Assembly: GCF_032854445.1 (NCBI RefSeq)
Contig: NC_088300.1
Coordinates: 78,717,084-78,781,083 of the forward strand
Reading direction: 5' to 3'
From: Liolophura sinensis
Lineage: Eukaryota > Mollusca > Polyplacophora > Chitonida > Chitonidae
DNA length: 64,000 bases
The position numbers and the translations under genes are program-made. Shown one piece after another: positions 1 through 64,000 of this stretch. Positions within the stretch are counted from its first letter, which is position 1. Each line of letters opens with the position of its first letter. The notes below the pieces were generated by a model. It was given only the letters and a program-made list of their open reading frames with translations, ran no database searches and was not told the DNA's origin.

Positions 1-270
1 TTACCCTTAGCAGCCTGGTATGGACACCTACCCTTGGCAGTCTGGTATGGACACCTAACCTGGGTAATCTGCTGTGGACACCTAACCTGGGTAATCTGCT
101 GTGGACACCTACCCTTGGCAGCCTGATATGGACACCTACTCTTGGCAGCCTGGTATGGACACCTACCCTTGGTAGTCTGGTATGGACACTTACCCTTGGC
201 AGCTTGGTATGGACACCTACCCTTGGTAGCCTGGTATGGACACCTACCCGTGGTGGTCTGGTATGGAATA
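1..270. repeat. 27-bp minisatellite, left block
   Basis: Tandem units of about 27 bp with the core TATGGACACCTACCCTTGG fill the start of the window. The array probably continues beyond it. The same unit resumes at 2018, on the other side of a dead reverse transcriptase. 27 is a multiple of three, so open frames run through it, but these are a by-product of the repeat. On the minus strand each unit contains CCAAGGGTAGGTGTC, a donor-like string related to the 46-bp array further right. Confidence 0.95.
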
Positions 271-929
271 TAAGCACCATTTCTTACATTCGTATACCAT
301 TCGTAGTTCGTAAAGGGCGTTCCAAGTCGATAATAGCAAGATCCATTTCCAAAACAACGTTTAACACCAGCTCCCAAAGACAAAGGTATGTAAGAAATTA
401 TACAAATAGGAAATAAAGCCGGTAACACACAAGAGAGAAGAGATCATCAGTTTTCAATGATGCCGGGCAGACAATGGATATTCCAGGCATGAATTCCATA
501 TCAAAGTTCAAATTCGTAGTCCATGAATGAGTTCCAGGTCAAATAACAATTAAACGAGGTGTCTCAGTCGCGCTTTGATTGCAACTGTTTATAAAGGCAT
601 CATGCAGATGTAATGAGCATGGCTGCCTTTACGGCCGCTAGCCCCAGGTTAAGCGGTATTAGATACGGTTCGAAAATGACGAGCGTTGCAAACATTAACA
701 GAACAGATTGTGATTCAAACGTAACGGACGGTTATGTCGTTCCGGTTAATATGTAAGGATCTCATGCTACAAGAGGCGGCATCTATGATGTTACACATGA
801 CATGCTGGTCTGTATAAAAGCTGTCTACAAGATCGACGGTTACACTCGGCAACCAGCGCCATCTATGTTGTTAAATACCATGTACTCGACAGATATGTAC
901 ATAAGGATAACAGCGCCGTCTATGTGGTT
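271..929 (-). other. Probable 3' remainder of the Penelope-like element
   Basis: This interval lies between the 27-bp array and the recognisable reverse transcriptase remnant. It contains no repeat of the array and no convincing open frame. Because the array resumes on the far side of the reverse transcriptase, I infer that this is the downstream, non-coding or decayed part of the same inserted element. No GIY-YIG endonuclease motif was recognised. Confidence 0.35.
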
Positions 930-2014
930 GATCGCAATGCAGATCGCCAGCGATTTTGAACGCTCTGTCCATACCTGCCAACGAGAGTGTTATACTCAGT
1001 GGAGTATCCTTCACAAACTAGTTTTTGAACTAACAACTTAGGACGCAGATTAAAGTCATCACAATTTACGCAAGATCTGACAAATGATACAAGGCGAGAT
1101 GTATACACCATATGCAGGGTCCTTTGGTATATTGCTATCCAAATAAGGATAATTTACAATATCAAAATTGAAATTATCCCTTTTGTCGTAAAGGCAGCGT
1201 GAAAGGAGACCTTGTTCGTCTTTGTACAGATGTAGATCCCAATAAGATGTACCATCAGGACTATCTGTTGTCTCCTTTAAATCCAATGAAGGCGGATAGA
1301 TTTCCTTCACCGCTTCAGCAATATGGGGGTTTTTTAACGCCAGTGGATCATTAGTATACCGTTTGGTAAATAAAAAGGATCGAGCTTTGAAGATATTACT
1401 TTTAAGTAATTTCTGCATATAGTCGTATTCATATGAAAACAGGCATAGGTCTGCCAAAAGAGGCGCACAATTGGTACCCATTGGAATACCTATGCACTGT
1501 TGGTAAATGGTATCCCCAATTTCACATAGATGTTATTAATGAGAAATTCAAGTAATTCAATAAACAATGTAACATCCCATGAGTGATAACCTTTATAAAT
1601 AGTAGAACTAAAGAAAGCCTTATTGCTTCTGACGTTTATGTAGCGGTGACCTGTTTTAGTAAATACCGAGACAATTAACGACTATATTCTTTCAATAAGA
1701 TCTTTGTGAGGAATCGTAGTATAGAGAGAAGAGAAGTCCCATGTGGATACGTCTTTGTACGGTGTATGCATATGAGCATCAAGCTCTTGTGTAAGACATT
1801 TGGAGCTGTTAAGAATCCACATGCAGTTGACACCTGAATTTTTCGTTATGGCACAACAATACTTATACCAAAATGACTTTACTTCTTGTAATGCTCTTGT
1901 AGGTAGTGTTGACAAGCGTTTGGTGGTACAACTTCTTAGACCCGGAATAAATCGAGCATCGCATGGGGATTTATGCATTTTAGGAATCCAGTAAAGTTGC
2001 GTTATTTCTACCAC
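930..2014 (-). pseudogene. Decayed Penelope-like reverse transcriptase
   Basis: Minus-strand reading frames give consecutive pieces of one reverse transcriptase. The upstream piece has YWIPKMHKSP and the motif-A-like STWDFSSLYTTIPHKDL. Next comes IGIPMGTNCAPLLADL (finger/palm), then RYTNDPLALKNP where the catalytic YIDD-type motif is expected, then a thumb-like region including DIVNYPYLDSNIP and LLVQKLVCEGY. A TAG stop near 1682, a frameshift near 1490 and another near 1090 break the frame. The catalytic box reads YTND, so it has lost an aspartate. The family assignment (Penelope-like, the type common in marine invertebrates) rests on recognised motif strings and is fairly but not fully certain. 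It sits inside a 27-bp minisatellite, which is cut cleanly on its 5' side at about 2015. Confidence 0.75.
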
Positions 2015-2375
2015 AGCTTACCTTTGGTAGACACGTACCTTTGGTAGTCTGGTATGGACACCTTCCCTTGGCAGCCTGGTATGGACACCTACCCTTGGTA
2101 ACCTGGTATGGACACCTACCTTTGGTAGCCTGGTATGGTCACCTACCTTTGGTAGTCTGGTATGGACACCTACCCTTGGTACTCTGGTATGGACACCTAC
2201 CTTTGGTAGTCTGGTACGGATACCTACCCTTGGTAGTCTGGTATGGATACCTGCCCTTGTTAGCCTGGTATGGACACCTGCCCTTAGTATCCTGGTATGG
2301 ACACCTACCCGTAGTAGCCTGGTATGGACACCCACCCTTGGTAGTCTGGTATGGACACCTACCCTTGGTAGTGTA
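2015..2375. repeat. 27-bp minisatellite, right block
   Basis: About 13 units of the same 27-bp repeat as at 1-270 (TATGGACACCTACCCTTGG core, alternating GGTAGTCTGG and GGTAGCCTGG). Both strands remain open through it (WYGHLPLVV repeats on plus, GVHTRLPRV on minus), which follows from the 27-bp period. The right edge fades at about 2372. Confidence 0.95.
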
Positions 2376-3316
2376 GCTGGAGTTTAGGAAGTGGAAATAA
2401 ATTTAACGTAGGGAAGTTTCATATATTCATGTTTTAATGAATTTTCACGGAAGTTTTGTTAAGATCATTACCTGAAGCTATACTAGTTAATTTACGAAGT
2501 CAATATTTGGAAGTACAGCGTTTATTTATTCTGGTAGGAAATTTTAAACTTAAGCTTATTTGTTTCAAGAACAAGTGATGTTGTTCTTGTTGTATCCGCG
2601 TTCTTACACATTTAATATAATAAGTATTTTTCAGCGATGTAGTAATAATAATGTAGAAATTACGAAATCTTATGTTATTGTCTTATCTGGAAAACCTTTA
2701 CCTTCTATTTTCGTTCTTGATTCACGCAGTAAACTGACATTTATTGTCCTCAGTTCAACCTCGAAATCAGAAGTTTGTGTTGCCGCTATTTTTGTACATT
2801 AATGGCAATTAGAGTGTCCATAGAACCCGCAATGACAGGCTTTTAAAAATCGGACCAGGATTTTCCCACCACGGTTTGAAAAGGAATCGTTTAATACCCT
2901 TATGTGGAAATTTGTTATCCTTTTTAGTAATATGGATAAAAATATGGACTTTTCGGACATTGACATTTACATTTTTGCTTGAAAGTAAAGCCATTATTTT
3001 GGAGTTCTTGGTTGCGGTAAAATACTGCCCTTCTGACCAATCAGTGTCTCCAAATTTGGTCCATTGCTCCGCCCACACCATGTGGAAATCTATAAACAGG
3101 CTGATTTTTCATCGTCTGTAGATGGCCTTGGAATCCGCCAGGAGTTGACACCAAATTGCAGGTAAGCATTCTAAGTAAGTAGCTATTTTATTAAGAGTAA
3201 GAACATTCTTGTGCCGTGAATTGGGAAACAGTACCAGTATTGTGAATAGTTTCAGTTTAAGAATTCAGAGATGACACTTGGTGGGAGCTAGTCCCGAGAA
3301 GCCAGGAATACAGGAA
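2376..3316. other. No recognisable gene
   Basis: AT-rich sequence in which I recognise no protein family. The stretch 2810-3130 is open on both strands and has CCAATCA and CCGCCC strings near 3035-3075, which gives it the look of an old dispersed repeat, but no second copy was found in the window. Confidence 0.4.
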
Positions 3317-3482
3317 TTTTCCAAGTCCCAAAATTCCCACAAGCACCACAGAGACTATATACCAGAATAAATCTCCTGAACTTTGGTACGATAATCTAAG
3401 ACAAGAGTCTCATGACACTTTTCCCAGTCCCAAAATTCCCACAAGCACCACAGAGACTATATACCAGAATAAATCACCTGAA
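3317..3482. repeat. Two-copy direct repeat, ~103-bp spacing
   Basis: A block of about 60 bp beginning CCCAAAATTCCCACAAGCAC occurs at about 3326 and again at about 3429, both ending in CCAGAATAAATC(T/A)CCTGAA with only a few mismatches. It is a simple local tandem duplication with spacer. 3483-3748 holds nothing recognisable. Confidence 0.85.
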
Positions 3483-3748
3483 AATTTCGAATGTCATGTA
3501 CAAGTCATACTGGATAGTTCAGAAAATGTTATGAAATCGGATCCAAATAGAAGCGTCGTATCCGAGTTCAGGGGAAAGAATCCTGATTGGTATATTCATT
3601 CAACAAGCTTTGCTCGCTCGGCACGTTAAATATCAAACGGGATTAAAGTGATTGAATGGTGTCGTACTTCATAGGTACCTCTCTACATGAGTAGACGACA
3701 TCATAAGAAACGAAAGCAAAGAAGACAAATACAATAATTGAACCGCTA

Positions 3749-5221
3749 CAGTAGTCTGGTATGGACACCTGCCTTGGTAGCCTGGTAATCAGACAATTGG
3801 TGGCTTGGTATGGACACCTCAGCATTGTAGTCACACTTACAGTTGGTATCCTTTCATGGACACCTCAGCATTGGAGTGGCACTTACCCTTGGTAACCTTT
3901 ACTGAACACCTCAGCATTGGAGTCACACATTGGAGTGACACTTGCCCTTGGTATCCTTTAATAGACACCTCGGCATTGGAGTCACACTTACCCTTGGTAG
4001 CCTTTAATGGACACCTCAGCATTGGAGTCACACTTACCGTTTGTATCCTTTCATGGACACCTCGGCATTGGAGTCACACTTACCCTCGATAGCCTTTAAT
4101 GAACACCACAGCACTAGAGTCACACTTACCTTTGGTATCCTTTAATACACACCTTAGCACTGGAGTCCCACTTGCCCTTGGTATCCTTTCATGGGCTCCT
4201 CAGCATTGGAGTCACACTTACCCTTGATAGCCTTTAATAGACACCTCAGCATTGGAGTCCCACTTGCCCTTGGTATCCTTTCATGGGCTCCTCAGCACTG
4301 GAGTCACACTTACCCTTTGTATCCTTGAATGGACACCTCAGCATTGGAGTCACACTTACCCTTGGTAGCCTTTAATGGACACCTCAGCATTGGAGTCACA
4401 CTTACCTTTGGTAGCCTTTAATGGGCATCTCAGCATTGGAGTCACACTTACCGTTGGTAACCTTTACTGGACACCTCAGCATTGGAGTCACACTTACCCT
4501 TGGTATCCTTTAATGGACACCTCAGCACTGGAGTCACACTTACACCTTTAATGGATACCTCAGCATTGGAGGCACACACCCTTGGTATCCATTACTTGGC
4601 ACCTTAGCACTGGAGTCACACTTACCGTTTGTATCCTTTAATGGACACCTCGGCATTGGAGTCACACTTACCCTTGGTATCCTTTAATGAACACCTGAGC
4701 ATTGGAGTCACACTTACCCTTGGTATCCTTTAATTGACACCTCAGCACTGGAGTCACACACCCTTGGTATCCTTTATTGGACACCTCAGCATTGGAGTCA
4801 CACTTACCCTTGGTAGCTTTTAATGGACACCTCAGCACTGGAGTCACACTTACCCGTGGTATCCTTTAATGGACACCTCAGCATTTGAGTCACACTTGCC
4901 CTTCGTATCCTTTAATGGACACCTCAGCACTGGAGTCACACTTACCCGTGGTATCCTTTAATGGACACCTCAGCATTTGAGTCACACTTGCCCTTCGTAT
5001 CCTTTAATTGACACCTCAGCATTGGAGTCACACTTACCCTTGGTAGCCTTTAATGGACACCTCAGCACTGGAGTCACACTTACCCGTGGTATCCTTTAAT
5101 GGACACCTCAGCATTTGAGTCACACTTGCCCTTGGTATCCTTTAATTGACACCTCAGCATTGGAGTCACACTTACCCTTGGTAGCCTTTAATGGACACCT
5201 CAGCACTGGAGTCACACTTAC
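3749..5221 (-). repeat. 46-bp minisatellite made of an exon end plus splice donor
   Basis: About 31 units of 46 bp, preceded at 3749-3830 by a few degenerate 27-bp-type units. Read on the minus strand, each unit is a copy of the last ~34 bases of the PAN-gene exon that ends at 5222, followed by its donor GTAAGTGTG and the bases ACTCCA, which match bases already present in the exon. Most units keep GGGTAAGTGTG (seen on plus as CACACTTACCC). The array occupies the start of the intron downstream of that exon. Compared with the 27-bp unit, the 46-bp unit is identical in layout except for a 19-bp segment. Confidence 0.9.
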
Positions 5222-6614
5222 CCGTGGTATCCTTTAATGGACACCTCGGCATTGGAGTTAGACATCAGATCCGTGAAGGAGGAATTCTGTAGCCTATTAT
5301 GAGAGAACCAGTCCTCGTAATTGCTGTTCTCTCCATCAAACCATAACCATACTACTGCGGCCCCGTCCTTCCACAGTGTCAGTCGAACCTGTAAATATAC
5401 CATTTCACGGTAGTATTTTATAGATGTAAACTATTCTACATTACATTTAATCTATTAATTGTCTTTTTTTCATTTACAAACTCCACTCAACAGTGAAAAT
5501 ATTTGTTTGTTCCGTGGTGCAGTTCCAATAAGATATTTATCTCGGCGATGTTTTATTTCTATTCAAATTTTTGTACATAAAAAGTTTTTCATAAAATACA
5601 TCCCCATAAAGATGCTATGGTACATCAAAAGTGTATCTACACGTTACCACATAAATTAGTGTCATTTAATACCAGCTTTATTATAAATGCAATAGCAAAA
5701 TGTGCAATGTGGTACGGTCATGCAGTCTACCTGTTTTATTTTGATATTTGACCAGTATTTAACCAATTCGTGTTTGAAGGTTGAGTTGATCTTGTGGTAC
5801 ATGTCCAGTACTGTGACGTCACATCCGGACACGTAGGTATTGTCCACCCAGGGATCGTACACCTTCAGGCCAGTACCTGCCGAGACGCGGAACACCACCA
5901 ACTCAAATACATCCGCTGAAACAAAGAAAACATCGAAAAATCTAACAATTAAAGCCATCAGTGCAAGCCAGTACAGTGAATACGCTTGTCGAGAGTATAC
6001 ATTTTACTCACAAAGCCTACTGAGGATTTGAGCAATTCTGTGAAGTGAATATTTTCAGCTCAACAGCTGAATTGTGCCTTTGAGGTAATAAACCAGGTAA
6101 TCCGCTTCCCGCGGTCTTAAGTCAGGCAGTTTGTTTGATGCCCGACGACGCGCGGTGGTTTCTCCTATAGACTCATTACGTTTCGTCCTACCTATAAACA
6201 TGTACGCCGTCTCATTTTTATTTTTTACGTCTCATTTATTTTACGTACAGCTTAAGTACCAATGAAATGAAAAAAGAATAAATACGACTTACTTTGAGGT
6301 TTAAGGATGATGTCCATGGGTTGCGATGCTACCCATGGGTCACCGCATATGGATAGTCGCTGGAATGTTACGCATGCAGAACTGGTCGTAATGTACTGTA
6401 CCCCTACGCAATCTGGATACGTCCCGCAACTTGCTACACAATGAAGTTTACTGCGGGCAGTAAAATTACTTATAGTCTCCAATGGTAGCTGATTCGTGTA
6501 ATTCACATGGCTGAACAATATGGAATTAACCATGTCCAAAGTTGACCATACGAGGAAACCACAGATACTCACTGAAGGTGACCACATGTTGCTATGAAAG
6601 ATCCGCACCAGCAA
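5222..6614 (-). CDS. PAN/Apple-domain protein with lectin-like C-terminal domain (partial)
   Basis: Three minus-strand exons join in frame: 6614-6293, 5915-5731 and 5388-5222. All borders are GT-AG (donors GTAAGT, GTAGAC and GTAAGT; acceptors TTTCAG and TTACAG) and the phases fit (1, 0, 2). Exon 1 carries a PAN/Apple-type module with the cysteine pattern around SKLHCVASCGTYPDCVGVQY. Exons 2 and 3 carry a domain with GLKVYDPWVDNTY, VLDMYHKINSTF and WFSHNRLQNSSFTDL. I recall this from many secreted mollusc proteins but cannot name it. The protein is probably secreted, but the N-terminus is uncertain: the ATG at 6614 and one nine codons later (6587) are both possible, and a further 5' exon is not excluded. 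The C-terminal exons are not found, so they lie beyond the repeat-filled intron or outside the window. No function is assigned. Confidence 0.7.
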
Positions 6615-6786
6615 CTAGTCCGCGGGGAGCAGTTATTCTCCAAATCGGTCGCAAACGTGCTCACTGGCAACTAACCATGATATCCGATGAATTCCATTAT
6701 CCCATTAAAGACAAGCATTGGTTATTGGTAATCAATCAGTAACATGACCGACAACTCTAAAGGTTAAATCACCTTTCGCTGCCTAC

Positions 6787-6794
6787 TTTATATA
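6787..6794 (-). promoter_or_regulatory. Possible TATA box for the PAN-domain gene
   Basis: The minus strand reads CTTATATAAAGTAGG here, about 175 bases upstream of the candidate start at 6614. The position and match are compatible with a core promoter. No initiator or transcript evidence is available. Confidence 0.3.
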
Positions 6795-6955
6795 AGTGGC
6801 TGGTTTCTATTTTCGCAAGAATCTATATAATGACCTTTCTGTGTATTGTGAATGCGATTGATCCAAGGACAAGACGATGTCTCAAATGTCTCCTGACAAT
6901 GTAGAAAATAATGGAAATTTACTAATGTTTAGTTTACCAACAGAAATCATTATTA

Positions 6956-7365
6956 TACAAGTTAGTCCATACACCTCAATAGCCAAATCCAGTATCCACC
7001 TCAATAGCCAAATGCAACATCCACCTCAATATCCAAATCCAGCATCCACCTCAATAGCCAAATCCAGCATCCACCTCAATAGCCAAATCCAGCATCCATC
7101 TCAATAGTCAAATCCAGCCTCCATCTCAATAGCCAAATCCAGCATCCATCTCAATAGTCAAATCCAGCCTCCATCTCAATAGCCAAATCCAGCATCCATC
7201 TCAATAGTCAAATCCAGCCTCCATCTCAATAGCCAAATGCAACATCCACCTCAATAGCCAAATCCAGCATCCACCTCAATAACCAAATCCAGCATCCATC
7301 TCAATAGTCAAATCCAGCCTCCATCTCAATAGCCAAATCCAGCATCCATCTCAATATATAATGTT
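6956..7365. repeat. 25-bp minisatellite
   Basis: About 16 units of CTCAATAGCCAAATCCAGCATCCAT type, with alternating AGCC/AGTC and AGCAT/AGCCT variants that make a 50-bp second-order unit over the middle of the array. The period is not a multiple of three and no coding role is suggested. Confidence 0.93.
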
Positions 7366-7747
7366 TGCCTAGTCATATTGAAGCAAAGGCGTATCAATAT
7401 AAACGCAAATTAACTAAAACAATTCAAAGACCTTGCCATGGAAAATGATGATGCTCTTCCAAAAACATTCCTATTGCTCAGATGCGGACAAACCTGTTAA
7501 GAAAATGCGGAGCATCCAAAATGACGGCTAGTAATTATATGGGTACAGGTGAATATGATTCAACATCCAATGGTATCACTTCAAGGAGAATCATTTGTAC
7601 ATCAGTACCAAGACAATATTGCAGAAAACAAATTTATAGCCGTATATTTTGTGTGTGTCGATTTCCCGTACAAAAGACAAATCGTCATAGTTTGAAAGAA
7701 GTATTATTTAATCCTTGTTTATTGTGTTCGACAGTGTGTACATAACA
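7366..7747. other. No recognisable gene
   Basis: Unique sequence between two minisatellites. A plus-strand open frame of 87 codons at 7482-7745 matches no family I know and has no flanking splice or promoter signals that would support it. Confidence 0.4.
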
Positions 7748-8537
7748 TATCGGATACATCTGCATTCTTACCGTTTGGTATATAACATAAACGATACATC
7801 TGATTACCGTTTGGTATATGATATAACAGTTACACCTGATTGCCGTTTGGTATATAACATAACGGATAGATTTGATAACCGTTTCTTATATAAGATAACG
7901 GATACATCTGATTACTGTTTGATATATAACATAACGGATATATCTGATTTCCATTTGGTATATACCATAACGAAGACACCTGATTACCGTTTGTGTATAT
8001 AACATAACGGATACATCTGATTACCGTTTGGTAAAACATAACGGATACATCTGATTACCGTTTGGTATATAACATAACGGATGCTCCTGATTACCATTTC
8101 GTATATATCACAACAGATACACCTGATTACCATTTGCTATATAAAGTAACGGATACACCTGATTATCATCTGGTTTATAAAATAACAGAAACACCTGATT
8201 ATCATTTGGTATATAAAATAACGCGTACACCTGATTACCGTTTGGTATATAACATAACGGATACATCTGATTACTGTTTGATATATAACATAACGGATAC
8301 ATCTGATTACCATTTGGTATATAAAATAACGGATACACCTGATTATCGTTTAGTATGTAACATAACGGATGCACCTGATTATCATTTGGTATATAAAATA
8401 ACGGATACACCTGATTACCATTTGGTATATAGCATAACAGATATACCTGATTACCGTTTGTGTATATAACATAACGGATACATCAGATTACCGTTTGGAA
8501 TATAACATAACCTATGCATCTGATTACCGTTTGGTAT
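7748..8537. repeat. 36-bp minisatellite, open on both strands
   Basis: About 22 units of 36 bp with the core AACGGATACATCTGATTACC followed by GTTTGGTATATAACAT. Because 36 is twelve codons, long open frames appear on plus (YRLVYNITDTSD) and minus (YPLCYIPNGNQM). Small indels near 7990-8035 and 8465 break the frame at equivalent points (GTTTGTGTATATAA), suggesting a second-order duplication of part of the array. I treat the frames as artefacts. Confidence 0.93.
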
Positions 8538-8745
8538 ATTTATTTATTTGATTGGTGTTTTATGCCCCACTCAATAATATTTCACTTATACGACTGCGGC
8601 CAGCATTATTGTGGGAGGAAACCGGGCAGAGTCCGGGGGAAACCCACGACCATTCGCAGCTTGCGGGCTGACCTTCCAACATACGACCGCATTGGTGAGA
8701 GACCCCTGGGTCATTACGCTGCGCTAGCGCGCTAACCAACCACGT
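8538..8745 (-). mobile_element. tRNA-derived SINE, family 1 copy
   Basis: On the minus strand it runs from a tRNA-like head (around TTAGCGCGCTAGCGCAGCGT) through a body with GGTCGTGGGTTTCCCCCGG to a tail ending AAACACCAATCAAATAAATA. About 60 bp of the usual body between head and centre is missing compared with the copy at 41275-41545. The conserved centre and tail resemble SINEs reported from molluscs. Confidence 0.85.
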
Positions 8746-9530
8746 TTGGCTTACAACAATGCTAATTAAAAGAAGTTCTTTCTCGTTTTACATGCTATAT
8801 AATTGTTTGTTTGTCTCTTGGGCTTAACTTTACTTTAAGCAATACTCTGGTCCCATGAAGATGGTGTAGCAGGCCGGTTACAAGGTCGCCATACTTATAT
8901 AGAGCTGTGTCACATGACCACCATGCCGCAGACACCAAACAAGACACTGTCGGACACGTGCCCATCAGTAAAATAGGTAATAATGATTTTACAAATCAAT
9001 CATCTATAAAATGGATGCGTGCTCATAAATACAGTCATCAGACTCCATATCTATTTACTAACTAGATTAACCTCGCTCTATGGTGTCTATTGAACTCGGG
9101 GATAATCACAGGAAATCAATATACTGGATCAACAACAACGATGAGCAAACAGAAACAATATATTGTAGCCGTGAGGACAAGTGATAACCGCTCATGTAGC
9201 TGGTCGATAGATATCAGTGGATAACAGCAATCCAAATGCACAGGAGTGTACTTTAAGTAGGCCCTACTGAACAAGGAGCCGATTGACTCGCGTAAACAGA
9301 AGCGTTTCTAAGCTGATAGAGCAGGAAGACACCACATGGTGGGGACACATTTCAGGAGCATGTTTATCATGTCCTGGTCCTTCAATGAAACAAATAAATA
9401 AACAATAATTTATAATATGCCACACTGAGGTGTACCTGAGGAATTCCCGGTGACATGAATATTGACAAGCTCCGTCATCCAATGAAACGCAGATACACAC
9501 CGGCTGTTGTACGTAGAATATTTATGTAAA
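8746..9530. other. No recognisable gene
   Basis: Unique sequence between a SINE and the 10-bp array. The open frames present are short and match nothing I recognise. Confidence 0.4.
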
Positions 9531-11248
9531 CCGCTGTGACATACAGTGGCATACAGTGACATATAGTGACATACAGTGGCATACAGGGAAATACAGTGAT
9601 ATACAGTGGCATACAGTGAAATACAGTGGCATACAGTGACATACAGTGATATACAGTGACATACAGTAAGATACAGTGGCATAGAATGACCTACAGTGAC
9701 ATACAGTGGCATACAGTGACATACAGTGGCATAGAATGACCTACAGTGACATATAGTGTAGTGACATACAATGGCGTACAGTGGCATACAGTGACATACA
9801 GTGGCATACAGTGACATACAGTGGCATACAGTGAAATACAGTGACATATAGTGTAGTGACATACAATGGCATACAGTGGCATACAGTGACATACAGTGGC
9901 ATACAGTGGCATACAATGAAATACAGTGGCATACAGTGATATACAGTGACATACAGTGGCATACAGTGGCATACAGTGACATACAGTGACATAGAATGAC
10001 CTACAGTGACATATAGTGTAGTGACATACAATGGCATACAGTGGCATACAGTGACATACAGTGACATACAGTTGCACAGAATGACCTACAGTGACATATA
10101 GTGACATACAATGGTATACAGTGGCATACAGTGACATACAGTGGCATACAGTGGCATACAATGGCATACAGTGACATACAGTGACATAGAATGACCTACA
10201 GTGACATATAGTGTAGTGACATACAATGGCATACAGTGGCATACAGTGACATACAGTGACATACAGTTGCACAGAATGACCTACAGTGACATATAGTGAC
10301 ATACAATGGCATACAGTGGCATAGAATGACATACAGTGACATACAGTTGCATACAGTGGCATGCAATGACATACAGTGACATACAGTGGCATACAGTGAA
10401 ATACAGTGGCATAGAATGACCTACAATGACATATAGTGTAGTGACATACAATGGCATACAGTGACATACAGTGGCATAGAATGACCTACAGTGACATATA
10501 GTGTAGTGACATACAGTGGCATACAGTGGCGTACAGTGACATACAGTGGCATACAATGAAATCCAGTGGCATACAGTGATATACAGTGACATACAGTGGC
10601 ATACAGTGGCATACAGTGACATACAGTGGCATAGAATGAAATACAGTGTCATACAGTGATATACAGTGACATACAGTGGCATACAGTGGCATAGAATGAC
10701 CTACAGTGACATGTAGTGACATACAATGGTATATAGTGGCATAGAATGACCTACAGTGACATATAGTGTAGTGACATACAATGGCATACAGTGGCATACA
10801 GTGACATACAGTGACATACAGTTGCACAGAATGACCTACAGTGACATATGGTGACATACAATGGCATACAGTGGCATAGAATGACATACAGTGACATACA
10901 GTGGCATACAGTGGCATACAGTGACATACAGTGGCATACAGCGGCATGCAATGACATACAGTGACATACAGTGGCATACAGTGAAATACAGTGGCACAGA
11001 ATGACCTACAATGACATATAGTGTAGTGACATACAATGGCATACAGTGACATACAGTGACATAGAATGACCTACAGTGACATATAGTGTAGTGGCATACA
11101 GTGGCATACAGTGACATACAGTGGCATAGAATGACCTACAGTGACATATAGTGACATACAGTGACATACAGTGGCATAGAATGACCTACAGTGACATATA
11201 GTGACATACAGTGACATACAGTGGCATACAGTGACATACAGTGGCATC
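9531..11248. repeat. 10-bp satellite-like array, 1.7 kb
   Basis: About 170 units of a 10-mer alternating GTGACATACA and GTGGCATACA, with interspersed variants (ATAGAATGAC, CTACAGTGAC, ATATAGTGTA). The variants recur in irregular larger blocks of roughly 200-260 bp (for example at 9731, 9992, 10188, 10412 and 10742). Since 10 is not a multiple of three, all three minus frames give the same decapeptide (MSLYATVCHC type), which explains several long overlapping open frames of up to 258 codons. None is likely to be a gene. Confidence 0.97.
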
Positions 11249-12179
11249 CCGCACTTCCCGCACTACGTACAAGGGAAATGTTCCATATTCAGTTATTCAT
11301 GCTCTGCTACACTTGGCCTACTTCTGCTTCCCGCACTACGTACATGGGAATATTCCATTTTCATTTATTCATACCCTGCTATACTTGGTCTACTTCTCCT
11401 TCCTCCACTACGTACATGGAAAATAGTCCATATTCAATTATTCATACCCTGCTTCTGCTTCCCGCACTACGTACATGGGAAATATTCCAGGTTCAGTTAT
11501 TCATACCCTGTTACACTTGGCCTACTTCTGCTTCCCGCACTACGTACATGGGAAATATTCCAGGTTCAGTTATTCATACCCTGTTACACTTGGCCTACTT
11601 CTGCTTCCCGCACTACGTACATGGGAAATATTCCAGGTTCAGTTATTCATACCCTGTTACACTTGGCCTACTTCTGCTTCCCGCACTATGTACATGGAGA
11701 CGTCCAGTATTCATTTATTCATGCTCTGTTACACTTGGCCTACTTCTGCTTCTTGTATTATACGGGAAATGTCCTGTATTCAGTTGTTCATGCCCTGCTA
11801 CATTTGACCTACTTCTGCTTCCTGCACTACGTACATGGGAATGTCCCATATGCAGTTATTCATAATTTGCTACACGGTCTACTTCTACTTCTTGTACTAT
11901 GTGCATGGAAAATCTCCCATATTCAGTTTTTCATAATCTGGTGCTACACTTGGCCCACTTCTGCTTCTTGGCCTCTGCGCACATAGGAAATAGTCCATAA
12001 TCAGTTATCCATATCCTGTTACTTCTGCTTCCTGCTTTACATGGGGGATGTCCCATATTCAGTTTTTCACAATCTGCCACACCTGGCCTACGTCTGCTTC
12101 TTGTACTATGTACATGGGAAATGTCCCATATTCAGTTATTCATGCTCTGCTACACTTGGCATACCTTTGCTTCCTGCAC
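11249..12179. repeat. 73-bp minisatellite
   Basis: About 12 units containing CCCGCACTACGTACATGGGA and TTCAGTTATTCATACCCTG. Three central units (starting at 11461, 11534 and 11607) are nearly identical at exactly 73-bp spacing, while the outer units are more diverged. All three plus frames are open over long stretches because the period is one more than a multiple of three. The array abuts the 10-bp array on the left and a transposase fragment on the right. Confidence 0.93.
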
Positions 12180-12362
12180 TCCGACTATATAACGGAATAC
12201 TGGACTGAAGGGGTATGGGATACGGAAGTCTGGAGCCATCATGAAAACCATGGCCCTAGAACGAACAACGCCCTTGAAGGATGGCACCAAATTTATATAA
12301 ACCTCCTGCATGAAAACCCTCTGTGTTTATCTGATTTAATCCAGATAATCTTTCTATTGTGA
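12180..12362 (+). pseudogene. MULE-type transposase fragment (C-terminal part)
   Basis: In frame this stretch reads EYWTEGVWDTEVWSHHENHG, then GPRTNNALEGWHQIY and LLHENPLCLSDLIQ. I recognise this pattern (trailing W, GPRTNN.LEGWH, then a helix with HPN.) from the end of MULE-like transposases in invertebrate genomes. Only about 58 codons remain and the upstream catalytic region is absent, replaced by the 73-bp array. It is a dead fragment. Confidence 0.6.
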
Positions 12363-12978
12363 TATGACTTTCCCTCGCCACCATTCCACTTTCGCCAACT
12401 CCACATTTCTATTTCAAAGAAAAGGACTTGGCAAAAGTGGAAGAACCGTTATCTTCTCCTGAAGGTGTCAGGTGTTTGTTATGTATTTATTTGCGTATAA
12501 TAATTTACAAGACACGTATCTGGTTTCGAACTGGTTTTAAGAGGTAAAATTATACTGGATCCCTTTTTTGTCATTAAATACATAATAAACACAGACTGTC
12601 GAAACTGTAACATTTAAAGGTGACATGATTTCGTTTTTCACACTACACTCCGCAGGGAATAATCCCCACCCCAGAGGCACTTTCTTTAAACAGCATCCAT
12701 TTACACTGTGGACACCTGTTATAACGGTTTAGCCTCGTTTCGCCTACTTCTTGAATTTGAATTAGAAAATGTACGTAGGTAAAAGGAGGCTCGGTCTGCA
12801 TTTCTTAATCCGTGAACAATAGGGGGATTATGGATTACTGAACAAGGAACTCCTCCAAAGTACATGGGGGGTCTCCATGTTAAGTTAAGATTAATTTCAA
12901 GTTGTAGTAAGATTAACACAAGAATACAACGAACACTGGTAAACTGTTTTTATTTATTTAAAATGTTTAAGTAACATA
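12363..12978. other. No recognisable gene
   Basis: Spacer between two oppositely oriented transposase fragments. I see no terminal inverted repeats or other structure that would define a complete element. Confidence 0.4.
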
Positions 12979-13263
12979 TTACAAATAACATTCAATACAC
13001 ATACACATCAAACACATACTAGCCAAGGTGCACGACTCGGGAAGCATGGTCGACACGCTCCACAGCATCAGTTTCCCCGCCGTCATAACGCATCTCCTTG
13101 ATCCATTTGATATCTGGGCAATCTTTACGGCCTGTTCCCTTTGTAACAATCTGATGAATTCATACAGGTTCGGATTTGTTTTACCCACTAAATTTTTCAT
13201 TCCATGATTCCACCCCTCTACATTATTTGTTGTTTTTGGCCCGTTGTGTTGTAGTGGTTCCAC
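12979..13263 (-). pseudogene. MULE-type transposase fragment, opposite orientation
   Basis: The minus strand encodes GPKTTNNVEGWNHGMKNLVG followed by KTNPNLYEFIRLLQREQA, the same GP.TNN.EGW..-LVGK.NPN region as the fragment at 12180-12362 but a different and better preserved copy (for example LVGK.NPNLYEFI). About 94 codons are open. No catalytic DDE region was found upstream (higher coordinates). It is probably a degraded element and not a domesticated gene. Confidence 0.6.
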
Positions 13264-13526
13264 ACTTTTTTATGCCAGACTCAATCCAGGTTAATTCCAT
13301 TTATTTCATATAGAGATTTTCAATCCACACGTACAAGTCCCCTCTAATTTTGTGAGGACTTCAATGTGAGCAATTTGAAATCAATTTAACAAAATGCGTC
13401 AAAAAGTAAGATTTACTTGTCTTTATTTGCCTGTCAACGTCTGTGTGAGACATATTTAGAGTCGACAGCTGGTGTAATTCGGGGAAAAACAAAATAGGCT
13501 CTGGGGTGGAGAAGACATTGTGTCTA

Positions 13527-13606
13527 TTAAGGTTATGAGTGAGTGAGTGAGTGCTTGAGGTTTAACGTCGTACTCAACAATTTTTCAGTCATATGACGAC
13601 GAAGAT
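13527..13606 (-). mobile_element. SINE family 2, tail only
   Basis: On minus: CATATGACTGAAAAATTGTT followed by GAGTACGACGTTAAACC and a (TCAC)n-type end. This is the tail shared with the copies at 32413, 48447 and 51776. The head and body are missing, so it is a 5'-truncated insertion. Confidence 0.75.
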
Positions 13607-16508
13607 GTGGAGTTGTAAAATGTTGTCTTTTGATAAGAACAAAAGCAAGATTTTGATAATATGAAGATACCATTTAGTAGAAATTTACAAAGCTCACTGA
13701 CTTTTTCGACACGATTCGTCCACTTCACGTAAAGTTTGTCTTCATCATCAGTAGACGATAAGGAATGAAATGAATTCATTTTCCGTGACATGAAAATGCA
13801 GTCTTGACAATTTTATGTTTTCCTGAATGTGTACTGACGGTCGAAATGTCTTCCCTGTCAATTTGGGACTTTTTAACACTTAAAAAAGTTCTGTATCCTG
13901 ACATTATAAATGCCAACGCTAAAATGTAGGGTTTAACATCATGTACGTTGTTTATAACACTTTAGTTTTAAGTGACTAACACTTTAATACAGTGATGAAT
14001 TAGAGCATTACATATAAATATACAACTTTCCCTCCACCTGAGCTCATCCATACCACCTCGCTGAAGTCATAGTCTGTAAACAATAACCACATGCCCTGAC
14101 AGTTATCGTTATCCGAGCCGTTTATATAATCTATTTAAACTTCCCTCGAGTGAATCATATGGCCGACTATAACATCATTTCAGACATTTATGTATATCCG
14201 AGATCTCACATAGATCTCAGTTGACTCATACACTCTGAGTCGCTGTAACATCCCACATATAATTAGGACTGTTGTAAATGGCCTCGATGTATTTAGATTG
14301 TCACCGCGCCTTCTTGATTGTTTATCAGTCCCGAGGGCATAAAACCCTCAGCCCTACACAGAATAATGCCTTATCACGCCTTTGACTGTATCTCATAGAT
14401 TAACTTTTTGTGTTGTTTACGCTCCGATAAACACAGGCCGTAGCTGTCAGTTAGTGTAACGGAGGGGCTAACGCGTAACAGTACTAGCTCAGCGCTAACA
14501 TCTCAAAGCAAATCACTTGCCCTTGTTTTCTTTTCTCCAAGCAGACACAATTACTGGTTTAAGTCACATAGATTTTCCCTTTTGTTCAGAGCTTTGTTCC
14601 CGAGGCTGATAACAACAACAGAGTTGTTTTGAAAATGCTATATACAGCGCACATAGTAAGGCTTGCCATCATGACAGCCCGTGTAATACATACCCACGTT
14701 ACATGGACACATTAAGTGCATAGCATCCACTACGCGCTTTCAGTGGATTTTCTTGATGATTTAAATGTATGAAATCATAATATACTGGCTGAAAAGCATG
14801 CCCTGTGCATGAAACTAACAAGAGTAAGTAACATTTGTGAATATTCCCAATTCAAAAATACCAAAATGATCAGTATTATTTTGTGACCACTAACATCACC
14901 TATATGGGTTGAAAAATGATTGCGACTTTTTTGAAATCAGGCTTATACTCACATTTTCTTACTAAAACCTCTGGACATTCTTGTAATTACTTTGAAGACA
15001 GTGCAAAGGACTACTGTCTTCATCAACTAATTCACGGTTGGACAAAAAACTGATTCGGGCCCAGATTTTAGGTTCAACGGCACCACAAATTCCTCTATGT
15101 AAAGCAACGAAAAGAGTGAACTTCCGCAAACTATTTATTTATTTATTAGAAATAAATGGATTCAGTTAAATTATCACGATTGAAATAATCCTAAAAGCCA
15201 CCAAATAACTCCACGTTTTATAGTAATTTCAATATTCTTTTTGGGTGTAAAAATGGACAAGTTGTCACCACATGTCAGCTTATCGCTACACCGGGAATAA
15301 CTTCCCCGTGTATCCACTGACATGCTGAAACTTATGTATGTGTACAGATGGTATTACGAAGATTTTCTGACAAGGAATGTGTGCCAAAGTAATCTTTTCA
15401 CAGATACTTGCCTCGATCTTGTTCATTCTTTGACAGGCTGTAGACGTAGTTATGACACTAAGACTGCACCATGTGGGCCTCAAACAGAGTCACTGGAGCA
15501 GGTATATGAGCTATGAATGTGGCTGCATGTCTCAGACTGCACGGTATTCGCAACACAAAAGATTCTGATTGACTGTGCTGGGCCCAGTAGTACACCCTAA
15601 CTCATGTCACGGGGTACAGTCATACTTGTGTAATATCTGCTCTCACCACCCGAGAACAATACCGCCGTAAGCTTCCCACATCGGCAGTGCATAACCTTAG
15701 CCAACTGGCCAGTAGACTACTCTCGTTGAAATTCTCACACCGGGTAAATAGGGGTGGGGGGATTTGTGCATGTGGATTGAAATCCCTATCTTTATATCTT
15801 TATTAACACAGTGTCTGCTTAACGTGTGTGATAAGTTAGCTTAAGTTTTAGATTTACAAAACTATAATGCAGGCATGTGACGTCATACGCCGAGTAACTG
15901 TCAAACAACACGTGCGCTCTAAGGCTGTAAGGCCTATGTGGGATTTTCCCAAATTCTTGGCCAATCAAAACTTCTTTATCAGCGGACGGGAGAGAAGGGC
16001 GGAATGCCGGATGTAACAAGCCCTCTGAGTGTACGCTGGTGAAGGAGCGTTATTCCCGCTGTGACACTGTCCTGTTAGTCGCTTCACGGTAATCTCATCC
16101 TAACTCATGTGTGACAGCGCAGAAGTCCACTCTTTAGTAGTCTATCCTGTGATCCTGTTAAGACGACCTCACGCTGCACTGAATTACACAGAGATAGAAA
16201 TTCATATAGAATTGTCGAACAAGCTGAGGTGATAATCTACTGCGATTCACGGAACAAGCCAGGCAGCAACAGGTGGATGTGAACGACCTACTTTGTTTTA
16301 GACTGGGTATTTATGGTTGAAGATAGGTTGGTTAACTAGAGACAAGAGGATTTGTTTAAAGTTTTGTACGGTACGTCGGGAGAGGTAGAATAGGCCTACC
16401 TATTCAACTATATCACACCATGTGAATGGGAACACGAGCGTGTCAAAGTTGCTGTAGTTTATCAGCGGACATAAGCACGTCTAAGTACACAGTATATAGC
16501 AGAAAGCT
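13607..16508. other. Long intergenic region upstream of receptor gene 1
   Basis: About 2.9 kb with no recognisable gene, repeat or RNA. Open frames are short and unconvincing. The promoter of the receptor gene that starts at 16509 must lie in its right part, but I see no clear core elements. A TATATA at about 16490 is too close to the ATG to be used as such. Confidence 0.4.
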
Positions 16509-19500
16509 ATGGGCAAAGTCATGTGTGGCTGCATGATGTTGTTTTTCTGTGTCCAGATTAGCACGGTCAGCTGGACTTTGGCACAGGCTACTACGGCTCT
16601 ACCGGACCCCTCTCGGCTCGGACTCCCCCCCGTACTCACTACTACCTCGTATAAGATCAACAGTTCCAAACCTCTTGTAGAGACCGCCGTGGAGGTGGAA
16701 GATTTGGCATGCGGAAAAAGTCACCTGTGTAATGGCTCATTAGGCAGGTATGACAATGGACGCTGCTTCGATTGTGGCAGATTTAGGTGTAAGTGTGACG
16801 AAGAGTGTCACATATATGGAGACTGCTGTGTAGATATGGCTATTGGCCAGGCCCCGGAATCGCGGGAACACCACCCACCTCATGTAGTATGTCAAAGAAG
16901 ATACCCCAAGTATAACAATGATGAGGCCGCTAAGTATATATTCATGATTAGCAGTTGTCCACCAGATAGCTTGGCGGACATAGAGACGGTATCCAAGTGT
17001 GAAAAGGCTGACGTGTATGATTACGAGCAAGCCACGCCAGTCACAGATTTAGGAACAGGCTTGGTCTACAGAAACTCTTTCTGTGCACAGTGTTTTGGTG
17101 TACAACGGTACAAAGTGTGGACGTACAACATCAAGTGCCAAGTTGGGTCTTCAGCCGAAGGAGCCCGTAGCAAGACGGAACTATGGGAACTTGTACTGAA
17201 TGACACCCAATGTACTGTGACTAATTCTCCACCTAGCGTGACACCTGGGAAACTAAGGGACTGTATTCTGGAAACCAAAAGACAGTGTAATGAGACTGGA
17301 CTGTGGGAGAAATACAACAAGATCACTGAAGATCTCTGCAGATCGTATTATAATCCTGTGGAGTACTACGATGACAAAAACAGGTATAGAAATGTGTTTT
17401 GTGCCATGTGCAATGGTGCAGAAGTTGATCGAAAAAAGCAGTGTGTTTACATTCCACACAGTCGTATCAGACCTAGGCCACGCACCCACTTCACCCAGCC
17501 CCTCAGTGTTCTCATAGACTTTAACGCAGAGTCTGTGGCCGATGATGCCACGTCATACAGCACAGAGAGCCGCTGTCCGACTGGTCAGATTTTCAACCCT
17601 TTGACGGTAAGTGTTGAGCAGCATATGGCAAGATGCTTTTGCCGTTGTGGCAAACAAACAAACAAACAAACAATTCTCAGTCCAAGAATTTTTCACTTAT
17701 GTAATGGGGTTCAGTTTTATGGGTGGAGGAAACTGAAATACCTGGTTTGAACCACCAACCTTTGGTAAGTTACTGATGATCTTGCCCACGTGAATGTCAT
17801 CTTGATGGAAGACAAATAGTCTTCAAGGAATTTTTCTGCGTACATCATATTCAGTTTTTCCTCCCAAAATAGCAAGCGCACCCTCTCGTTTATAAAGTAG
17901 GTGCACAACCTCAATTAACCGTGATTTAGATTTGGTTAGTTTACACAAGCTGAACGAAGCGGTTTGCTTGCGCTGTGTGGATCATGCGCAGATGACACTG
18001 TTATAATGTTGATAGTTAGGCGTAGGTATAGGTAAAGCTAATCTGCGTGTAAGGGCCTTAGAGGCCGAGGGGGTTAGCACGACTTTTTGAGGGTACACGC
18101 AGACCTATTTCATGCCAAAATATTACAGATAAATGTTAAATATACGTGAATATATACCTGTGATAACAATAGTGTTGTCATATCCTGACTTTATGTACCG
18201 TTACTATGCACTCGTTGCCCCTTGTCTCTAGATACAAAAAAAATACGAGTGAGGAGGGGTCTGCATGACATTCTACTGCTACCCCCTATTCATCCTGACG
18301 TTAAGTCTTTACAACAAATAATTTGCCAACATCAGCACGCGGTATTAGCATGTTGTGTTCTAAAACATAGTCACCTGTATTCCAAGCCTCTCTTTTTAAC
18401 CTTCCGGAAATAAAATTTCCGGAAAGGGAGTCTTATATATACTGACTTATATAAACTTATATATCTCACCCACACCTTTCATTGGCTGTTCGTAGTTCAT
18501 CGTAGTTGCGTTTTAGTGGCATATCGCCGTGGCCTTAGGCAACAGATTTAAATTCTGCTGACATTTACGCGACTTAACTGCGTAAACATTCTGGGGAAGT
18601 TGTACATCACTTTCTTTGCCTTTGTCCTTCTACAGCTTTCACGAAGTGGCGGTAAATCATGCATTCATTTTTATTTTCCGGTTTAGATAGGAGTCCGATT
18701 ATGTACTACTCTAGCTCAAAAGCAAAATTGTATTGGAGCCTGAAGTGTACCTGACGAACCAAGGTATTTTACTGAGGCCACCATAATGAATAACACGCAA
18801 ACATTTATATTTGTAGCTTATGTCATTTTATACTTACGTCAATAGAAAAACATAAAATCACATGAGTATACTTGTCTTTCCGGTATTATCCCAGTTTGTC
18901 AGATGTAAGCATGAACCTCATTTTCCAATCAATTTCTTCCACAATTATTTATTCTCCTGTGCAAGACATTTTTGTTACTAGATATTTGTACTAGATATTT
19001 AACATTTCACTTATTGTTTTTTGTTCTTATTGCTAGGCGTCCTGTATCGCTCTATCGTGTTCCCAGCGGAGGCTTCTCAACGGGGAGGCGTGTGAGCCAC
19101 TGTACCAGAGCATCCAGGGTCTTGGATACAGCTTCTCCTTGGCGGTCACACCCTTGGCACCTGTATTGGCCAACGCTACTGAAGCACTATACATTGTCTA
19201 CCAGAAGAGGTTGAACTCTGCTTTAAACAAATTTCAGCCATTAAGCTTTACAACAATACTGTTTGACGCTTATTCAAAGAGCCCGGTGTCAAATACCGTG
19301 CCACGTCTACTCAGTGTCGTGAAGGTCCAGGGATATGTTATATCTAACGCGGGCGCCGACATCTACACAATGGAGCAGGCATTGAGAGATTTGGACACAA
19401 TGGCGGTCAGTGCGATTATAAACAATGTGGAAGTCCCGTTTCAAACTCGATTCATGAGCTGTCCAGAATATGACCCGATTATGTTAGAAGGTAACCTATC

Positions 19501-20707
19501 TCCAGGAACGCACACCGAGTTCATTTCCTCGCCCCGATTCCAGAATTGTCGTGACGACTCTTGTATCCGAGGTGTTGACTACATGCCGGTAAATGGTGTC
19601 CTCGATTGCCCTCACATTTTAATAGACCTGCCCCAGTCGAACATCACTTTGGACTCCAGTAACAGTTCTCTTGTTGTTTTCAATCAAACCATTCCCATAG
19701 ACAACTCAAGCCACCACCTTTGTGGTAACATCTTGAAACTTTGTGCCAGTGTTGTTTATAGTATTCAGGAAATTTACAGTGCCGGTTCCCAGAACAATAC
19801 TTCTCAAGAGGGTAGTACAAGGACAGAGGAGAGCTTAGCCATGGTCGTCGTCTCAGTCGTCTGCATCGCCCTGTCCTTGATCTGCCTCTGTATCACATTC
19901 ATCATATATTGTCTCATACCACAACTTCGTAGCTTGCCGGGCAAAAACACCATGGCCTTGATATTTCATTTATTTTGTGCTCAATTAATTTTTCAGGTAG
20001 GCATCCAGCAAGTACAAAACAGAACGGTTTGTCGCGCGATGGGAGTCCTCATCCATTACTTCTGGTTAACTGCCTTTGGCTGGATGGCCATTAGCGCTTA
20101 CCACATGTGTGCTGTGTTTTCCAACATGGCTGCCAGTAGATTTAATGACAGATCTGCAGAAAGGAAAACGTTGGCCAAATATTTTATCCTGTGTAATGTA
20201 TTTGCCCTCGTGTTCGTGATAAGCTGTATTGTGTACCACGTGGCCGCGTCCGGTGGTCAGGATATAGGTTACGGTGAGCAAATTTGCTTTCTGAACAAAC
20301 CCTTGGACATAGGGATCTTCTTTGCCCTACCTGTAGGGCTTGTTCTCACCTTCAATGTGATCTGCTTTATTCGAACCGTTGTTTCCATCCGGAGAGTACC
20401 GGACATGAAGAATGCCAAGAACAAGCCAAACAGAAACCATGTACACGTGTATTTCCGCCTGTCTATACTTCTCGGTTTTACCTGGGTGTTTGGCTTTGTC
20501 GCCGCTGTGGTCAGGACCAATGTATGGTGGTATGTCTATATCATACTGAACGGACTTCAAGGTGTGTTTATATTTGTAGCGTATTGTCTCAACAAGAGGA
20601 CTATCAGACAGCTCCGAGCCAGATTTAGCGGAACAGGCCATATTAAGTATTCGCGACCCACTAAGTCCAGCTCATCTGACAGAACCACCCATTCCACAAC
20701 ATTATAG
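16509..20707 (+). CDS. Receptor gene 1: somatomedin-B plus family-B-like seven-helix receptor
   Basis: Two exons, 16509-17606 and 19037-20707, join in phase 0 (donor ACG|GTAAGT, acceptor TTGCTAG) to give 922 aa. Order: signal peptide (about residues 1-25), a somatomedin-B-like module near 60-115 (CKCDEECHIYGDCCVD), a long cysteine-rich ectodomain with many N-glycosylation sites, seven membrane helices at about 630-880, and a short Ser/Thr-rich tail. The helix region has PGKNTMALIFHLFCAQL and RAMGVLIHYFW, typical of family-B receptors of the adhesion/Methuselah type. I see no GPS autoproteolysis motif (no tryptophan-cysteine pattern before helix 1). It should act at the plasma membrane as a G-protein-coupled receptor with unknown ligand. 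The second gene at 25706 has the same architecture and the same intron position. Confidence 0.9.
17607..19036 (+). other. Intron of receptor gene 1
   Basis: 1430 bp, beginning GTAAGT and ending TTCTTATTGCTAG. It contains no tandem array or recognisable mobile element. A short (CAAA)n tract lies near 17655. Confidence 0.85.
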
Positions 20708-20924
20708 GGATGATACCAGGCCAACGGCGATGGAAACACACTGCAAAAACATTCTACTGAATTTCTAGTCAATATTTTTAACATTCTTCCACATTTTATT
20801 GTTTGGATTCTTGTTAATTTATAATTATATATGTGTATATACATAGTGAATTCCATATCTTGTGGCTATTCAGTAAGGACGTATGCACCAATCTATACGT
20901 AAAGAGTTGGTGCGATGGAAAAAG

Positions 20925-20930
20925 AATAAA
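20925..20930 (+). terminator. Polyadenylation signal of receptor gene 1
   Basis: AATAAA about 218 bases after the stop codon, in an AT-rich context. It is the first canonical signal downstream and a plausible 3' end. Confidence 0.6.
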
Positions 20931-21085
20931 GATGTAAAAACGACGAATATCTCTTTGCTTTGTGCCCTGTATAACAAGCAGGACATTGGATATTAAGTAG
21001 CCCTTTGAATATTAAGCAGCACATTGCTCATCTAGCAGCATGATGCAGGCCTACTATCTTCCAAGCAAATTGTCAGATGGCACTT

Positions 21086-21262
21086 CTTCTTTCTTTCATT
21101 GGCGTCTAACGCCATACTGAAGAATGTTTCACTGGCGGCATATCTGATGGTTGTCTGGTTTGCGTGTGGGGAAAAGGGGGAATACTCCGGAAGAAATCAC
21201 GAGCCTTCCCAGATACCTACAACCCCTGACTCAAAGCCCTAAACGAACCAGTGGGGGTATGT
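21086..21262 (-). mobile_element. Old, diverged family-1 SINE
   Basis: TTTCATTGGCGTCTAACGCC followed by ATACTGAAGAATGTTTCACT aligns with the family-1 tail (TTGATTGGTGTTTTACGCCG, ACTCAAGAATATTTCACTT). The following GGCGGCAT... and CACGAGCCTTCC parts match the body loosely. Heavily mutated. Confidence 0.45.
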
Positions 21263-21577
21263 TTTGTCACGCGATAGTTTGGTGAATTGGCCGATGATTT
21301 GCAGTGGCAAGATGAACGCTTGTGTCGACTGGGTCAGTGGGGTCTCTTCATCACGATTAAACATGGTGTGCTGTGTATCGGGCAGATATCCCCATCTGTT
21401 CTGCTTACGGTAAAACACGTAGCTCTTCATGCAACGTGTTCGAAAACTGTACACATGGGTATATCAAGCCGAGTAAAACTAGTGTGACTGCTTAGTCATA
21501 ACGATGTATCCAACTAGACAATGACACTGTGTCCCTTTGAAAGCCTAAAAACAAAATCTCACCACGTGGAAGGTAAA

Positions 21578-21578
<1 letters not shown>

Positions 21579-21651
<73 letters not shown>
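21579..21651. repeat. (TA)n microsatellite
   Basis: Uninterrupted TA dinucleotides for about 73 bp. Confidence 0.98.
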
Positions 21652-21655
<4 letters not shown>

Positions 21656-21829
21656 TAACCAAGCATTGAAATGTTTTATGGGTTAAACCATTTACTCAAA
21701 TTTTATGATTTCGCCATTTTTGTCCGTCATTACGTCAGGTAAGCTAATGTCTGGTGGTTGTGAGATATGTTCAAGCTTATTATTACTGTGTCCGTTTGAC
21801 TGACATATGGTTGTCCAACTCATGTTTGA

Positions 21830-22240
21830 CTGACATACGTTTACGTTTTACTGGAATAAGGGTATGTGTTACTGGCATAAAGTTATGCTTGGCTGAAATT
21901 ATGTTCGACTGAAATAAGGCTATGTTCGACTGAAATAAGGTTATTCTTGACTGAAATAAGCCTGTGTTCGACTGAAATAGTTTTTATTGACTGAAATAAG
22001 GTTATGTTTGACTGAATTAAGGTTACCTGCGTAAGTTTATGCTTTACTCGCATAGGATTATGTTTGACTAGCATAAGCCCATGCGTGACTGGCTTAGTGA
22101 TGCCTGACTGACATAAGACTGTGTTGGACTAAGATAAGGTTATGTATGACTGGCATAAGCTCATGTTTGACCGACAAAGGTCATGGCCGATTGGCATAAG
22201 GTTATGTTTGACTGGCATATGGTTATCAGCATTACCCCAT
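21830..22240. repeat. Degenerate ~22-bp tandem repeat
   Basis: Imperfect units of the form GACTGAAATAAGGTTATGTTC, with spacing varying from about 20 to 25 bp and individual units differing (ACTGGCATAAG, ACTGAAATAAG). It looks like an old minisatellite. 22241-23540 beyond it shows nothing recognisable. Confidence 0.75.
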
Positions 22241-23544
22241 GCCTGCAAATAGCCAACTGGACAATGTCTTCCCCAAGCGACTAACTAAATGACTCACAAT
22301 ATCTGGTTTCGTGGGGTTGTCACCGAGGTCCAAATCTTCGCTGACCCTTTCTTTCGACCAGTCTTAATGCGGTGTAAAGTTCCAAAAGCAGAAGGTCAGT
22401 GGTTTCTTATGAGCACCTATATGGACACCTATATGGACACCTATAATCCCCAGCGCATAAGTGATGCCACTCCCATAAATAAAAATAAAAAAGACTTTCA
22501 AATGCCGAACCTATCGCAAAACTGACGTTATATAGATGTGTTGTGAACAACGGACGTGTGGCGTGTTTGATGAAATATTGCCAATACAGGTAATGGTAAT
22601 GCGACTTTTTGACGGCTCATAATAGGAGTTATTGACAATATGGGATCGTTACATTACTGACGGTTTAGGTCCCTGTCGATGTGTAACCAGGGAAATCAGT
22701 GCTAGTCTGTTTCTGTTAGACAGTCGCCTATATTCAGTTCTATGTAAAATCTATCATACTCGCTACCGAAATTGCCTTTTGTTAGTGACACCACAAGCTC
22801 TACACTCTGATATCTTTCCATATACGGTAAGAAAATGCAGTTAGAGCACTTTTCTTCGTGTATAATGTTAAACTCCATAAGCTTAGTTTCGACACAAAAA
22901 CACATTACCTGGGCTTCGGGTAACATTACAATTAATCAATAACCATCGGCATCCTGGATATTGGGTGGATTATATTATTGGAGGCAGTAGTGACCCCTTG
23001 TTGGTACAACCAGTGTTTTAAGGTTTTGGTGGCGAGTATGACTGATTTTACAATAGTGGCGAGTATGACTGATTTGGCTAAAAGAAATAGACTAAAGCAG
23101 CTGGTAGCTCTGGTGTTCGCTGTAAGGTTGATAGACGTTGCTGACACTAACGCAGTCAGAAGTTAATATTCGGCCCAAAGTCTGGCCAGTGATCTCCAAT
23201 GTCTCTATTAGAGAAAGAGCTCATTTATATTCATAACCTATCATATTGCCTCTCAAGCCTGAATGTCCCCGCCAGGCCTTACTGGAAAACAATGGAATGT
23301 AGAGACATCAGCGTATATCACATTAATTAGACCGTTAGTCTAACTGGTCGTGCAAAGTTATGAAGTCAATGACTTGTGGGTTAATGTGACGATATAGGTG
23401 TAAATTTCAGAGACGTATAAAGTAAAGTCAAATAAAAATGACATACTCTAGATTATATAGCACGCTGGATTAAGACAATCTCGGCTTTAGACTACGCTGA
23501 GGCATATAACATGTGTCACTAGGATTTAACACGGGTATACTGGA

Positions 23545-23610
23545 TCTGCATACGAGACTGCTTCGGTGGACTAATTGTTAGAGCTTCCGCCTCAAAGTCG
23601 GATCATACCG
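23545..23610 (+). mobile_element. tRNA-like SINE head
   Basis: GGTGGACTAATTGTTAGAGC followed by TTCCGCCTCAAAGTCGG resembles the A-box half of a tRNA and the head of the SINE at 48262 (CTACCTCAAAGTCAAGA). No acceptor stem or intact B box closes it, so it is not a tRNA gene. Confidence 0.4.
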
Positions 23611-24204
23611 AAGACTTTAATATGGCAGGGGAGAGTGCTGTAAGATGGGCCATTTTGTACAAAATGTAATCAAAAATACACAATATTAGATTTTGTCAAA
23701 TACAAACTATGCTGATTTAAGCGTACCTTGAAGAGCATAACAGAAAATCAGATATGTAAGCACAAGTTTTACAAAGATTGGATCATGGGCATGCAGTTAG
23801 TGCCTAGATTTTATCGTAGTTTTGTAAGTCATGCGGGAATATGAGCAGAGTAGATCCCCCAAGTGTCGTAGGCACAGGGAAATTTTGAACAATGTTATCA
23901 TTTATGAAACAGGTTTCCTGTTGACAAAGAGAACCATCTTCATTCGATCAATTACCTCTGAAAGAATATACATTCATGGCGCCTTTTCCTAAATCTGACG
24001 CTTATACTAACCAGGGTTGATCTAAAATGATACCTGTCCACTCTAATCTCAAGGAATAACTAGCTAGGATATTTTAGGCAACGCCACTAGCTAGGTGAAA
24101 AAGGTCAGCACACGTTTTTGACAGCATGTATGGTGCTTCTGGCTTACGTTGCACATATCGATACTTTTTTAAAGAGTGTGGCTCATCTTACCCCTTGGTT
24201 CATT

Positions 24205-24470
24205 TTCACCCAGTCTACCCTACTTGTCTCTGCCTAGCTTGACGCTCAGCACTGAGAGGTTATAGAACAAGAAAAGACAACTGCTTGGCCCGGTGTAAGT
24301 ATAATATGATTGGGTGGGTGTCATGCCTGATGTCTTCCGCATGATGCTTCAGTGACGCCTTGCCACAAAAAGACACAGTATATGGATACACACCTATAAT
24401 GACTCCTCGTCGTCATATGACTGAAAAGTTGTTAGTACGATTCATGCATTCATTCTGTTCGGAGAGAGCG
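24205..24470 (+). mobile_element. SINE family 2 copy
   Basis: The body (CCTGATGTCTTCCGCATGATGCTTCAGTG) and the tail (TCGTCATATGACTGAAAAGTTGTTAGTACG, then CATTCATTC) match the copy at 48447-48690, with an insertion of about 30 bp between body and tail. 23611-24204 and 24471-25705 hold nothing I recognise. Confidence 0.65.
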
Positions 24471-25705
24471 CCAAGGACGAACAATATTGTACAGGTATTC
24501 AGTCTCGAGGAGAAGTATTCAAAAGTCACAAAGCGGGTGACCGCTTACATTCATGGCATTTTAGCTACGGGAATAACTGATTCGTCATTCTATACTTGCC
24601 TACACTGGCCATGATCTTAACCACGGAAGACCAACTGGGTCAAGCGCGTGGACAATAGCCAGTGCTGTGAGCGTAGCCGTGAGAGATTAGAGGACGATGA
24701 ACAAACGTTAAGTGTGAGACTGATTGTAGAGTGGGGTTAATGGAGTCATAATCCGAATAACCTGCCCCGATCGGGAATATTCAGAGCACAGACAGAAGGT
24801 CAGCAGGTTTTAAAGTGATTAGTTTTATTACTAAATGCACTGTAGTAAATGAACTCATCTTGTCATGGGATATGTCGCCTATCACTCATGTGCCCTGGTA
24901 ATGGTTTCGAGCATAGGCTATCTTGTTTGCACTTCTGAATGACTACTTCCAATTCCCATGCGGCACACAATGTAGGAAAGCGTCAGTGCTATCTGAACAA
25001 TACCTGTACTTCTATTGGTACTAGCGGAAGGACTGCCTACACACCAAGCCGGATTTGTCTATTCATACGAAGTGAGGGTGAGGCTGTTTAAACTCCGGAT
25101 GTAAATCTGAATGATATATTCAGGCAAGCCAGACGTGTTTATAACACAACTGTCGTTACTACACCAGTGTGGCTTAAGCGATACGGTTTTCTGTACCCCC
25201 TTCTCTGTGTAGCATCACCACCGCCAAACTTTTCTCACCGTCTTCAACTTTCAACGACCAGATTGTTACAAGACGTACTCTGCCTTTCTTTCGAGTTGAC
25301 TGTGTTTGAACTGACCTACTTTTTAAGATGTACACAGCCAAGTCAGGACAGTATCGCTGATTTCATCTTCACCGTGACGTTCCAGTCCGTGAGTTTGCAC
25401 TGAAGTACACCCTCGCCTTCAAATACTCTACCAGTAGGACGAACTTAGACGAGGGTTTTGGACGTCGGACTTCGGGAAAGCATACAGAGGAGATATAATT
25501 TCGTACTTTTTAACAACACAGCTCAAGACAGCACAGCCGGTGGTAAACTTCTACCTAAGTATCTAACTCTGGCAGACGTGGCTTGTTATTTAATACTTTA
25601 TTTCCGAGCAGGAGATAGCAAGTAATTCCAGGGACTATGCTGACTGTATACAGTCATCCTCAAACTGACTAGTTGTGATTTTACGTCTCACCAAAACTGT
25701 GAATC

Positions 25706-28700
25706 ATGAAGGCATCTTTAATGCTGGCAGGCTGTATAGTGCTGGTGGTAGTGCGGGTCTGTTCCCCACAAACAGTTCCCAACAACTCGCCCCCTATCCC
25801 CAACAATGTGCCGCAAGGAGCTGTCTCCATTTACTACGCCATAAAGACAAACGTCACTTTTAGGAACACAACAATTGACGCCATGGATTACTCGTGTGGG
25901 GCAAATGCCTTTTGCGATGCATCTCTCGCCAATTTCCCTAATGCGTTTTGTTTTACGTGTCAGAAATGTCACTGTGACGATGTTTGTACGCTCTATGGCG
26001 ACTGTTGTGTTGATCGCTTGTTTGAAGTTGACACAGACTCACCAACTCCACCATCTTCACAGATCACCTGTCAACGACAACATCCAAGGAGCAAAGAACA
26101 TAAGAATCCATATGTGTTCATGGTGACGTCCTGTCCCCAAGACTCACTGGCTGACCAACTGACCAGAAGAAGATGCGAGAGACCGTCTGATTCCACGGTA
26201 AAGGAGTCGACGCCGGTGTCTGTTCTGACGACTCAGATAACGTATCGGAACAGTTACTGCGCCTCTTGTCACGGTCAGATGGACTTCGTGGAATGGCGCC
26301 ATGAGGTCAGCTGTTCACAGGGAGACGTCCTGAGGACAGCTAAGGACAAGGATGATCTCTGGTCTCTGGTCATAGCTAGTCCACACTGTAAAGTTAAGAG
26401 TTCTCCTCCGAGTGGAGTACACACCAGAGAATGCCTGGACGGACTGATAGGCAAGTGCAACATTACGGGAAGATGGGAAACTAGAAATGACAGGATAGAA
26501 ACACTTTGTAACATGTACACCCGCCCGGTACAAGCGACAATCAGCAGGTATAAAAATATTTTCTGCTCTCTATGTAATGGAGAAAAAATGTCCCGACATG
26601 TACATTGCTCTGATAGTAATGTCGTTTTTCCAAATTTGGTGACATCTCCGCTGAGTGTTATCATTGACTTCAATCCGAAACCGCGGCTAATGTCGGGTGT
26701 ACCAGAGCTGGCGCAGGTGGACACACCCAAGTGTAACGACTCACAGATCTACGACCCTCTGTCTGTAAGTTTTCTGCGTCATTCCTTCCGAAAAATATAG
26801 TCCATAAACACATAATGATATTTTAATTTTAGAATATTTTTATGGTCTTCTAGGGGTTTCCTGTTGCTATTTCCATGGCGCCGATATGACGCGGTAATCT
26901 TTACTGTCATTCAACATAGGCATTTCTGTCCCGAAAAGTTCCAGAAATGGGATACTGCCGATTATACAAGTAGTTTTCCAGATGATTAACTACCCGATGA
27001 ACGAAAAAGGAGCCACACGTGTCTTATTATTACGTGAAGACTTATAGATCGGTTTTAACAATTTTGCTAAATGGTATATTTTTGCAACATCAAGACGCAC
27101 TATTTACCAAACTGCTTCGATAGAGTGTTGTACACAGTCAGTATGGGGACACAGGGTGGACCTGCCCATGGATTAGGTTTAAGTTGTGAGAAATACCCAA
27201 ACCATTTCTGTCTTTTGGTTTTGACTGTGCGTGGGACAATAACCTTCATGATCTCGGGGTGGGAGACAGGCTCCCTGACGACTTATTAACCTGGCTATAT
27301 ACCATGTTAAATGCCAGCACAGGGGTATAGCCTTTTTAAACTATACAAACCATTTGACCGTTAACAAATGTCACCTTTTTACATCCCTCCAGGCCCGCAT
27401 GGTAGCTGGCCAGGAATGCAAACAGATCGAAAACATCTCATTTGATATGGGTTATCCCGGTCAAGGTTTAAATGTATTAAGTTTAAATTTATGAAGTTCT
27501 ATGACATGATTTTAATAACCTTTAAGCCCATCAAGAAGATGCACAGTTTTTTTAATTATACAAGCAGCCAATTTAGAAATGAGTTCTTCAATCGGGCTCA
27601 TTCAGAAATTCGCTGGTAGAAAACAATGTACTTCCGATGTGCTCATGCTCATACATGTATTGACTTACAATAGATCGTAGCTTGTATGAATTAGTCCTGA
27701 CGATTTGACTCGGCTCTGACTTGTATTAGTCTTTAATGCATGTGGTAGCCTGTATGAATTGATCGTGACAATGTGACTAGGTTCTGACTTGTATTAGTCT
27801 GTAATGCTTATGGGAGCCCGTATTAATTGGTCATGACGATGTGACTCGCCTCTGACTTGTGTTAGTCTCTAATGCATATGGTAGCCCGCATGAATTGATC
27901 ATGACGATGTGACTTGGTTTTGATTTGTATTAGTCTTTAATGCATGTGGTAGCCTGTATGAATTGATCGTGACAATGTGACTAGGTTCTGATTTTTATTA
28001 TTATCTAATGCATATGGTAGCCCGTATGAACTGGTCATGACGATGTGACAAGGCTCTGACTTTTATTAGTCTCAGATGCATATCGTAGCCCGTATGAATT
28101 GGTCATGATGATGTGACCGATCTCTGAGTTGTATTAGTATCTAATACATATGATAGCTTGTTTGACTTGGTCATACACGATGTGACTAGGCTCTGACTTG
28201 TATTAGTCTCTAATACATATGATATCCCGCATTAACTGGTCATGACGATGTGCTTCCACATGTTTCAACATGTATTGTGACATGATATACGGTAGCCCGT
28301 GTGAACTGGTCATGGCGACGTGACAACGCTATAACATTATGTGTTTGTTCAGACGACATATGAAGACTTGCTGCAACACGGAAAGTGACACGTTAATTAA
28401 TTCATCCACGGCATGATCACTACGGGCTTTTGTTTTGCGCTTTATGATTCGTGTAATAAACCCACCAACAACGTCTGAATCTATTTGCAATCCAGTAGCC
28501 TTTATTGGCTCTCTAAAACAACTATTTTCAGTTAACGTCGGCCTAAAAAATACACTCATACCTAAAGAATTTCCTGTATCAGTGGAAAAATAACCCCAAA
28601 TCTCCAAAACAATTGAGCTATAGGAGTAAACCCATGAGCATGATTGTCACATAACTTATTGTTAGTGCATTTCGCACAATGTTTTAACGTGTAAATTGCT

Positions 28701-30457
28701 GGCTTTATGTGCGCTAAACTCTAACGCTGGTGCACATAGTTAAAGGGGAAATATCTCACCATTTAATAAATGGTAACACTTTGTTTTAGGAAAGTTGCCG
28801 AAAGGTGCAGTGTCCTTACGGACGAGTCTGGTCTGGTGGGAGATGCGAGCTGATTTTGGACTCTGTGGCGGGCGTGGGTTATTCTGCTTCTCTAGCAATA
28901 AAGTTCACAGAGGAGCTAACATCGGCTGAATGGAACGACCTTGTCGAGGATTTTGTTAATGGGGATTTGCGACAAAATCTGCAGCAGTTCTCTCCTTTCA
29001 TGTTTACAATGGTGTCGCGGTCATTATATGTTACACCACCCAGACTGGAGGGCATTTTTATTACCAGTGCACAAACAAGTGGGGCCAGAATAGACTTTAG
29101 GTTTGTCTCAATTTCATCAGGATACATCCAACAGTTGGAGGATGCTCTGAAAGGCGTCCACTCATTAGAGTTGACAAACTACACTGTTGGTGAGAAACGA
29201 GGCACATTATCATCGTTCCCTTTACCCTGTGCCTCCAGGATCTCGGATGTTCTACCCGGCATTCCAGGAGATACAGGGTTGTTTCGTGACCCGCCGTTTC
29301 CGGCCTGCGAATTTGGAAGTTGCGACTTCAGCTCTCTTACTTACGAACCCGTTCTTCACATTCTGAACTGTCCACATCTGGAGTTTAATCTTACGGATCA
29401 CAATATAAAATTGGATTTGAAAAAAGCAAGTATGGAAATTGACAACAATACAATAGATTTGCAGGAATCGGATTACTGGGCGTGTGGAGACACCATTAAA
29501 TTTTGTTCGCGTGGTCTTTCCCAGATTGCAACACAGATGGTGAAAAATCGCGCAACCAAGGAGAAGACCTCAGTCGTCAGTGTGTCACTGGCCTTGACCA
29601 TTGTCTCTGTCGTGTGTATCGCTCTGTCTTTACTCTGTCTCCTTCTGACATTTCTCGTGTATTGTCTCTTACCTCAGCTAAGGACTTTGCCAGGTAAAAA
29701 CACCATGGTACTTGTTGCTTATCTCTTCTGCGCTCAGCTATTTTTCCAGGTAGGCATAAACCTTACCTACAGCAAGAACCTTTGTCGTGCTATGGGTGTT
29801 CTCATCCATTACTTCTGGATAGTCACCTTCATGATTATGGGAACGTGTGCCTTCCACATGTACACGGTATTCACTAATATGTCAGCTAAACCATTCCATA
29901 ATACACTTCGTGAAACGAAGAAAGTGATACGGTATATCATTATCTCCAACGTCTTGGCGATGCTTGTCGTAGGGGTGTGTATCGCTTACCACGCTGGGAG
30001 CACAGGCGGGGAAGACATCGGCTATGGCGGCAAAACATGCTTTCTGAAGGGTCCACTCGACATTGGAATTTTCTTTGCGGGGCCATTGGGCATCGTTCTC
30101 GTTTTCAACACATTCTGTTTCATTCGAGTTGTGCTCTCCATTCGGAACGCCCCCAATATGAAGTCTTCAAAGAACCAGACGAACAGGAACCACGTTACAG
30201 TGTACTTACGGTTGTCTATATTGCTGGGCTTTACATGGATCTTCGGACTCGTGGCGGCATCTTTACAAGTGGAAGTTTTATGGTATATTTTCGTAATACT
30301 TAATGGACTGCAAGGAGTTTTCATTTTTATCGCTTACTGTCTTAACAAAAGAATTCTCGACATGCTGAAAACTGTTTGTTGTGGGAAGACGTCAGACAAA
30401 TATAACAGCACACCAGTCAATAGCCCAGTGGCAAGTACGGAAACCTCAACATTGTAA
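25706..30457 (+). CDS. Receptor gene 2: somatomedin-B plus family-B-like seven-helix receptor
   Basis: Two exons, 25706-26764 and 28790-30457, join in phase 0 (donor TCT|GTAAGT, acceptor TTGTTTTAG) to give 908 aa. It is a clear paralogue of the gene at 16509: signal peptide (about 1-21), somatomedin-B-like module (CHCDDVCTLYGDCCVD), cysteine-rich ectodomain with the same spaced motifs (FMVTSCPQDSLADQL, ITYRNSYCASCHG, IFCSLCNG, PLSVIIDF), then seven helices beginning near SLALTIVSVVCIALSLLCLL and including PGKNTMVLVAYLFCAQL. No GPS motif is visible. The second exon opens with ESCRKVQCPYGRVW where the first gene has ASCIALSCSQRRLL, so the intron position is conserved. A 130-bp stretch of exon 1 is identical to the inverted pseudogene at 36688-39262. 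Confidence 0.9.
26765..28789 (+). other. Intron of receptor gene 2
   Basis: 2025 bp, GT-AG. Its first 880 bp show nothing recognisable. The remainder is dominated by the 69-bp array listed separately. The array does not resemble the exon end, unlike the CHMP3 and PAN-gene arrays. Confidence 0.85.
27645..28325. repeat. ~69-bp minisatellite in the intron of receptor gene 2
   Basis: About 9-10 diverged units containing GTAGCCCGTATGAATTGGTC, ATGACGATGTGACT and CTGACTTGTATTAGTCT. Spacing is 68-69 bp with indels towards the right end. Confidence 0.88.
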
Positions 30458-30679
30458 AACATTACTCCAGCAAGGGGAGGTGTGTTTACGCTGCGCTCAT
30501 CTGGAAGATTAACTACATGAGGAGAGTGAACAATGCCTGGGCACCTCAATTGCGGAGACACCTGACACCTTAAGATACCTCTACTGTTGTACAGGACTGA
30601 AATTCTCCCACAACATACATGTATATCCCGTAAGTTGTATGACTGGATGTGGACATTTTGATTTCCGCTATTCTTGCAC

Positions 30680-30880
30680 ATATATGTATGTAAGATTTGA
30701 CTTTTGTCTGAAAATGAGGAGTATACGTTCATAAATGTGTGTATATATGTATGTAAGATGTGACTTTTGTCTGATAACGAGGAGTATACTTTCATAACTA
30801 TGTGTATATATGTGTAAGATACGACTTTTGTCTGATAACGAGGAGTATGCCTTCATAAATATGTGTACGTGTAAGATGTC
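30680..30880. repeat. ~60-bp tandem repeat after receptor gene 2
   Basis: Three units of GACTTTTGTCTGATAACGAG, GAGTATAC(G/T)TTCATAAAT and GTGTATATATG in the probable 3' untranslated or flanking region. No clear AATAAA follows the stop codon within the next kilobase. Confidence 0.8.
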
Positions 30881-31658
30881 AGATGTGTCTGGAATATTTC
30901 TTCGTATATATGTGCATGAGATGTAATTTTAAGTCTACTTACAAGAAATATTGCAGCATATATATATGTCCTTAAGATGGACACATATTCCTTATATTAT
31001 ATATTGTATTCCTTCGTACATGTGCACTTAAGACGCGAGTTGTACATAGGTACGTAAAATGTGACTTGTACTTCGTCATATACATATATACATTTCATGG
31101 ACTTTTATATGTACGTATAAGATGTGTACTTGTATAACGAGGAAATGTCTGCGACATTACAAATGACATATGCCATTCATATGATGGGCACAGCGGATAT
31201 AGACCTACTTTGTAACTGATTTACTTAGTGTGGTCAATTCATCACCTGATTTTCTGGTCACTAGTGTAAGTTTAAATATAGCGGTCTGTACATACGTTGA
31301 CGTTTTAAATGAAGTGACCAGAAGGGTTAAGTTTTAAGCGTTAAGTTAAGATGTATATAGGAGCTGACAGAGGAACACCAAAAAGTCTCCTCATTGATAA
31401 CTTTTTACCATTGGTGCCGATTATGCCAATGCCAGTAGCATTGTCTAAATTCCACTCAGTAATAATTCCTTTGTGTTTGTTAGTGTTGTGACGTGTAGTT
31501 AGCACATGCATTCATAGGAATAGTATTTCCTTTTGTGATGGATTCTTACAGAATATAGGCCTATTCCAAACTAATGGATCTACCAGAAGTTCAGCGCTTG
31601 AGGTACCAGACCATTTGTTTTCAACTCGCAGTGTGGCTTGTATCTCACATGACTCAGC

Positions 31659-31795
31659 CTGACTTCACCGGGCACGGGACTCACTCTGACTTCACCAAGC
31701 ACGGGACTCACCCTGACTTCACCAGGCACATGACTCACGCTGACTTCACCAAGCACATGACTCACCCTGACTTCACCAGGCACGGGGATCACTAA
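31659..31795. repeat. 27-bp tandem repeat, 5 units
   Basis: Units of CTGACTTCACCAGGCACGGG plus ACTCACC at 27-bp spacing (DFTKHGTHP in one frame). Unrelated in sequence to the 27-bp array at the window start. Confidence 0.9.
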
Positions 31796-32398
31796 TTAAA
31801 CTTAGACTTAAGTCAGAATTTCAAATTATTCAGAATTGTTGTTTCTTATGTTATAAGGTCAAAATTTGCTTGACAACGTAGATTGGGGGTAAATTATTGT
31901 GGAAAAACTTTCAGCTAAAATAACGGAAAGGAATATATGATTGAAGCTCTGCCTTTAGTCTAAGATCGATTCGTGATCCTGGGGCCAGAAACGATATCAG
32001 GAAATTCGTTTGGAAGGTTACATTTCTCATATACCCATACCTTCACATTAGCCCGAGACCTTGGTCTAACGGTGGCGTATACATTCTAAAACGCGGGGAC
32101 GGCTGGACAACCTTGGCCTAGGGTTATGTGGACCCTATTCCGGTGTAACGCTTACAAAGAGCTAACCCTCGTTCAATTCCGATGCATGTGAGTTAGATTC
32201 GCCCTGAATACACATAAAGCACAGCAATTCTGAAAGCTAAAATATTTACATACATTTTGCTACAATCTCTACTAGCCTTCACACCATTCTTCTGTAAATC
32301 TTAGCCGAAGTCGAAAACAGGCTCCTATTTAGCAGGCCGCCGCGCGATGCCATGTTTTTAAAATCTGGGTCAACGAGGCGCGCATGCGCAGCAGCGGT
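31796..32398. other. No recognisable gene
   Basis: Unique sequence. The string TAAGATCGATTCGTGATCCTGGGG at about 31960 recurs as TAAGATCGCTTCGTGATCTGGGG at about 55588, so a small dispersed repeat end may be present at both places. Confidence 0.4.
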
Positions 32399-32734
32399 TG
32401 ATCTTTCCGTGAGTGAGTGAGTGCTTGGGGATTAACGTCGTACTTAACAATTTTTCAGTCATATGACGACGAAGAAATCCTTAGAACACATGTAATGTGC
32501 CTCCTTGTTGCAGGACAGATTTCCACCGCTCTTTTATCTAGTGCTGCTTCACTGAGATGCCCTACCGAAGGCAAGTAAGCCATTATACTGATACGGGTCA
32601 ACCAGTAGTTGCACTATTCCCTTCATGCTGAACGTCAAGCGAGGAAGCTGCGACTCCCTCTTTTAAAGTCTTAGGTGTGACTCGACCCAGGATTGACCCT
32701 GGATCTACTGCGAAGCGGACTGATCTTTCCGTGA
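32399..32734 (-). mobile_element. SINE family 2, with target-site duplication
   Basis: A 308-bp body (32413-32720) is flanked by the perfect 14-bp direct repeat TGATCTTTCCGTGA (32399-32412 and 32721-32734). On the minus strand it starts with a tRNA-like region containing the B-box-like GGTCGAGTCACACC and ends with CATATGACTGAAAAATTGTT, TTAAGTACGACGTTAATCC and a short CACTCACTCAC tail. This is the most complete copy of the family in the window and defines its ends. Confidence 0.88.
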
Positions 32735-34460
32735 AATTTAGAATGGAACGGTTGCCTAAGATAATCGGCATTTCGCACAAATTGTGAGGTCAGTCATTCT
32801 GCTCCATAGTGCTCAGACAATTGCATATTCGCGCCTCCCCAGTTCTATCTGACAGAACTGACAGCCAGCTGATCAAAACATAGAGACGTGGTTAAAGGTC
32901 AACCACACATGCGCGTCGAGCAACAACCCGATTTATTTGGTCACAGGGCATATGAGCGTAAGTCACAAATTTTAATTATCTTGGCTTTACCGGCTGCAGA
33001 ATGTGGCAAAAATTGGCTTAGAAACAAGGAATGTCTTGATGAACATTATTTATTGGAGTTCTGCCCGGTAAATGCTTGTATTGGTTCATTTTGCACGGAT
33101 TTTTGTGGCGCGGAGTTTCTACACACTAAGCAGTTTTCAAATACCACTACCTTAACTTGTAAGATTCCTCGGCTGTGTTCTACTCCTAACTCAACATTAA
33201 AAGATCACAGTCGAGGTCCTTGGCCATCTTCACAGTGCCCAGCGTCAAGTGGCCAAGTACATGTGTTAATGGACTGCCAATAAACCTTCATCTGTACCGA
33301 CTAGCCTTCGCCGGACATTATCCCAACCCGTTTAGGCAATACTGTCATTTCTGCGCAGTAACCTAACGTTCAAACGCATTTTTACCTCAGCGGGCATTTT
33401 AATGTGCTTTCTGTTCGTGTAACGGATTCTATATCACCATTGCTTGCACTCACTGTACATTGTGGTGAGACTTCTGGTCGAGCGGTTATGTATGTCACAG
33501 CTTAACCACCACGTCGCAATCAATCACCTCAGTTGTTCCAGTCTAGATCTCACTGACGCTGTCTTTCCTCAAAAGGTTTGCTACTTCCTGATAAGTCATC
33601 TTCCGGACTCCCATCATGATTTCCACCATCCATATGTTTGACTCCCGTTGTAACGATGCAATATTCTTGGACTCAGCGTAAAACGGATATTGCGTGTAGA
33701 CCTGTTTCTCGGATGCTTATTGTGAAAAGCAGTCTCTTCAGTGAACTGACGTTACATGCTGCACCCAGACCACAACCCCGCAACCAGAACAATAGTCGAA
33801 CTAATGACTGGAGAAGAAATAATAGAAAGGAATACATCTTAATTGTGAGAAATGCAACTTACATTTACAAAGGCAAGCTGAAAATAACTGAGCGACAAAC
33901 AGCGGATGGTTAACCCACCCATACCAATTTGGGGACGGGCTTTTTGTCAGGCATGTCACTATAGGTTATTATGCCGACCCAAGTTTTAGCCACAATCTCG
34001 AACACCAAACCAGCTGCAATGGAATGACTGACTTATAGGAGAGAAGATTTCTTCTTACGTGTTAATTCGAGGTCGTTTAATACATTTAATTTAATTAATC
34101 TGATACATATAGAAGAAAGCGGTGTTTAGCTTTTCTCCTCTCCTCTCTGACAGATCATGGAAATGCATAATGACAATTTATTACACGTCACTGGGGTATA
34201 ATTACTCAAAATGATGCAGTCACATTTAACATTCAGCAACATTAGAGCAATGCGATGACACCTGGCCTCGTATTTATCAAACATCTTAAGACTTAAGTGA
34301 AATATTCAAACAACTACAAATAAAATGTTTTGCTCTAGAATGTTGGAAATCTGTACACTGATTCTTCAGAACATTGTACGAACCATAGTTTGAACTCTTC
34401 CTGTTCTGAGTTAGGTTTTTTATGGACTTCTTTCAGAGGCATTTAGGAATTGGGATGGTA
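32735..34460. other. No recognisable gene
   Basis: A 131-codon plus-strand open frame at 32888-33283 contains several cysteines (CGKNWLRNKECLDEHYLLEF) but matches nothing I recognise and has no supporting signals. Nothing else stands out. Confidence 0.35.
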
Positions 34461-34652
34461 TAGATTGACAGAGGCATTACTTATGGATAACAACTGCTGG
34501 ATTTATGTTGTTGGTGACGTTTCGCTGTAGGTTCTTACATCGAGGTTCTTACATCGATATGGTTTGATAACGATGTAAGAACCTACATCGAAACGTCACC
34601 AACACAATAAATCCAGGAGTTGTTATCCATAAGTAATGCCTCTGTCAATCTA
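34461..34652. repeat. 192-bp palindrome (foldback element)
   Basis: Two arms of about 82 bp run from TAGATTGACAGAGGCATTAC to GTAGGTTCTTACATCG and back, with few mismatches, around a short centre with a duplicated GGTTCTTACATCGA. It could form a long hairpin and resembles a foldback MITE or two inverted copies of one element end. Confidence 0.9.
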
Positions 34653-34685
34653 TTTTTATGGACTTGAAATTTATGAGCTTGGTCT

Positions 34686-35190
34686 TATAGGAGAAGAAAG
34701 CTTAAAAACATGACACTATTGGCTGAAAAGACCACATTTTTTTCTATCTGGTGGTGCCTGCTGGATAATTTTGCGATTTTTCCTCCCCATACACGTAAGG
34801 TCTGAAAACGGCAAAGCTGACATAAATCGCTGAGTCCATCTCGTCCTCCATCTTTAACACCCTGTAATTTATTCAGGGGGTGTGTTGCTTCTTAGCCAGT
34901 GAGAGTCGTTAAATCTGCCGGCTTGTTCGTGTAAACTCGGAAACTACGTCCAATATTCCGGTTTCCGATCGTCAAGCGGAAAACGAACTGTACTGTTCGC
35001 TACCTTCTGAGAAGAAGAGTTCTACCGGAAATGTACGAACTGCACTTCGGAGGTTTCCGACGGAAATTCTCCTCCTAACACAGAAGACTTCATGACTGGT
35101 TCTTAGGCAAAATGGAGTCGCCCTCAGCGAATTTTGGCGCTGACTTTATTTATAATTTATCATCTTGAGGTACATATTAGAATTTTTTCT
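34686..35190 (+). repeat. ~500-bp dispersed repeat, copy 1
   Basis: Matches 59258-59757 in the same orientation almost throughout (shared strings include CTATCTGGTGGTGCCTGCTG, AACGAACTGTACTGTTCGCT, ACTTTATTTATAATTTATCA). It ends with an ATG-initiated 18-codon frame (MESPSANFGADFIYNLSS) followed by TTGAG|GTAC, which resembles an exon end with a donor. It may be a duplicated promoter and first exon of an unidentified gene, or simply a mobile element. Confidence 0.85.
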
Positions 35191-35745
35191 AGTCAACCAG
35201 CAGAATCATGGTTTATGCAGGAATACAGTGTAATTAAAGACGTACAACAGAGAGCAAAACCAGACCAACGGCGACAGTGTGCTAGCTGGCAAATGGTCAC
35301 GCGGAAGGCGAGATTTCCGCTATTCGGGGGGACACCAAGGTGTTTCTTGCTGTTGTTAAAACCGCGCCCTTCATGGTTCCACGAAGGTCACGGTCAAACA
35401 TGGACGCAGTCAGCCACAATATGCACAGCATCCAAGGAAGAATGAAAGAATTGACGAAAAAGTCAAGATGGTAACAGGCAAACAACCTACAGCTTGTCTT
35501 TACAATAGCTGAATAGTAGAAACAGTTCGTGCACCCTGATAGTCTCGGCGCCACAGGCTCCGGTTTCTGTGAGCTGTTTTACGTTATTTTAAATTTGACG
35601 GGTAAAATTTGCAGATCTGGTTGAGGTTTTTTTAACGCGTTTTCTTATTAAGGCAATTCTTAGGTGTGGAATTCAATTGATCAAAAGTGGTGGATATTTT
35701 AACAAGGGCAAAAAGGAAATAGTTGCGTCAAAAAACATTTGTCGT
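35191..35745. other. No recognisable gene
   Basis: Unique sequence with short open frames only. Confidence 0.4.
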
Positions 35746-35749
35746 CATG

Positions 35750-36115
35750 CTTTTAGGCCCGCCTCGAGTTGAGGATATTGTCCTCGTGGGTATTTTCCTC
35801 GAGAGGCATTTTCTTTGTGAGGCAATGTCCTTTACCATTATCCTCCTGAAACATTGTCCTCGTAAGACCCCATGTGACATTACTCTCATAAGACATTGTC
35901 CTCGTGAGACATTACCCTCTTGAGACATTATCCTCGGGAGACATTATCCCCATGAGACATTGTCGTAGGGACAATATCTTCGTGAGACATTGTCCTCGAG
36001 AGACATTATCGTCGTGAGACATTATCCGTGTGAAACATTGTGCAGGTTATACAATATCCTCATGAGACATTATCCTCGTAAGACATTGTCCTCTGGAGAC
36101 ATTGTCCTCCTGGCC
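35750..36115. repeat. 16-bp minisatellite
   Basis: Degenerate units of GAGACATTGTCCTCGT with variable third positions and some longer spacers. About 20 units. 36116-36687 beyond it has nothing recognisable. Confidence 0.85.
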
Positions 36116-36687
36116 TTCACTTTGCACCAGTATGACACCAATATAACACAAAAGTTGATAAAGAAGTTGAAACCAAATAACAGTTGTAAAGGCTATTACA
36201 AACAAATACAGGTGCCTTTAGATATATCCCTCAGAATTTATACATTCCAAGTTTTAAATTCTGACGTAAGTAAAAAATGAAACTGTGGGAGAGGCGATTG
36301 AAACAATATTGATTAATGCACAAAAATGCACAAAAATAAAATACAAGCAGAGAACCCTACCAAAGTTGTAGAATACGAAACTATATTAAAACCAACTAGT
36401 TCCTCTCTTGTTGAGACCAGAATAACTGAAACCTCGTTCTTACGAATAAGATCAAATACACGCACTGCGTTTTAAACAGCCTCTTAAACTCGCCAAACTT
36501 AGTTCGCCATATACGAGAACTTACCACGCAATCCAACTCAAGTCAACTCAGTTGTTCGTGCGGAGTTGGTCCCAATCACTGATGACCATACGACATTGCA
36601 TTGAACGGGTATGTACTCGTGACGGCTGGACACTTGACGGTTGGACACGTGACGGCTCGACTTGACGAAAGGCTAATGTTTGTTGCA

Positions 36688-39262
36688 GAAGAGATAAGCA
36701 ACAAATACCATGGTGGTTTTACCCGACAATTTCCTTAACTGAGGCAAAAGACAATACACAACAGAGACAATAGTCCAGGCCGCTGATACACCGACGACTG
36801 AGATCTTCTCCTTGGTTGCGCGATTTTTCATCATCTGTGTTGCAATCACGGAAAGACCAGCCGAATAAATCTTTATAATGTCTCCACTCGCCCCGGTAAT
36901 CTTTTTTTTTTTTAAATATTTTCTTTTCGACCCTTACGCTTGAATTATTCGCATCGAAATTCCAAACTGAATCTGAGATGTTTATAGTCAGATGTAAACA
37001 ATTTAATTCGGAAATTCCTTTGGAATTCTGCCTTGTTATGTTGGCTCCGAGGAAAAGGAACGGACGTATTAAACCTGGCCACGGGTACATCTTCTAACAA
37101 AGAGTAGGTTGTATCCCCGCAGTAAACTGGCACAGACCTTACAATGCCATTCCTCCTACTCACAGGTGAATTAAACTGTAAAAGAATTTGCCTTTCTAAG
37201 AATGTCTTCCTGTTCAGTGTGGCTCATCGAGAAAGCAGAGATGGACTCAAAATCAACCAGAGTACCAGAAATGGCAGAATCGTTTTCCTTGCTTCCCGCA
37301 GAGAAAACTGTTCGGTGTATTCTGGGGAAACTGAATGACGTTAGTGGCGTGGGATAAATACGAAGTAGCGTTAAATGATTTCTTAAAATACGCTTCCAGC
37401 TGAGATCAGGTATACCGGGTAAGTGTTGCAGTAGAATGGACTAGTGTAAGCCAGACCCTGGGAGCCCTTAAAATACCTCATACATCTACCATTTAGCAGA
37501 ATTCTTCTGAAGGAACACTTGGCTGCTTTACAAGTCTCCTGAAAACATAAAAATATGATCATGTAAGCTGTAAGCATCTAGACGTCAAAAGAGACATTCT
37601 TACATTAGCCGTCAACCATTTTGGAAGTTATGGTGTTAATAAATGCAAGACCAATTCCTAAAATAACGTTTAGCACAAATCACAACAGAACTAAGAAAGC
37701 ACCTGAAGTACGAAGTTAAAACGGATTCATGCAAAAAGATGCAGTTTTCAATGGTGATGGCAAGGCACAAGAAATCTTCCTCTGTTTGGAGAACATTAGT
37801 GTTCTGAACATTTTGTTCATAATTATTTACAGGAAAACTATACTAAATGTATTTAAGAAACTTATAGTGAATATTATTGAAGACGTACACCATATTGAGA
37901 GTGAAACCAGAGCAGCGACTGCGGTGCGATACCTGGCAAATAATCACGCATAACCGGTGAAATACAGTCTAATGAGAATTTTGCCTCAGTTAGGGTTTTC
38001 TAACAAGAATTACTCAACAATTTGATGGAATATCCTTGACGCACCCGTTTTTGCATTATTAACCTGTGGCGTTGATTGAAATCGTAACATGTGTGGTCAT
38101 GCAACAAGGTAAGATATGCACACGTCATATGCAGAACTCTTTGGTATATTCACAACGTCAAAATTTAAGCTACTCCTCTGGTCATAAAGTCGGCGTGACA
38201 GGAAAGTGTTGTGGCCTTTGTTCAAATACAATTCCGGCTAATACGCACTATGTGCGGTTTCCTTTAAATCCAGCGAAGGTGAATACACATCTTTTACAGG
38301 TTTTGCTGGACAGATTGTTTAAAGCTAGCAGTATTTTGCTACATACAAAAAGCCCTAAAAGCCCTATCATTAGGTTTACTGACTACTGATATTTGATTGT
38401 CTAAACCTAACCTAACAAGGAACGTTTGTTCTCAGGATTCGTCCAGAATTTAAGATTTCCTACATAAATTGGATCAAACAGTTCTGTGTTGTTACAGCCA
38501 TACGATTTCCTATTCTTTTGTCATTAGCTAAAAGCCTAAAAATTCAATCAAAACACTCAGTGGATAACTGTCTAGCACCGGGCCACCAGCCTTTGCGAAG
38601 AAACTAAAACAGCCATAGTTCTTTGACAATTCCGCTCCATTGCAAACAGCAGAGAAGACATTTCTATACCTGGTGAAATCACGTATGATTGGACTAGTGA
38701 CCATTCGACACAATGTTTTTGCTCTGTCATTTCTACTTTTCCATTTTCCCTTAATGGTGCACTTATCTGTCAGTCCGTTCAAGAATTCTCGGTTGTGTAC
38801 TCCACTCCTCGGAGAACTCAAAACCGTACAGTATGGACTAGCTATGACCAGAGACCAGAGATCATCCTTGTCCTTAGCTGTCCTCAGGACGTCTCCCTGT
38901 GAACAGCTGACCTCATGGCGCCATTCCACGAAGTCCATCTGACCGTGACAAGAGGCGCAGTAAGCAGTTGCGATACGTGATCTGAGTCATCCAGACAGAC
39001 ACCGTCGACTCCCTTACCATGGAATCGGACGTTCTCTCGCATCCTGTTCTGGTCCTCTGATCAGCAGCTGATTCTAGGGGACAGGACAGCACCATGAAGA
39101 CATGACTGTTTTATTCTTTGCTCCTTGGATGTTGTCGTTGACAAGTGATTTGTGGAGAAGGTGGTGTTGGAGAATCTGTGTTCACTTCAAACGAGCAATC
39201 AACACAACAGTCGCCATAGAAGGTACAAACATTGTCACAGTGACATTTTGTCTGTTGACAGA
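36688..39262 (-). pseudogene. Inverted pseudogene copy of the receptor family
   Basis: Minus-strand sequence matches receptor gene 2 in two parts. The exon-1 part (39262-38528) includes the somatomedin-B end (ATGGCGACTGTTGTGTTGAT), then a stop (AAAGAATAAAAC), a frame change near ITYRN, and an open run MDFVEWRHEVSC to PLSVLIEF. The exon-2 part (37538-36688) has an intact-looking acceptor before ETCKAAKCSFRRILLNGRC, then frameshifts. It contains GDTT- and CNTD-type shifted reading and ends abruptly within helix 2 after (in shifted frame) PQLRKLSGKTTMVFVAYLFC. Helices 3-7 are missing. A Penelope-like fragment lies in the former intron. It cannot encode a receptor. Confidence 0.88.
38090..38310 (-). 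mobile_element. Diverged Penelope-like RT fragment
   Basis: About 200 bp resembles 1100-1315: shared strings include CATATGCAG..CTTTGGTATATT, TCAAAATT(G/T)AA, GTC(G/A)TAAAG.C.GCGTGA.AGGA and CTCCTTTAAATCCA..GAAGG. This is the thumb part of the same reverse transcriptase type. It sits in the old intron of the receptor pseudogene. Confidence 0.6.
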
Positions 39263-41261
39263 CTTTTCACATGGTCGTGAACTGACGAACTAGTAGGTCG
39301 TCACATTCTGGTTAGTTGATTGTCAGATTTGCAAAGCTTGTCATTTCTTTTCATGTCTATCACTTTCAACGGTAACGCCATCCATGGGCGAAGACGTTAA
39401 TTCACACGGGATGTGTTTTTTTGTAAAATTGTATAAAACATCAAATTTTCCTTCAACAGCTTACTTAGATCCGCGTCCTGTTTTCTTTGTTTTCCTTTTT
39501 GCCATATGAAAAACATCGGGATGTTTCAAACGTTCAAGACACACAATACGATGTCTTTACTCATTATTTAAGTCCAATCAAAATCTCGTATTTCAATTCT
39601 GTACATTGCATGATTCAAGCTTAGACACGCCATTTCGTTAAACATAGCCGACCAAGTTTCTTGCACGGACAGTCTCACGACGTGTTTTAGATTAATTATA
39701 ATATAAAGATTAATTATCTCGCGCTTTTCAGCTCTTTAAGGACGAAACAGATCAGGTTATAATTGTGTTAACAACAATTTCAGAAAACGTCCCAGCTTTT
39801 TTTTTTACCTATTATTTATAAATCTCATCTCAAACACGATTGGGATTCATTTAACCAGCGAACTGGATGCCCCGGTGAATAGATACTTTGATTGCTTGCT
39901 GTCATTTGTGCTGTACAATTTCACACCGGGTTATGAGTTGATGGAAAAAGTAATCACCGCCAATCCTTGAGTCCCTGACATAAAGACACTCCTCTCAACG
40001 AATAAAGGATTCGCTTTACACTGACTCATTGTTGTGAATTAACAGCGTGGAATGACAGCACCCACAGATATCTTCACCTCAATAAAGATACTTCAGACAA
40101 TAGCAGGCATCTTAAACATCTTCTTATGTGTATCTGGTTGGGTTAATCACAAGTTAAGCTACAATAGACGTTACAATCGCACGTCCAGTCAAGGTACTTC
40201 ACGTATGTTAACCTAATGAAATAATAGTTTCAGAGTAACGCTTCGTGAAAAAATCACATTTCACCTTTAGACGCATCCTAAAACAGCATGCACTGCGAGA
40301 AGGCAATTTGGAATAGCTAAGTAAGAGCTAAATTCATAAGTTGTTCGCTAGCACATATTGCTTGATAACGACGATAGCATACCTTTCCTAAAGCGGGATT
40401 GCGTTTGTGGGAATCTATTTTCTCACTTAACGTGTCATTGTACTACACTGTAATTTGTTAGAAAGCATGAAACTTGAGGGCCAAACTGAACACTTAAACA
40501 TCCACCGCATTGACTGGTTGGGTTGAAAAGTCAACTTGCCCAGAGACCTGCAGCTGTTTATATCAATTTACAAATATTAGTGTTACGATCGTATACATAT
40601 AAATTTACTTTTAAGTAATAACTGTTAACATAGCTGTATAATAAATTACATAAATTTATTATTGCTTATTGTTAACAAAACTGAATGATATATACAGCAT
40701 GGTACTTTAATATTTGTAGGCCTGGGGCGAATTCAACAAAGCCAGTCTGCAGTAAAGCCTTGAAACGTGATAAATTGTTTAAATTGTGAACACATACAGG
40801 ATGTACAATAGTTGTTACGGTTAGGAGTGTACAGTATGTATATTCATCAAAACTGAAACATACCGAGATCTTATAAACTGTGAATGAGAAAAAAAAATAA
40901 GATTTAAATGTTGAAGTAAAACTAAACAATATGTGACTTGCGTGCAAAAATATAGGCCTTCAATCAGATAACTCCTCCAAATCTCAGATATCGTTATAAG
41001 GCTGATGAACTATAGCATTTCCATTGTATTACGCTCTAAGAAAACAATCCTAAAGGACGACTACAGTCCGACCGGGATAAAAACGAGTTTAAGTCAAAAG
41101 AGACAACCCGCATACCTCTGTCACGCAATTTTCTACGTTACAATCCTCAGTACGTAAGTAGATTCGATGGCTATCAGTGGGAACAAATCTTGTATAGAAG
41201 CTAAACATCTAATTCTTTTGGCACCGAGGAAGGGAACAACTCCGAAAGCTACCCATCGCCA
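39263..41261. other. No recognisable gene
   Basis: About 2 kb of AT-rich unique sequence. No family, array or RNA gene was recognised. Confidence 0.45.
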
Positions 41262-41558
41262 CACCAATGGATCTATTTATTTATTTATTTATTTGATTGG
41301 TGTTTTACGCCGTACTCAAGAATATTTCACTTATACGACGGCGGCCAGCATTATGGTGGGTGGAAACCGGGCACAGCCCGGGGGAAACCCACGACCATCC
41401 GCAGGTTGCTGGCAGACCTTCCCACTTACGGCCGGAGAGGAAGCCAGCATGAGCTGGACTTGAACTCACAGCGACCGCATTGGTGAGAGGCTCCTGGGTC
41501 ATTACGCTGCGCTAGCGCGCTAACCGACTGAGCCACGGAGGCCCCCACCAATGGATCT
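41262..41558 (-). mobile_element. Full-length family-1 SINE with target-site duplication
   Basis: The body at 41275-41545 is flanked by the 13-bp direct repeat CACCAATGGATCT (41262-41274 and 41546-41558). On minus: a tRNA-like head GGCCTCCGTGGCTCAGTCGG with TTAGCGCGCTAGCGC, a B-box-like GAGTTCAAGTCCAGC, a conserved centre (GGTCGTGGGTTTCCCCCGGG) and a tail ATTCTTGAGTACGGCG ending in (AAAT)n. The clean duplication and the intact sequence suggest a recent insertion. Confidence 0.93.
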
Positions 41559-42168
41559 AAGAATCCATTATATCTCTACTGTGAACATTGGTTTACTTTC
41601 GACACACCGGGTTCTTCCGGCCATAAAACCACCGCCTCACAGAAATTACAAATCATTAAATACATCGTGAAACACTAATAAAAAAAGGCTCCAAAAATAA
41701 TATTCAAATATTGACAAACTTTTGTTTGTATACCTAGTATTATATTTATATATGTTTATTTGAGTGGTTTTCCACAAGATTATTTCATTTAATAAAAACT
41801 AAATGGTGACATTATAGACTGGACTGATAAACCATTCAGGTAGCTGAGAAGCCTTCTGAGATCTGAGAAGCCTTCTGAGATCAAGCCACACCCGGTCCGG
41901 CGGCAGCTGAATTCGCATCTCAATGCGATCTCATTGTAAAACCCAACAAAGCGCATGATAAAGGTAATCGAATATAGACCCTTCATGCGTGATTTATGTT
42001 TTGACTCTACACAAGGATGTCAAAAGGGAGCAGAGTAAAGAGGGATCGATATACCCGACATTTGAGCACTGCAGTATACATGTAGGCCTACACTCCTCTA
42101 TTGCAAGGGAAATCAAAATTAAGAAAAAAAAGCACAAGAAACAGTGGAAACCTTCTATATTTCTTTCC

Positions 42169-42172
<4 letters not shown>
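41559..42172. other. No recognisable gene
   Basis: Unique sequence apart from an 18-bp direct duplication (GAGAAGCCTTCTGAGATC) at about 41848-41883. Confidence 0.5.

Positions 42173-42264
<92 letters not shown>
42173..42264. repeat. (TA)n microsatellite
   Basis: About 92 bp of uninterrupted AT dinucleotides. Confidence 0.98.
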
Positions 42265-42266
<2 letters not shown>

Positions 42267-42309
42267 CCAGGTTCCGTAAAAGTTATTTTGAATACCCGGT
42301 TATTTTGAA

Positions 42310-42465
42310 TAACATTGAAATAGGCTTACTTACATGTGACCTTGAAATAGGCTACCTACATGAGATCTTGAAATCAGCTTAAATGTGACCTTGAAATAGG
42401 CTTAGTTACATGTGACATTGAAAAAGGTTTACTTGCATGTGACCTTGAAATAGGCTTACTTACAC
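42310..42465. repeat. ~29-bp tandem repeat
   Basis: Five to six imperfect units of ACCTTGAAATAGGCTTACTT ACATGTG. No exon is recognised beside it. Confidence 0.8.
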
Positions 42466-44267
42466 ATTATCATTGTTCTTCTCTCATGCAAAAGTTTCTA
42501 GCGCATTCGTGTTATATTGAACGAACGAATAATCCCGCAAGAAAAAGCTCGTCAGAAAGCTGGATCACTATTCCTATTTCCAGACATGTGTACAAACCGC
42601 TGTCTTAACTTTGTAGACTTGTAAAATGAAGATCCATGCGCAGCATGACGGACTTTGTTCTATCCTATTTATATTTTTGATGTATTTTAAGGGCTCGCCA
42701 AGGAACACGATTGCGCTTTGGACATATACAAATGGCCACCATATAAATAATGTATATCTCCGTGATCTGACCAGTGCATTTTGTATACACAACGATATTT
42801 TGTTTGTCGATTGATATGGATGGTGCTGTATGTTTTTAGTACTAATTATTCCACAATACATGTATAGACCTATCTGTAGGCCTACGCAGTCGAAGACGAC
42901 GGAGTTTAGAGTAGCGGCTAGTGGTATGATCATCCATCTTGACGTACCTGCAGCATGGTCAAACAAAATTACAACAAATTCAGTTTAAACAATGTATTGA
43001 AGTAATTCAAAAAGAATTGAACTTATTAACTGGCACATACAAAATAATACAAGGATTATACATATATCAATAAAACAATACCTTGATTACATAAAGATAT
43101 AGTTGTTTGAACGTAAACTTTCTAGCGTGACGTATACCGTCAGTTAAGTGTGCAGTCAAACCATCTAATCTGAGAAATAACTATAAAGCCCTACATCAAT
43201 GAAACAATCAGGTAACTCCACTGGCATAATACGTCAAGTACGCAGGACTTGATTAGCGGCGCTTATCTCTCAATCTCTAGGACACACGAGGTGCGGGTTC
43301 AGACCGACCATGGACTGATAATGTGTCGTTTCCCGGCCCACTTGCACTTTTTACTGGAACTCATTTGTTACCGCAACAATTAATAGGCCACCGACGACTC
43401 TCGTCTCAACTTTTTTATAGTCTAATCATTTCGGTGAAGACTGTTTGTTTTCCACTAGTATAGCGTTCGTAGGCCTACGCATATCTGTACGTACATATAT
43501 CTGTACGTAGGCCTACGCATATCTGTACGTCACATGTGGGAAAGTTCGTTAGTAAATTGCCAAAGATTGATCACTTAATTTTACGCTAGGCACTCCGGAT
43601 TTCTCCACCCATAAAACTGACCGCCATCGTATACAGGTGAAAAAATTCTTAAATCTGGCATTACTCAACAGTAAAATAAATAAATACACAAATAATAAAA
43701 TATGTACATAAATAAAAGAAACAAAAAAAGCAATTTTAACCACCGAACTAGAATTTCACTTCCACACAAGTTACCAAAGAGATGGTATTTGCGAGTTAAA
43801 CACAACCATTTCAAACAAGGCGATATATTAAAATTAGTCGGCAAGTGTTACGTACGTGTATTAGACGTGAAATTAAATTAAGTAGGGCCTATTGAGGTCT
43901 ATTATGCTCATTCGCCATAAAACCCAGAATGAGTTGAATGAATTTATGGATGAGCTGAAAAATCAGCAGCTAATTCACATCACCTGAATATTCTGCTATA
44001 CCATTAATAATGTTGTCAAAGAAGTCGACACTACCAACCATAAACCTACTAAATCTCACGTGAATGTGACGAAATGAGTGCGTATGGATTGTGATATTAC
44101 TGTGTTTTGAGAAGAGACACACCCACGAAGAGACAGACTGGTACGTTGTCTGGAAAGCATCTTCGCCATTATATGTTAAAGGTACGAGTTGTTTCGGCGG
44201 AAGTGAATGTAGTTGACGGAAGTGAATAGCCGATGAATCCTGCTCCCTGTCAAAGTTGATGATCAAC
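42466..44267. other. Region upstream of CHMP3, no gene recognised
   Basis: No protein family was recognised. A 35-bp duplication with the palindromic GTAGGCCTAC lies at about 43468-43530. The CHMP3 promoter should lie in the right-hand part, but no TATA box is apparent, which is common for housekeeping genes. Confidence 0.4.
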
Positions 44268-47200
44268 ATGGGACTGTTCGGGAAATCGCATCAAAAGACC
44301 CCCAAAGAAATGGTACTGGAATTCTTTGTGTTAAACCAGGACTTTATTTTGCGTTTGTTTAGTGTTCCTACAATAACCTTTTCTCTCTTATTGTTTACAA
44401 AGGCTTGAAGCTGACCAACAACAACAGCACGTAACATGACTAACTGTAACAACCCTGTCCAAGAAATTGGAATATTTTAAATGCGCTAAAAAAAAAAAAA
44501 AAAAAAGAAAGAAAGAAAGAAGAAAAAAAAGTATTCAGCATCACATTGGGATTTCGACAGTTATAAAGTAAGGGTTACAGCTTGATCACGTGGTGGACTG
44601 TTAAAAGAAATGACCTAAGAGAGTTCTGATATCTGATGAACTCCTCTTTCTTGTAATCCCTGTCCACAGTACATGTACTACTTGGTAGATAGTTTTGTGT
44701 ACCGTTTAAATATGTTGGCTTGTTCTGCACATTGTTCTGTGGTGGATTTGACTGTGTCCTGGTGGACAGGATAGGGATATTTCGTAATTATTCATTCAGT
44801 ACTTGATGGAAATCTTTTATGTATTGTCATTATTGTGTTTCTGAACACTGAATGTTTGATTTAATAGTTTAACGTCTTATTCATAATTTTTTCACTTATA
44901 GCAGTAGATATATTTTTTTTTTTGCTGCAGGGGGGCTCTGTGGCTCAGTTGGTTAGCGCGCTAATGCAGCGTAATGAACCAGGAACCTCTCACCAATGCT
45001 GTTGCTGAAAGCTCAAGTGCTGACTTCCTCTCCGGCCATAACTGGGAAAGTCTGTCAGCAACCTGGGAATGGTCGTGGGTTTCCTCCCACCATAACGCTG
45101 GCTGCCACCATATAAGTGAAATATTCTTGAGTAAGGCGTAAAACACCTATGAAATAAAGTAAATAAATAAATATTGTTGCAGGAAACTGGAGTACTGGGG
45201 ATAAACTGGAAAATGAGAGGTCCATGAAGTGTAAAAATGGGAGAATCCCCGACTCCAAGGATTAAACCTGCACCTTCTGGCCATTCCGGTGCTGAGTCTT
45301 TTCAGGCCAGAAATAAAAATGGCCAATGTATTTCCAGTCTGGCGTTAAGCCATGATAATTCATTCAGGAATAAAATAAATGTCAGAATAAGTTCTGCATG
45401 AAGAACAAACTACATTTATTTTGTCTTTTTTTGCAGGTTCAGGAATGGACGTCAAAAATTAGGAGAGAAGGAAATCAGCTAGAGCGTCAAGTAAGAGGTA
45501 TGTCTGGGTTACATTTAAACCTCCAGTGCTTCACAAGTCAAGTATGAGACCTGTTTGTTACATTTAAACCTTCAGGGGGCAGTTTTTCAAATGTGTATTG
45601 AAGTTAAGCCAGGCTTAAATCTAAATGCCAGTCTTATCCTTATACAAAGCAAATGACACTTTAATCTAAAGTTAATACCGGACTTAAGTCCTAATACATG
45701 TGTGAACAACTGGGCCCAGAGCCTCAGAAGTATGAGGTACTGGGTTACATTTAGACCTCCACAATGTGTCCTCATTAGTCAAGTATAAGGTGCTGGGTTA
45801 CATTTAAACCTCCACAATCTGCCCAGATTAGTCAAGTATGAGGTGCTCGGTTACATTTAAACCTCCACAGCCTGCCTTCATAAGTCAAGTATAAGGTGCT
45901 GGGTTACATTTAAACCTCCACAGCCTGCCCTCATTAATCAAGTATAAGGTGCTGGATTACATTTAAACCTCCACAATCTGCCCAGATTAGTCAAGTATGA
46001 GGTGCTGGGTTAAATTTTAAACCTCCACAGCCTGCCCTCATAAGTCAAGTATAAGGTGCTGGGTTACATTTAAACCTCCACAGCCTGCCCTCATTAATCA
46101 AGTATAAGGTGCTGGGTTACATTTAAACCTCCACAGCCTGCCCTCCTAAGTCAAGTATGGGGTGCTGGGTTACATTTAAACCTCCACAGCCTGCCCTCAT
46201 AAGTCAAGTATAAGGTGCTGGGTTACATTTAAACTTCCACAGCCTGCCCTCATAAGTCAAGTATAAGGTGCTGGGTTACATTTAAACCTCCACAGCCTGC
46301 CCTCCTAAGTCAAGTATAAGGTGCTGGGTTACATTTAAACCTCCACAGTCTGTCCTCATAAGTCAAGTATGGGGTGCTGGGTTACATTTAACTTCCACAG
46401 TCTGCCCTCATTAGTCAAGTATGAGGTGCTGGGTTGCATTTAAACCTCCACAGCCTGCCCTCATTTGTCAAGTATGAGGTGCTGGGTTGCATTTGAACCT
46501 CCACTGCCTGCCCTCATTAGTTAAGTATGAGGTGCTGGGTTACATTTAAATCTCCACTGCCTGCCCTCATTTGTCAAGTATGAGGTGCTGGGTTACATTT
46601 AAACCTGTTAAAGTTTTTTAACAGCAGGGAAGGGAAGTTACGGTTTAAACATATACAAAGTGGGAGCTTATTTGTCTTTAGTTTGATCAATCTTTGCTAT
46701 GCCCGTAAAGTGAAAGAAAAGTAGACACCAACATGTGCTGATTTCTAATGAATGTCACTCTTATACACACTATCCCATTGGCTGTGTCTCTCCTCTGGTC
46801 CAAAGAGTGAGCTTCTAACACACTGTGAAGTGTGTACAACAACACAATGGCCGTTTAACAGCTACGGCAATGTTTGCGGTTTCTGACCTGCTGAGGAGGA
46901 CGATTAAAACTGAAAACAATGCAAATCTTACCGTGTTGCTTGATAAAGAATGAGTGACTGGCATTGATAATGGTGAATTCATATGTTTTGCATTAAACTG
47001 CTCAAAAGGTGACAAGTCACTTTGCGAGGTGTTAAAAAGTACACATCAATGATTTGAAGGTAGGTGCGAACCACTTCTTAAGTAGTCATAATCCATCCCA
47101 TTGTTTTTAACCTCTGATCCAGATCACAAGGATTAGCGACACCGCAGGAAACAAAAGAGGATTAAAGCCGCCCATGATGATACCTGTTTGACGTGCTTGA

Positions 47201-50200
47201 AAAATTTCGGCCATATTGTATCATAGAAGATTTTAAGATTTGTTTTTCAGTATTCTCTTAAATACACGAAAATTAATCCCCACAAACATATTTTTTGGAG
47301 AAAATCTGCAGAAATAAATTCCAGTGAATAGTAAGTACTTTACAGTATATGTAATGACATCAAAGTATACATGTATGTGATAATAAGATGTGATTCTTTT
47401 TTGTTGTTTTACATGTGTATAGCTATTCAGCGTGAAGAGGAAAAAGTCAAACGATCATTAAAAGATGCAGCAAAGAAAGGTGAAAAGGAATCTTGCAGAG
47501 TGTTGGCAAAAGAAATTGTAAACTCTAGAAGAGCTGTAAACAAACTGTATGCTGCTAAGGCTCAACTCAATTCCGTCCAGATGAGCATGAAGAACCAGCT
47601 TGGTGAGTCATGCGCAACTAACCTGTGACTGTTTTTTTATCTTCTGTTTTTGACAGCTGCATAATCACATTTCACTTGTTTGTGTCATTCACCTAACTCT
47701 TAACTGTGTTATGATTTTTTGTATATAAAAACAGAGTTTATCAAACAAATTACAAATCTCCTTATTAATCCCCCTTAATCAGGCATGGCAACCTTCTCAT
47801 TTACATAATAAAAACTACAGAGGTCATCAAAACTGACTTTATAGTCCAGGTGCTTATCATATGAAAGCATCGAGGAAATGTTTACCTTGAGTACCAAAAG
47901 ATTTAGCTCTGTCTAATTAAAATAATGTTTGAATATTGCGATCATCCAGATACAACAATAAAACAAGAAAGAACAACTTACAACAATGACCCATGCTTTC
48001 ATGAAGACCCATAATTACCTAAAACTGTATTTGTGTGAAAATTAGACACATATCCTTTAATGTTTTGTTTTCAGCTACATTGAGAATAGCTGGAGCATTG
48101 GAGAAAAGCACAGCAGTAATGAACAGCATGCAGCAGCTAATAAAAGTGCCTGAGATCCAAGCTACCATGAGGGATATGTCCAAGGAAATGATGAAGGTCT
48201 GTGGTATGCTTTTTAGGAATTCATCATAGTTGGTCACATGTACATCTAACATTTCAGACCGCTTTAGTGACTTTATGGTTAAAGTGTCTACCTCAAAGTC
48301 AAGACATGCTGGCTTCCTCTCCGGCCGTACGTGGGAAGGTCTGCCAGCAACCTTCGGATGGTCATGGGTTTCCCCCGGGAAATATTCTTGAGTACGGCGT
48401 AAAACACCAATTAAACAAATAAATCAATCAATCAAAGTCAAGAGATCTGGGATCAGAGAATTTGAAAATGATACTTGTTCTGCCTCGCTGTGTGTTCAGC
48501 ACTGATATATTAGAGCAAGGAAACAGGACTGGTTGGCACCCCCTTGTCAGTATAATGTTATGGTGTGGGGCGTCATGTCTGGTGTCTTCTGCATGATACT
48601 TCAGTGGCAGCACACACTTAATGACTCCTCGTAATATGACTGAAAAAAATTGATAAGTATGTCATTAAACCCCAAGCATTCATTCATCTAACATTTGTAT
48701 GTAATGTAGTGAATGAATTTTAAAAAAAAAATAGGAAAAGAAATTCTGGAAACGAAGATGCCGTGATTTTGTATATTCTTGAACAGTGATAATCAGTCCA
48801 CATCAGTTAGTACGTAAGTAAAAGTCAGAAGTTGTGTTAATATACCAATGTTTATAATTTTAATAATCATGTATAATTTAAGACTTTTTCTGTGTTTTAG
48901 ATTTCTCTTCTAAAAAATTGAATGCAGACACAGATTTATGCAAATATTAGTTTTATGTTTGAACGTACAGGTGCGTACACACATGGAGATTGCAAAATTT
49001 GTACCACAGATAGTAGTATGATCTAATATAACAATGCTTCATCTGGACATTATATTTCCAGCGTGTAATTTTGCCATTTTTTTCTATAGCATGAAATATG
49101 CAATGTGTGGAAAGTGTTGAGGCTAGCACAATTTTACGACCATGCCTCTTGTTTTGGCTGGATACTCCTTGCATGTCCTTCAATAAGGCTGAAAACTGGT
49201 TCAGATTGAATGGCTTTCTACATTTCTAGTGAAAAAAAAAAGAGACATTGTTTGATCTTTACTTGTTGTTTAATGCTGTAATGTGCAAGTACAAACTGCA
49301 TTTCTTTGGTCCTAAGTTTTACCCACCAGTTTCTGTCCCTCTCTTTCAAATTTTTTTCCACATGGAACAATTATACGCAAGCTGCGGTGGTAAGTTGTCA
49401 AGTACAGTAACGATATTTGTTTCAAGAGGAAATACTTTTAAGGTCACAAAACATGGTTGATAAGAATATCAAAACAAAGCAAGTGCAGTGTCCAGCTGCA
49501 AATAACACGATGCATAAAAAGTTAAGCAGGAAAACAGTGTTTCTTTTCTTACTACAAAATGTCCAAACAAACCGCACACACATTTCTTTGGAGGGGTGTA
49601 AGTAGTTAAATGTAAACTGGATTTCAGCCATTCTGATTGATAGGAATGATCAAACAAATAGTTATCATAATAGCTCTAGAGTTCCAGAGTTGGTACAGGA
49701 AATGTTTGATATCTACATGGTGAATGCTGGTGCCTTTCTTAACAGGCTGGAATAATAGAGGAAATGTTAGAAGATACCATGGAGGGTCTGGAACCTGAGG
49801 ACTTGGAGGAGGAAGTTGATGCTGAGGTGGAGAAGGTGTTATTTGATCTCACTGCTGGTAAGTCATGCTGTTTGATCTCATTGCAGGTAAGTCATCCGTT
49901 TTGAGCGCACTGCTGGTAAGCCATGCTGTTTGATCTCACTGCTGGTAAGTCATCTGTTTTGATCTCACTGCTGGTAAATCATCCGTTTTGATCTCACTGC
50001 TGGTAAGTCATCCGTTTTGAGCGCACTGCTGGTAAGCCATGCTGTTTGATCTCACTGCTGTGAAGTCATCCGTTTTGAGCTCACTGCTGGTAAGTGATGC
50101 TGTTTGATCTCACTGCTGATAAGTCGTCCTTTTTGATCTCACTGCTGGTAAGTCATCCGTTTTGAGCGCACTGCTGATAAGCCATGCTGTTTGATCTCAC

Positions 50201-52013
50201 TGCTGGTAAGTCATCCGTTTTGAGCGCACTGCTGGTAAGCCATGCTGTTTGATCTCACTGCTGGTAAGTCATCCGTTTTGAGCGCACTGCTGGTAAGCCA
50301 TGCTGTTTGATCTCACTGCTGGTAAGTCATCCGTTTTGAGCGCACTGCTGGTAAGTCATGCTGTTTGATCTGATTGCTGGTAAGTCATCCGTTCTGAGCA
50401 CACTGCTGGTAAGTCATGCTGTTTGATCTCGCTGCTGGTAAGTCATCCGTTTTGATCTCACTGCTGGTAAGTCATGCTGTTTGATCTCGCTGCTGGTAAG
50501 TCATCCGTTTTGAGCTCACTGCTGGTAAGTCATGCTGTTTGATCTCACTGCTGGTAAGTCATCCGTTTTGAGCGCACTGCTGGTAAGCCATGCTGTTTGA
50601 TCTTACTGCTGGTAAGTCATCCTTTATGAGCTCACTGCTGGTAAGTGATGCTGTTTGATCTCGCTGCTGGTAAGTCATCCTTTATGAACTCACTGCTGGT
50701 AAGTGATGCTGTTTGATCTCACTGCTGGTAAATCACCCGTTTTGAGCTCACTGCTGGTAAGCCATGCTGTTTGATCTCACTGCTGGCAAGTCGTCCTTTT
50801 TGAGCTCACTGCTGGTAAGTCATCCTTTATGAGCTCACTGCTGGTAAGTCATCCTTTATGAGCTCACTGCTGGTAAGTGATGCTGTTTGATCTCACTGCT
50901 GGTAAATCACCCGTTTTGAGCTCACTGCTGGTAAGCCATGCTGTTTGATCTCACTGCTGGCAAGTCGTCCTTTTTGAGCTCACTGCTGGTAAGTCATGCT
51001 GTTTGATCTCACTGCTGGTAAATCACCCGTTTTGAGCTCACTGCTGGTAAGCCATGCTGTTTGATCTCACTGCTGGTAAATCATCCGTTTTGAGCTCACT
51101 GCTGGTAAGTCATGCTGTTTGATCTCGCTGCTGGTAAATCATCCGTTCTGAGCACACTGCTGGTAAGTGATGCTGTTTGATCTCACTGCTGGTAAGTCAT
51201 CCTTTATGAGCTCACTGCTGGTAAGTGATGCTGTTTGATCTCACTGCTGGTAAGTCGCCCTTTTTGAGCTGACTGCTGGTGAGTCATGCTGTTTGATCTC
51301 ATTGCTGGTAAGTCATCCATTTTGAGCTCACTGCTGGTAAGTTTTCCTTTATGAGCTCACTCTTGGTAAGTCATGCTTTATGAGCTCACTGGTGGTAAGT
51401 CATGCTGTTTGATCTCACTGGTGGTAAGTTATGCTGTTTGATATCACTGCTGGTAAGTCATGCTCTTTGATCTCACTGGTGGTAAGTCCTGCTGTTTGAG
51501 CTCGTTGTTGGTAAGTCATGCTGTATGAGCTCACTGCCGGTAAGTCATGAGTTTGATTTACAGAGGAAAATCATATCACATGTTGTACAGTGCACAACAT
51601 GTGATTAAACTTGTCAGTTGCTGGTTGGTTTTGTTTTCCATTTTCTATACTGTTAGGATTCTGTGTCCTGTGAGTGAAAGTTTATTCAGTATGATGTAAA
51701 ATCTCAAATAGATACGTGAAGAAATGATCAAGAAGTGCTTGTGTATTTCACACTCTGGAAATAAAGCTTCTTCTAAATGTCATGTCGTTGTCATATGACT
51801 GAAAAATTGTTAAGAACGTTAAACCCCAAGCACTCACTCACTCCAAATGTCGTCTTTTTTTTTTTTTTTCTCGCAGGTGAGCTGGGTAAAGCTCCAGCTG
51901 CTGTGGCAGACTCTTTGCCGACAGAAGAGCAAGGAGCTACAGCTGCTGTCGAGGATGAGGAAGAAGAGGATGTAGAGGAGATGAAGGCGCGTCTGGAGGC
52001 ACTGAGGAGTTAG
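44268..52013 (+). CDS. CHMP3: CHMP3 (VPS24), ESCRT-III subunit
   Basis: Six exons join perfectly in phase: 44268-44312, 45437-45497, 47423-47602, 48075-48196, 49746-49857 and 51877-52013. The product is 218 aa; human CHMP3 is 222. It starts MGLFGKSHQKTPKEM, continues VQEWTSKIRREGNQLERQVR and IQREEEKVKRSLKDAAKKGE, and ends in an acidic stretch plus VEEMKARLEALRS, the MIT-interacting C-terminal helix. The family acts at endosomes, virus budding sites and the cell-division midbody, where CHMP3 with CHMP2 caps and remodels ESCRT-III filaments. Donors of exon 1 (GTACTG) and exon 4 (GTCTGT) are weak; the others are standard. Introns 2 and 5 and the 3' end carry tandem arrays derived from the adjoining exon ends, so alternative donor use deserves attention. 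Confidence 0.97.
44934..45175 (+). mobile_element. Family-1 SINE in CHMP3 intron 1
   Basis: The head GGGGCTCTGTGGCTCAGTTGG, TTAGCGCGCTAATGCAGCGT, the centre GGTCGTGGGTTTCCTCCC and a tail with TATTCTTGAGTAAGGCGTAA ending in AAATAAATAAATA are all recognisable. It lies in the same orientation as the gene and is more diverged than the copy at 41275. Confidence 0.9.
45485..46610 (+). repeat. 53-bp minisatellite seeded by CHMP3 exon 2 end
   Basis: About 20 units of GTCAAGTATGAGGTGCTGGG, TTACATTTAAACCTCCACAG and CCTGCCCTCATAA. The first unit is the end of CHMP3 exon 2 itself: GCGTCAAGTAAGAG|GTATGTCTGGGTTACATTTAAACC. Later units have lost the good donor (GAGGTGCTG or AAGGTGCTG instead of GAG|GTATGT). 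The array is interrupted once by a MITE-like insertion. Confidence 0.93.
45575..45717. mobile_element. MITE-like insertion with inverted ends
   Basis: The left end GGGGGCAGTTTTTCAAATGT and the inverted right end GGGCCCAGTTGTTCACACAT match over about 50 bp with mismatches and gaps. The element splits a 53-bp repeat unit, so it arrived after the array began. No clear target duplication is visible. Confidence 0.65.
48304..48436 (+). mobile_element. 5'-truncated family-1 SINE nested in another SINE
   Basis: CATGCTGGCTTCCTCTCCGG to AAATAAATCAATCAAT, inserted in CHMP3 intron 4. It is flanked by CAAAGTCAAGA on both sides (about 48293-48303 and 48436-48446), a target-site duplication. The flanking sequence belongs to a second SINE. 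Confidence 0.85.
48447..48690 (+). mobile_element. SINE family 2 copy split by the nested insertion
   Basis: The head part (about 48262-48303, GGTTAAAGTGTCTACCTCAA) is separated by the nested SINE from the body and tail here (CATGTCTGGTGTCTTCTGCA, ATATGACTGAAAAAAATTG, CATTAAACCCCAAGCATTCATTC). It matches the copy at 24205-24470. Confidence 0.75.
49842..51560 (+). repeat. 29-bp minisatellite of CHMP3 exon 5 end plus splice donor
   Basis: About 58 units of 29 bp fill most of CHMP3 intron 5. Two types tend to alternate: GTAAGTCATGCTGTTTGATC plus TCACTGCTG, and GTAAGTCATCCGTTTTGAGC plus GCACTGCTG, giving a 58-bp second order. The first unit is the true exon 5 end TTTGATCTCACTGCTG|GTAAGTCATG. Most units keep CTGGTAAG, so each is a strong 5' splice-site match. 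A read-through from the true donor meets an in-frame TGA at 49902-49904. Confidence 0.97.
51776..51845 (+). mobile_element. SINE family 2 tail in CHMP3 intron 5
   Basis: TCATATGACTGAAAAATTGT, TAAGAACGTTAAACCCCAAG and CACTCACTCACTC, with AAATGTC on both sides as a short possible target duplication. It sits just before the pyrimidine tract of exon 6. Confidence 0.75.
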
Positions 52014-52395
52014 TCCTGTACCTCCAGCTCATGTGTTTAGAGACACTGAGGAGTTTATAGTCTTGTACCTCCAGTTCATTATACGTGTTGGGAGGCACTG
52101 AGGAGTCAGGTCATTTTACGTGCTTGGAGACACTGAGGAGTTTATATTCTTGTGCCTCCAGTTCATTACGTTTTTTAGGCACTGAGGGGTTAGTCCTGTA
52201 CCTCCAGCACATTATACGTGTTTAAGGCACTGAGGAGTTAGTCCTTTACCTACAGCACATTATATGTGTTTGGAGAGACTGAGGAGTTTATTGACCTGTA
52301 CCTCTGGCTCATTAGGCAACCATCATTAGAGGATGCTGATTTAGAGGGATTGAAGGCATGTCTGGAGGCTTTGAGGAGCTTATAGTGCTGTACTT
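51985..52395 (+). repeat. Tandem copies of the CHMP3 stop-codon region in the 3' UTR
   Basis: The end of the coding sequence, GGAGGCACTGAGGAGTTAG followed by TCCTGTACCTCCAGCTCAT, recurs as degenerate copies at about 52042, 52093, 52129, 52175, 52222 and 52274. The last copy (52325-52395) reaches further into the coding part (TTGAAGGCATGTCTGGAGGC, TTTGAGGAGC). Spacing is irregular, 36-55 bp. It shows the same exon-end-anchored pattern as the intronic arrays, here at a 3' terminal exon. Confidence 0.85.
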
Positions 52396-52709
52396 CCAGC
52401 TCAGTAAGCAACTTTCAGCTCCAGAATGTACCTTCGGCCTTTATCCTCAGACAGCTGACATTTTGCCCTTAATCTTCAACTTTGACCACATCTTCACTGC
52501 GGCATAATACTTGTACATCTAAATCTTGGGACTCCATTTTCTTAATATGAAGAGAGTATAAACGGAGTATATTTATAACAGTGAAAGTTCCAGGAATGTT
52601 GGGCCCAGAGTTTTGATGGAAGTAAGAAACAGTAGTGAGCTTCTCAGTGGAAGCTCAGTGATGTAGCAGTATCTGTAGCTGCAGTTAGTAGACATTCAGA
52701 TCTGGTGTC

Positions 52710-52715
52710 AATAAA
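52710..52715 (+). terminator. Possible polyadenylation signal of CHMP3
   Basis: AATAAA about 700 bases after the stop codon, beyond the 3' repeat block. It is the first canonical signal noticed downstream. Confidence 0.4.
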
Positions 52716-52845
52716 TATAGAATTAGGCAGATCTCAAGGAAAGGTTAATTTCATCTTCACTTTTGTGATTCGTTTGACATCCTAGTATCAGCAAAATTAT
52801 TCGTTTTTCTATTTAACATGAATTTTTAGCAAACTGTATATATTC

Positions 52846-53050
52846 TCTCACCAATGGGGTCGCTGTGAGTTAAGTCCAGCTCATGCTGGCTTCCTCTCCG
52901 GCCGTACGTGGGAAGGTCTTCCAGCATCCTGCAGATGGTCGTGGATTTCCCCTGGGCCCCGCCCAGTTTCCTCCCACCATAATGCTGGCCACTGTTGTAT
53001 AAGTGACATATTCTTGAGTAGGGTGTAAAACACTAATCAAATAAATATAT
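52846..53050 (+). mobile_element. Family-1 SINE lacking the head
   Basis: It begins at CTCACCAATGGGGTCGCTGT and runs through GGCTTCCTCTCCGGCCGTAC, CCCACCATAATGCTGGCC and a tail TATTCTTGAGTAGGGTGTAA with AATCAAATAAATAT. The left third of the tRNA-like head is missing. Confidence 0.88.
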
Positions 53051-54534
53051 TTTCAGACTTGTGACATCCTCTTTTTCTCTGGAAATGTGAAAGAACTGAA
53101 CTTATTTTCAGCCACTCAATAGTTACTGCTTCGCAAAATCATTACCACACACAGCACCAAGCAGGAAAAACAGCTCTATATACAGTGTTTATGTGTACTG
53201 ACACAGTACATTTTGGATTGTATTTTAAGACAGACAAGTGGAAGCCAGTATAAGCCTGTTGAATGAGGTGAACTGCAAGCTATGATTAGTAATCAGTGAA
53301 TGCTAAAAGAATGAAATTTCTCCGAAATTTTTGAGATGAGGATGATTTATGTTTTCATAATAGCTCTGTTTAATTTAAAGCATGTCATAAGCTTTTAAGC
53401 ACACTAAGTCTGTACACAGTATACTTGATCACACTGCTTCTACTCGCTCATAATGCTCAAGCTGCCCTAGTAGTAAAGTGAGTCCATTGGTGTCAAATTA
53501 TTCTTATTTATAGCTTTCTTTGTGGATTTTACACTTTGAAAGCTACAGACATTCTGTTTGTGTGTGTGAACAGTGTCCATTTTCTCCTTTTATGTCCTGT
53601 TCCACAACACATGGAAGGGTTAAAGATGTAGATTGCTTGGGTGTTATGCAAGGGTTATTTGTATGTATTGATTCTGTATGTAATTTCTATTTTACATACC
53701 TGTTCTGGAACATTCTGTGTACATATGTATTATAAAGCTTAATACCAGAGAATACTATAAATGTAGACTGCTTAATACCAGAGAATACTACTATTGTAGA
53801 CTCCTAAATTCCAGAGAATACTACTGTTGTAGACTGTAAATGCCACACATGTACCTTATCCACCTGCTTCAAGATTGGGCATTCTATTACAGCTAAATTT
53901 CTCCATGCATTAAATACCCTTTGTGTATGATCAATACTTGAAGAGTACATGTCATATAATGCTCAAATTTCAGCCTTGTGGTATTAAAAGAATGGAGCAA
54001 TCTTTGTTTATGACAATATAATTTTCCCTGAACCCTGGAAATCAACAAGGTACATGTAATTCTCTGTTTAGAGAGTTGTATAAATTGTGTATATAGTGAC
54101 ATGTAAATTATAAATCTTGTTTTTAGTTATTTATTGCTTTTTGTTATTTCTAGCTTGCCAGTGCAAAGTACAGGCATAGCTTATGTGATAGCCTGAGCAT
54201 TGGCCTCTGCATCCCATAACAGAAAAAGAATGTTAAGGTATGTCAACAAGTATTGCATGTGTTGAGCTTAAGTTTTGCATTTAGTCCTGTAAAGAACAAT
54301 ACATTATTAATTAAGGAGGGCATTCCGTTATTGAATTGCATGCATATTAGTTACATGCATTATAAAATTCCTAACCTTCACATCTTGTGTATTAAAGTCC
54401 ATGTTTAATAAGGTTTCAGTACATCATGCATGAAGCTGAAGATTCGAATCCAAGCTCTTTTGTAGCAGTCTACAGAATTTTTAGTGTTACCTGCAATGTT
54501 TTCATGAAGGAACAATTTATCAGTCATATATTGA
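53051..54534. other. No recognisable gene
   Basis: AT-rich unique sequence. A ~33-bp unit with AATACCAGAGAATACTA and GTAGACTGC repeats three times at about 53740-53840. Confidence 0.45.
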
Positions 54535-54800
54535 CGAAGGAATCCTTATGGTGTATGTAATGTGCCTCCTTGTAGGAGGACAGATTTCCACCACTCTTTT
54601 ATGTAGTGCTGCTTCACTGAGATGACTTACCGAAGGCAAGCAAGCTGCCCCGCCGGAGCCATTATAATGTTTCGGGTCAACCAGTTGTTGCACTATCCCC
54701 CTTCATGCTGAACGCCAAGCGAGGAATTTACAACTTCCTCTTTTAAAGTCTTAGGTGTGACTCGAACCAGGATTGATCCTGGATCTACCGCTCCGTCACT
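54535..54800 (-). mobile_element. SINE family 2 copy without tail
   Basis: Matches 32480-32710 closely (shared GACAGATTTCCACC, TAGTGCTGCTTCACTGAGAT, CTTTTAAAGTCTTAGGTGTG). On minus the tRNA-like head has an intact B-box-like GGTTCGAGTCACACC. It carries about 14 extra bases around 54646 (CTGCCCCGCCGGAG) that are absent from the 32413 copy. Confidence 0.82.
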
Positions 54801-56624
54801 GGTATCTTGTTTGGGGGTAATTGATGCGACATGGGCATCGGGAAGCCCATTTGCCGATCATGGCTGTGGCAGTACGCTCTGGTCATGATGCTTGCTGTCG
54901 ACTCACAGAACAGTCTGTATTGCAGGCAGATACCACTCCACAAGGATATACAATACACACAAAATATGGTAATTTACAGTCTAACAGGCAATCATTATTA
55001 TACACAACTTGATATTTCAGAAGAATTTCGAAACCTAAGCAGGTGGTAGTAAAGCATAAAGTTTTGATATTTTTAGCTGAAATTTGGTGGGAAAGTTGAA
55101 AATATACATGCCAAAAATCTAATATGAATTCAGGTTAAGATGTTTATCCAATAATTTTGTAAAAGAATTGATCAAATCTTGCAGATGCCGTAAATGATCG
55201 GATCACAGGGGAGGTAATTCAAGCACTGTGACTTGCCCATTTCGTTTTTATGTGGTTATCACTGGTTAAATGGATTCATGTTGCTTATAACAATATTTAT
55301 CAGCTACACATTACACTCTCTTGTGTACACTCCACATCAGACATATCCGCCTGCCTACTCACCTGTGGCGTATCAAGATTCGTCAGTCGCCTAATTACTG
55401 GTGCCTGTGGTGTATCCAGAATTTCAATCTTTAATCTTGGTACATTCCTTCCCCTTACTTTAGATATGATTTGTTTTACAATAATTTACCCATAATTCAC
55501 GTTGTCGAGCAATATTCTGACCTTGTTATGTAAGAAATAATTTTAAAGTGATTTAAAATTTTGACTTCACGTCACGTCTTGACGTCTAAGATCGCTTCGT
55601 GATCTGGGGCACAAAGTAAAACATTACTTCAGCTTCCCTGTAGGCCCTTTATGGTGTGATCAACTAATACGGCCACAAATTGCAGTTGGTAAAGTGTTTA
55701 GTAATACATGTACCTGGATCAGGACTGAACCTTGTCAACAGAATACCTGTGCAATACCAAAATCTGACAAAAATATAGCTGCATGACTGATTGACTTCTT
55801 TCAGCCATGTCATCGTAAGAACATGTTTGAACCAGGTGTGGTTTTTTAAGTGAAAATGACAATCCACTTAAAAAAAAACAAAATAAAAAAACACCTCAAC
55901 CAATATCATCAAAAGATAAAGGTCTTGATGTTTTTGATAAAAAATGTTTTGATAATCCAAAGAAACTATATCAGATAGTATAGCTCAGTCATCTCTATAT
56001 GCTGAATGGCGACTTTGCACAAATGAATGATAGTCAGCTGCGAAAAACGCCCCACTAATATCAGTCCCGGAGTCATATGCCCAATGGACCTTGGTATGTC
56101 TGTCTGTCTCTGGCCCAGACCACAAATTCACCTTTGTGCAGGATAACTGGGAGTTACTGGGGTTGTATGAATCGCCCTCTAGCTATAGCAGGTCAGAACA
56201 CTATCCTATTGCAGTAAAATATCAAATTGAGAAATCTGGTACAATGTGTTTACTGCAAATATTATGGAACTTTATACATCATAGCAAAATGGGACAGTTA
56301 CATACAGATGCAATATAGATACATGTACTATTGAGCCAGCACATTCACTGGGTTTACATATAAAAGCACCAAGTGGCAATATATGTATGTGTTTTCAAAA
56401 ATACCTCAGAAATATGTTTTTGTGCCAATCTACCGAAGTTGTAATTCCTTAATAATACCACACATAAACCTATAATTATGAAGATATGCTCATACTACCA
56501 ATCATAAATGGAGACTGCTATAATGTATGCAGGCAGCCAGAGCTTGGTATCCATATCCTGTCATTTCACGTCATATCATGTAAGCCAGCTTCGTATCAGG
56601 ACATCTATTCTATTCTTCATTACC
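54801..56624. other. No recognisable gene
   Basis: Unique AT-rich sequence with short open frames only. No family recognised. Confidence 0.4.
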
Positions 56625-56835
56625 AGTACCTTACAGGATGCTTCTTCAGTAATGGTACCTTACAGGATCCTTCTTCAGTAATGGTACCTTACAGGATCCT
56701 TCTTCAGTAATTGTACCTTACAGGATGAGTACTTTACAGAATGCTTCTTCACTAATGGTACCTTACAGGATGCTCCTCAGTATGGGTACTTTACAAGATG
56801 CTTCTTCAGTATGGGTACTTTACAGGATACGTTTA
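56625..56835. repeat. ~28-bp tandem repeat
   Basis: About seven imperfect units of GGTACCTTACAGGATCCTTC plus TTCAGTAAT. 56836-58322 to the right shows nothing recognisable apart from short open frames. Confidence 0.85.
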
Positions 56836-58322
56836 GTTACATTTTTAAATTTCACATTGGAACTCTTGTCTGAACTGTTGACTTAAGCCTAAATCACTCC
56901 TGCAGTCATCCACAGTGTAAGTTTTTTTGTGTTCAAATATCTACATTAACTTTATAACTCATCACCTTTTTTCCAAATTCTTCAAGTTGTCACAGCTTTG
57001 AGAATCTTGCCATGAACGCTATGGTGACAGAGAATTTTGTTTCTAACCTGCCGGTATCTCTTTGGTACGTCTGATCTGTGAACAGTTCTCTGGGAACTTG
57101 TAAGCTAACCATATCTAAGGATGTCTGGTTTATGGGAGAATTATCAGCGAGCTCCTGATATACAGACTCAGCAGTCAGCAGACAATATTTAAGTTCGGGA
57201 CAAACTAAGATTTTCAAGGAGTTTCCAGGAGTATTGGTCTTTTTTAAGGACTTTCAAGTACTTGAAAATGAAATTGTATTTTTTAAGCACTTTGAAGGAG
57301 TTTCAAGGACTGTGCGCACTCTGTTAACTGTAAGCCGCAATTCAGTGACATAGTATATACATTGATCAATTTGTTCGCCACAAATACTTTATTCATGATA
57401 CATTTATAAATAGCAGTTTTGTTTAAATTTATACATTTTATGCACCAAAAATCATTCTGCATTATAAAACAATACCAGTGTGTCTTTTTTTTTCTAGTTT
57501 ATATGGATGTATTGAAGATCTCCTGGTAATTTACAAGTGTAAAACTTTTGCCCCACACAAATGTGTCGCATGACACTGGAGTATGCTCAGGGCTGTATAC
57601 ATGCTGCTTGTTGGAATGGACAATCCAGACCACGGCAGTGATGAGAAACATGATGTGACTGGTCAAGGCAGTGATGTGAAACATGATATGATTGGTCAAT
57701 CGACATCTCCACTTATGTCACGTTCTTATGTCAAATCCCATCTGGGTTTTTATGTCAACAAGACTGTACAAGGAACATACTGAGCAGCCCCATACTTGTA
57801 CGGTGGATAGGTTGCTTTTCTCTTCTAATCTGACATAACTGACCTATACAACAAACCCATTCACAGCTCAAATGAGAACCTAGCTATGCCCTTCTCCTCT
57901 GCCCACCCTTTTGTAGCACATCAGTGAGACAGTATAAAGAGTACACACCTCTTCTCCAGACCCAAGCCCATGAGGGAGAGCATGTGAAGGTTTCAATGGT
58001 CTGATTTGAAGGCATGATTTTGATGTGAGCAGTGACTTTTATAAAGATAAGGTGATTAGTACCATGGGGCATTATGTAATTCCACACTTCTCTGTTTCTG
58101 TTCATAAATATATATCTTGGAATGGAGTGGCAAGTAGTTAGGAAATATACCCTGCTTACACATTGTTATCTGGTCCCAGGGGGAAGCATGATTTGCCTCT
58201 CAGCTGTCTAGTTAATAGCAGACTCTGGCAATCAATATCTCAGTTTATGTAATCATCACAATTAAAACGTCATGATTTTTCCTGACTAGTTCACAAATTC
58301 ACACAAATCACTGCCGACGTGA

Positions 58323-61300
58323 TCATTTGATCTGATCGTATCTCAGCAATAAGTAGTCCTTTAGTGGTGTTGGTAAGGGGAGAGCACTGACCTGCCTTAG
58401 TCTCTGTGCCCCCATGGCCTGTCGAATGACACAACGACAGTAATGCTGAAGGGTGCGGGGGTCTTTGGTCAAGGACCTGTACCACTCAAACTTACTGGAG
58501 AGGATGTCAGACTGAGAGGGGTCAATGCTATGATGCGAGGTGACAATGCGGAGTGACTCCAAACTGGGTAGGTGGACCATGGACTTAGCAATGGCCCCGA
58601 TGATGTCCTTATCTGGGGTGATACTCTTCAGTTCCTGCTCTAGGAGGGAGAAGCCCTGCTTGTTGGTAATGGTCACTCTGGCTCCGTACATGATCAAGAA
58701 TACTGCTGCAATGGGCCGGCGCTTCTCATTGAAACTCACATAGTGCAGAGGCGTCATACCTGCAATTAGAAGCCATCTGATGGATTTCCCTATAGGCTTC
58801 ATCTTCACATACCAAAAATCCACAAACCTGTTACCAATTATTACGTCAAACTCTTGCAAGCTAATAATTCCATGTTGGCTATTATTTATTTATTTATTTG
58901 ATTGGTATACAATGATGGCCAGCATTATGGGGGGAGGAAACAGGGGAGAGTCCAGGGGAAACACACAACCATCAACAAGTTGTTGACAGGCCCTCTTGCA
59001 TAAGGCTGGAGAGGAAGCCAGAATGACATGGGTTTGAACTCACAGCGACCTTACTGGTGGGAGGCCCCTAAGCTAGCGTGCTAACCCCCTCTGTCACGAA
59101 GGCCCCCTGCTGGCTATGAATCTGATATTGATGGACAGCATGATTTCTATTCAACTTTACATAAGATGACCTTGACAACCTTACGAAGTTTGATAAGGAC
59201 TTACTGCCACACAAAAACAACAAAACAGTGGGAACAGGGGAACATCAAGGACTGGTATTAAAGGAGAGGAAACTTTAAAAATGACACTATAGGCTGAAAA
59301 GAGCACATTTTTTTCTATCTGGTGGTGCCTGCTGCATAATTTGCGATTTTTCCTTGCCATACACGTAAACCCTGAAAACGGCAAAGCTGGCATAAATCGC
59401 TGAGTCCATTGCGTCCTCCATCTTGAACACCCTGTAATTTATGCTGGGGGTGTGTTGCCTCTCAGCCAATAAGAGTCGTTAAAACTGCCGGCTTATTAGT
59501 GTAAACTCGCAACCTACGTCCAACATTCCAGTTTCTCGATTGTCAAGCAGCAAACGAACTGTACTGTTCGCTACCTTCTAGGAAGAACAGTTCTACCGGA
59601 AATATACTGCACTTCAGCGGTTTCCGACAGCAATTCTCCTCCTAACACAGAAGACCTCAGGACTAGTTTTTAGGCAAAATGGAGTCACCCACAGCAGATT
59701 TTGGCCATGACTTTATTTATAATTTATCAACTTGAGGTACGTTAGAATTATTTTTTATGGCATGCATCTGTGAGGAAATGCATACACTTTTCAATGGTAT
59801 TTGTTTGATGTTTACATTTTCTTCCCCTTTAAACTACAAAACAGTAATAACAAGGTGAGCACCTTGACCAACCTTGAAAGCTTATTGTTTATTTTAGGAC
59901 CTTAAATTCCAGGTATGCTATCACACTCCCACCCCTTGTGCACTCCTAAACAAAATCTAGGTGTGCTAGGATGCCAAAAGCCAAATTCCTTGGAGAATGA
60001 ATTTAGGTGTGCAAATCACTCTTCTAGTCTTTTGCAATAATATGTTCGATAAGCATGCAATTACCGGACAACTTTGAAGTTGTGGTCCATATAGCAAGGT
60101 TCAGCAGGATTTCTATGGTTTGGGTCATTGGGAGTCAGCCCTGAGCCAGCCATAGTCTCTCTGCTTTATTACCCGCTATCATACAGGTAACAACGCCTCT
60201 AAGTCATTACATGAATTTTGAATCCATTTTCCATTTTACCGTTTGAATCGGGAAGGTTGACATTGGTGTTGTAGCCCTTGGTAAGAAGCTCTCTGAGGAC
60301 ATCCATTGAGAATTTGTCTGACTGTCTGACTGCTAGGTGAAGTGGGCTGTGGCCAGCAGCGTTCCTATAGTTGACATCAGAGCCATGTTGGAGCAGCGAT
60401 ACAATACAGGACAGCAGGTTATGTTTGACACACTCGTGAAGAGGAGTTTCACCTTAACAAGTATACAAGCAGAAAATACAAATGAGAATCAATGAAATAC
60501 AGGTGTAACATCAACAGTTTACATGGTTAGATACTAAATCATGCAGTATTTATTTATTTATCTACCTGTATCAGATTTCTGTTTAACACTGTACTTAAAC
60601 TGACATACTGCTGACAGAGAAAAAAAACTGTGCTATTTCAAACATCATCTAGATCAAGTCACGACTTCCAGCTGTCTACTGACATGTATCTGACTTTGAG
60701 TGGACATTTTCTCAGGGGTTTCTCCACAACCATGAGCTCACTCCTGTGGCTATATTTAGAAACATGGCTGAAGACTGACTTTTTTGACTGGTTAACTTGT
60801 CTTATAGTGTAGATGACAGGAGATGTTCAGACGACAGGAGATGTTCAGACGACAGGAGATGTTCAGTGAGTATTTATTCATACATTTTTTTGGTGTTTCA
60901 TGGCATACTCAAGAATATTTCACTTATATGACTTCCATCATCAGTTTGATTGTGATAAAACGGATAGAGTCCAGGAAAAACCACAACCATCCATAGTCTG
61001 CTGGCAGATCTTCCTACATGTGACCAGAGAGGAGCTGAATTTGAACTTACAGCGCCCACACTGGGGAGAGGCGAGTCATTGTTTCGTGCTAACATGCTAA
61101 CCAAGAGGGCCTCCATATAGGTCAGTAAACACACCTGTCATTTTTACATCCATTGTGGCCAGAGGATATGCTGACGGTTGACCCATGGTCAGCATACAAT
61201 ACGCCGATCATGTACAGTACAGCTGGATCCTAACCATCAATCCTACAGCCATTGTGGCCAGAGGATATGCTAACGGTCGACCCATGGTCAGCATACGATA

Positions 61301-63575
61301 CACCGATCATGTACAGTACAGCTGGATCCTAACTATCAACCCTACATCCACTGTGGCCAGAGGATATGCTGACGGTTGACCCATGGTCAGCACACGATAC
61401 GCGGATCATGTACAGTACAGCTGGATCCTAACCATCAACCCTACAGCCATTGTGGCCAGAGGATATGCTAATGGTCGACCCATGGTCAGCATACGATACG
61501 CCGATCATGTACAGTACAGCTGGATCCTAACTATCAACCCTACATCCATTGTGGCCAGAGGATATGCTGACAGTTGACCCATGGTCAGCACACGATACGC
61601 GGATCATGTACAGTACAGCTGGATCCTAACCACCAATCCTACATCCATTGTGGCCAGAGGATATGCTGACGGTTGACCCATGGTCAGCACACGATACGCG
61701 GATCATGTACAGTACAGCTGGATCCTAACCATCAACCCTACATCCATTGTGGCCAGAGGATATGCTAACGGTCGACCCATGGTCAGCATACAATACACCG
61801 ATCATGTACAGTACAGGTGGATCCTAACCATCAATCCTACAGCCATTGTGGCCAGAGGATATGCTGACGGTTGACCCATGGTCAGCATACAATACACCGA
61901 TCATGTACAGTACAGCTGGATCCTAACCATCAATCCTACAGCCATTGTGGCCAGAGGATATGCTGACGGTTGACCCATGGTCAGCATACAATACACCGAT
62001 CATGTACAGTACAGCTGGATCCTAACTATCAACCCTACAGCCATTGTGGCCAGAGGATATGCTGACAGTTGACCCATGGTCAGCATACAATACACCGATC
62101 ATGTACAGTACAGCTGGATCCTAACCCTCAACCCTACATCCATTGTGGCCAGAGGATGCGCTGACGGTCGACCCATGCACGGTCACACCCGTACTCGGAC
62201 GCAATCCCGACTAGAGATCTTAAACGATCTAGAGGGCCACACAGTATTACGTTGCAATTATGTGGTCTACCATTTAACTTCAGTTCTGCCACAGAAATCA
62301 TGGAATTCCAAATACTTTATAAAACATTATCGACAGAGAGGAAGATTGTATATGGTTTATTAGACTTGGAATTCACTTTCAATGTATCGCATTGTTTACA
62401 TGTGCGATACACAAACGAACATTGCATTGTGGGAATCTTTGCACTACCTCATTTGCATGTTATCCCATCGGGTGCACAGTTTAGACCAGCGACAGACTTC
62501 GCCTTATAATTCTTTTAATTGACATTTTTCAGAAAATATAGGCCTGGGAGGTTTAGGTGGGATTCAAATGCTACTCATTTTTGTATGAAGTTGAACCGAG
62601 TCAAAAGTTATGAATTTCTTTTGGCATTGCCTCCTTTTAACCTGCCGATAGTTGAGGGTTTTCCCCAAGCTCTATTTCATTGGTGTTTTCGCAAAAATGC
62701 TACATGACAGCAGCCAGCATTATGCTGGGAGGAAACCCATGAGAGGAGCCAGCATGAGCCACACTTGAACTCACAGTGACTGCATTGATGAGAGGTTCCT
62801 AGGTCAGTGCGTTGCGCTGCGCTATCACAGCAATGACTGTACACCATCACAGTAATGACTGTACACCATCACAGCAATGACTATACCCAGTACACCATCA
62901 TGGCAATGACTGTGCACCATCATGGCAATGACTGTACACCGTACACCATCAGGGCAAAGACTGTACACCGTACACATTCGCTACAATGACTGTCCACCAT
63001 CATGGCATTCACTGTACAGCGTACACCATCACCTCAATGACTGTACACCGTACACCATCACGACATCGACTGTACACCATACACCATCACGGCAATGAGT
63101 GTACACCATCATAGCAATGACTACACCATACACCATCACTACAATGACTGTACACCGTACACCATCACAGCAATGACTGTATTCCGTTCACCATCACGAC
63201 AATGACTGTACCACAGTCTGTTTACTTTCATAAGGCAATGTCACAGTTTATGTAGATTCATACCATCATGCTATTACGTGAACCACACTTGTGCACTCTG
63301 ACAGACAATGACTCAGACTATACTCTAATTAGATAACCTGGGCTTACGTGTATCTTTGACAGGTATGGAAAGTATATCCCGTCCTATAGCATTGTTGAGG
63401 TGTGCGTGGATTGTTTCCTCATAACCATTCTGTGCAGCAATGTAGAGACTCGTCCTTCCTAGTTCATCAACCGTGTTGTAGTCAGCGCCATTCCAGATAA
63501 GTTCCATCACGCACTTTGTATGGTTATGCAGGGCAGCCAGGTGAAGAGGAGTTGTCCCCCCTACATGTGGCACAG
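58323..63575 (-). CDS. Ankyrin-repeat and SOCS-box (ASB-like) protein, 3' part
   Basis: Three minus-strand exons share phase 1 borders: 63575-63348, 60452-60240 and 58759-58323 (stop TGA at 58325-58323). The first two carry ankyrin repeats (TTPLHLAALHNHTKCVMELI, LGRTSLYIAAQNGYEETI, ETPLHECVKHNLLSCI, GHSPLHLAVRQSD). The third has a last repeat (GMTPLHYVSFNEKRRPIAAV) and a C-terminal SOCS box with RTLQHYCRCVIRQAMG and LPLPTPLKDYLLL. Such proteins are substrate adaptors for Cullin-5 ubiquitin ligases through Elongin B/C. The N-terminal exons lie beyond 64000, and an extra exon in the 2.9-kb intron cannot be excluded. I cannot tell which ASB subtype it is. Confidence 0.85.
58882..59108 (-). mobile_element. 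Family-1 SINE in the ASB-like gene
   Basis: Tail (TTATTTATTTGATTGGT), centre (GGCCAGCATTATGGGGGGAG) and head (TAGCGTGCTAACCCCCT) are recognisable with many changes. It lacks the ACTCAAGAATATTTCAC part of the tail. Located in the intron between the last two exons. Confidence 0.85.
59258..59757 (+). repeat. ~500-bp dispersed repeat, copy 2
   Basis: Same element as 34686-35190. Its end again has an 18-codon ATG frame of identical length (MESPTADFGHDFIYNLST) followed by TTGAG|GTACGT, a better donor than in copy 1. It contains GCCAATAAGAG upstream, a CCAAT-box-like string. Lies in an ASB-like gene intron, antisense to that gene. Confidence 0.85.
60822..60866. repeat. 18-20-bp tandem repeat, 3 units
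   Basis: GACAGGAGATGTTCAGAC repeated three times in the ASB-like intron. Confidence 0.85.
60870..61117 (-). mobile_element. Diverged family-1 SINE
   Basis: TTTGGTGTTTCATGGCATAC, TCAAGAATATTTCACTTATA and GCTAACATGCTAACCAAGAG match the family tail and head. The central part is strongly mutated. Confidence 0.78.
61140..62180. repeat. 99-bp minisatellite
   Basis: About 10.5 highly similar units containing CCATTGTGGCCAGAGGATAT, GACCCATGGTCAGCATAC and GTACAGTACAGCTGGATCCT. Unit length 99 is 33 codons, so plus-strand frames of 64 codons recur; they end where a unit has GTTGACC (TGA) instead of GTCGACC. The array lies in an ASB-like gene intron and does not resemble the exon ends. Confidence 0.95.
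62675..62830 (-). mobile_element. Partial family-1 SINE
   Basis: CATTGGTGTTTTCGC, CAGCCAGCATTATGCTGGGA, GAACTCACAGTGACTGCATT and TTGCGCTGCGCTA correspond to family-1 tail, centre and head with a large internal deletion. Confidence 0.75.
62830..63215. repeat. ~23/30-bp minisatellite
   Basis: Units of ACACCATCACAGCAATGACTGT with an optional ACACCGT extension, so spacing alternates between about 23 and 30 bp. About 14 units. It lies in the ASB-like intron. Confidence 0.9.
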
Positions 63576-64000
63576 CTAGAAAAAAAAAAAAGCATTCCCA
63601 GGACCGAGCCATTCTTCCAATACCAGTTCAACACTGAGAAAATTTTACTTACCTCACTAAAACATTAAAGTGTTCAAAGTTTACAAATTCTGAATCAACA
63701 GACCTGTTAACGTGAAGAGCATATTTCCATACGCCTTACTGCTCAGATGTACAAATATTTTGTCTTCAAAAATTCACTGCCAAGACCTCTTACAATTATC
63801 ATATAAGAAGAAAATCACGGGTAATGTTATCAATAGCTAATGTGACTGATGGGCAATTGCTCCTCCCCACTGTAACTGGGTAACCCCCCTCAGCTTGTCA
63901 CAAGACTGGCAGGAAACAAGAGATAGAGTTTGACCCATGACAACTTAAAATTTCCAGAAGCCAGCCAATTAGGTTTGATGTTGTGAAGTCATTAATGATA

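Follow-up and report, generated by a model that had tools for sequence, protein, structure and literature searches.

Minisatellites built from exon ends and splice signals in a chiton resemble the mirage minisatellites of amphioxus

Three minisatellite arrays in the genome of the chiton Liolophura sinensis, with units of 29, 53 and 46 bp, are tandem copies of the end of an exon together with its splice donor, as established by alignments and junction copies. All three run into the intron only, as a preliminary description of this DNA had stated. They lie in the window, i.e., the whole 64-kb stretch analyzed here (C6:78717084-78781083), which belongs to a genome searched as 609 Mb in 632 contigs. 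The seeding of arrays by exon ends was confirmed elsewhere in this genome: at eight of 119 exon places, an array that includes exonic bases spans the donor. Mirror-image arrays at the acceptor were found at two of the 119 places, so the phenomenon is neither confined to the window nor exclusive to donors, and the donor exclusivity claimed earlier was lost. From their sequences, we file the chiton arrays with the "mirage" minisatellites of amphioxus, now in a new lineage, and we think it probable that they arise by ordinary local tandem duplication, are tolerated and are then expanded. New here are the phylum, the array length and a first frequency (8/119 donors and 2/119 acceptors in four protein families).

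The chiton assembly was first published as Liolophura japonica, and the species has since been corrected to L. sinensis (PMC12441733). A TRF scan of the window (period of at least 9, score of at least 60) gave 29 arrays after merging, which together occupy 12.6 of the 64 kb. A complete CHMP3 gene with six exons was located on the plus strand (Table 1). The C-terminal part encoded by exons 5 and 6 matched CHMP3 in the PDB (E 1.1e-18), and the six exons joined to one open frame encoding a full-length protein. No array-derived exon or segment was found in the joined protein of CHMP3, the one gene examined in this respect; the idea that the arrays represent intron gain in progress was therefore not supported. 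The intact joined frame is consistent with an mRNA made from the outermost splice site.

Table 1. Positions of the genes, arrays and census cases. Window coordinates are given for the upper part and contig positions for the census; a slash marks the exon-intron junction.
Feature	Position	Strand	Details
CHMP3 exon 1	44268..44312	+	tblastn with an approximate human CHMP3 query, E 0.003
CHMP3 exon 2	45437..45497	+	donor AAGAG/GTATGT
CHMP3 exon 3	47423..47602	+	
CHMP3 exon 4	48075..48196	+	
CHMP3 exon 5	49746..49857	+	donor GCTG/GTAAGT; exon end TTTGATCTCACTGCTG/GTAAGT
CHMP3 exon 6 and stop codon	51877..52013	+	
53-bp donor array, CHMP3 intron 2	45486..46606	+	first unit with 12 exonic bases; main array 45728-46606 by TRF
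29-bp donor array (58-bp paired unit, 29+29), CHMP3 intron 5	49842..51548	+	TRF, 29.4 copies of 58 bp
Array running into the 3' UTR, seeded by the end of the CHMP3 coding sequence with its stop codon	51969..52382	+	TRF, alignment
Exon of minus-strand gene	5222..5388	-	open frame VRLTLWKDGAAVVWLWFDGE...IKGYH; acceptor TTTACAG; donor CGG/GTAAGT
46-bp donor array	3797..5258	-	TRF, junction copies; 5222-5258 is the exon itself
27-bp array, putative shortened relative of the 46-bp unit	2..267	-	TRF; alignment
27-bp array, unit as in 2-267	2030..2372	-	right of the presumed inserted element
Presumed inserted element between the 27-bp arrays	268..2029		genome search of 268-600; ORFs
Census donor array	C12:686729		66-bp unit
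Census donor array	C12:684214		31-bp unit
Census donor array	C11:2675303		32-bp unit
Census donor array	C8:10565028		140-bp unit, 4.9 copies, 113 exonic bases
Census donor array	C1:26644459		31-bp unit
Census donor duplication, myosin	C3:10775981		104-bp unit, two copies, 72 exonic bases
Census donor array	C9:5672128		30-bp unit, 2.4 copies
Census donor array	C10:34945489		45-bp unit, 34 exonic bases
Census acceptor array	C2:5378501		32 bp x 21.9, 9 exonic bases
Census acceptor array	C9:4628084		27 bp x 16.6, 7 exonic bases

One array follows exon 5 of CHMP3. Its first 16 bases are the last 16 bases of the exon, and each unit carries 16 exonic bases and the donor. The 24-bp junction between exon 5 and its donor occurs in 58 copies downstream when up to 8 mismatches are allowed, and the exon end scored against its array beyond 3000 of 3000 random 60-mers of the window. 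On an approximate donor matrix, 32 of the downstream donors equal or exceed the authentic donor in score.

The array after exon 2 shares 11 of its unit's 12 exonic bases with the exon end. A genome search using 301 bases from inside the array returned, as its weakest match, a sequence beginning at window position 45486, 12 bases into exon 2, and the first two units are separated from the main array by about 140 bp of unrelated sequence. Since the 12 exonic bases alone are weak (35 of 3000 random 60-mers were equally good), the case is made by the position and by the collinear alignment across the junction. No inner donor of this array reaches the score of the authentic donor.

The fourth array, which was said to copy the last coding bases of CHMP3 into the 3' UTR, was likewise borne out. 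The last 44 coding bases (51969-52012) align to 52338-52382 with some gaps and mismatches, again beyond 3000 of 3000 random 60-mers of the window. Shorter copies lie between, and the farthest copy has about 44 coding bases.

The 46-bp array belongs to an exon of a gene on the minus strand. The best Pfam (E 0.15) and PDB (E 2.2) matches of this exon were both meaningless, and the next exon of the gene was not found; a minus-strand ORF at 6255-6614 gave a weak hint of a PAN domain in Pfam (E 0.021). Of the 46 bases in the unit, 37 are exonic, 35 of them identical to the exon, and the 9 intronic ones include the donor GT. The exon end scored against the array beyond 3000 of 3000 random 60-mers, five inner donors match or surpass the authentic one on the approximate matrix, and degenerate copies can be followed by eye back to position 3749. 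The presence of exonic bases in the units of the three donor arrays, as described earlier, was confirmed, but their range is 12-37 (measured as 16, 12 and 37) and not 12-34.

Two further arrays with 27-bp units lie near the left end of the window. Their alignment with the 46-bp unit has 28 of 32 bases identical, and 0 of 3000 random sequences were as good. They look like shortened relatives of the 46-bp unit, and on this similarity the donor of the minus-strand gene seems to have seeded two unit types over several kilobases. Because the 27-bp arrays align to a donor unit, the supposed contrast with other arrays in the window, which were said to have no link to donors, is not clean. The leftmost array extends about 1.3 kb upstream of the window, and a genome search with its window part gave, among the matches listed, hits at its own locus only. 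Between the two 27-bp arrays, the sequence of about 268-600 is multi-copy, with at least 39 other places at 92-96% identity; this copy number applies to that part, and we infer that the whole interval between the arrays may be one inserted element. Its minus-strand ORFs, judged by eye, are presumably reverse-transcriptase-like (GIPMGTNCAPLLADL), and no support for a reverse transcriptase was obtained for them from Pfam.

A census of exon boundaries was carried out in four families, i.e., myosin head, kinesin, adaptin and SNF transporter (81+132+37+109=359 exon places located). Three adaptin rows, which were long single-frame matches, were left out, resulting in 356 places, and seven places longer than 460 bp were excluded from the second DNA set, one of the seven being already included. 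The sample consisted of the 119 places with at least 400 bases of flank on both sides (54 myosin, 30 kinesin, 23 SNF and 12 adaptin), for which a donor was assigned by score in 91 and an acceptor in 92; these places fall into about 51 gene clusters and so are partly dependent. Candidates from an automatic screen were each read, and borderline calls were made by judgement. Arrays that cross the boundary and include exonic bases occurred at 8 of 119 3' edges (donor; confidence interval 2.9-12.8%) and at 2 of 119 5' edges (acceptor; 0.2-5.9%). The eight donor cases have 8-113 exonic bases per unit, and six of them are myosins. The best match of the muscle myosin of this genome is PDB 3i5f, which we take to be squid myosin. 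Acceptor arrays were seen elsewhere in the genome, and the window yielded donor cases only. Two donor cases (C9:5672128 and C10:34945489) were placed by reading the sequence, the automatic donor choice having missed the true donor. The array at C11:2675303 is a donor case by its junction copies; TRF places its start 59 bases beyond the donor, and for this reason the array-start test described below treats it as intronic. An acceptor candidate at C8:39266847 was dropped, as its array stops short of the real acceptor, and candidates without clear exonic bases were left uncounted (C10:731383, C4:1247172 on both sides, C5:4648103, C5:10272882 on both sides, C1:4562919 and C1:4560998).

Eight of the 11 donor unit lengths (29, 46 and 53 bp in the window; 66, 31, 32, 140, 31, 104, 30 and 45 bp in the census) are not multiples of 3. 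Frame-shifting unit lengths are thus not avoided, as expected if the copies stay out of the mRNA. The GT is kept in 53/58, 24/30, 13/13, 18/18, 4/4 and 5/5 copies and, in one myosin array, in 8/16 (the exon 2 array is outside this count); copies in most measured arrays are therefore not purged of donors. The myosin array and the exon 2 array, whose inner donors stay below the authentic level, indicate that the copies are not uniformly maintained. Where inner donors are as strong as the real one, the first donor would have to win by position or exon context. The mean number of mismatches in the 24-bp junction, by successive thirds of the array, was 2.8, 2.3 and 2.6 for exon 5 and 2.2, 3.2 and 3.0 for the 46-bp array. 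Because the similarity does not fall steadily with distance, the direction of growth is not readable from it.

Mirage minisatellites of amphioxus are reported in Adh3 and in the globin genes BflGb6 and BflGb9, and the repeats of PGBD5 have been likened to them (PMC3087553, citing Canestro et al. 2002). In the features compared here, the chiton arrays have the same structure. In both animals, tandem repeats span exon-intron boundaries (in the chiton, at three donors in the window and at 10 boundaries of the 119 census places). The units hold exonic bases together with a splice signal (12-37 bases in the window, with 11 of 12 identical in the exon 2 case). Both the 5' and the 3' boundaries of introns are affected (eight donors and two acceptors), and the units vary. 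The arrays are therefore not the new class that they had been taken for, and a model of intron gain from mirages is already in print for the amphioxus globins (PMC3087553). The chiton, however, is a mollusc and not a cephalochordate, and its arrays reach 58 junction copies, compared with the 3-6 units described for BflGb6 (PMC3087553). Normal splicing and somatic instability are reported for the amphioxus mirages, whereas the chiton arrays are known from one assembly and one haplotype. In the open-access titles and abstracts covered by our literature search (molluscs, chitons and the structure in general), no such structure was reported outside amphioxus. A curiosity of a few amphioxus genes is thus now found in a second phylum, with a first rough frequency.

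In the model of Rogers, as cited in PMC3087553, introns would be gained when AGGT-containing sequence is duplicated in tandem. The chiton arrays resemble it in that a tandem duplication that includes a splice signal comes first. They differ in that an existing intron is lengthened, with no new intron or array-derived exon in CHMP3. The arrays also share the dynamics, mixed unit lengths and higher-order units (29+29 bp) of ordinary intronic minisatellites or VNTRs, but in the chiton, coding bases and the donor of the adjoining exon form part of the unit. Such arrays provide material from which introns can be lengthened and, in principle, gained.

These features can be accounted for by three steps. 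A chance local tandem duplication across an exon-intron boundary would come first. It would survive because splicing keeps the outermost authentic site (the first donor or the last acceptor), so that each extra copy is spliced out as intron, while duplications altering the coding exon would disappear. The intronic copies would then be expanded and homogenized by slippage, unequal crossing-over or gene conversion, the exonic copy meanwhile being fixed by selection on the protein. The one-sidedness of the arrays follows if a duplication survives only when the authentic outer site continues to be used. The series from two copies of 104 bp, through 4.9 copies of 140 bp, to arrays with tens of short units points to an initial duplication and later turnover of the array. 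Donor-specific machinery is not required, and there is room for a moderate local excess at donors.

A distinctly less probable explanation, which we nevertheless take seriously, is that donor ends are true hotspots at which tandem duplications are started repeatedly by pausing, by R-loops or by breaks, so that arrays form there more often than elsewhere. Support for it comes from the array starts, which are taken to follow where duplication began. Across 91 introns, seven arrays start in exonic sequence directly ahead of the donor, and 15 start within the intron's first 400 bases. Uniform seeding would place 1.3-2.4 starts in the exonic donor zone (p 0.001-0.024, depending on the assumed unit length), and the density of starts at donors is about 3-5 times that of the adjacent intron. 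The 15 intronic starts count one adaptin array twice (for two exons) and include two overlapping rows of one kinesin intron; dropping the duplicates would make the donor excess slightly higher. The starts are also concentrated in the range -40..+80, where 11 of 19 crowd the first 80 intron bases (p 0.005), although this range was picked post hoc. At acceptors, two starts were observed, compared with 1.6-2.1 expected. The expectation that arrays favor donors over both introns and acceptors was therefore borne out in part: donors show a higher density of starts than the intron does, but the excess of eight donors over two acceptors was not significant (Fisher p 0.10), and six of the eight come from the myosin family.

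Measured by coverage, donors do not stand out. Junction 20-mers with at least two downstream copies were found at 5 of 91 donors, compared with 7-9 of 91 at 30-90 bases into the intron; the corresponding numbers for acceptors were 2 of 92 and, at upstream positions, 3-8 of 92. A genome-wide donor excess also failed to appear in a crude motif count, in which three tandem GGTAAGT gave 793+884 matches and the reversed control 1041+1369; this count tallies matches rather than arrays, and long arrays weigh heavily in it. The two measures thus disagree, the donor being special by array starts and not by coverage. Selection on the coding copy may prolong the time over which an array is recognizable, which would mimic a hotspot. 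The excess of starts suggests that more than passive survival may be at work; donors may be modestly preferred, though this is not established. That chiton splice donors are active starting points of tandem duplication, with several per cent of introns lengthened by their own exon end, is accordingly a tentative proposal. If it is true, every gene of this sort amounts to a natural experiment on a spliceosome that selects the first donor from among dozens of equal ones, and now and then a copy could be turned into a new exon or intron. Whether duplication is favored at exon ends, and how the spliceosome chooses among many equal donors, can be tested in one annotated genome.

It is very improbable that the arrays are kept for a function, e.g., as reserves of U1-binding donors that affect splicing or premature polyadenylation. 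The many donors of at least authentic score in the exon 5 array (32) and the 46-bp array (5) and the mostly retained GT would fit such a role, but the exon 2 array has no donor of authentic score, one myosin array has lost the GT in half of its copies (8/16 retained), and array starts inside the intron outnumber the boundary-spanning ones (15 vs 7). Insertion of a mobile or satellite family beside exon ends, with the exon likeness due to target-site choice or chance, was rejected: arrays abound in this genome (29 in the window), which also has multi-copy elements, but 301-base pieces of the three donor arrays each matched their own locus only in a whole-genome search that skips very common words, with no unit found at several unlinked loci, and the units carry coding bases of their own gene. 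Equally hard to credit is an artefact of assembly or haplotype, to which tandem arrays are prone, since the assembly is described as built from HiFi and Omni-C, blocks within the donor arrays are 77-95% identical and thus diverged rather than exact collapses, and the pattern recurs in other genes.

The rest of the window contains several other features. Long uninterrupted ORFs at 19037-20707 and 28790-30457 on the plus strand match the secretin-family 7TM domain (E 2e-22 and 3.5e-19) and, from their sequence, are perhaps a tandem pair of adhesion-type receptors. An ASB-like gene with ankyrin-repeat ORFs and a SOCS box lies at 58323-63627 on the minus strand, where a 99-bp array of 10.4 copies (61145-62177) sits between two ankyrin ORFs. 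A 10-bp repeat (GTGACATACA) with about 176 copies occupies 9536-11247 and has long open stretches on the minus strand. The sequences at about 41270-41560, 44930-45170 and 48300-48420 look by eye like copies of a SINE-like element, of a kind that molluscs commonly carry. Elsewhere in the assembly, mitochondrial COX1 was found in one copy on C632 and in seven copies on C99. The spacing of these seven is mostly about 15.5 kb, a pattern that a concatemer of the mitochondrial genome would give.
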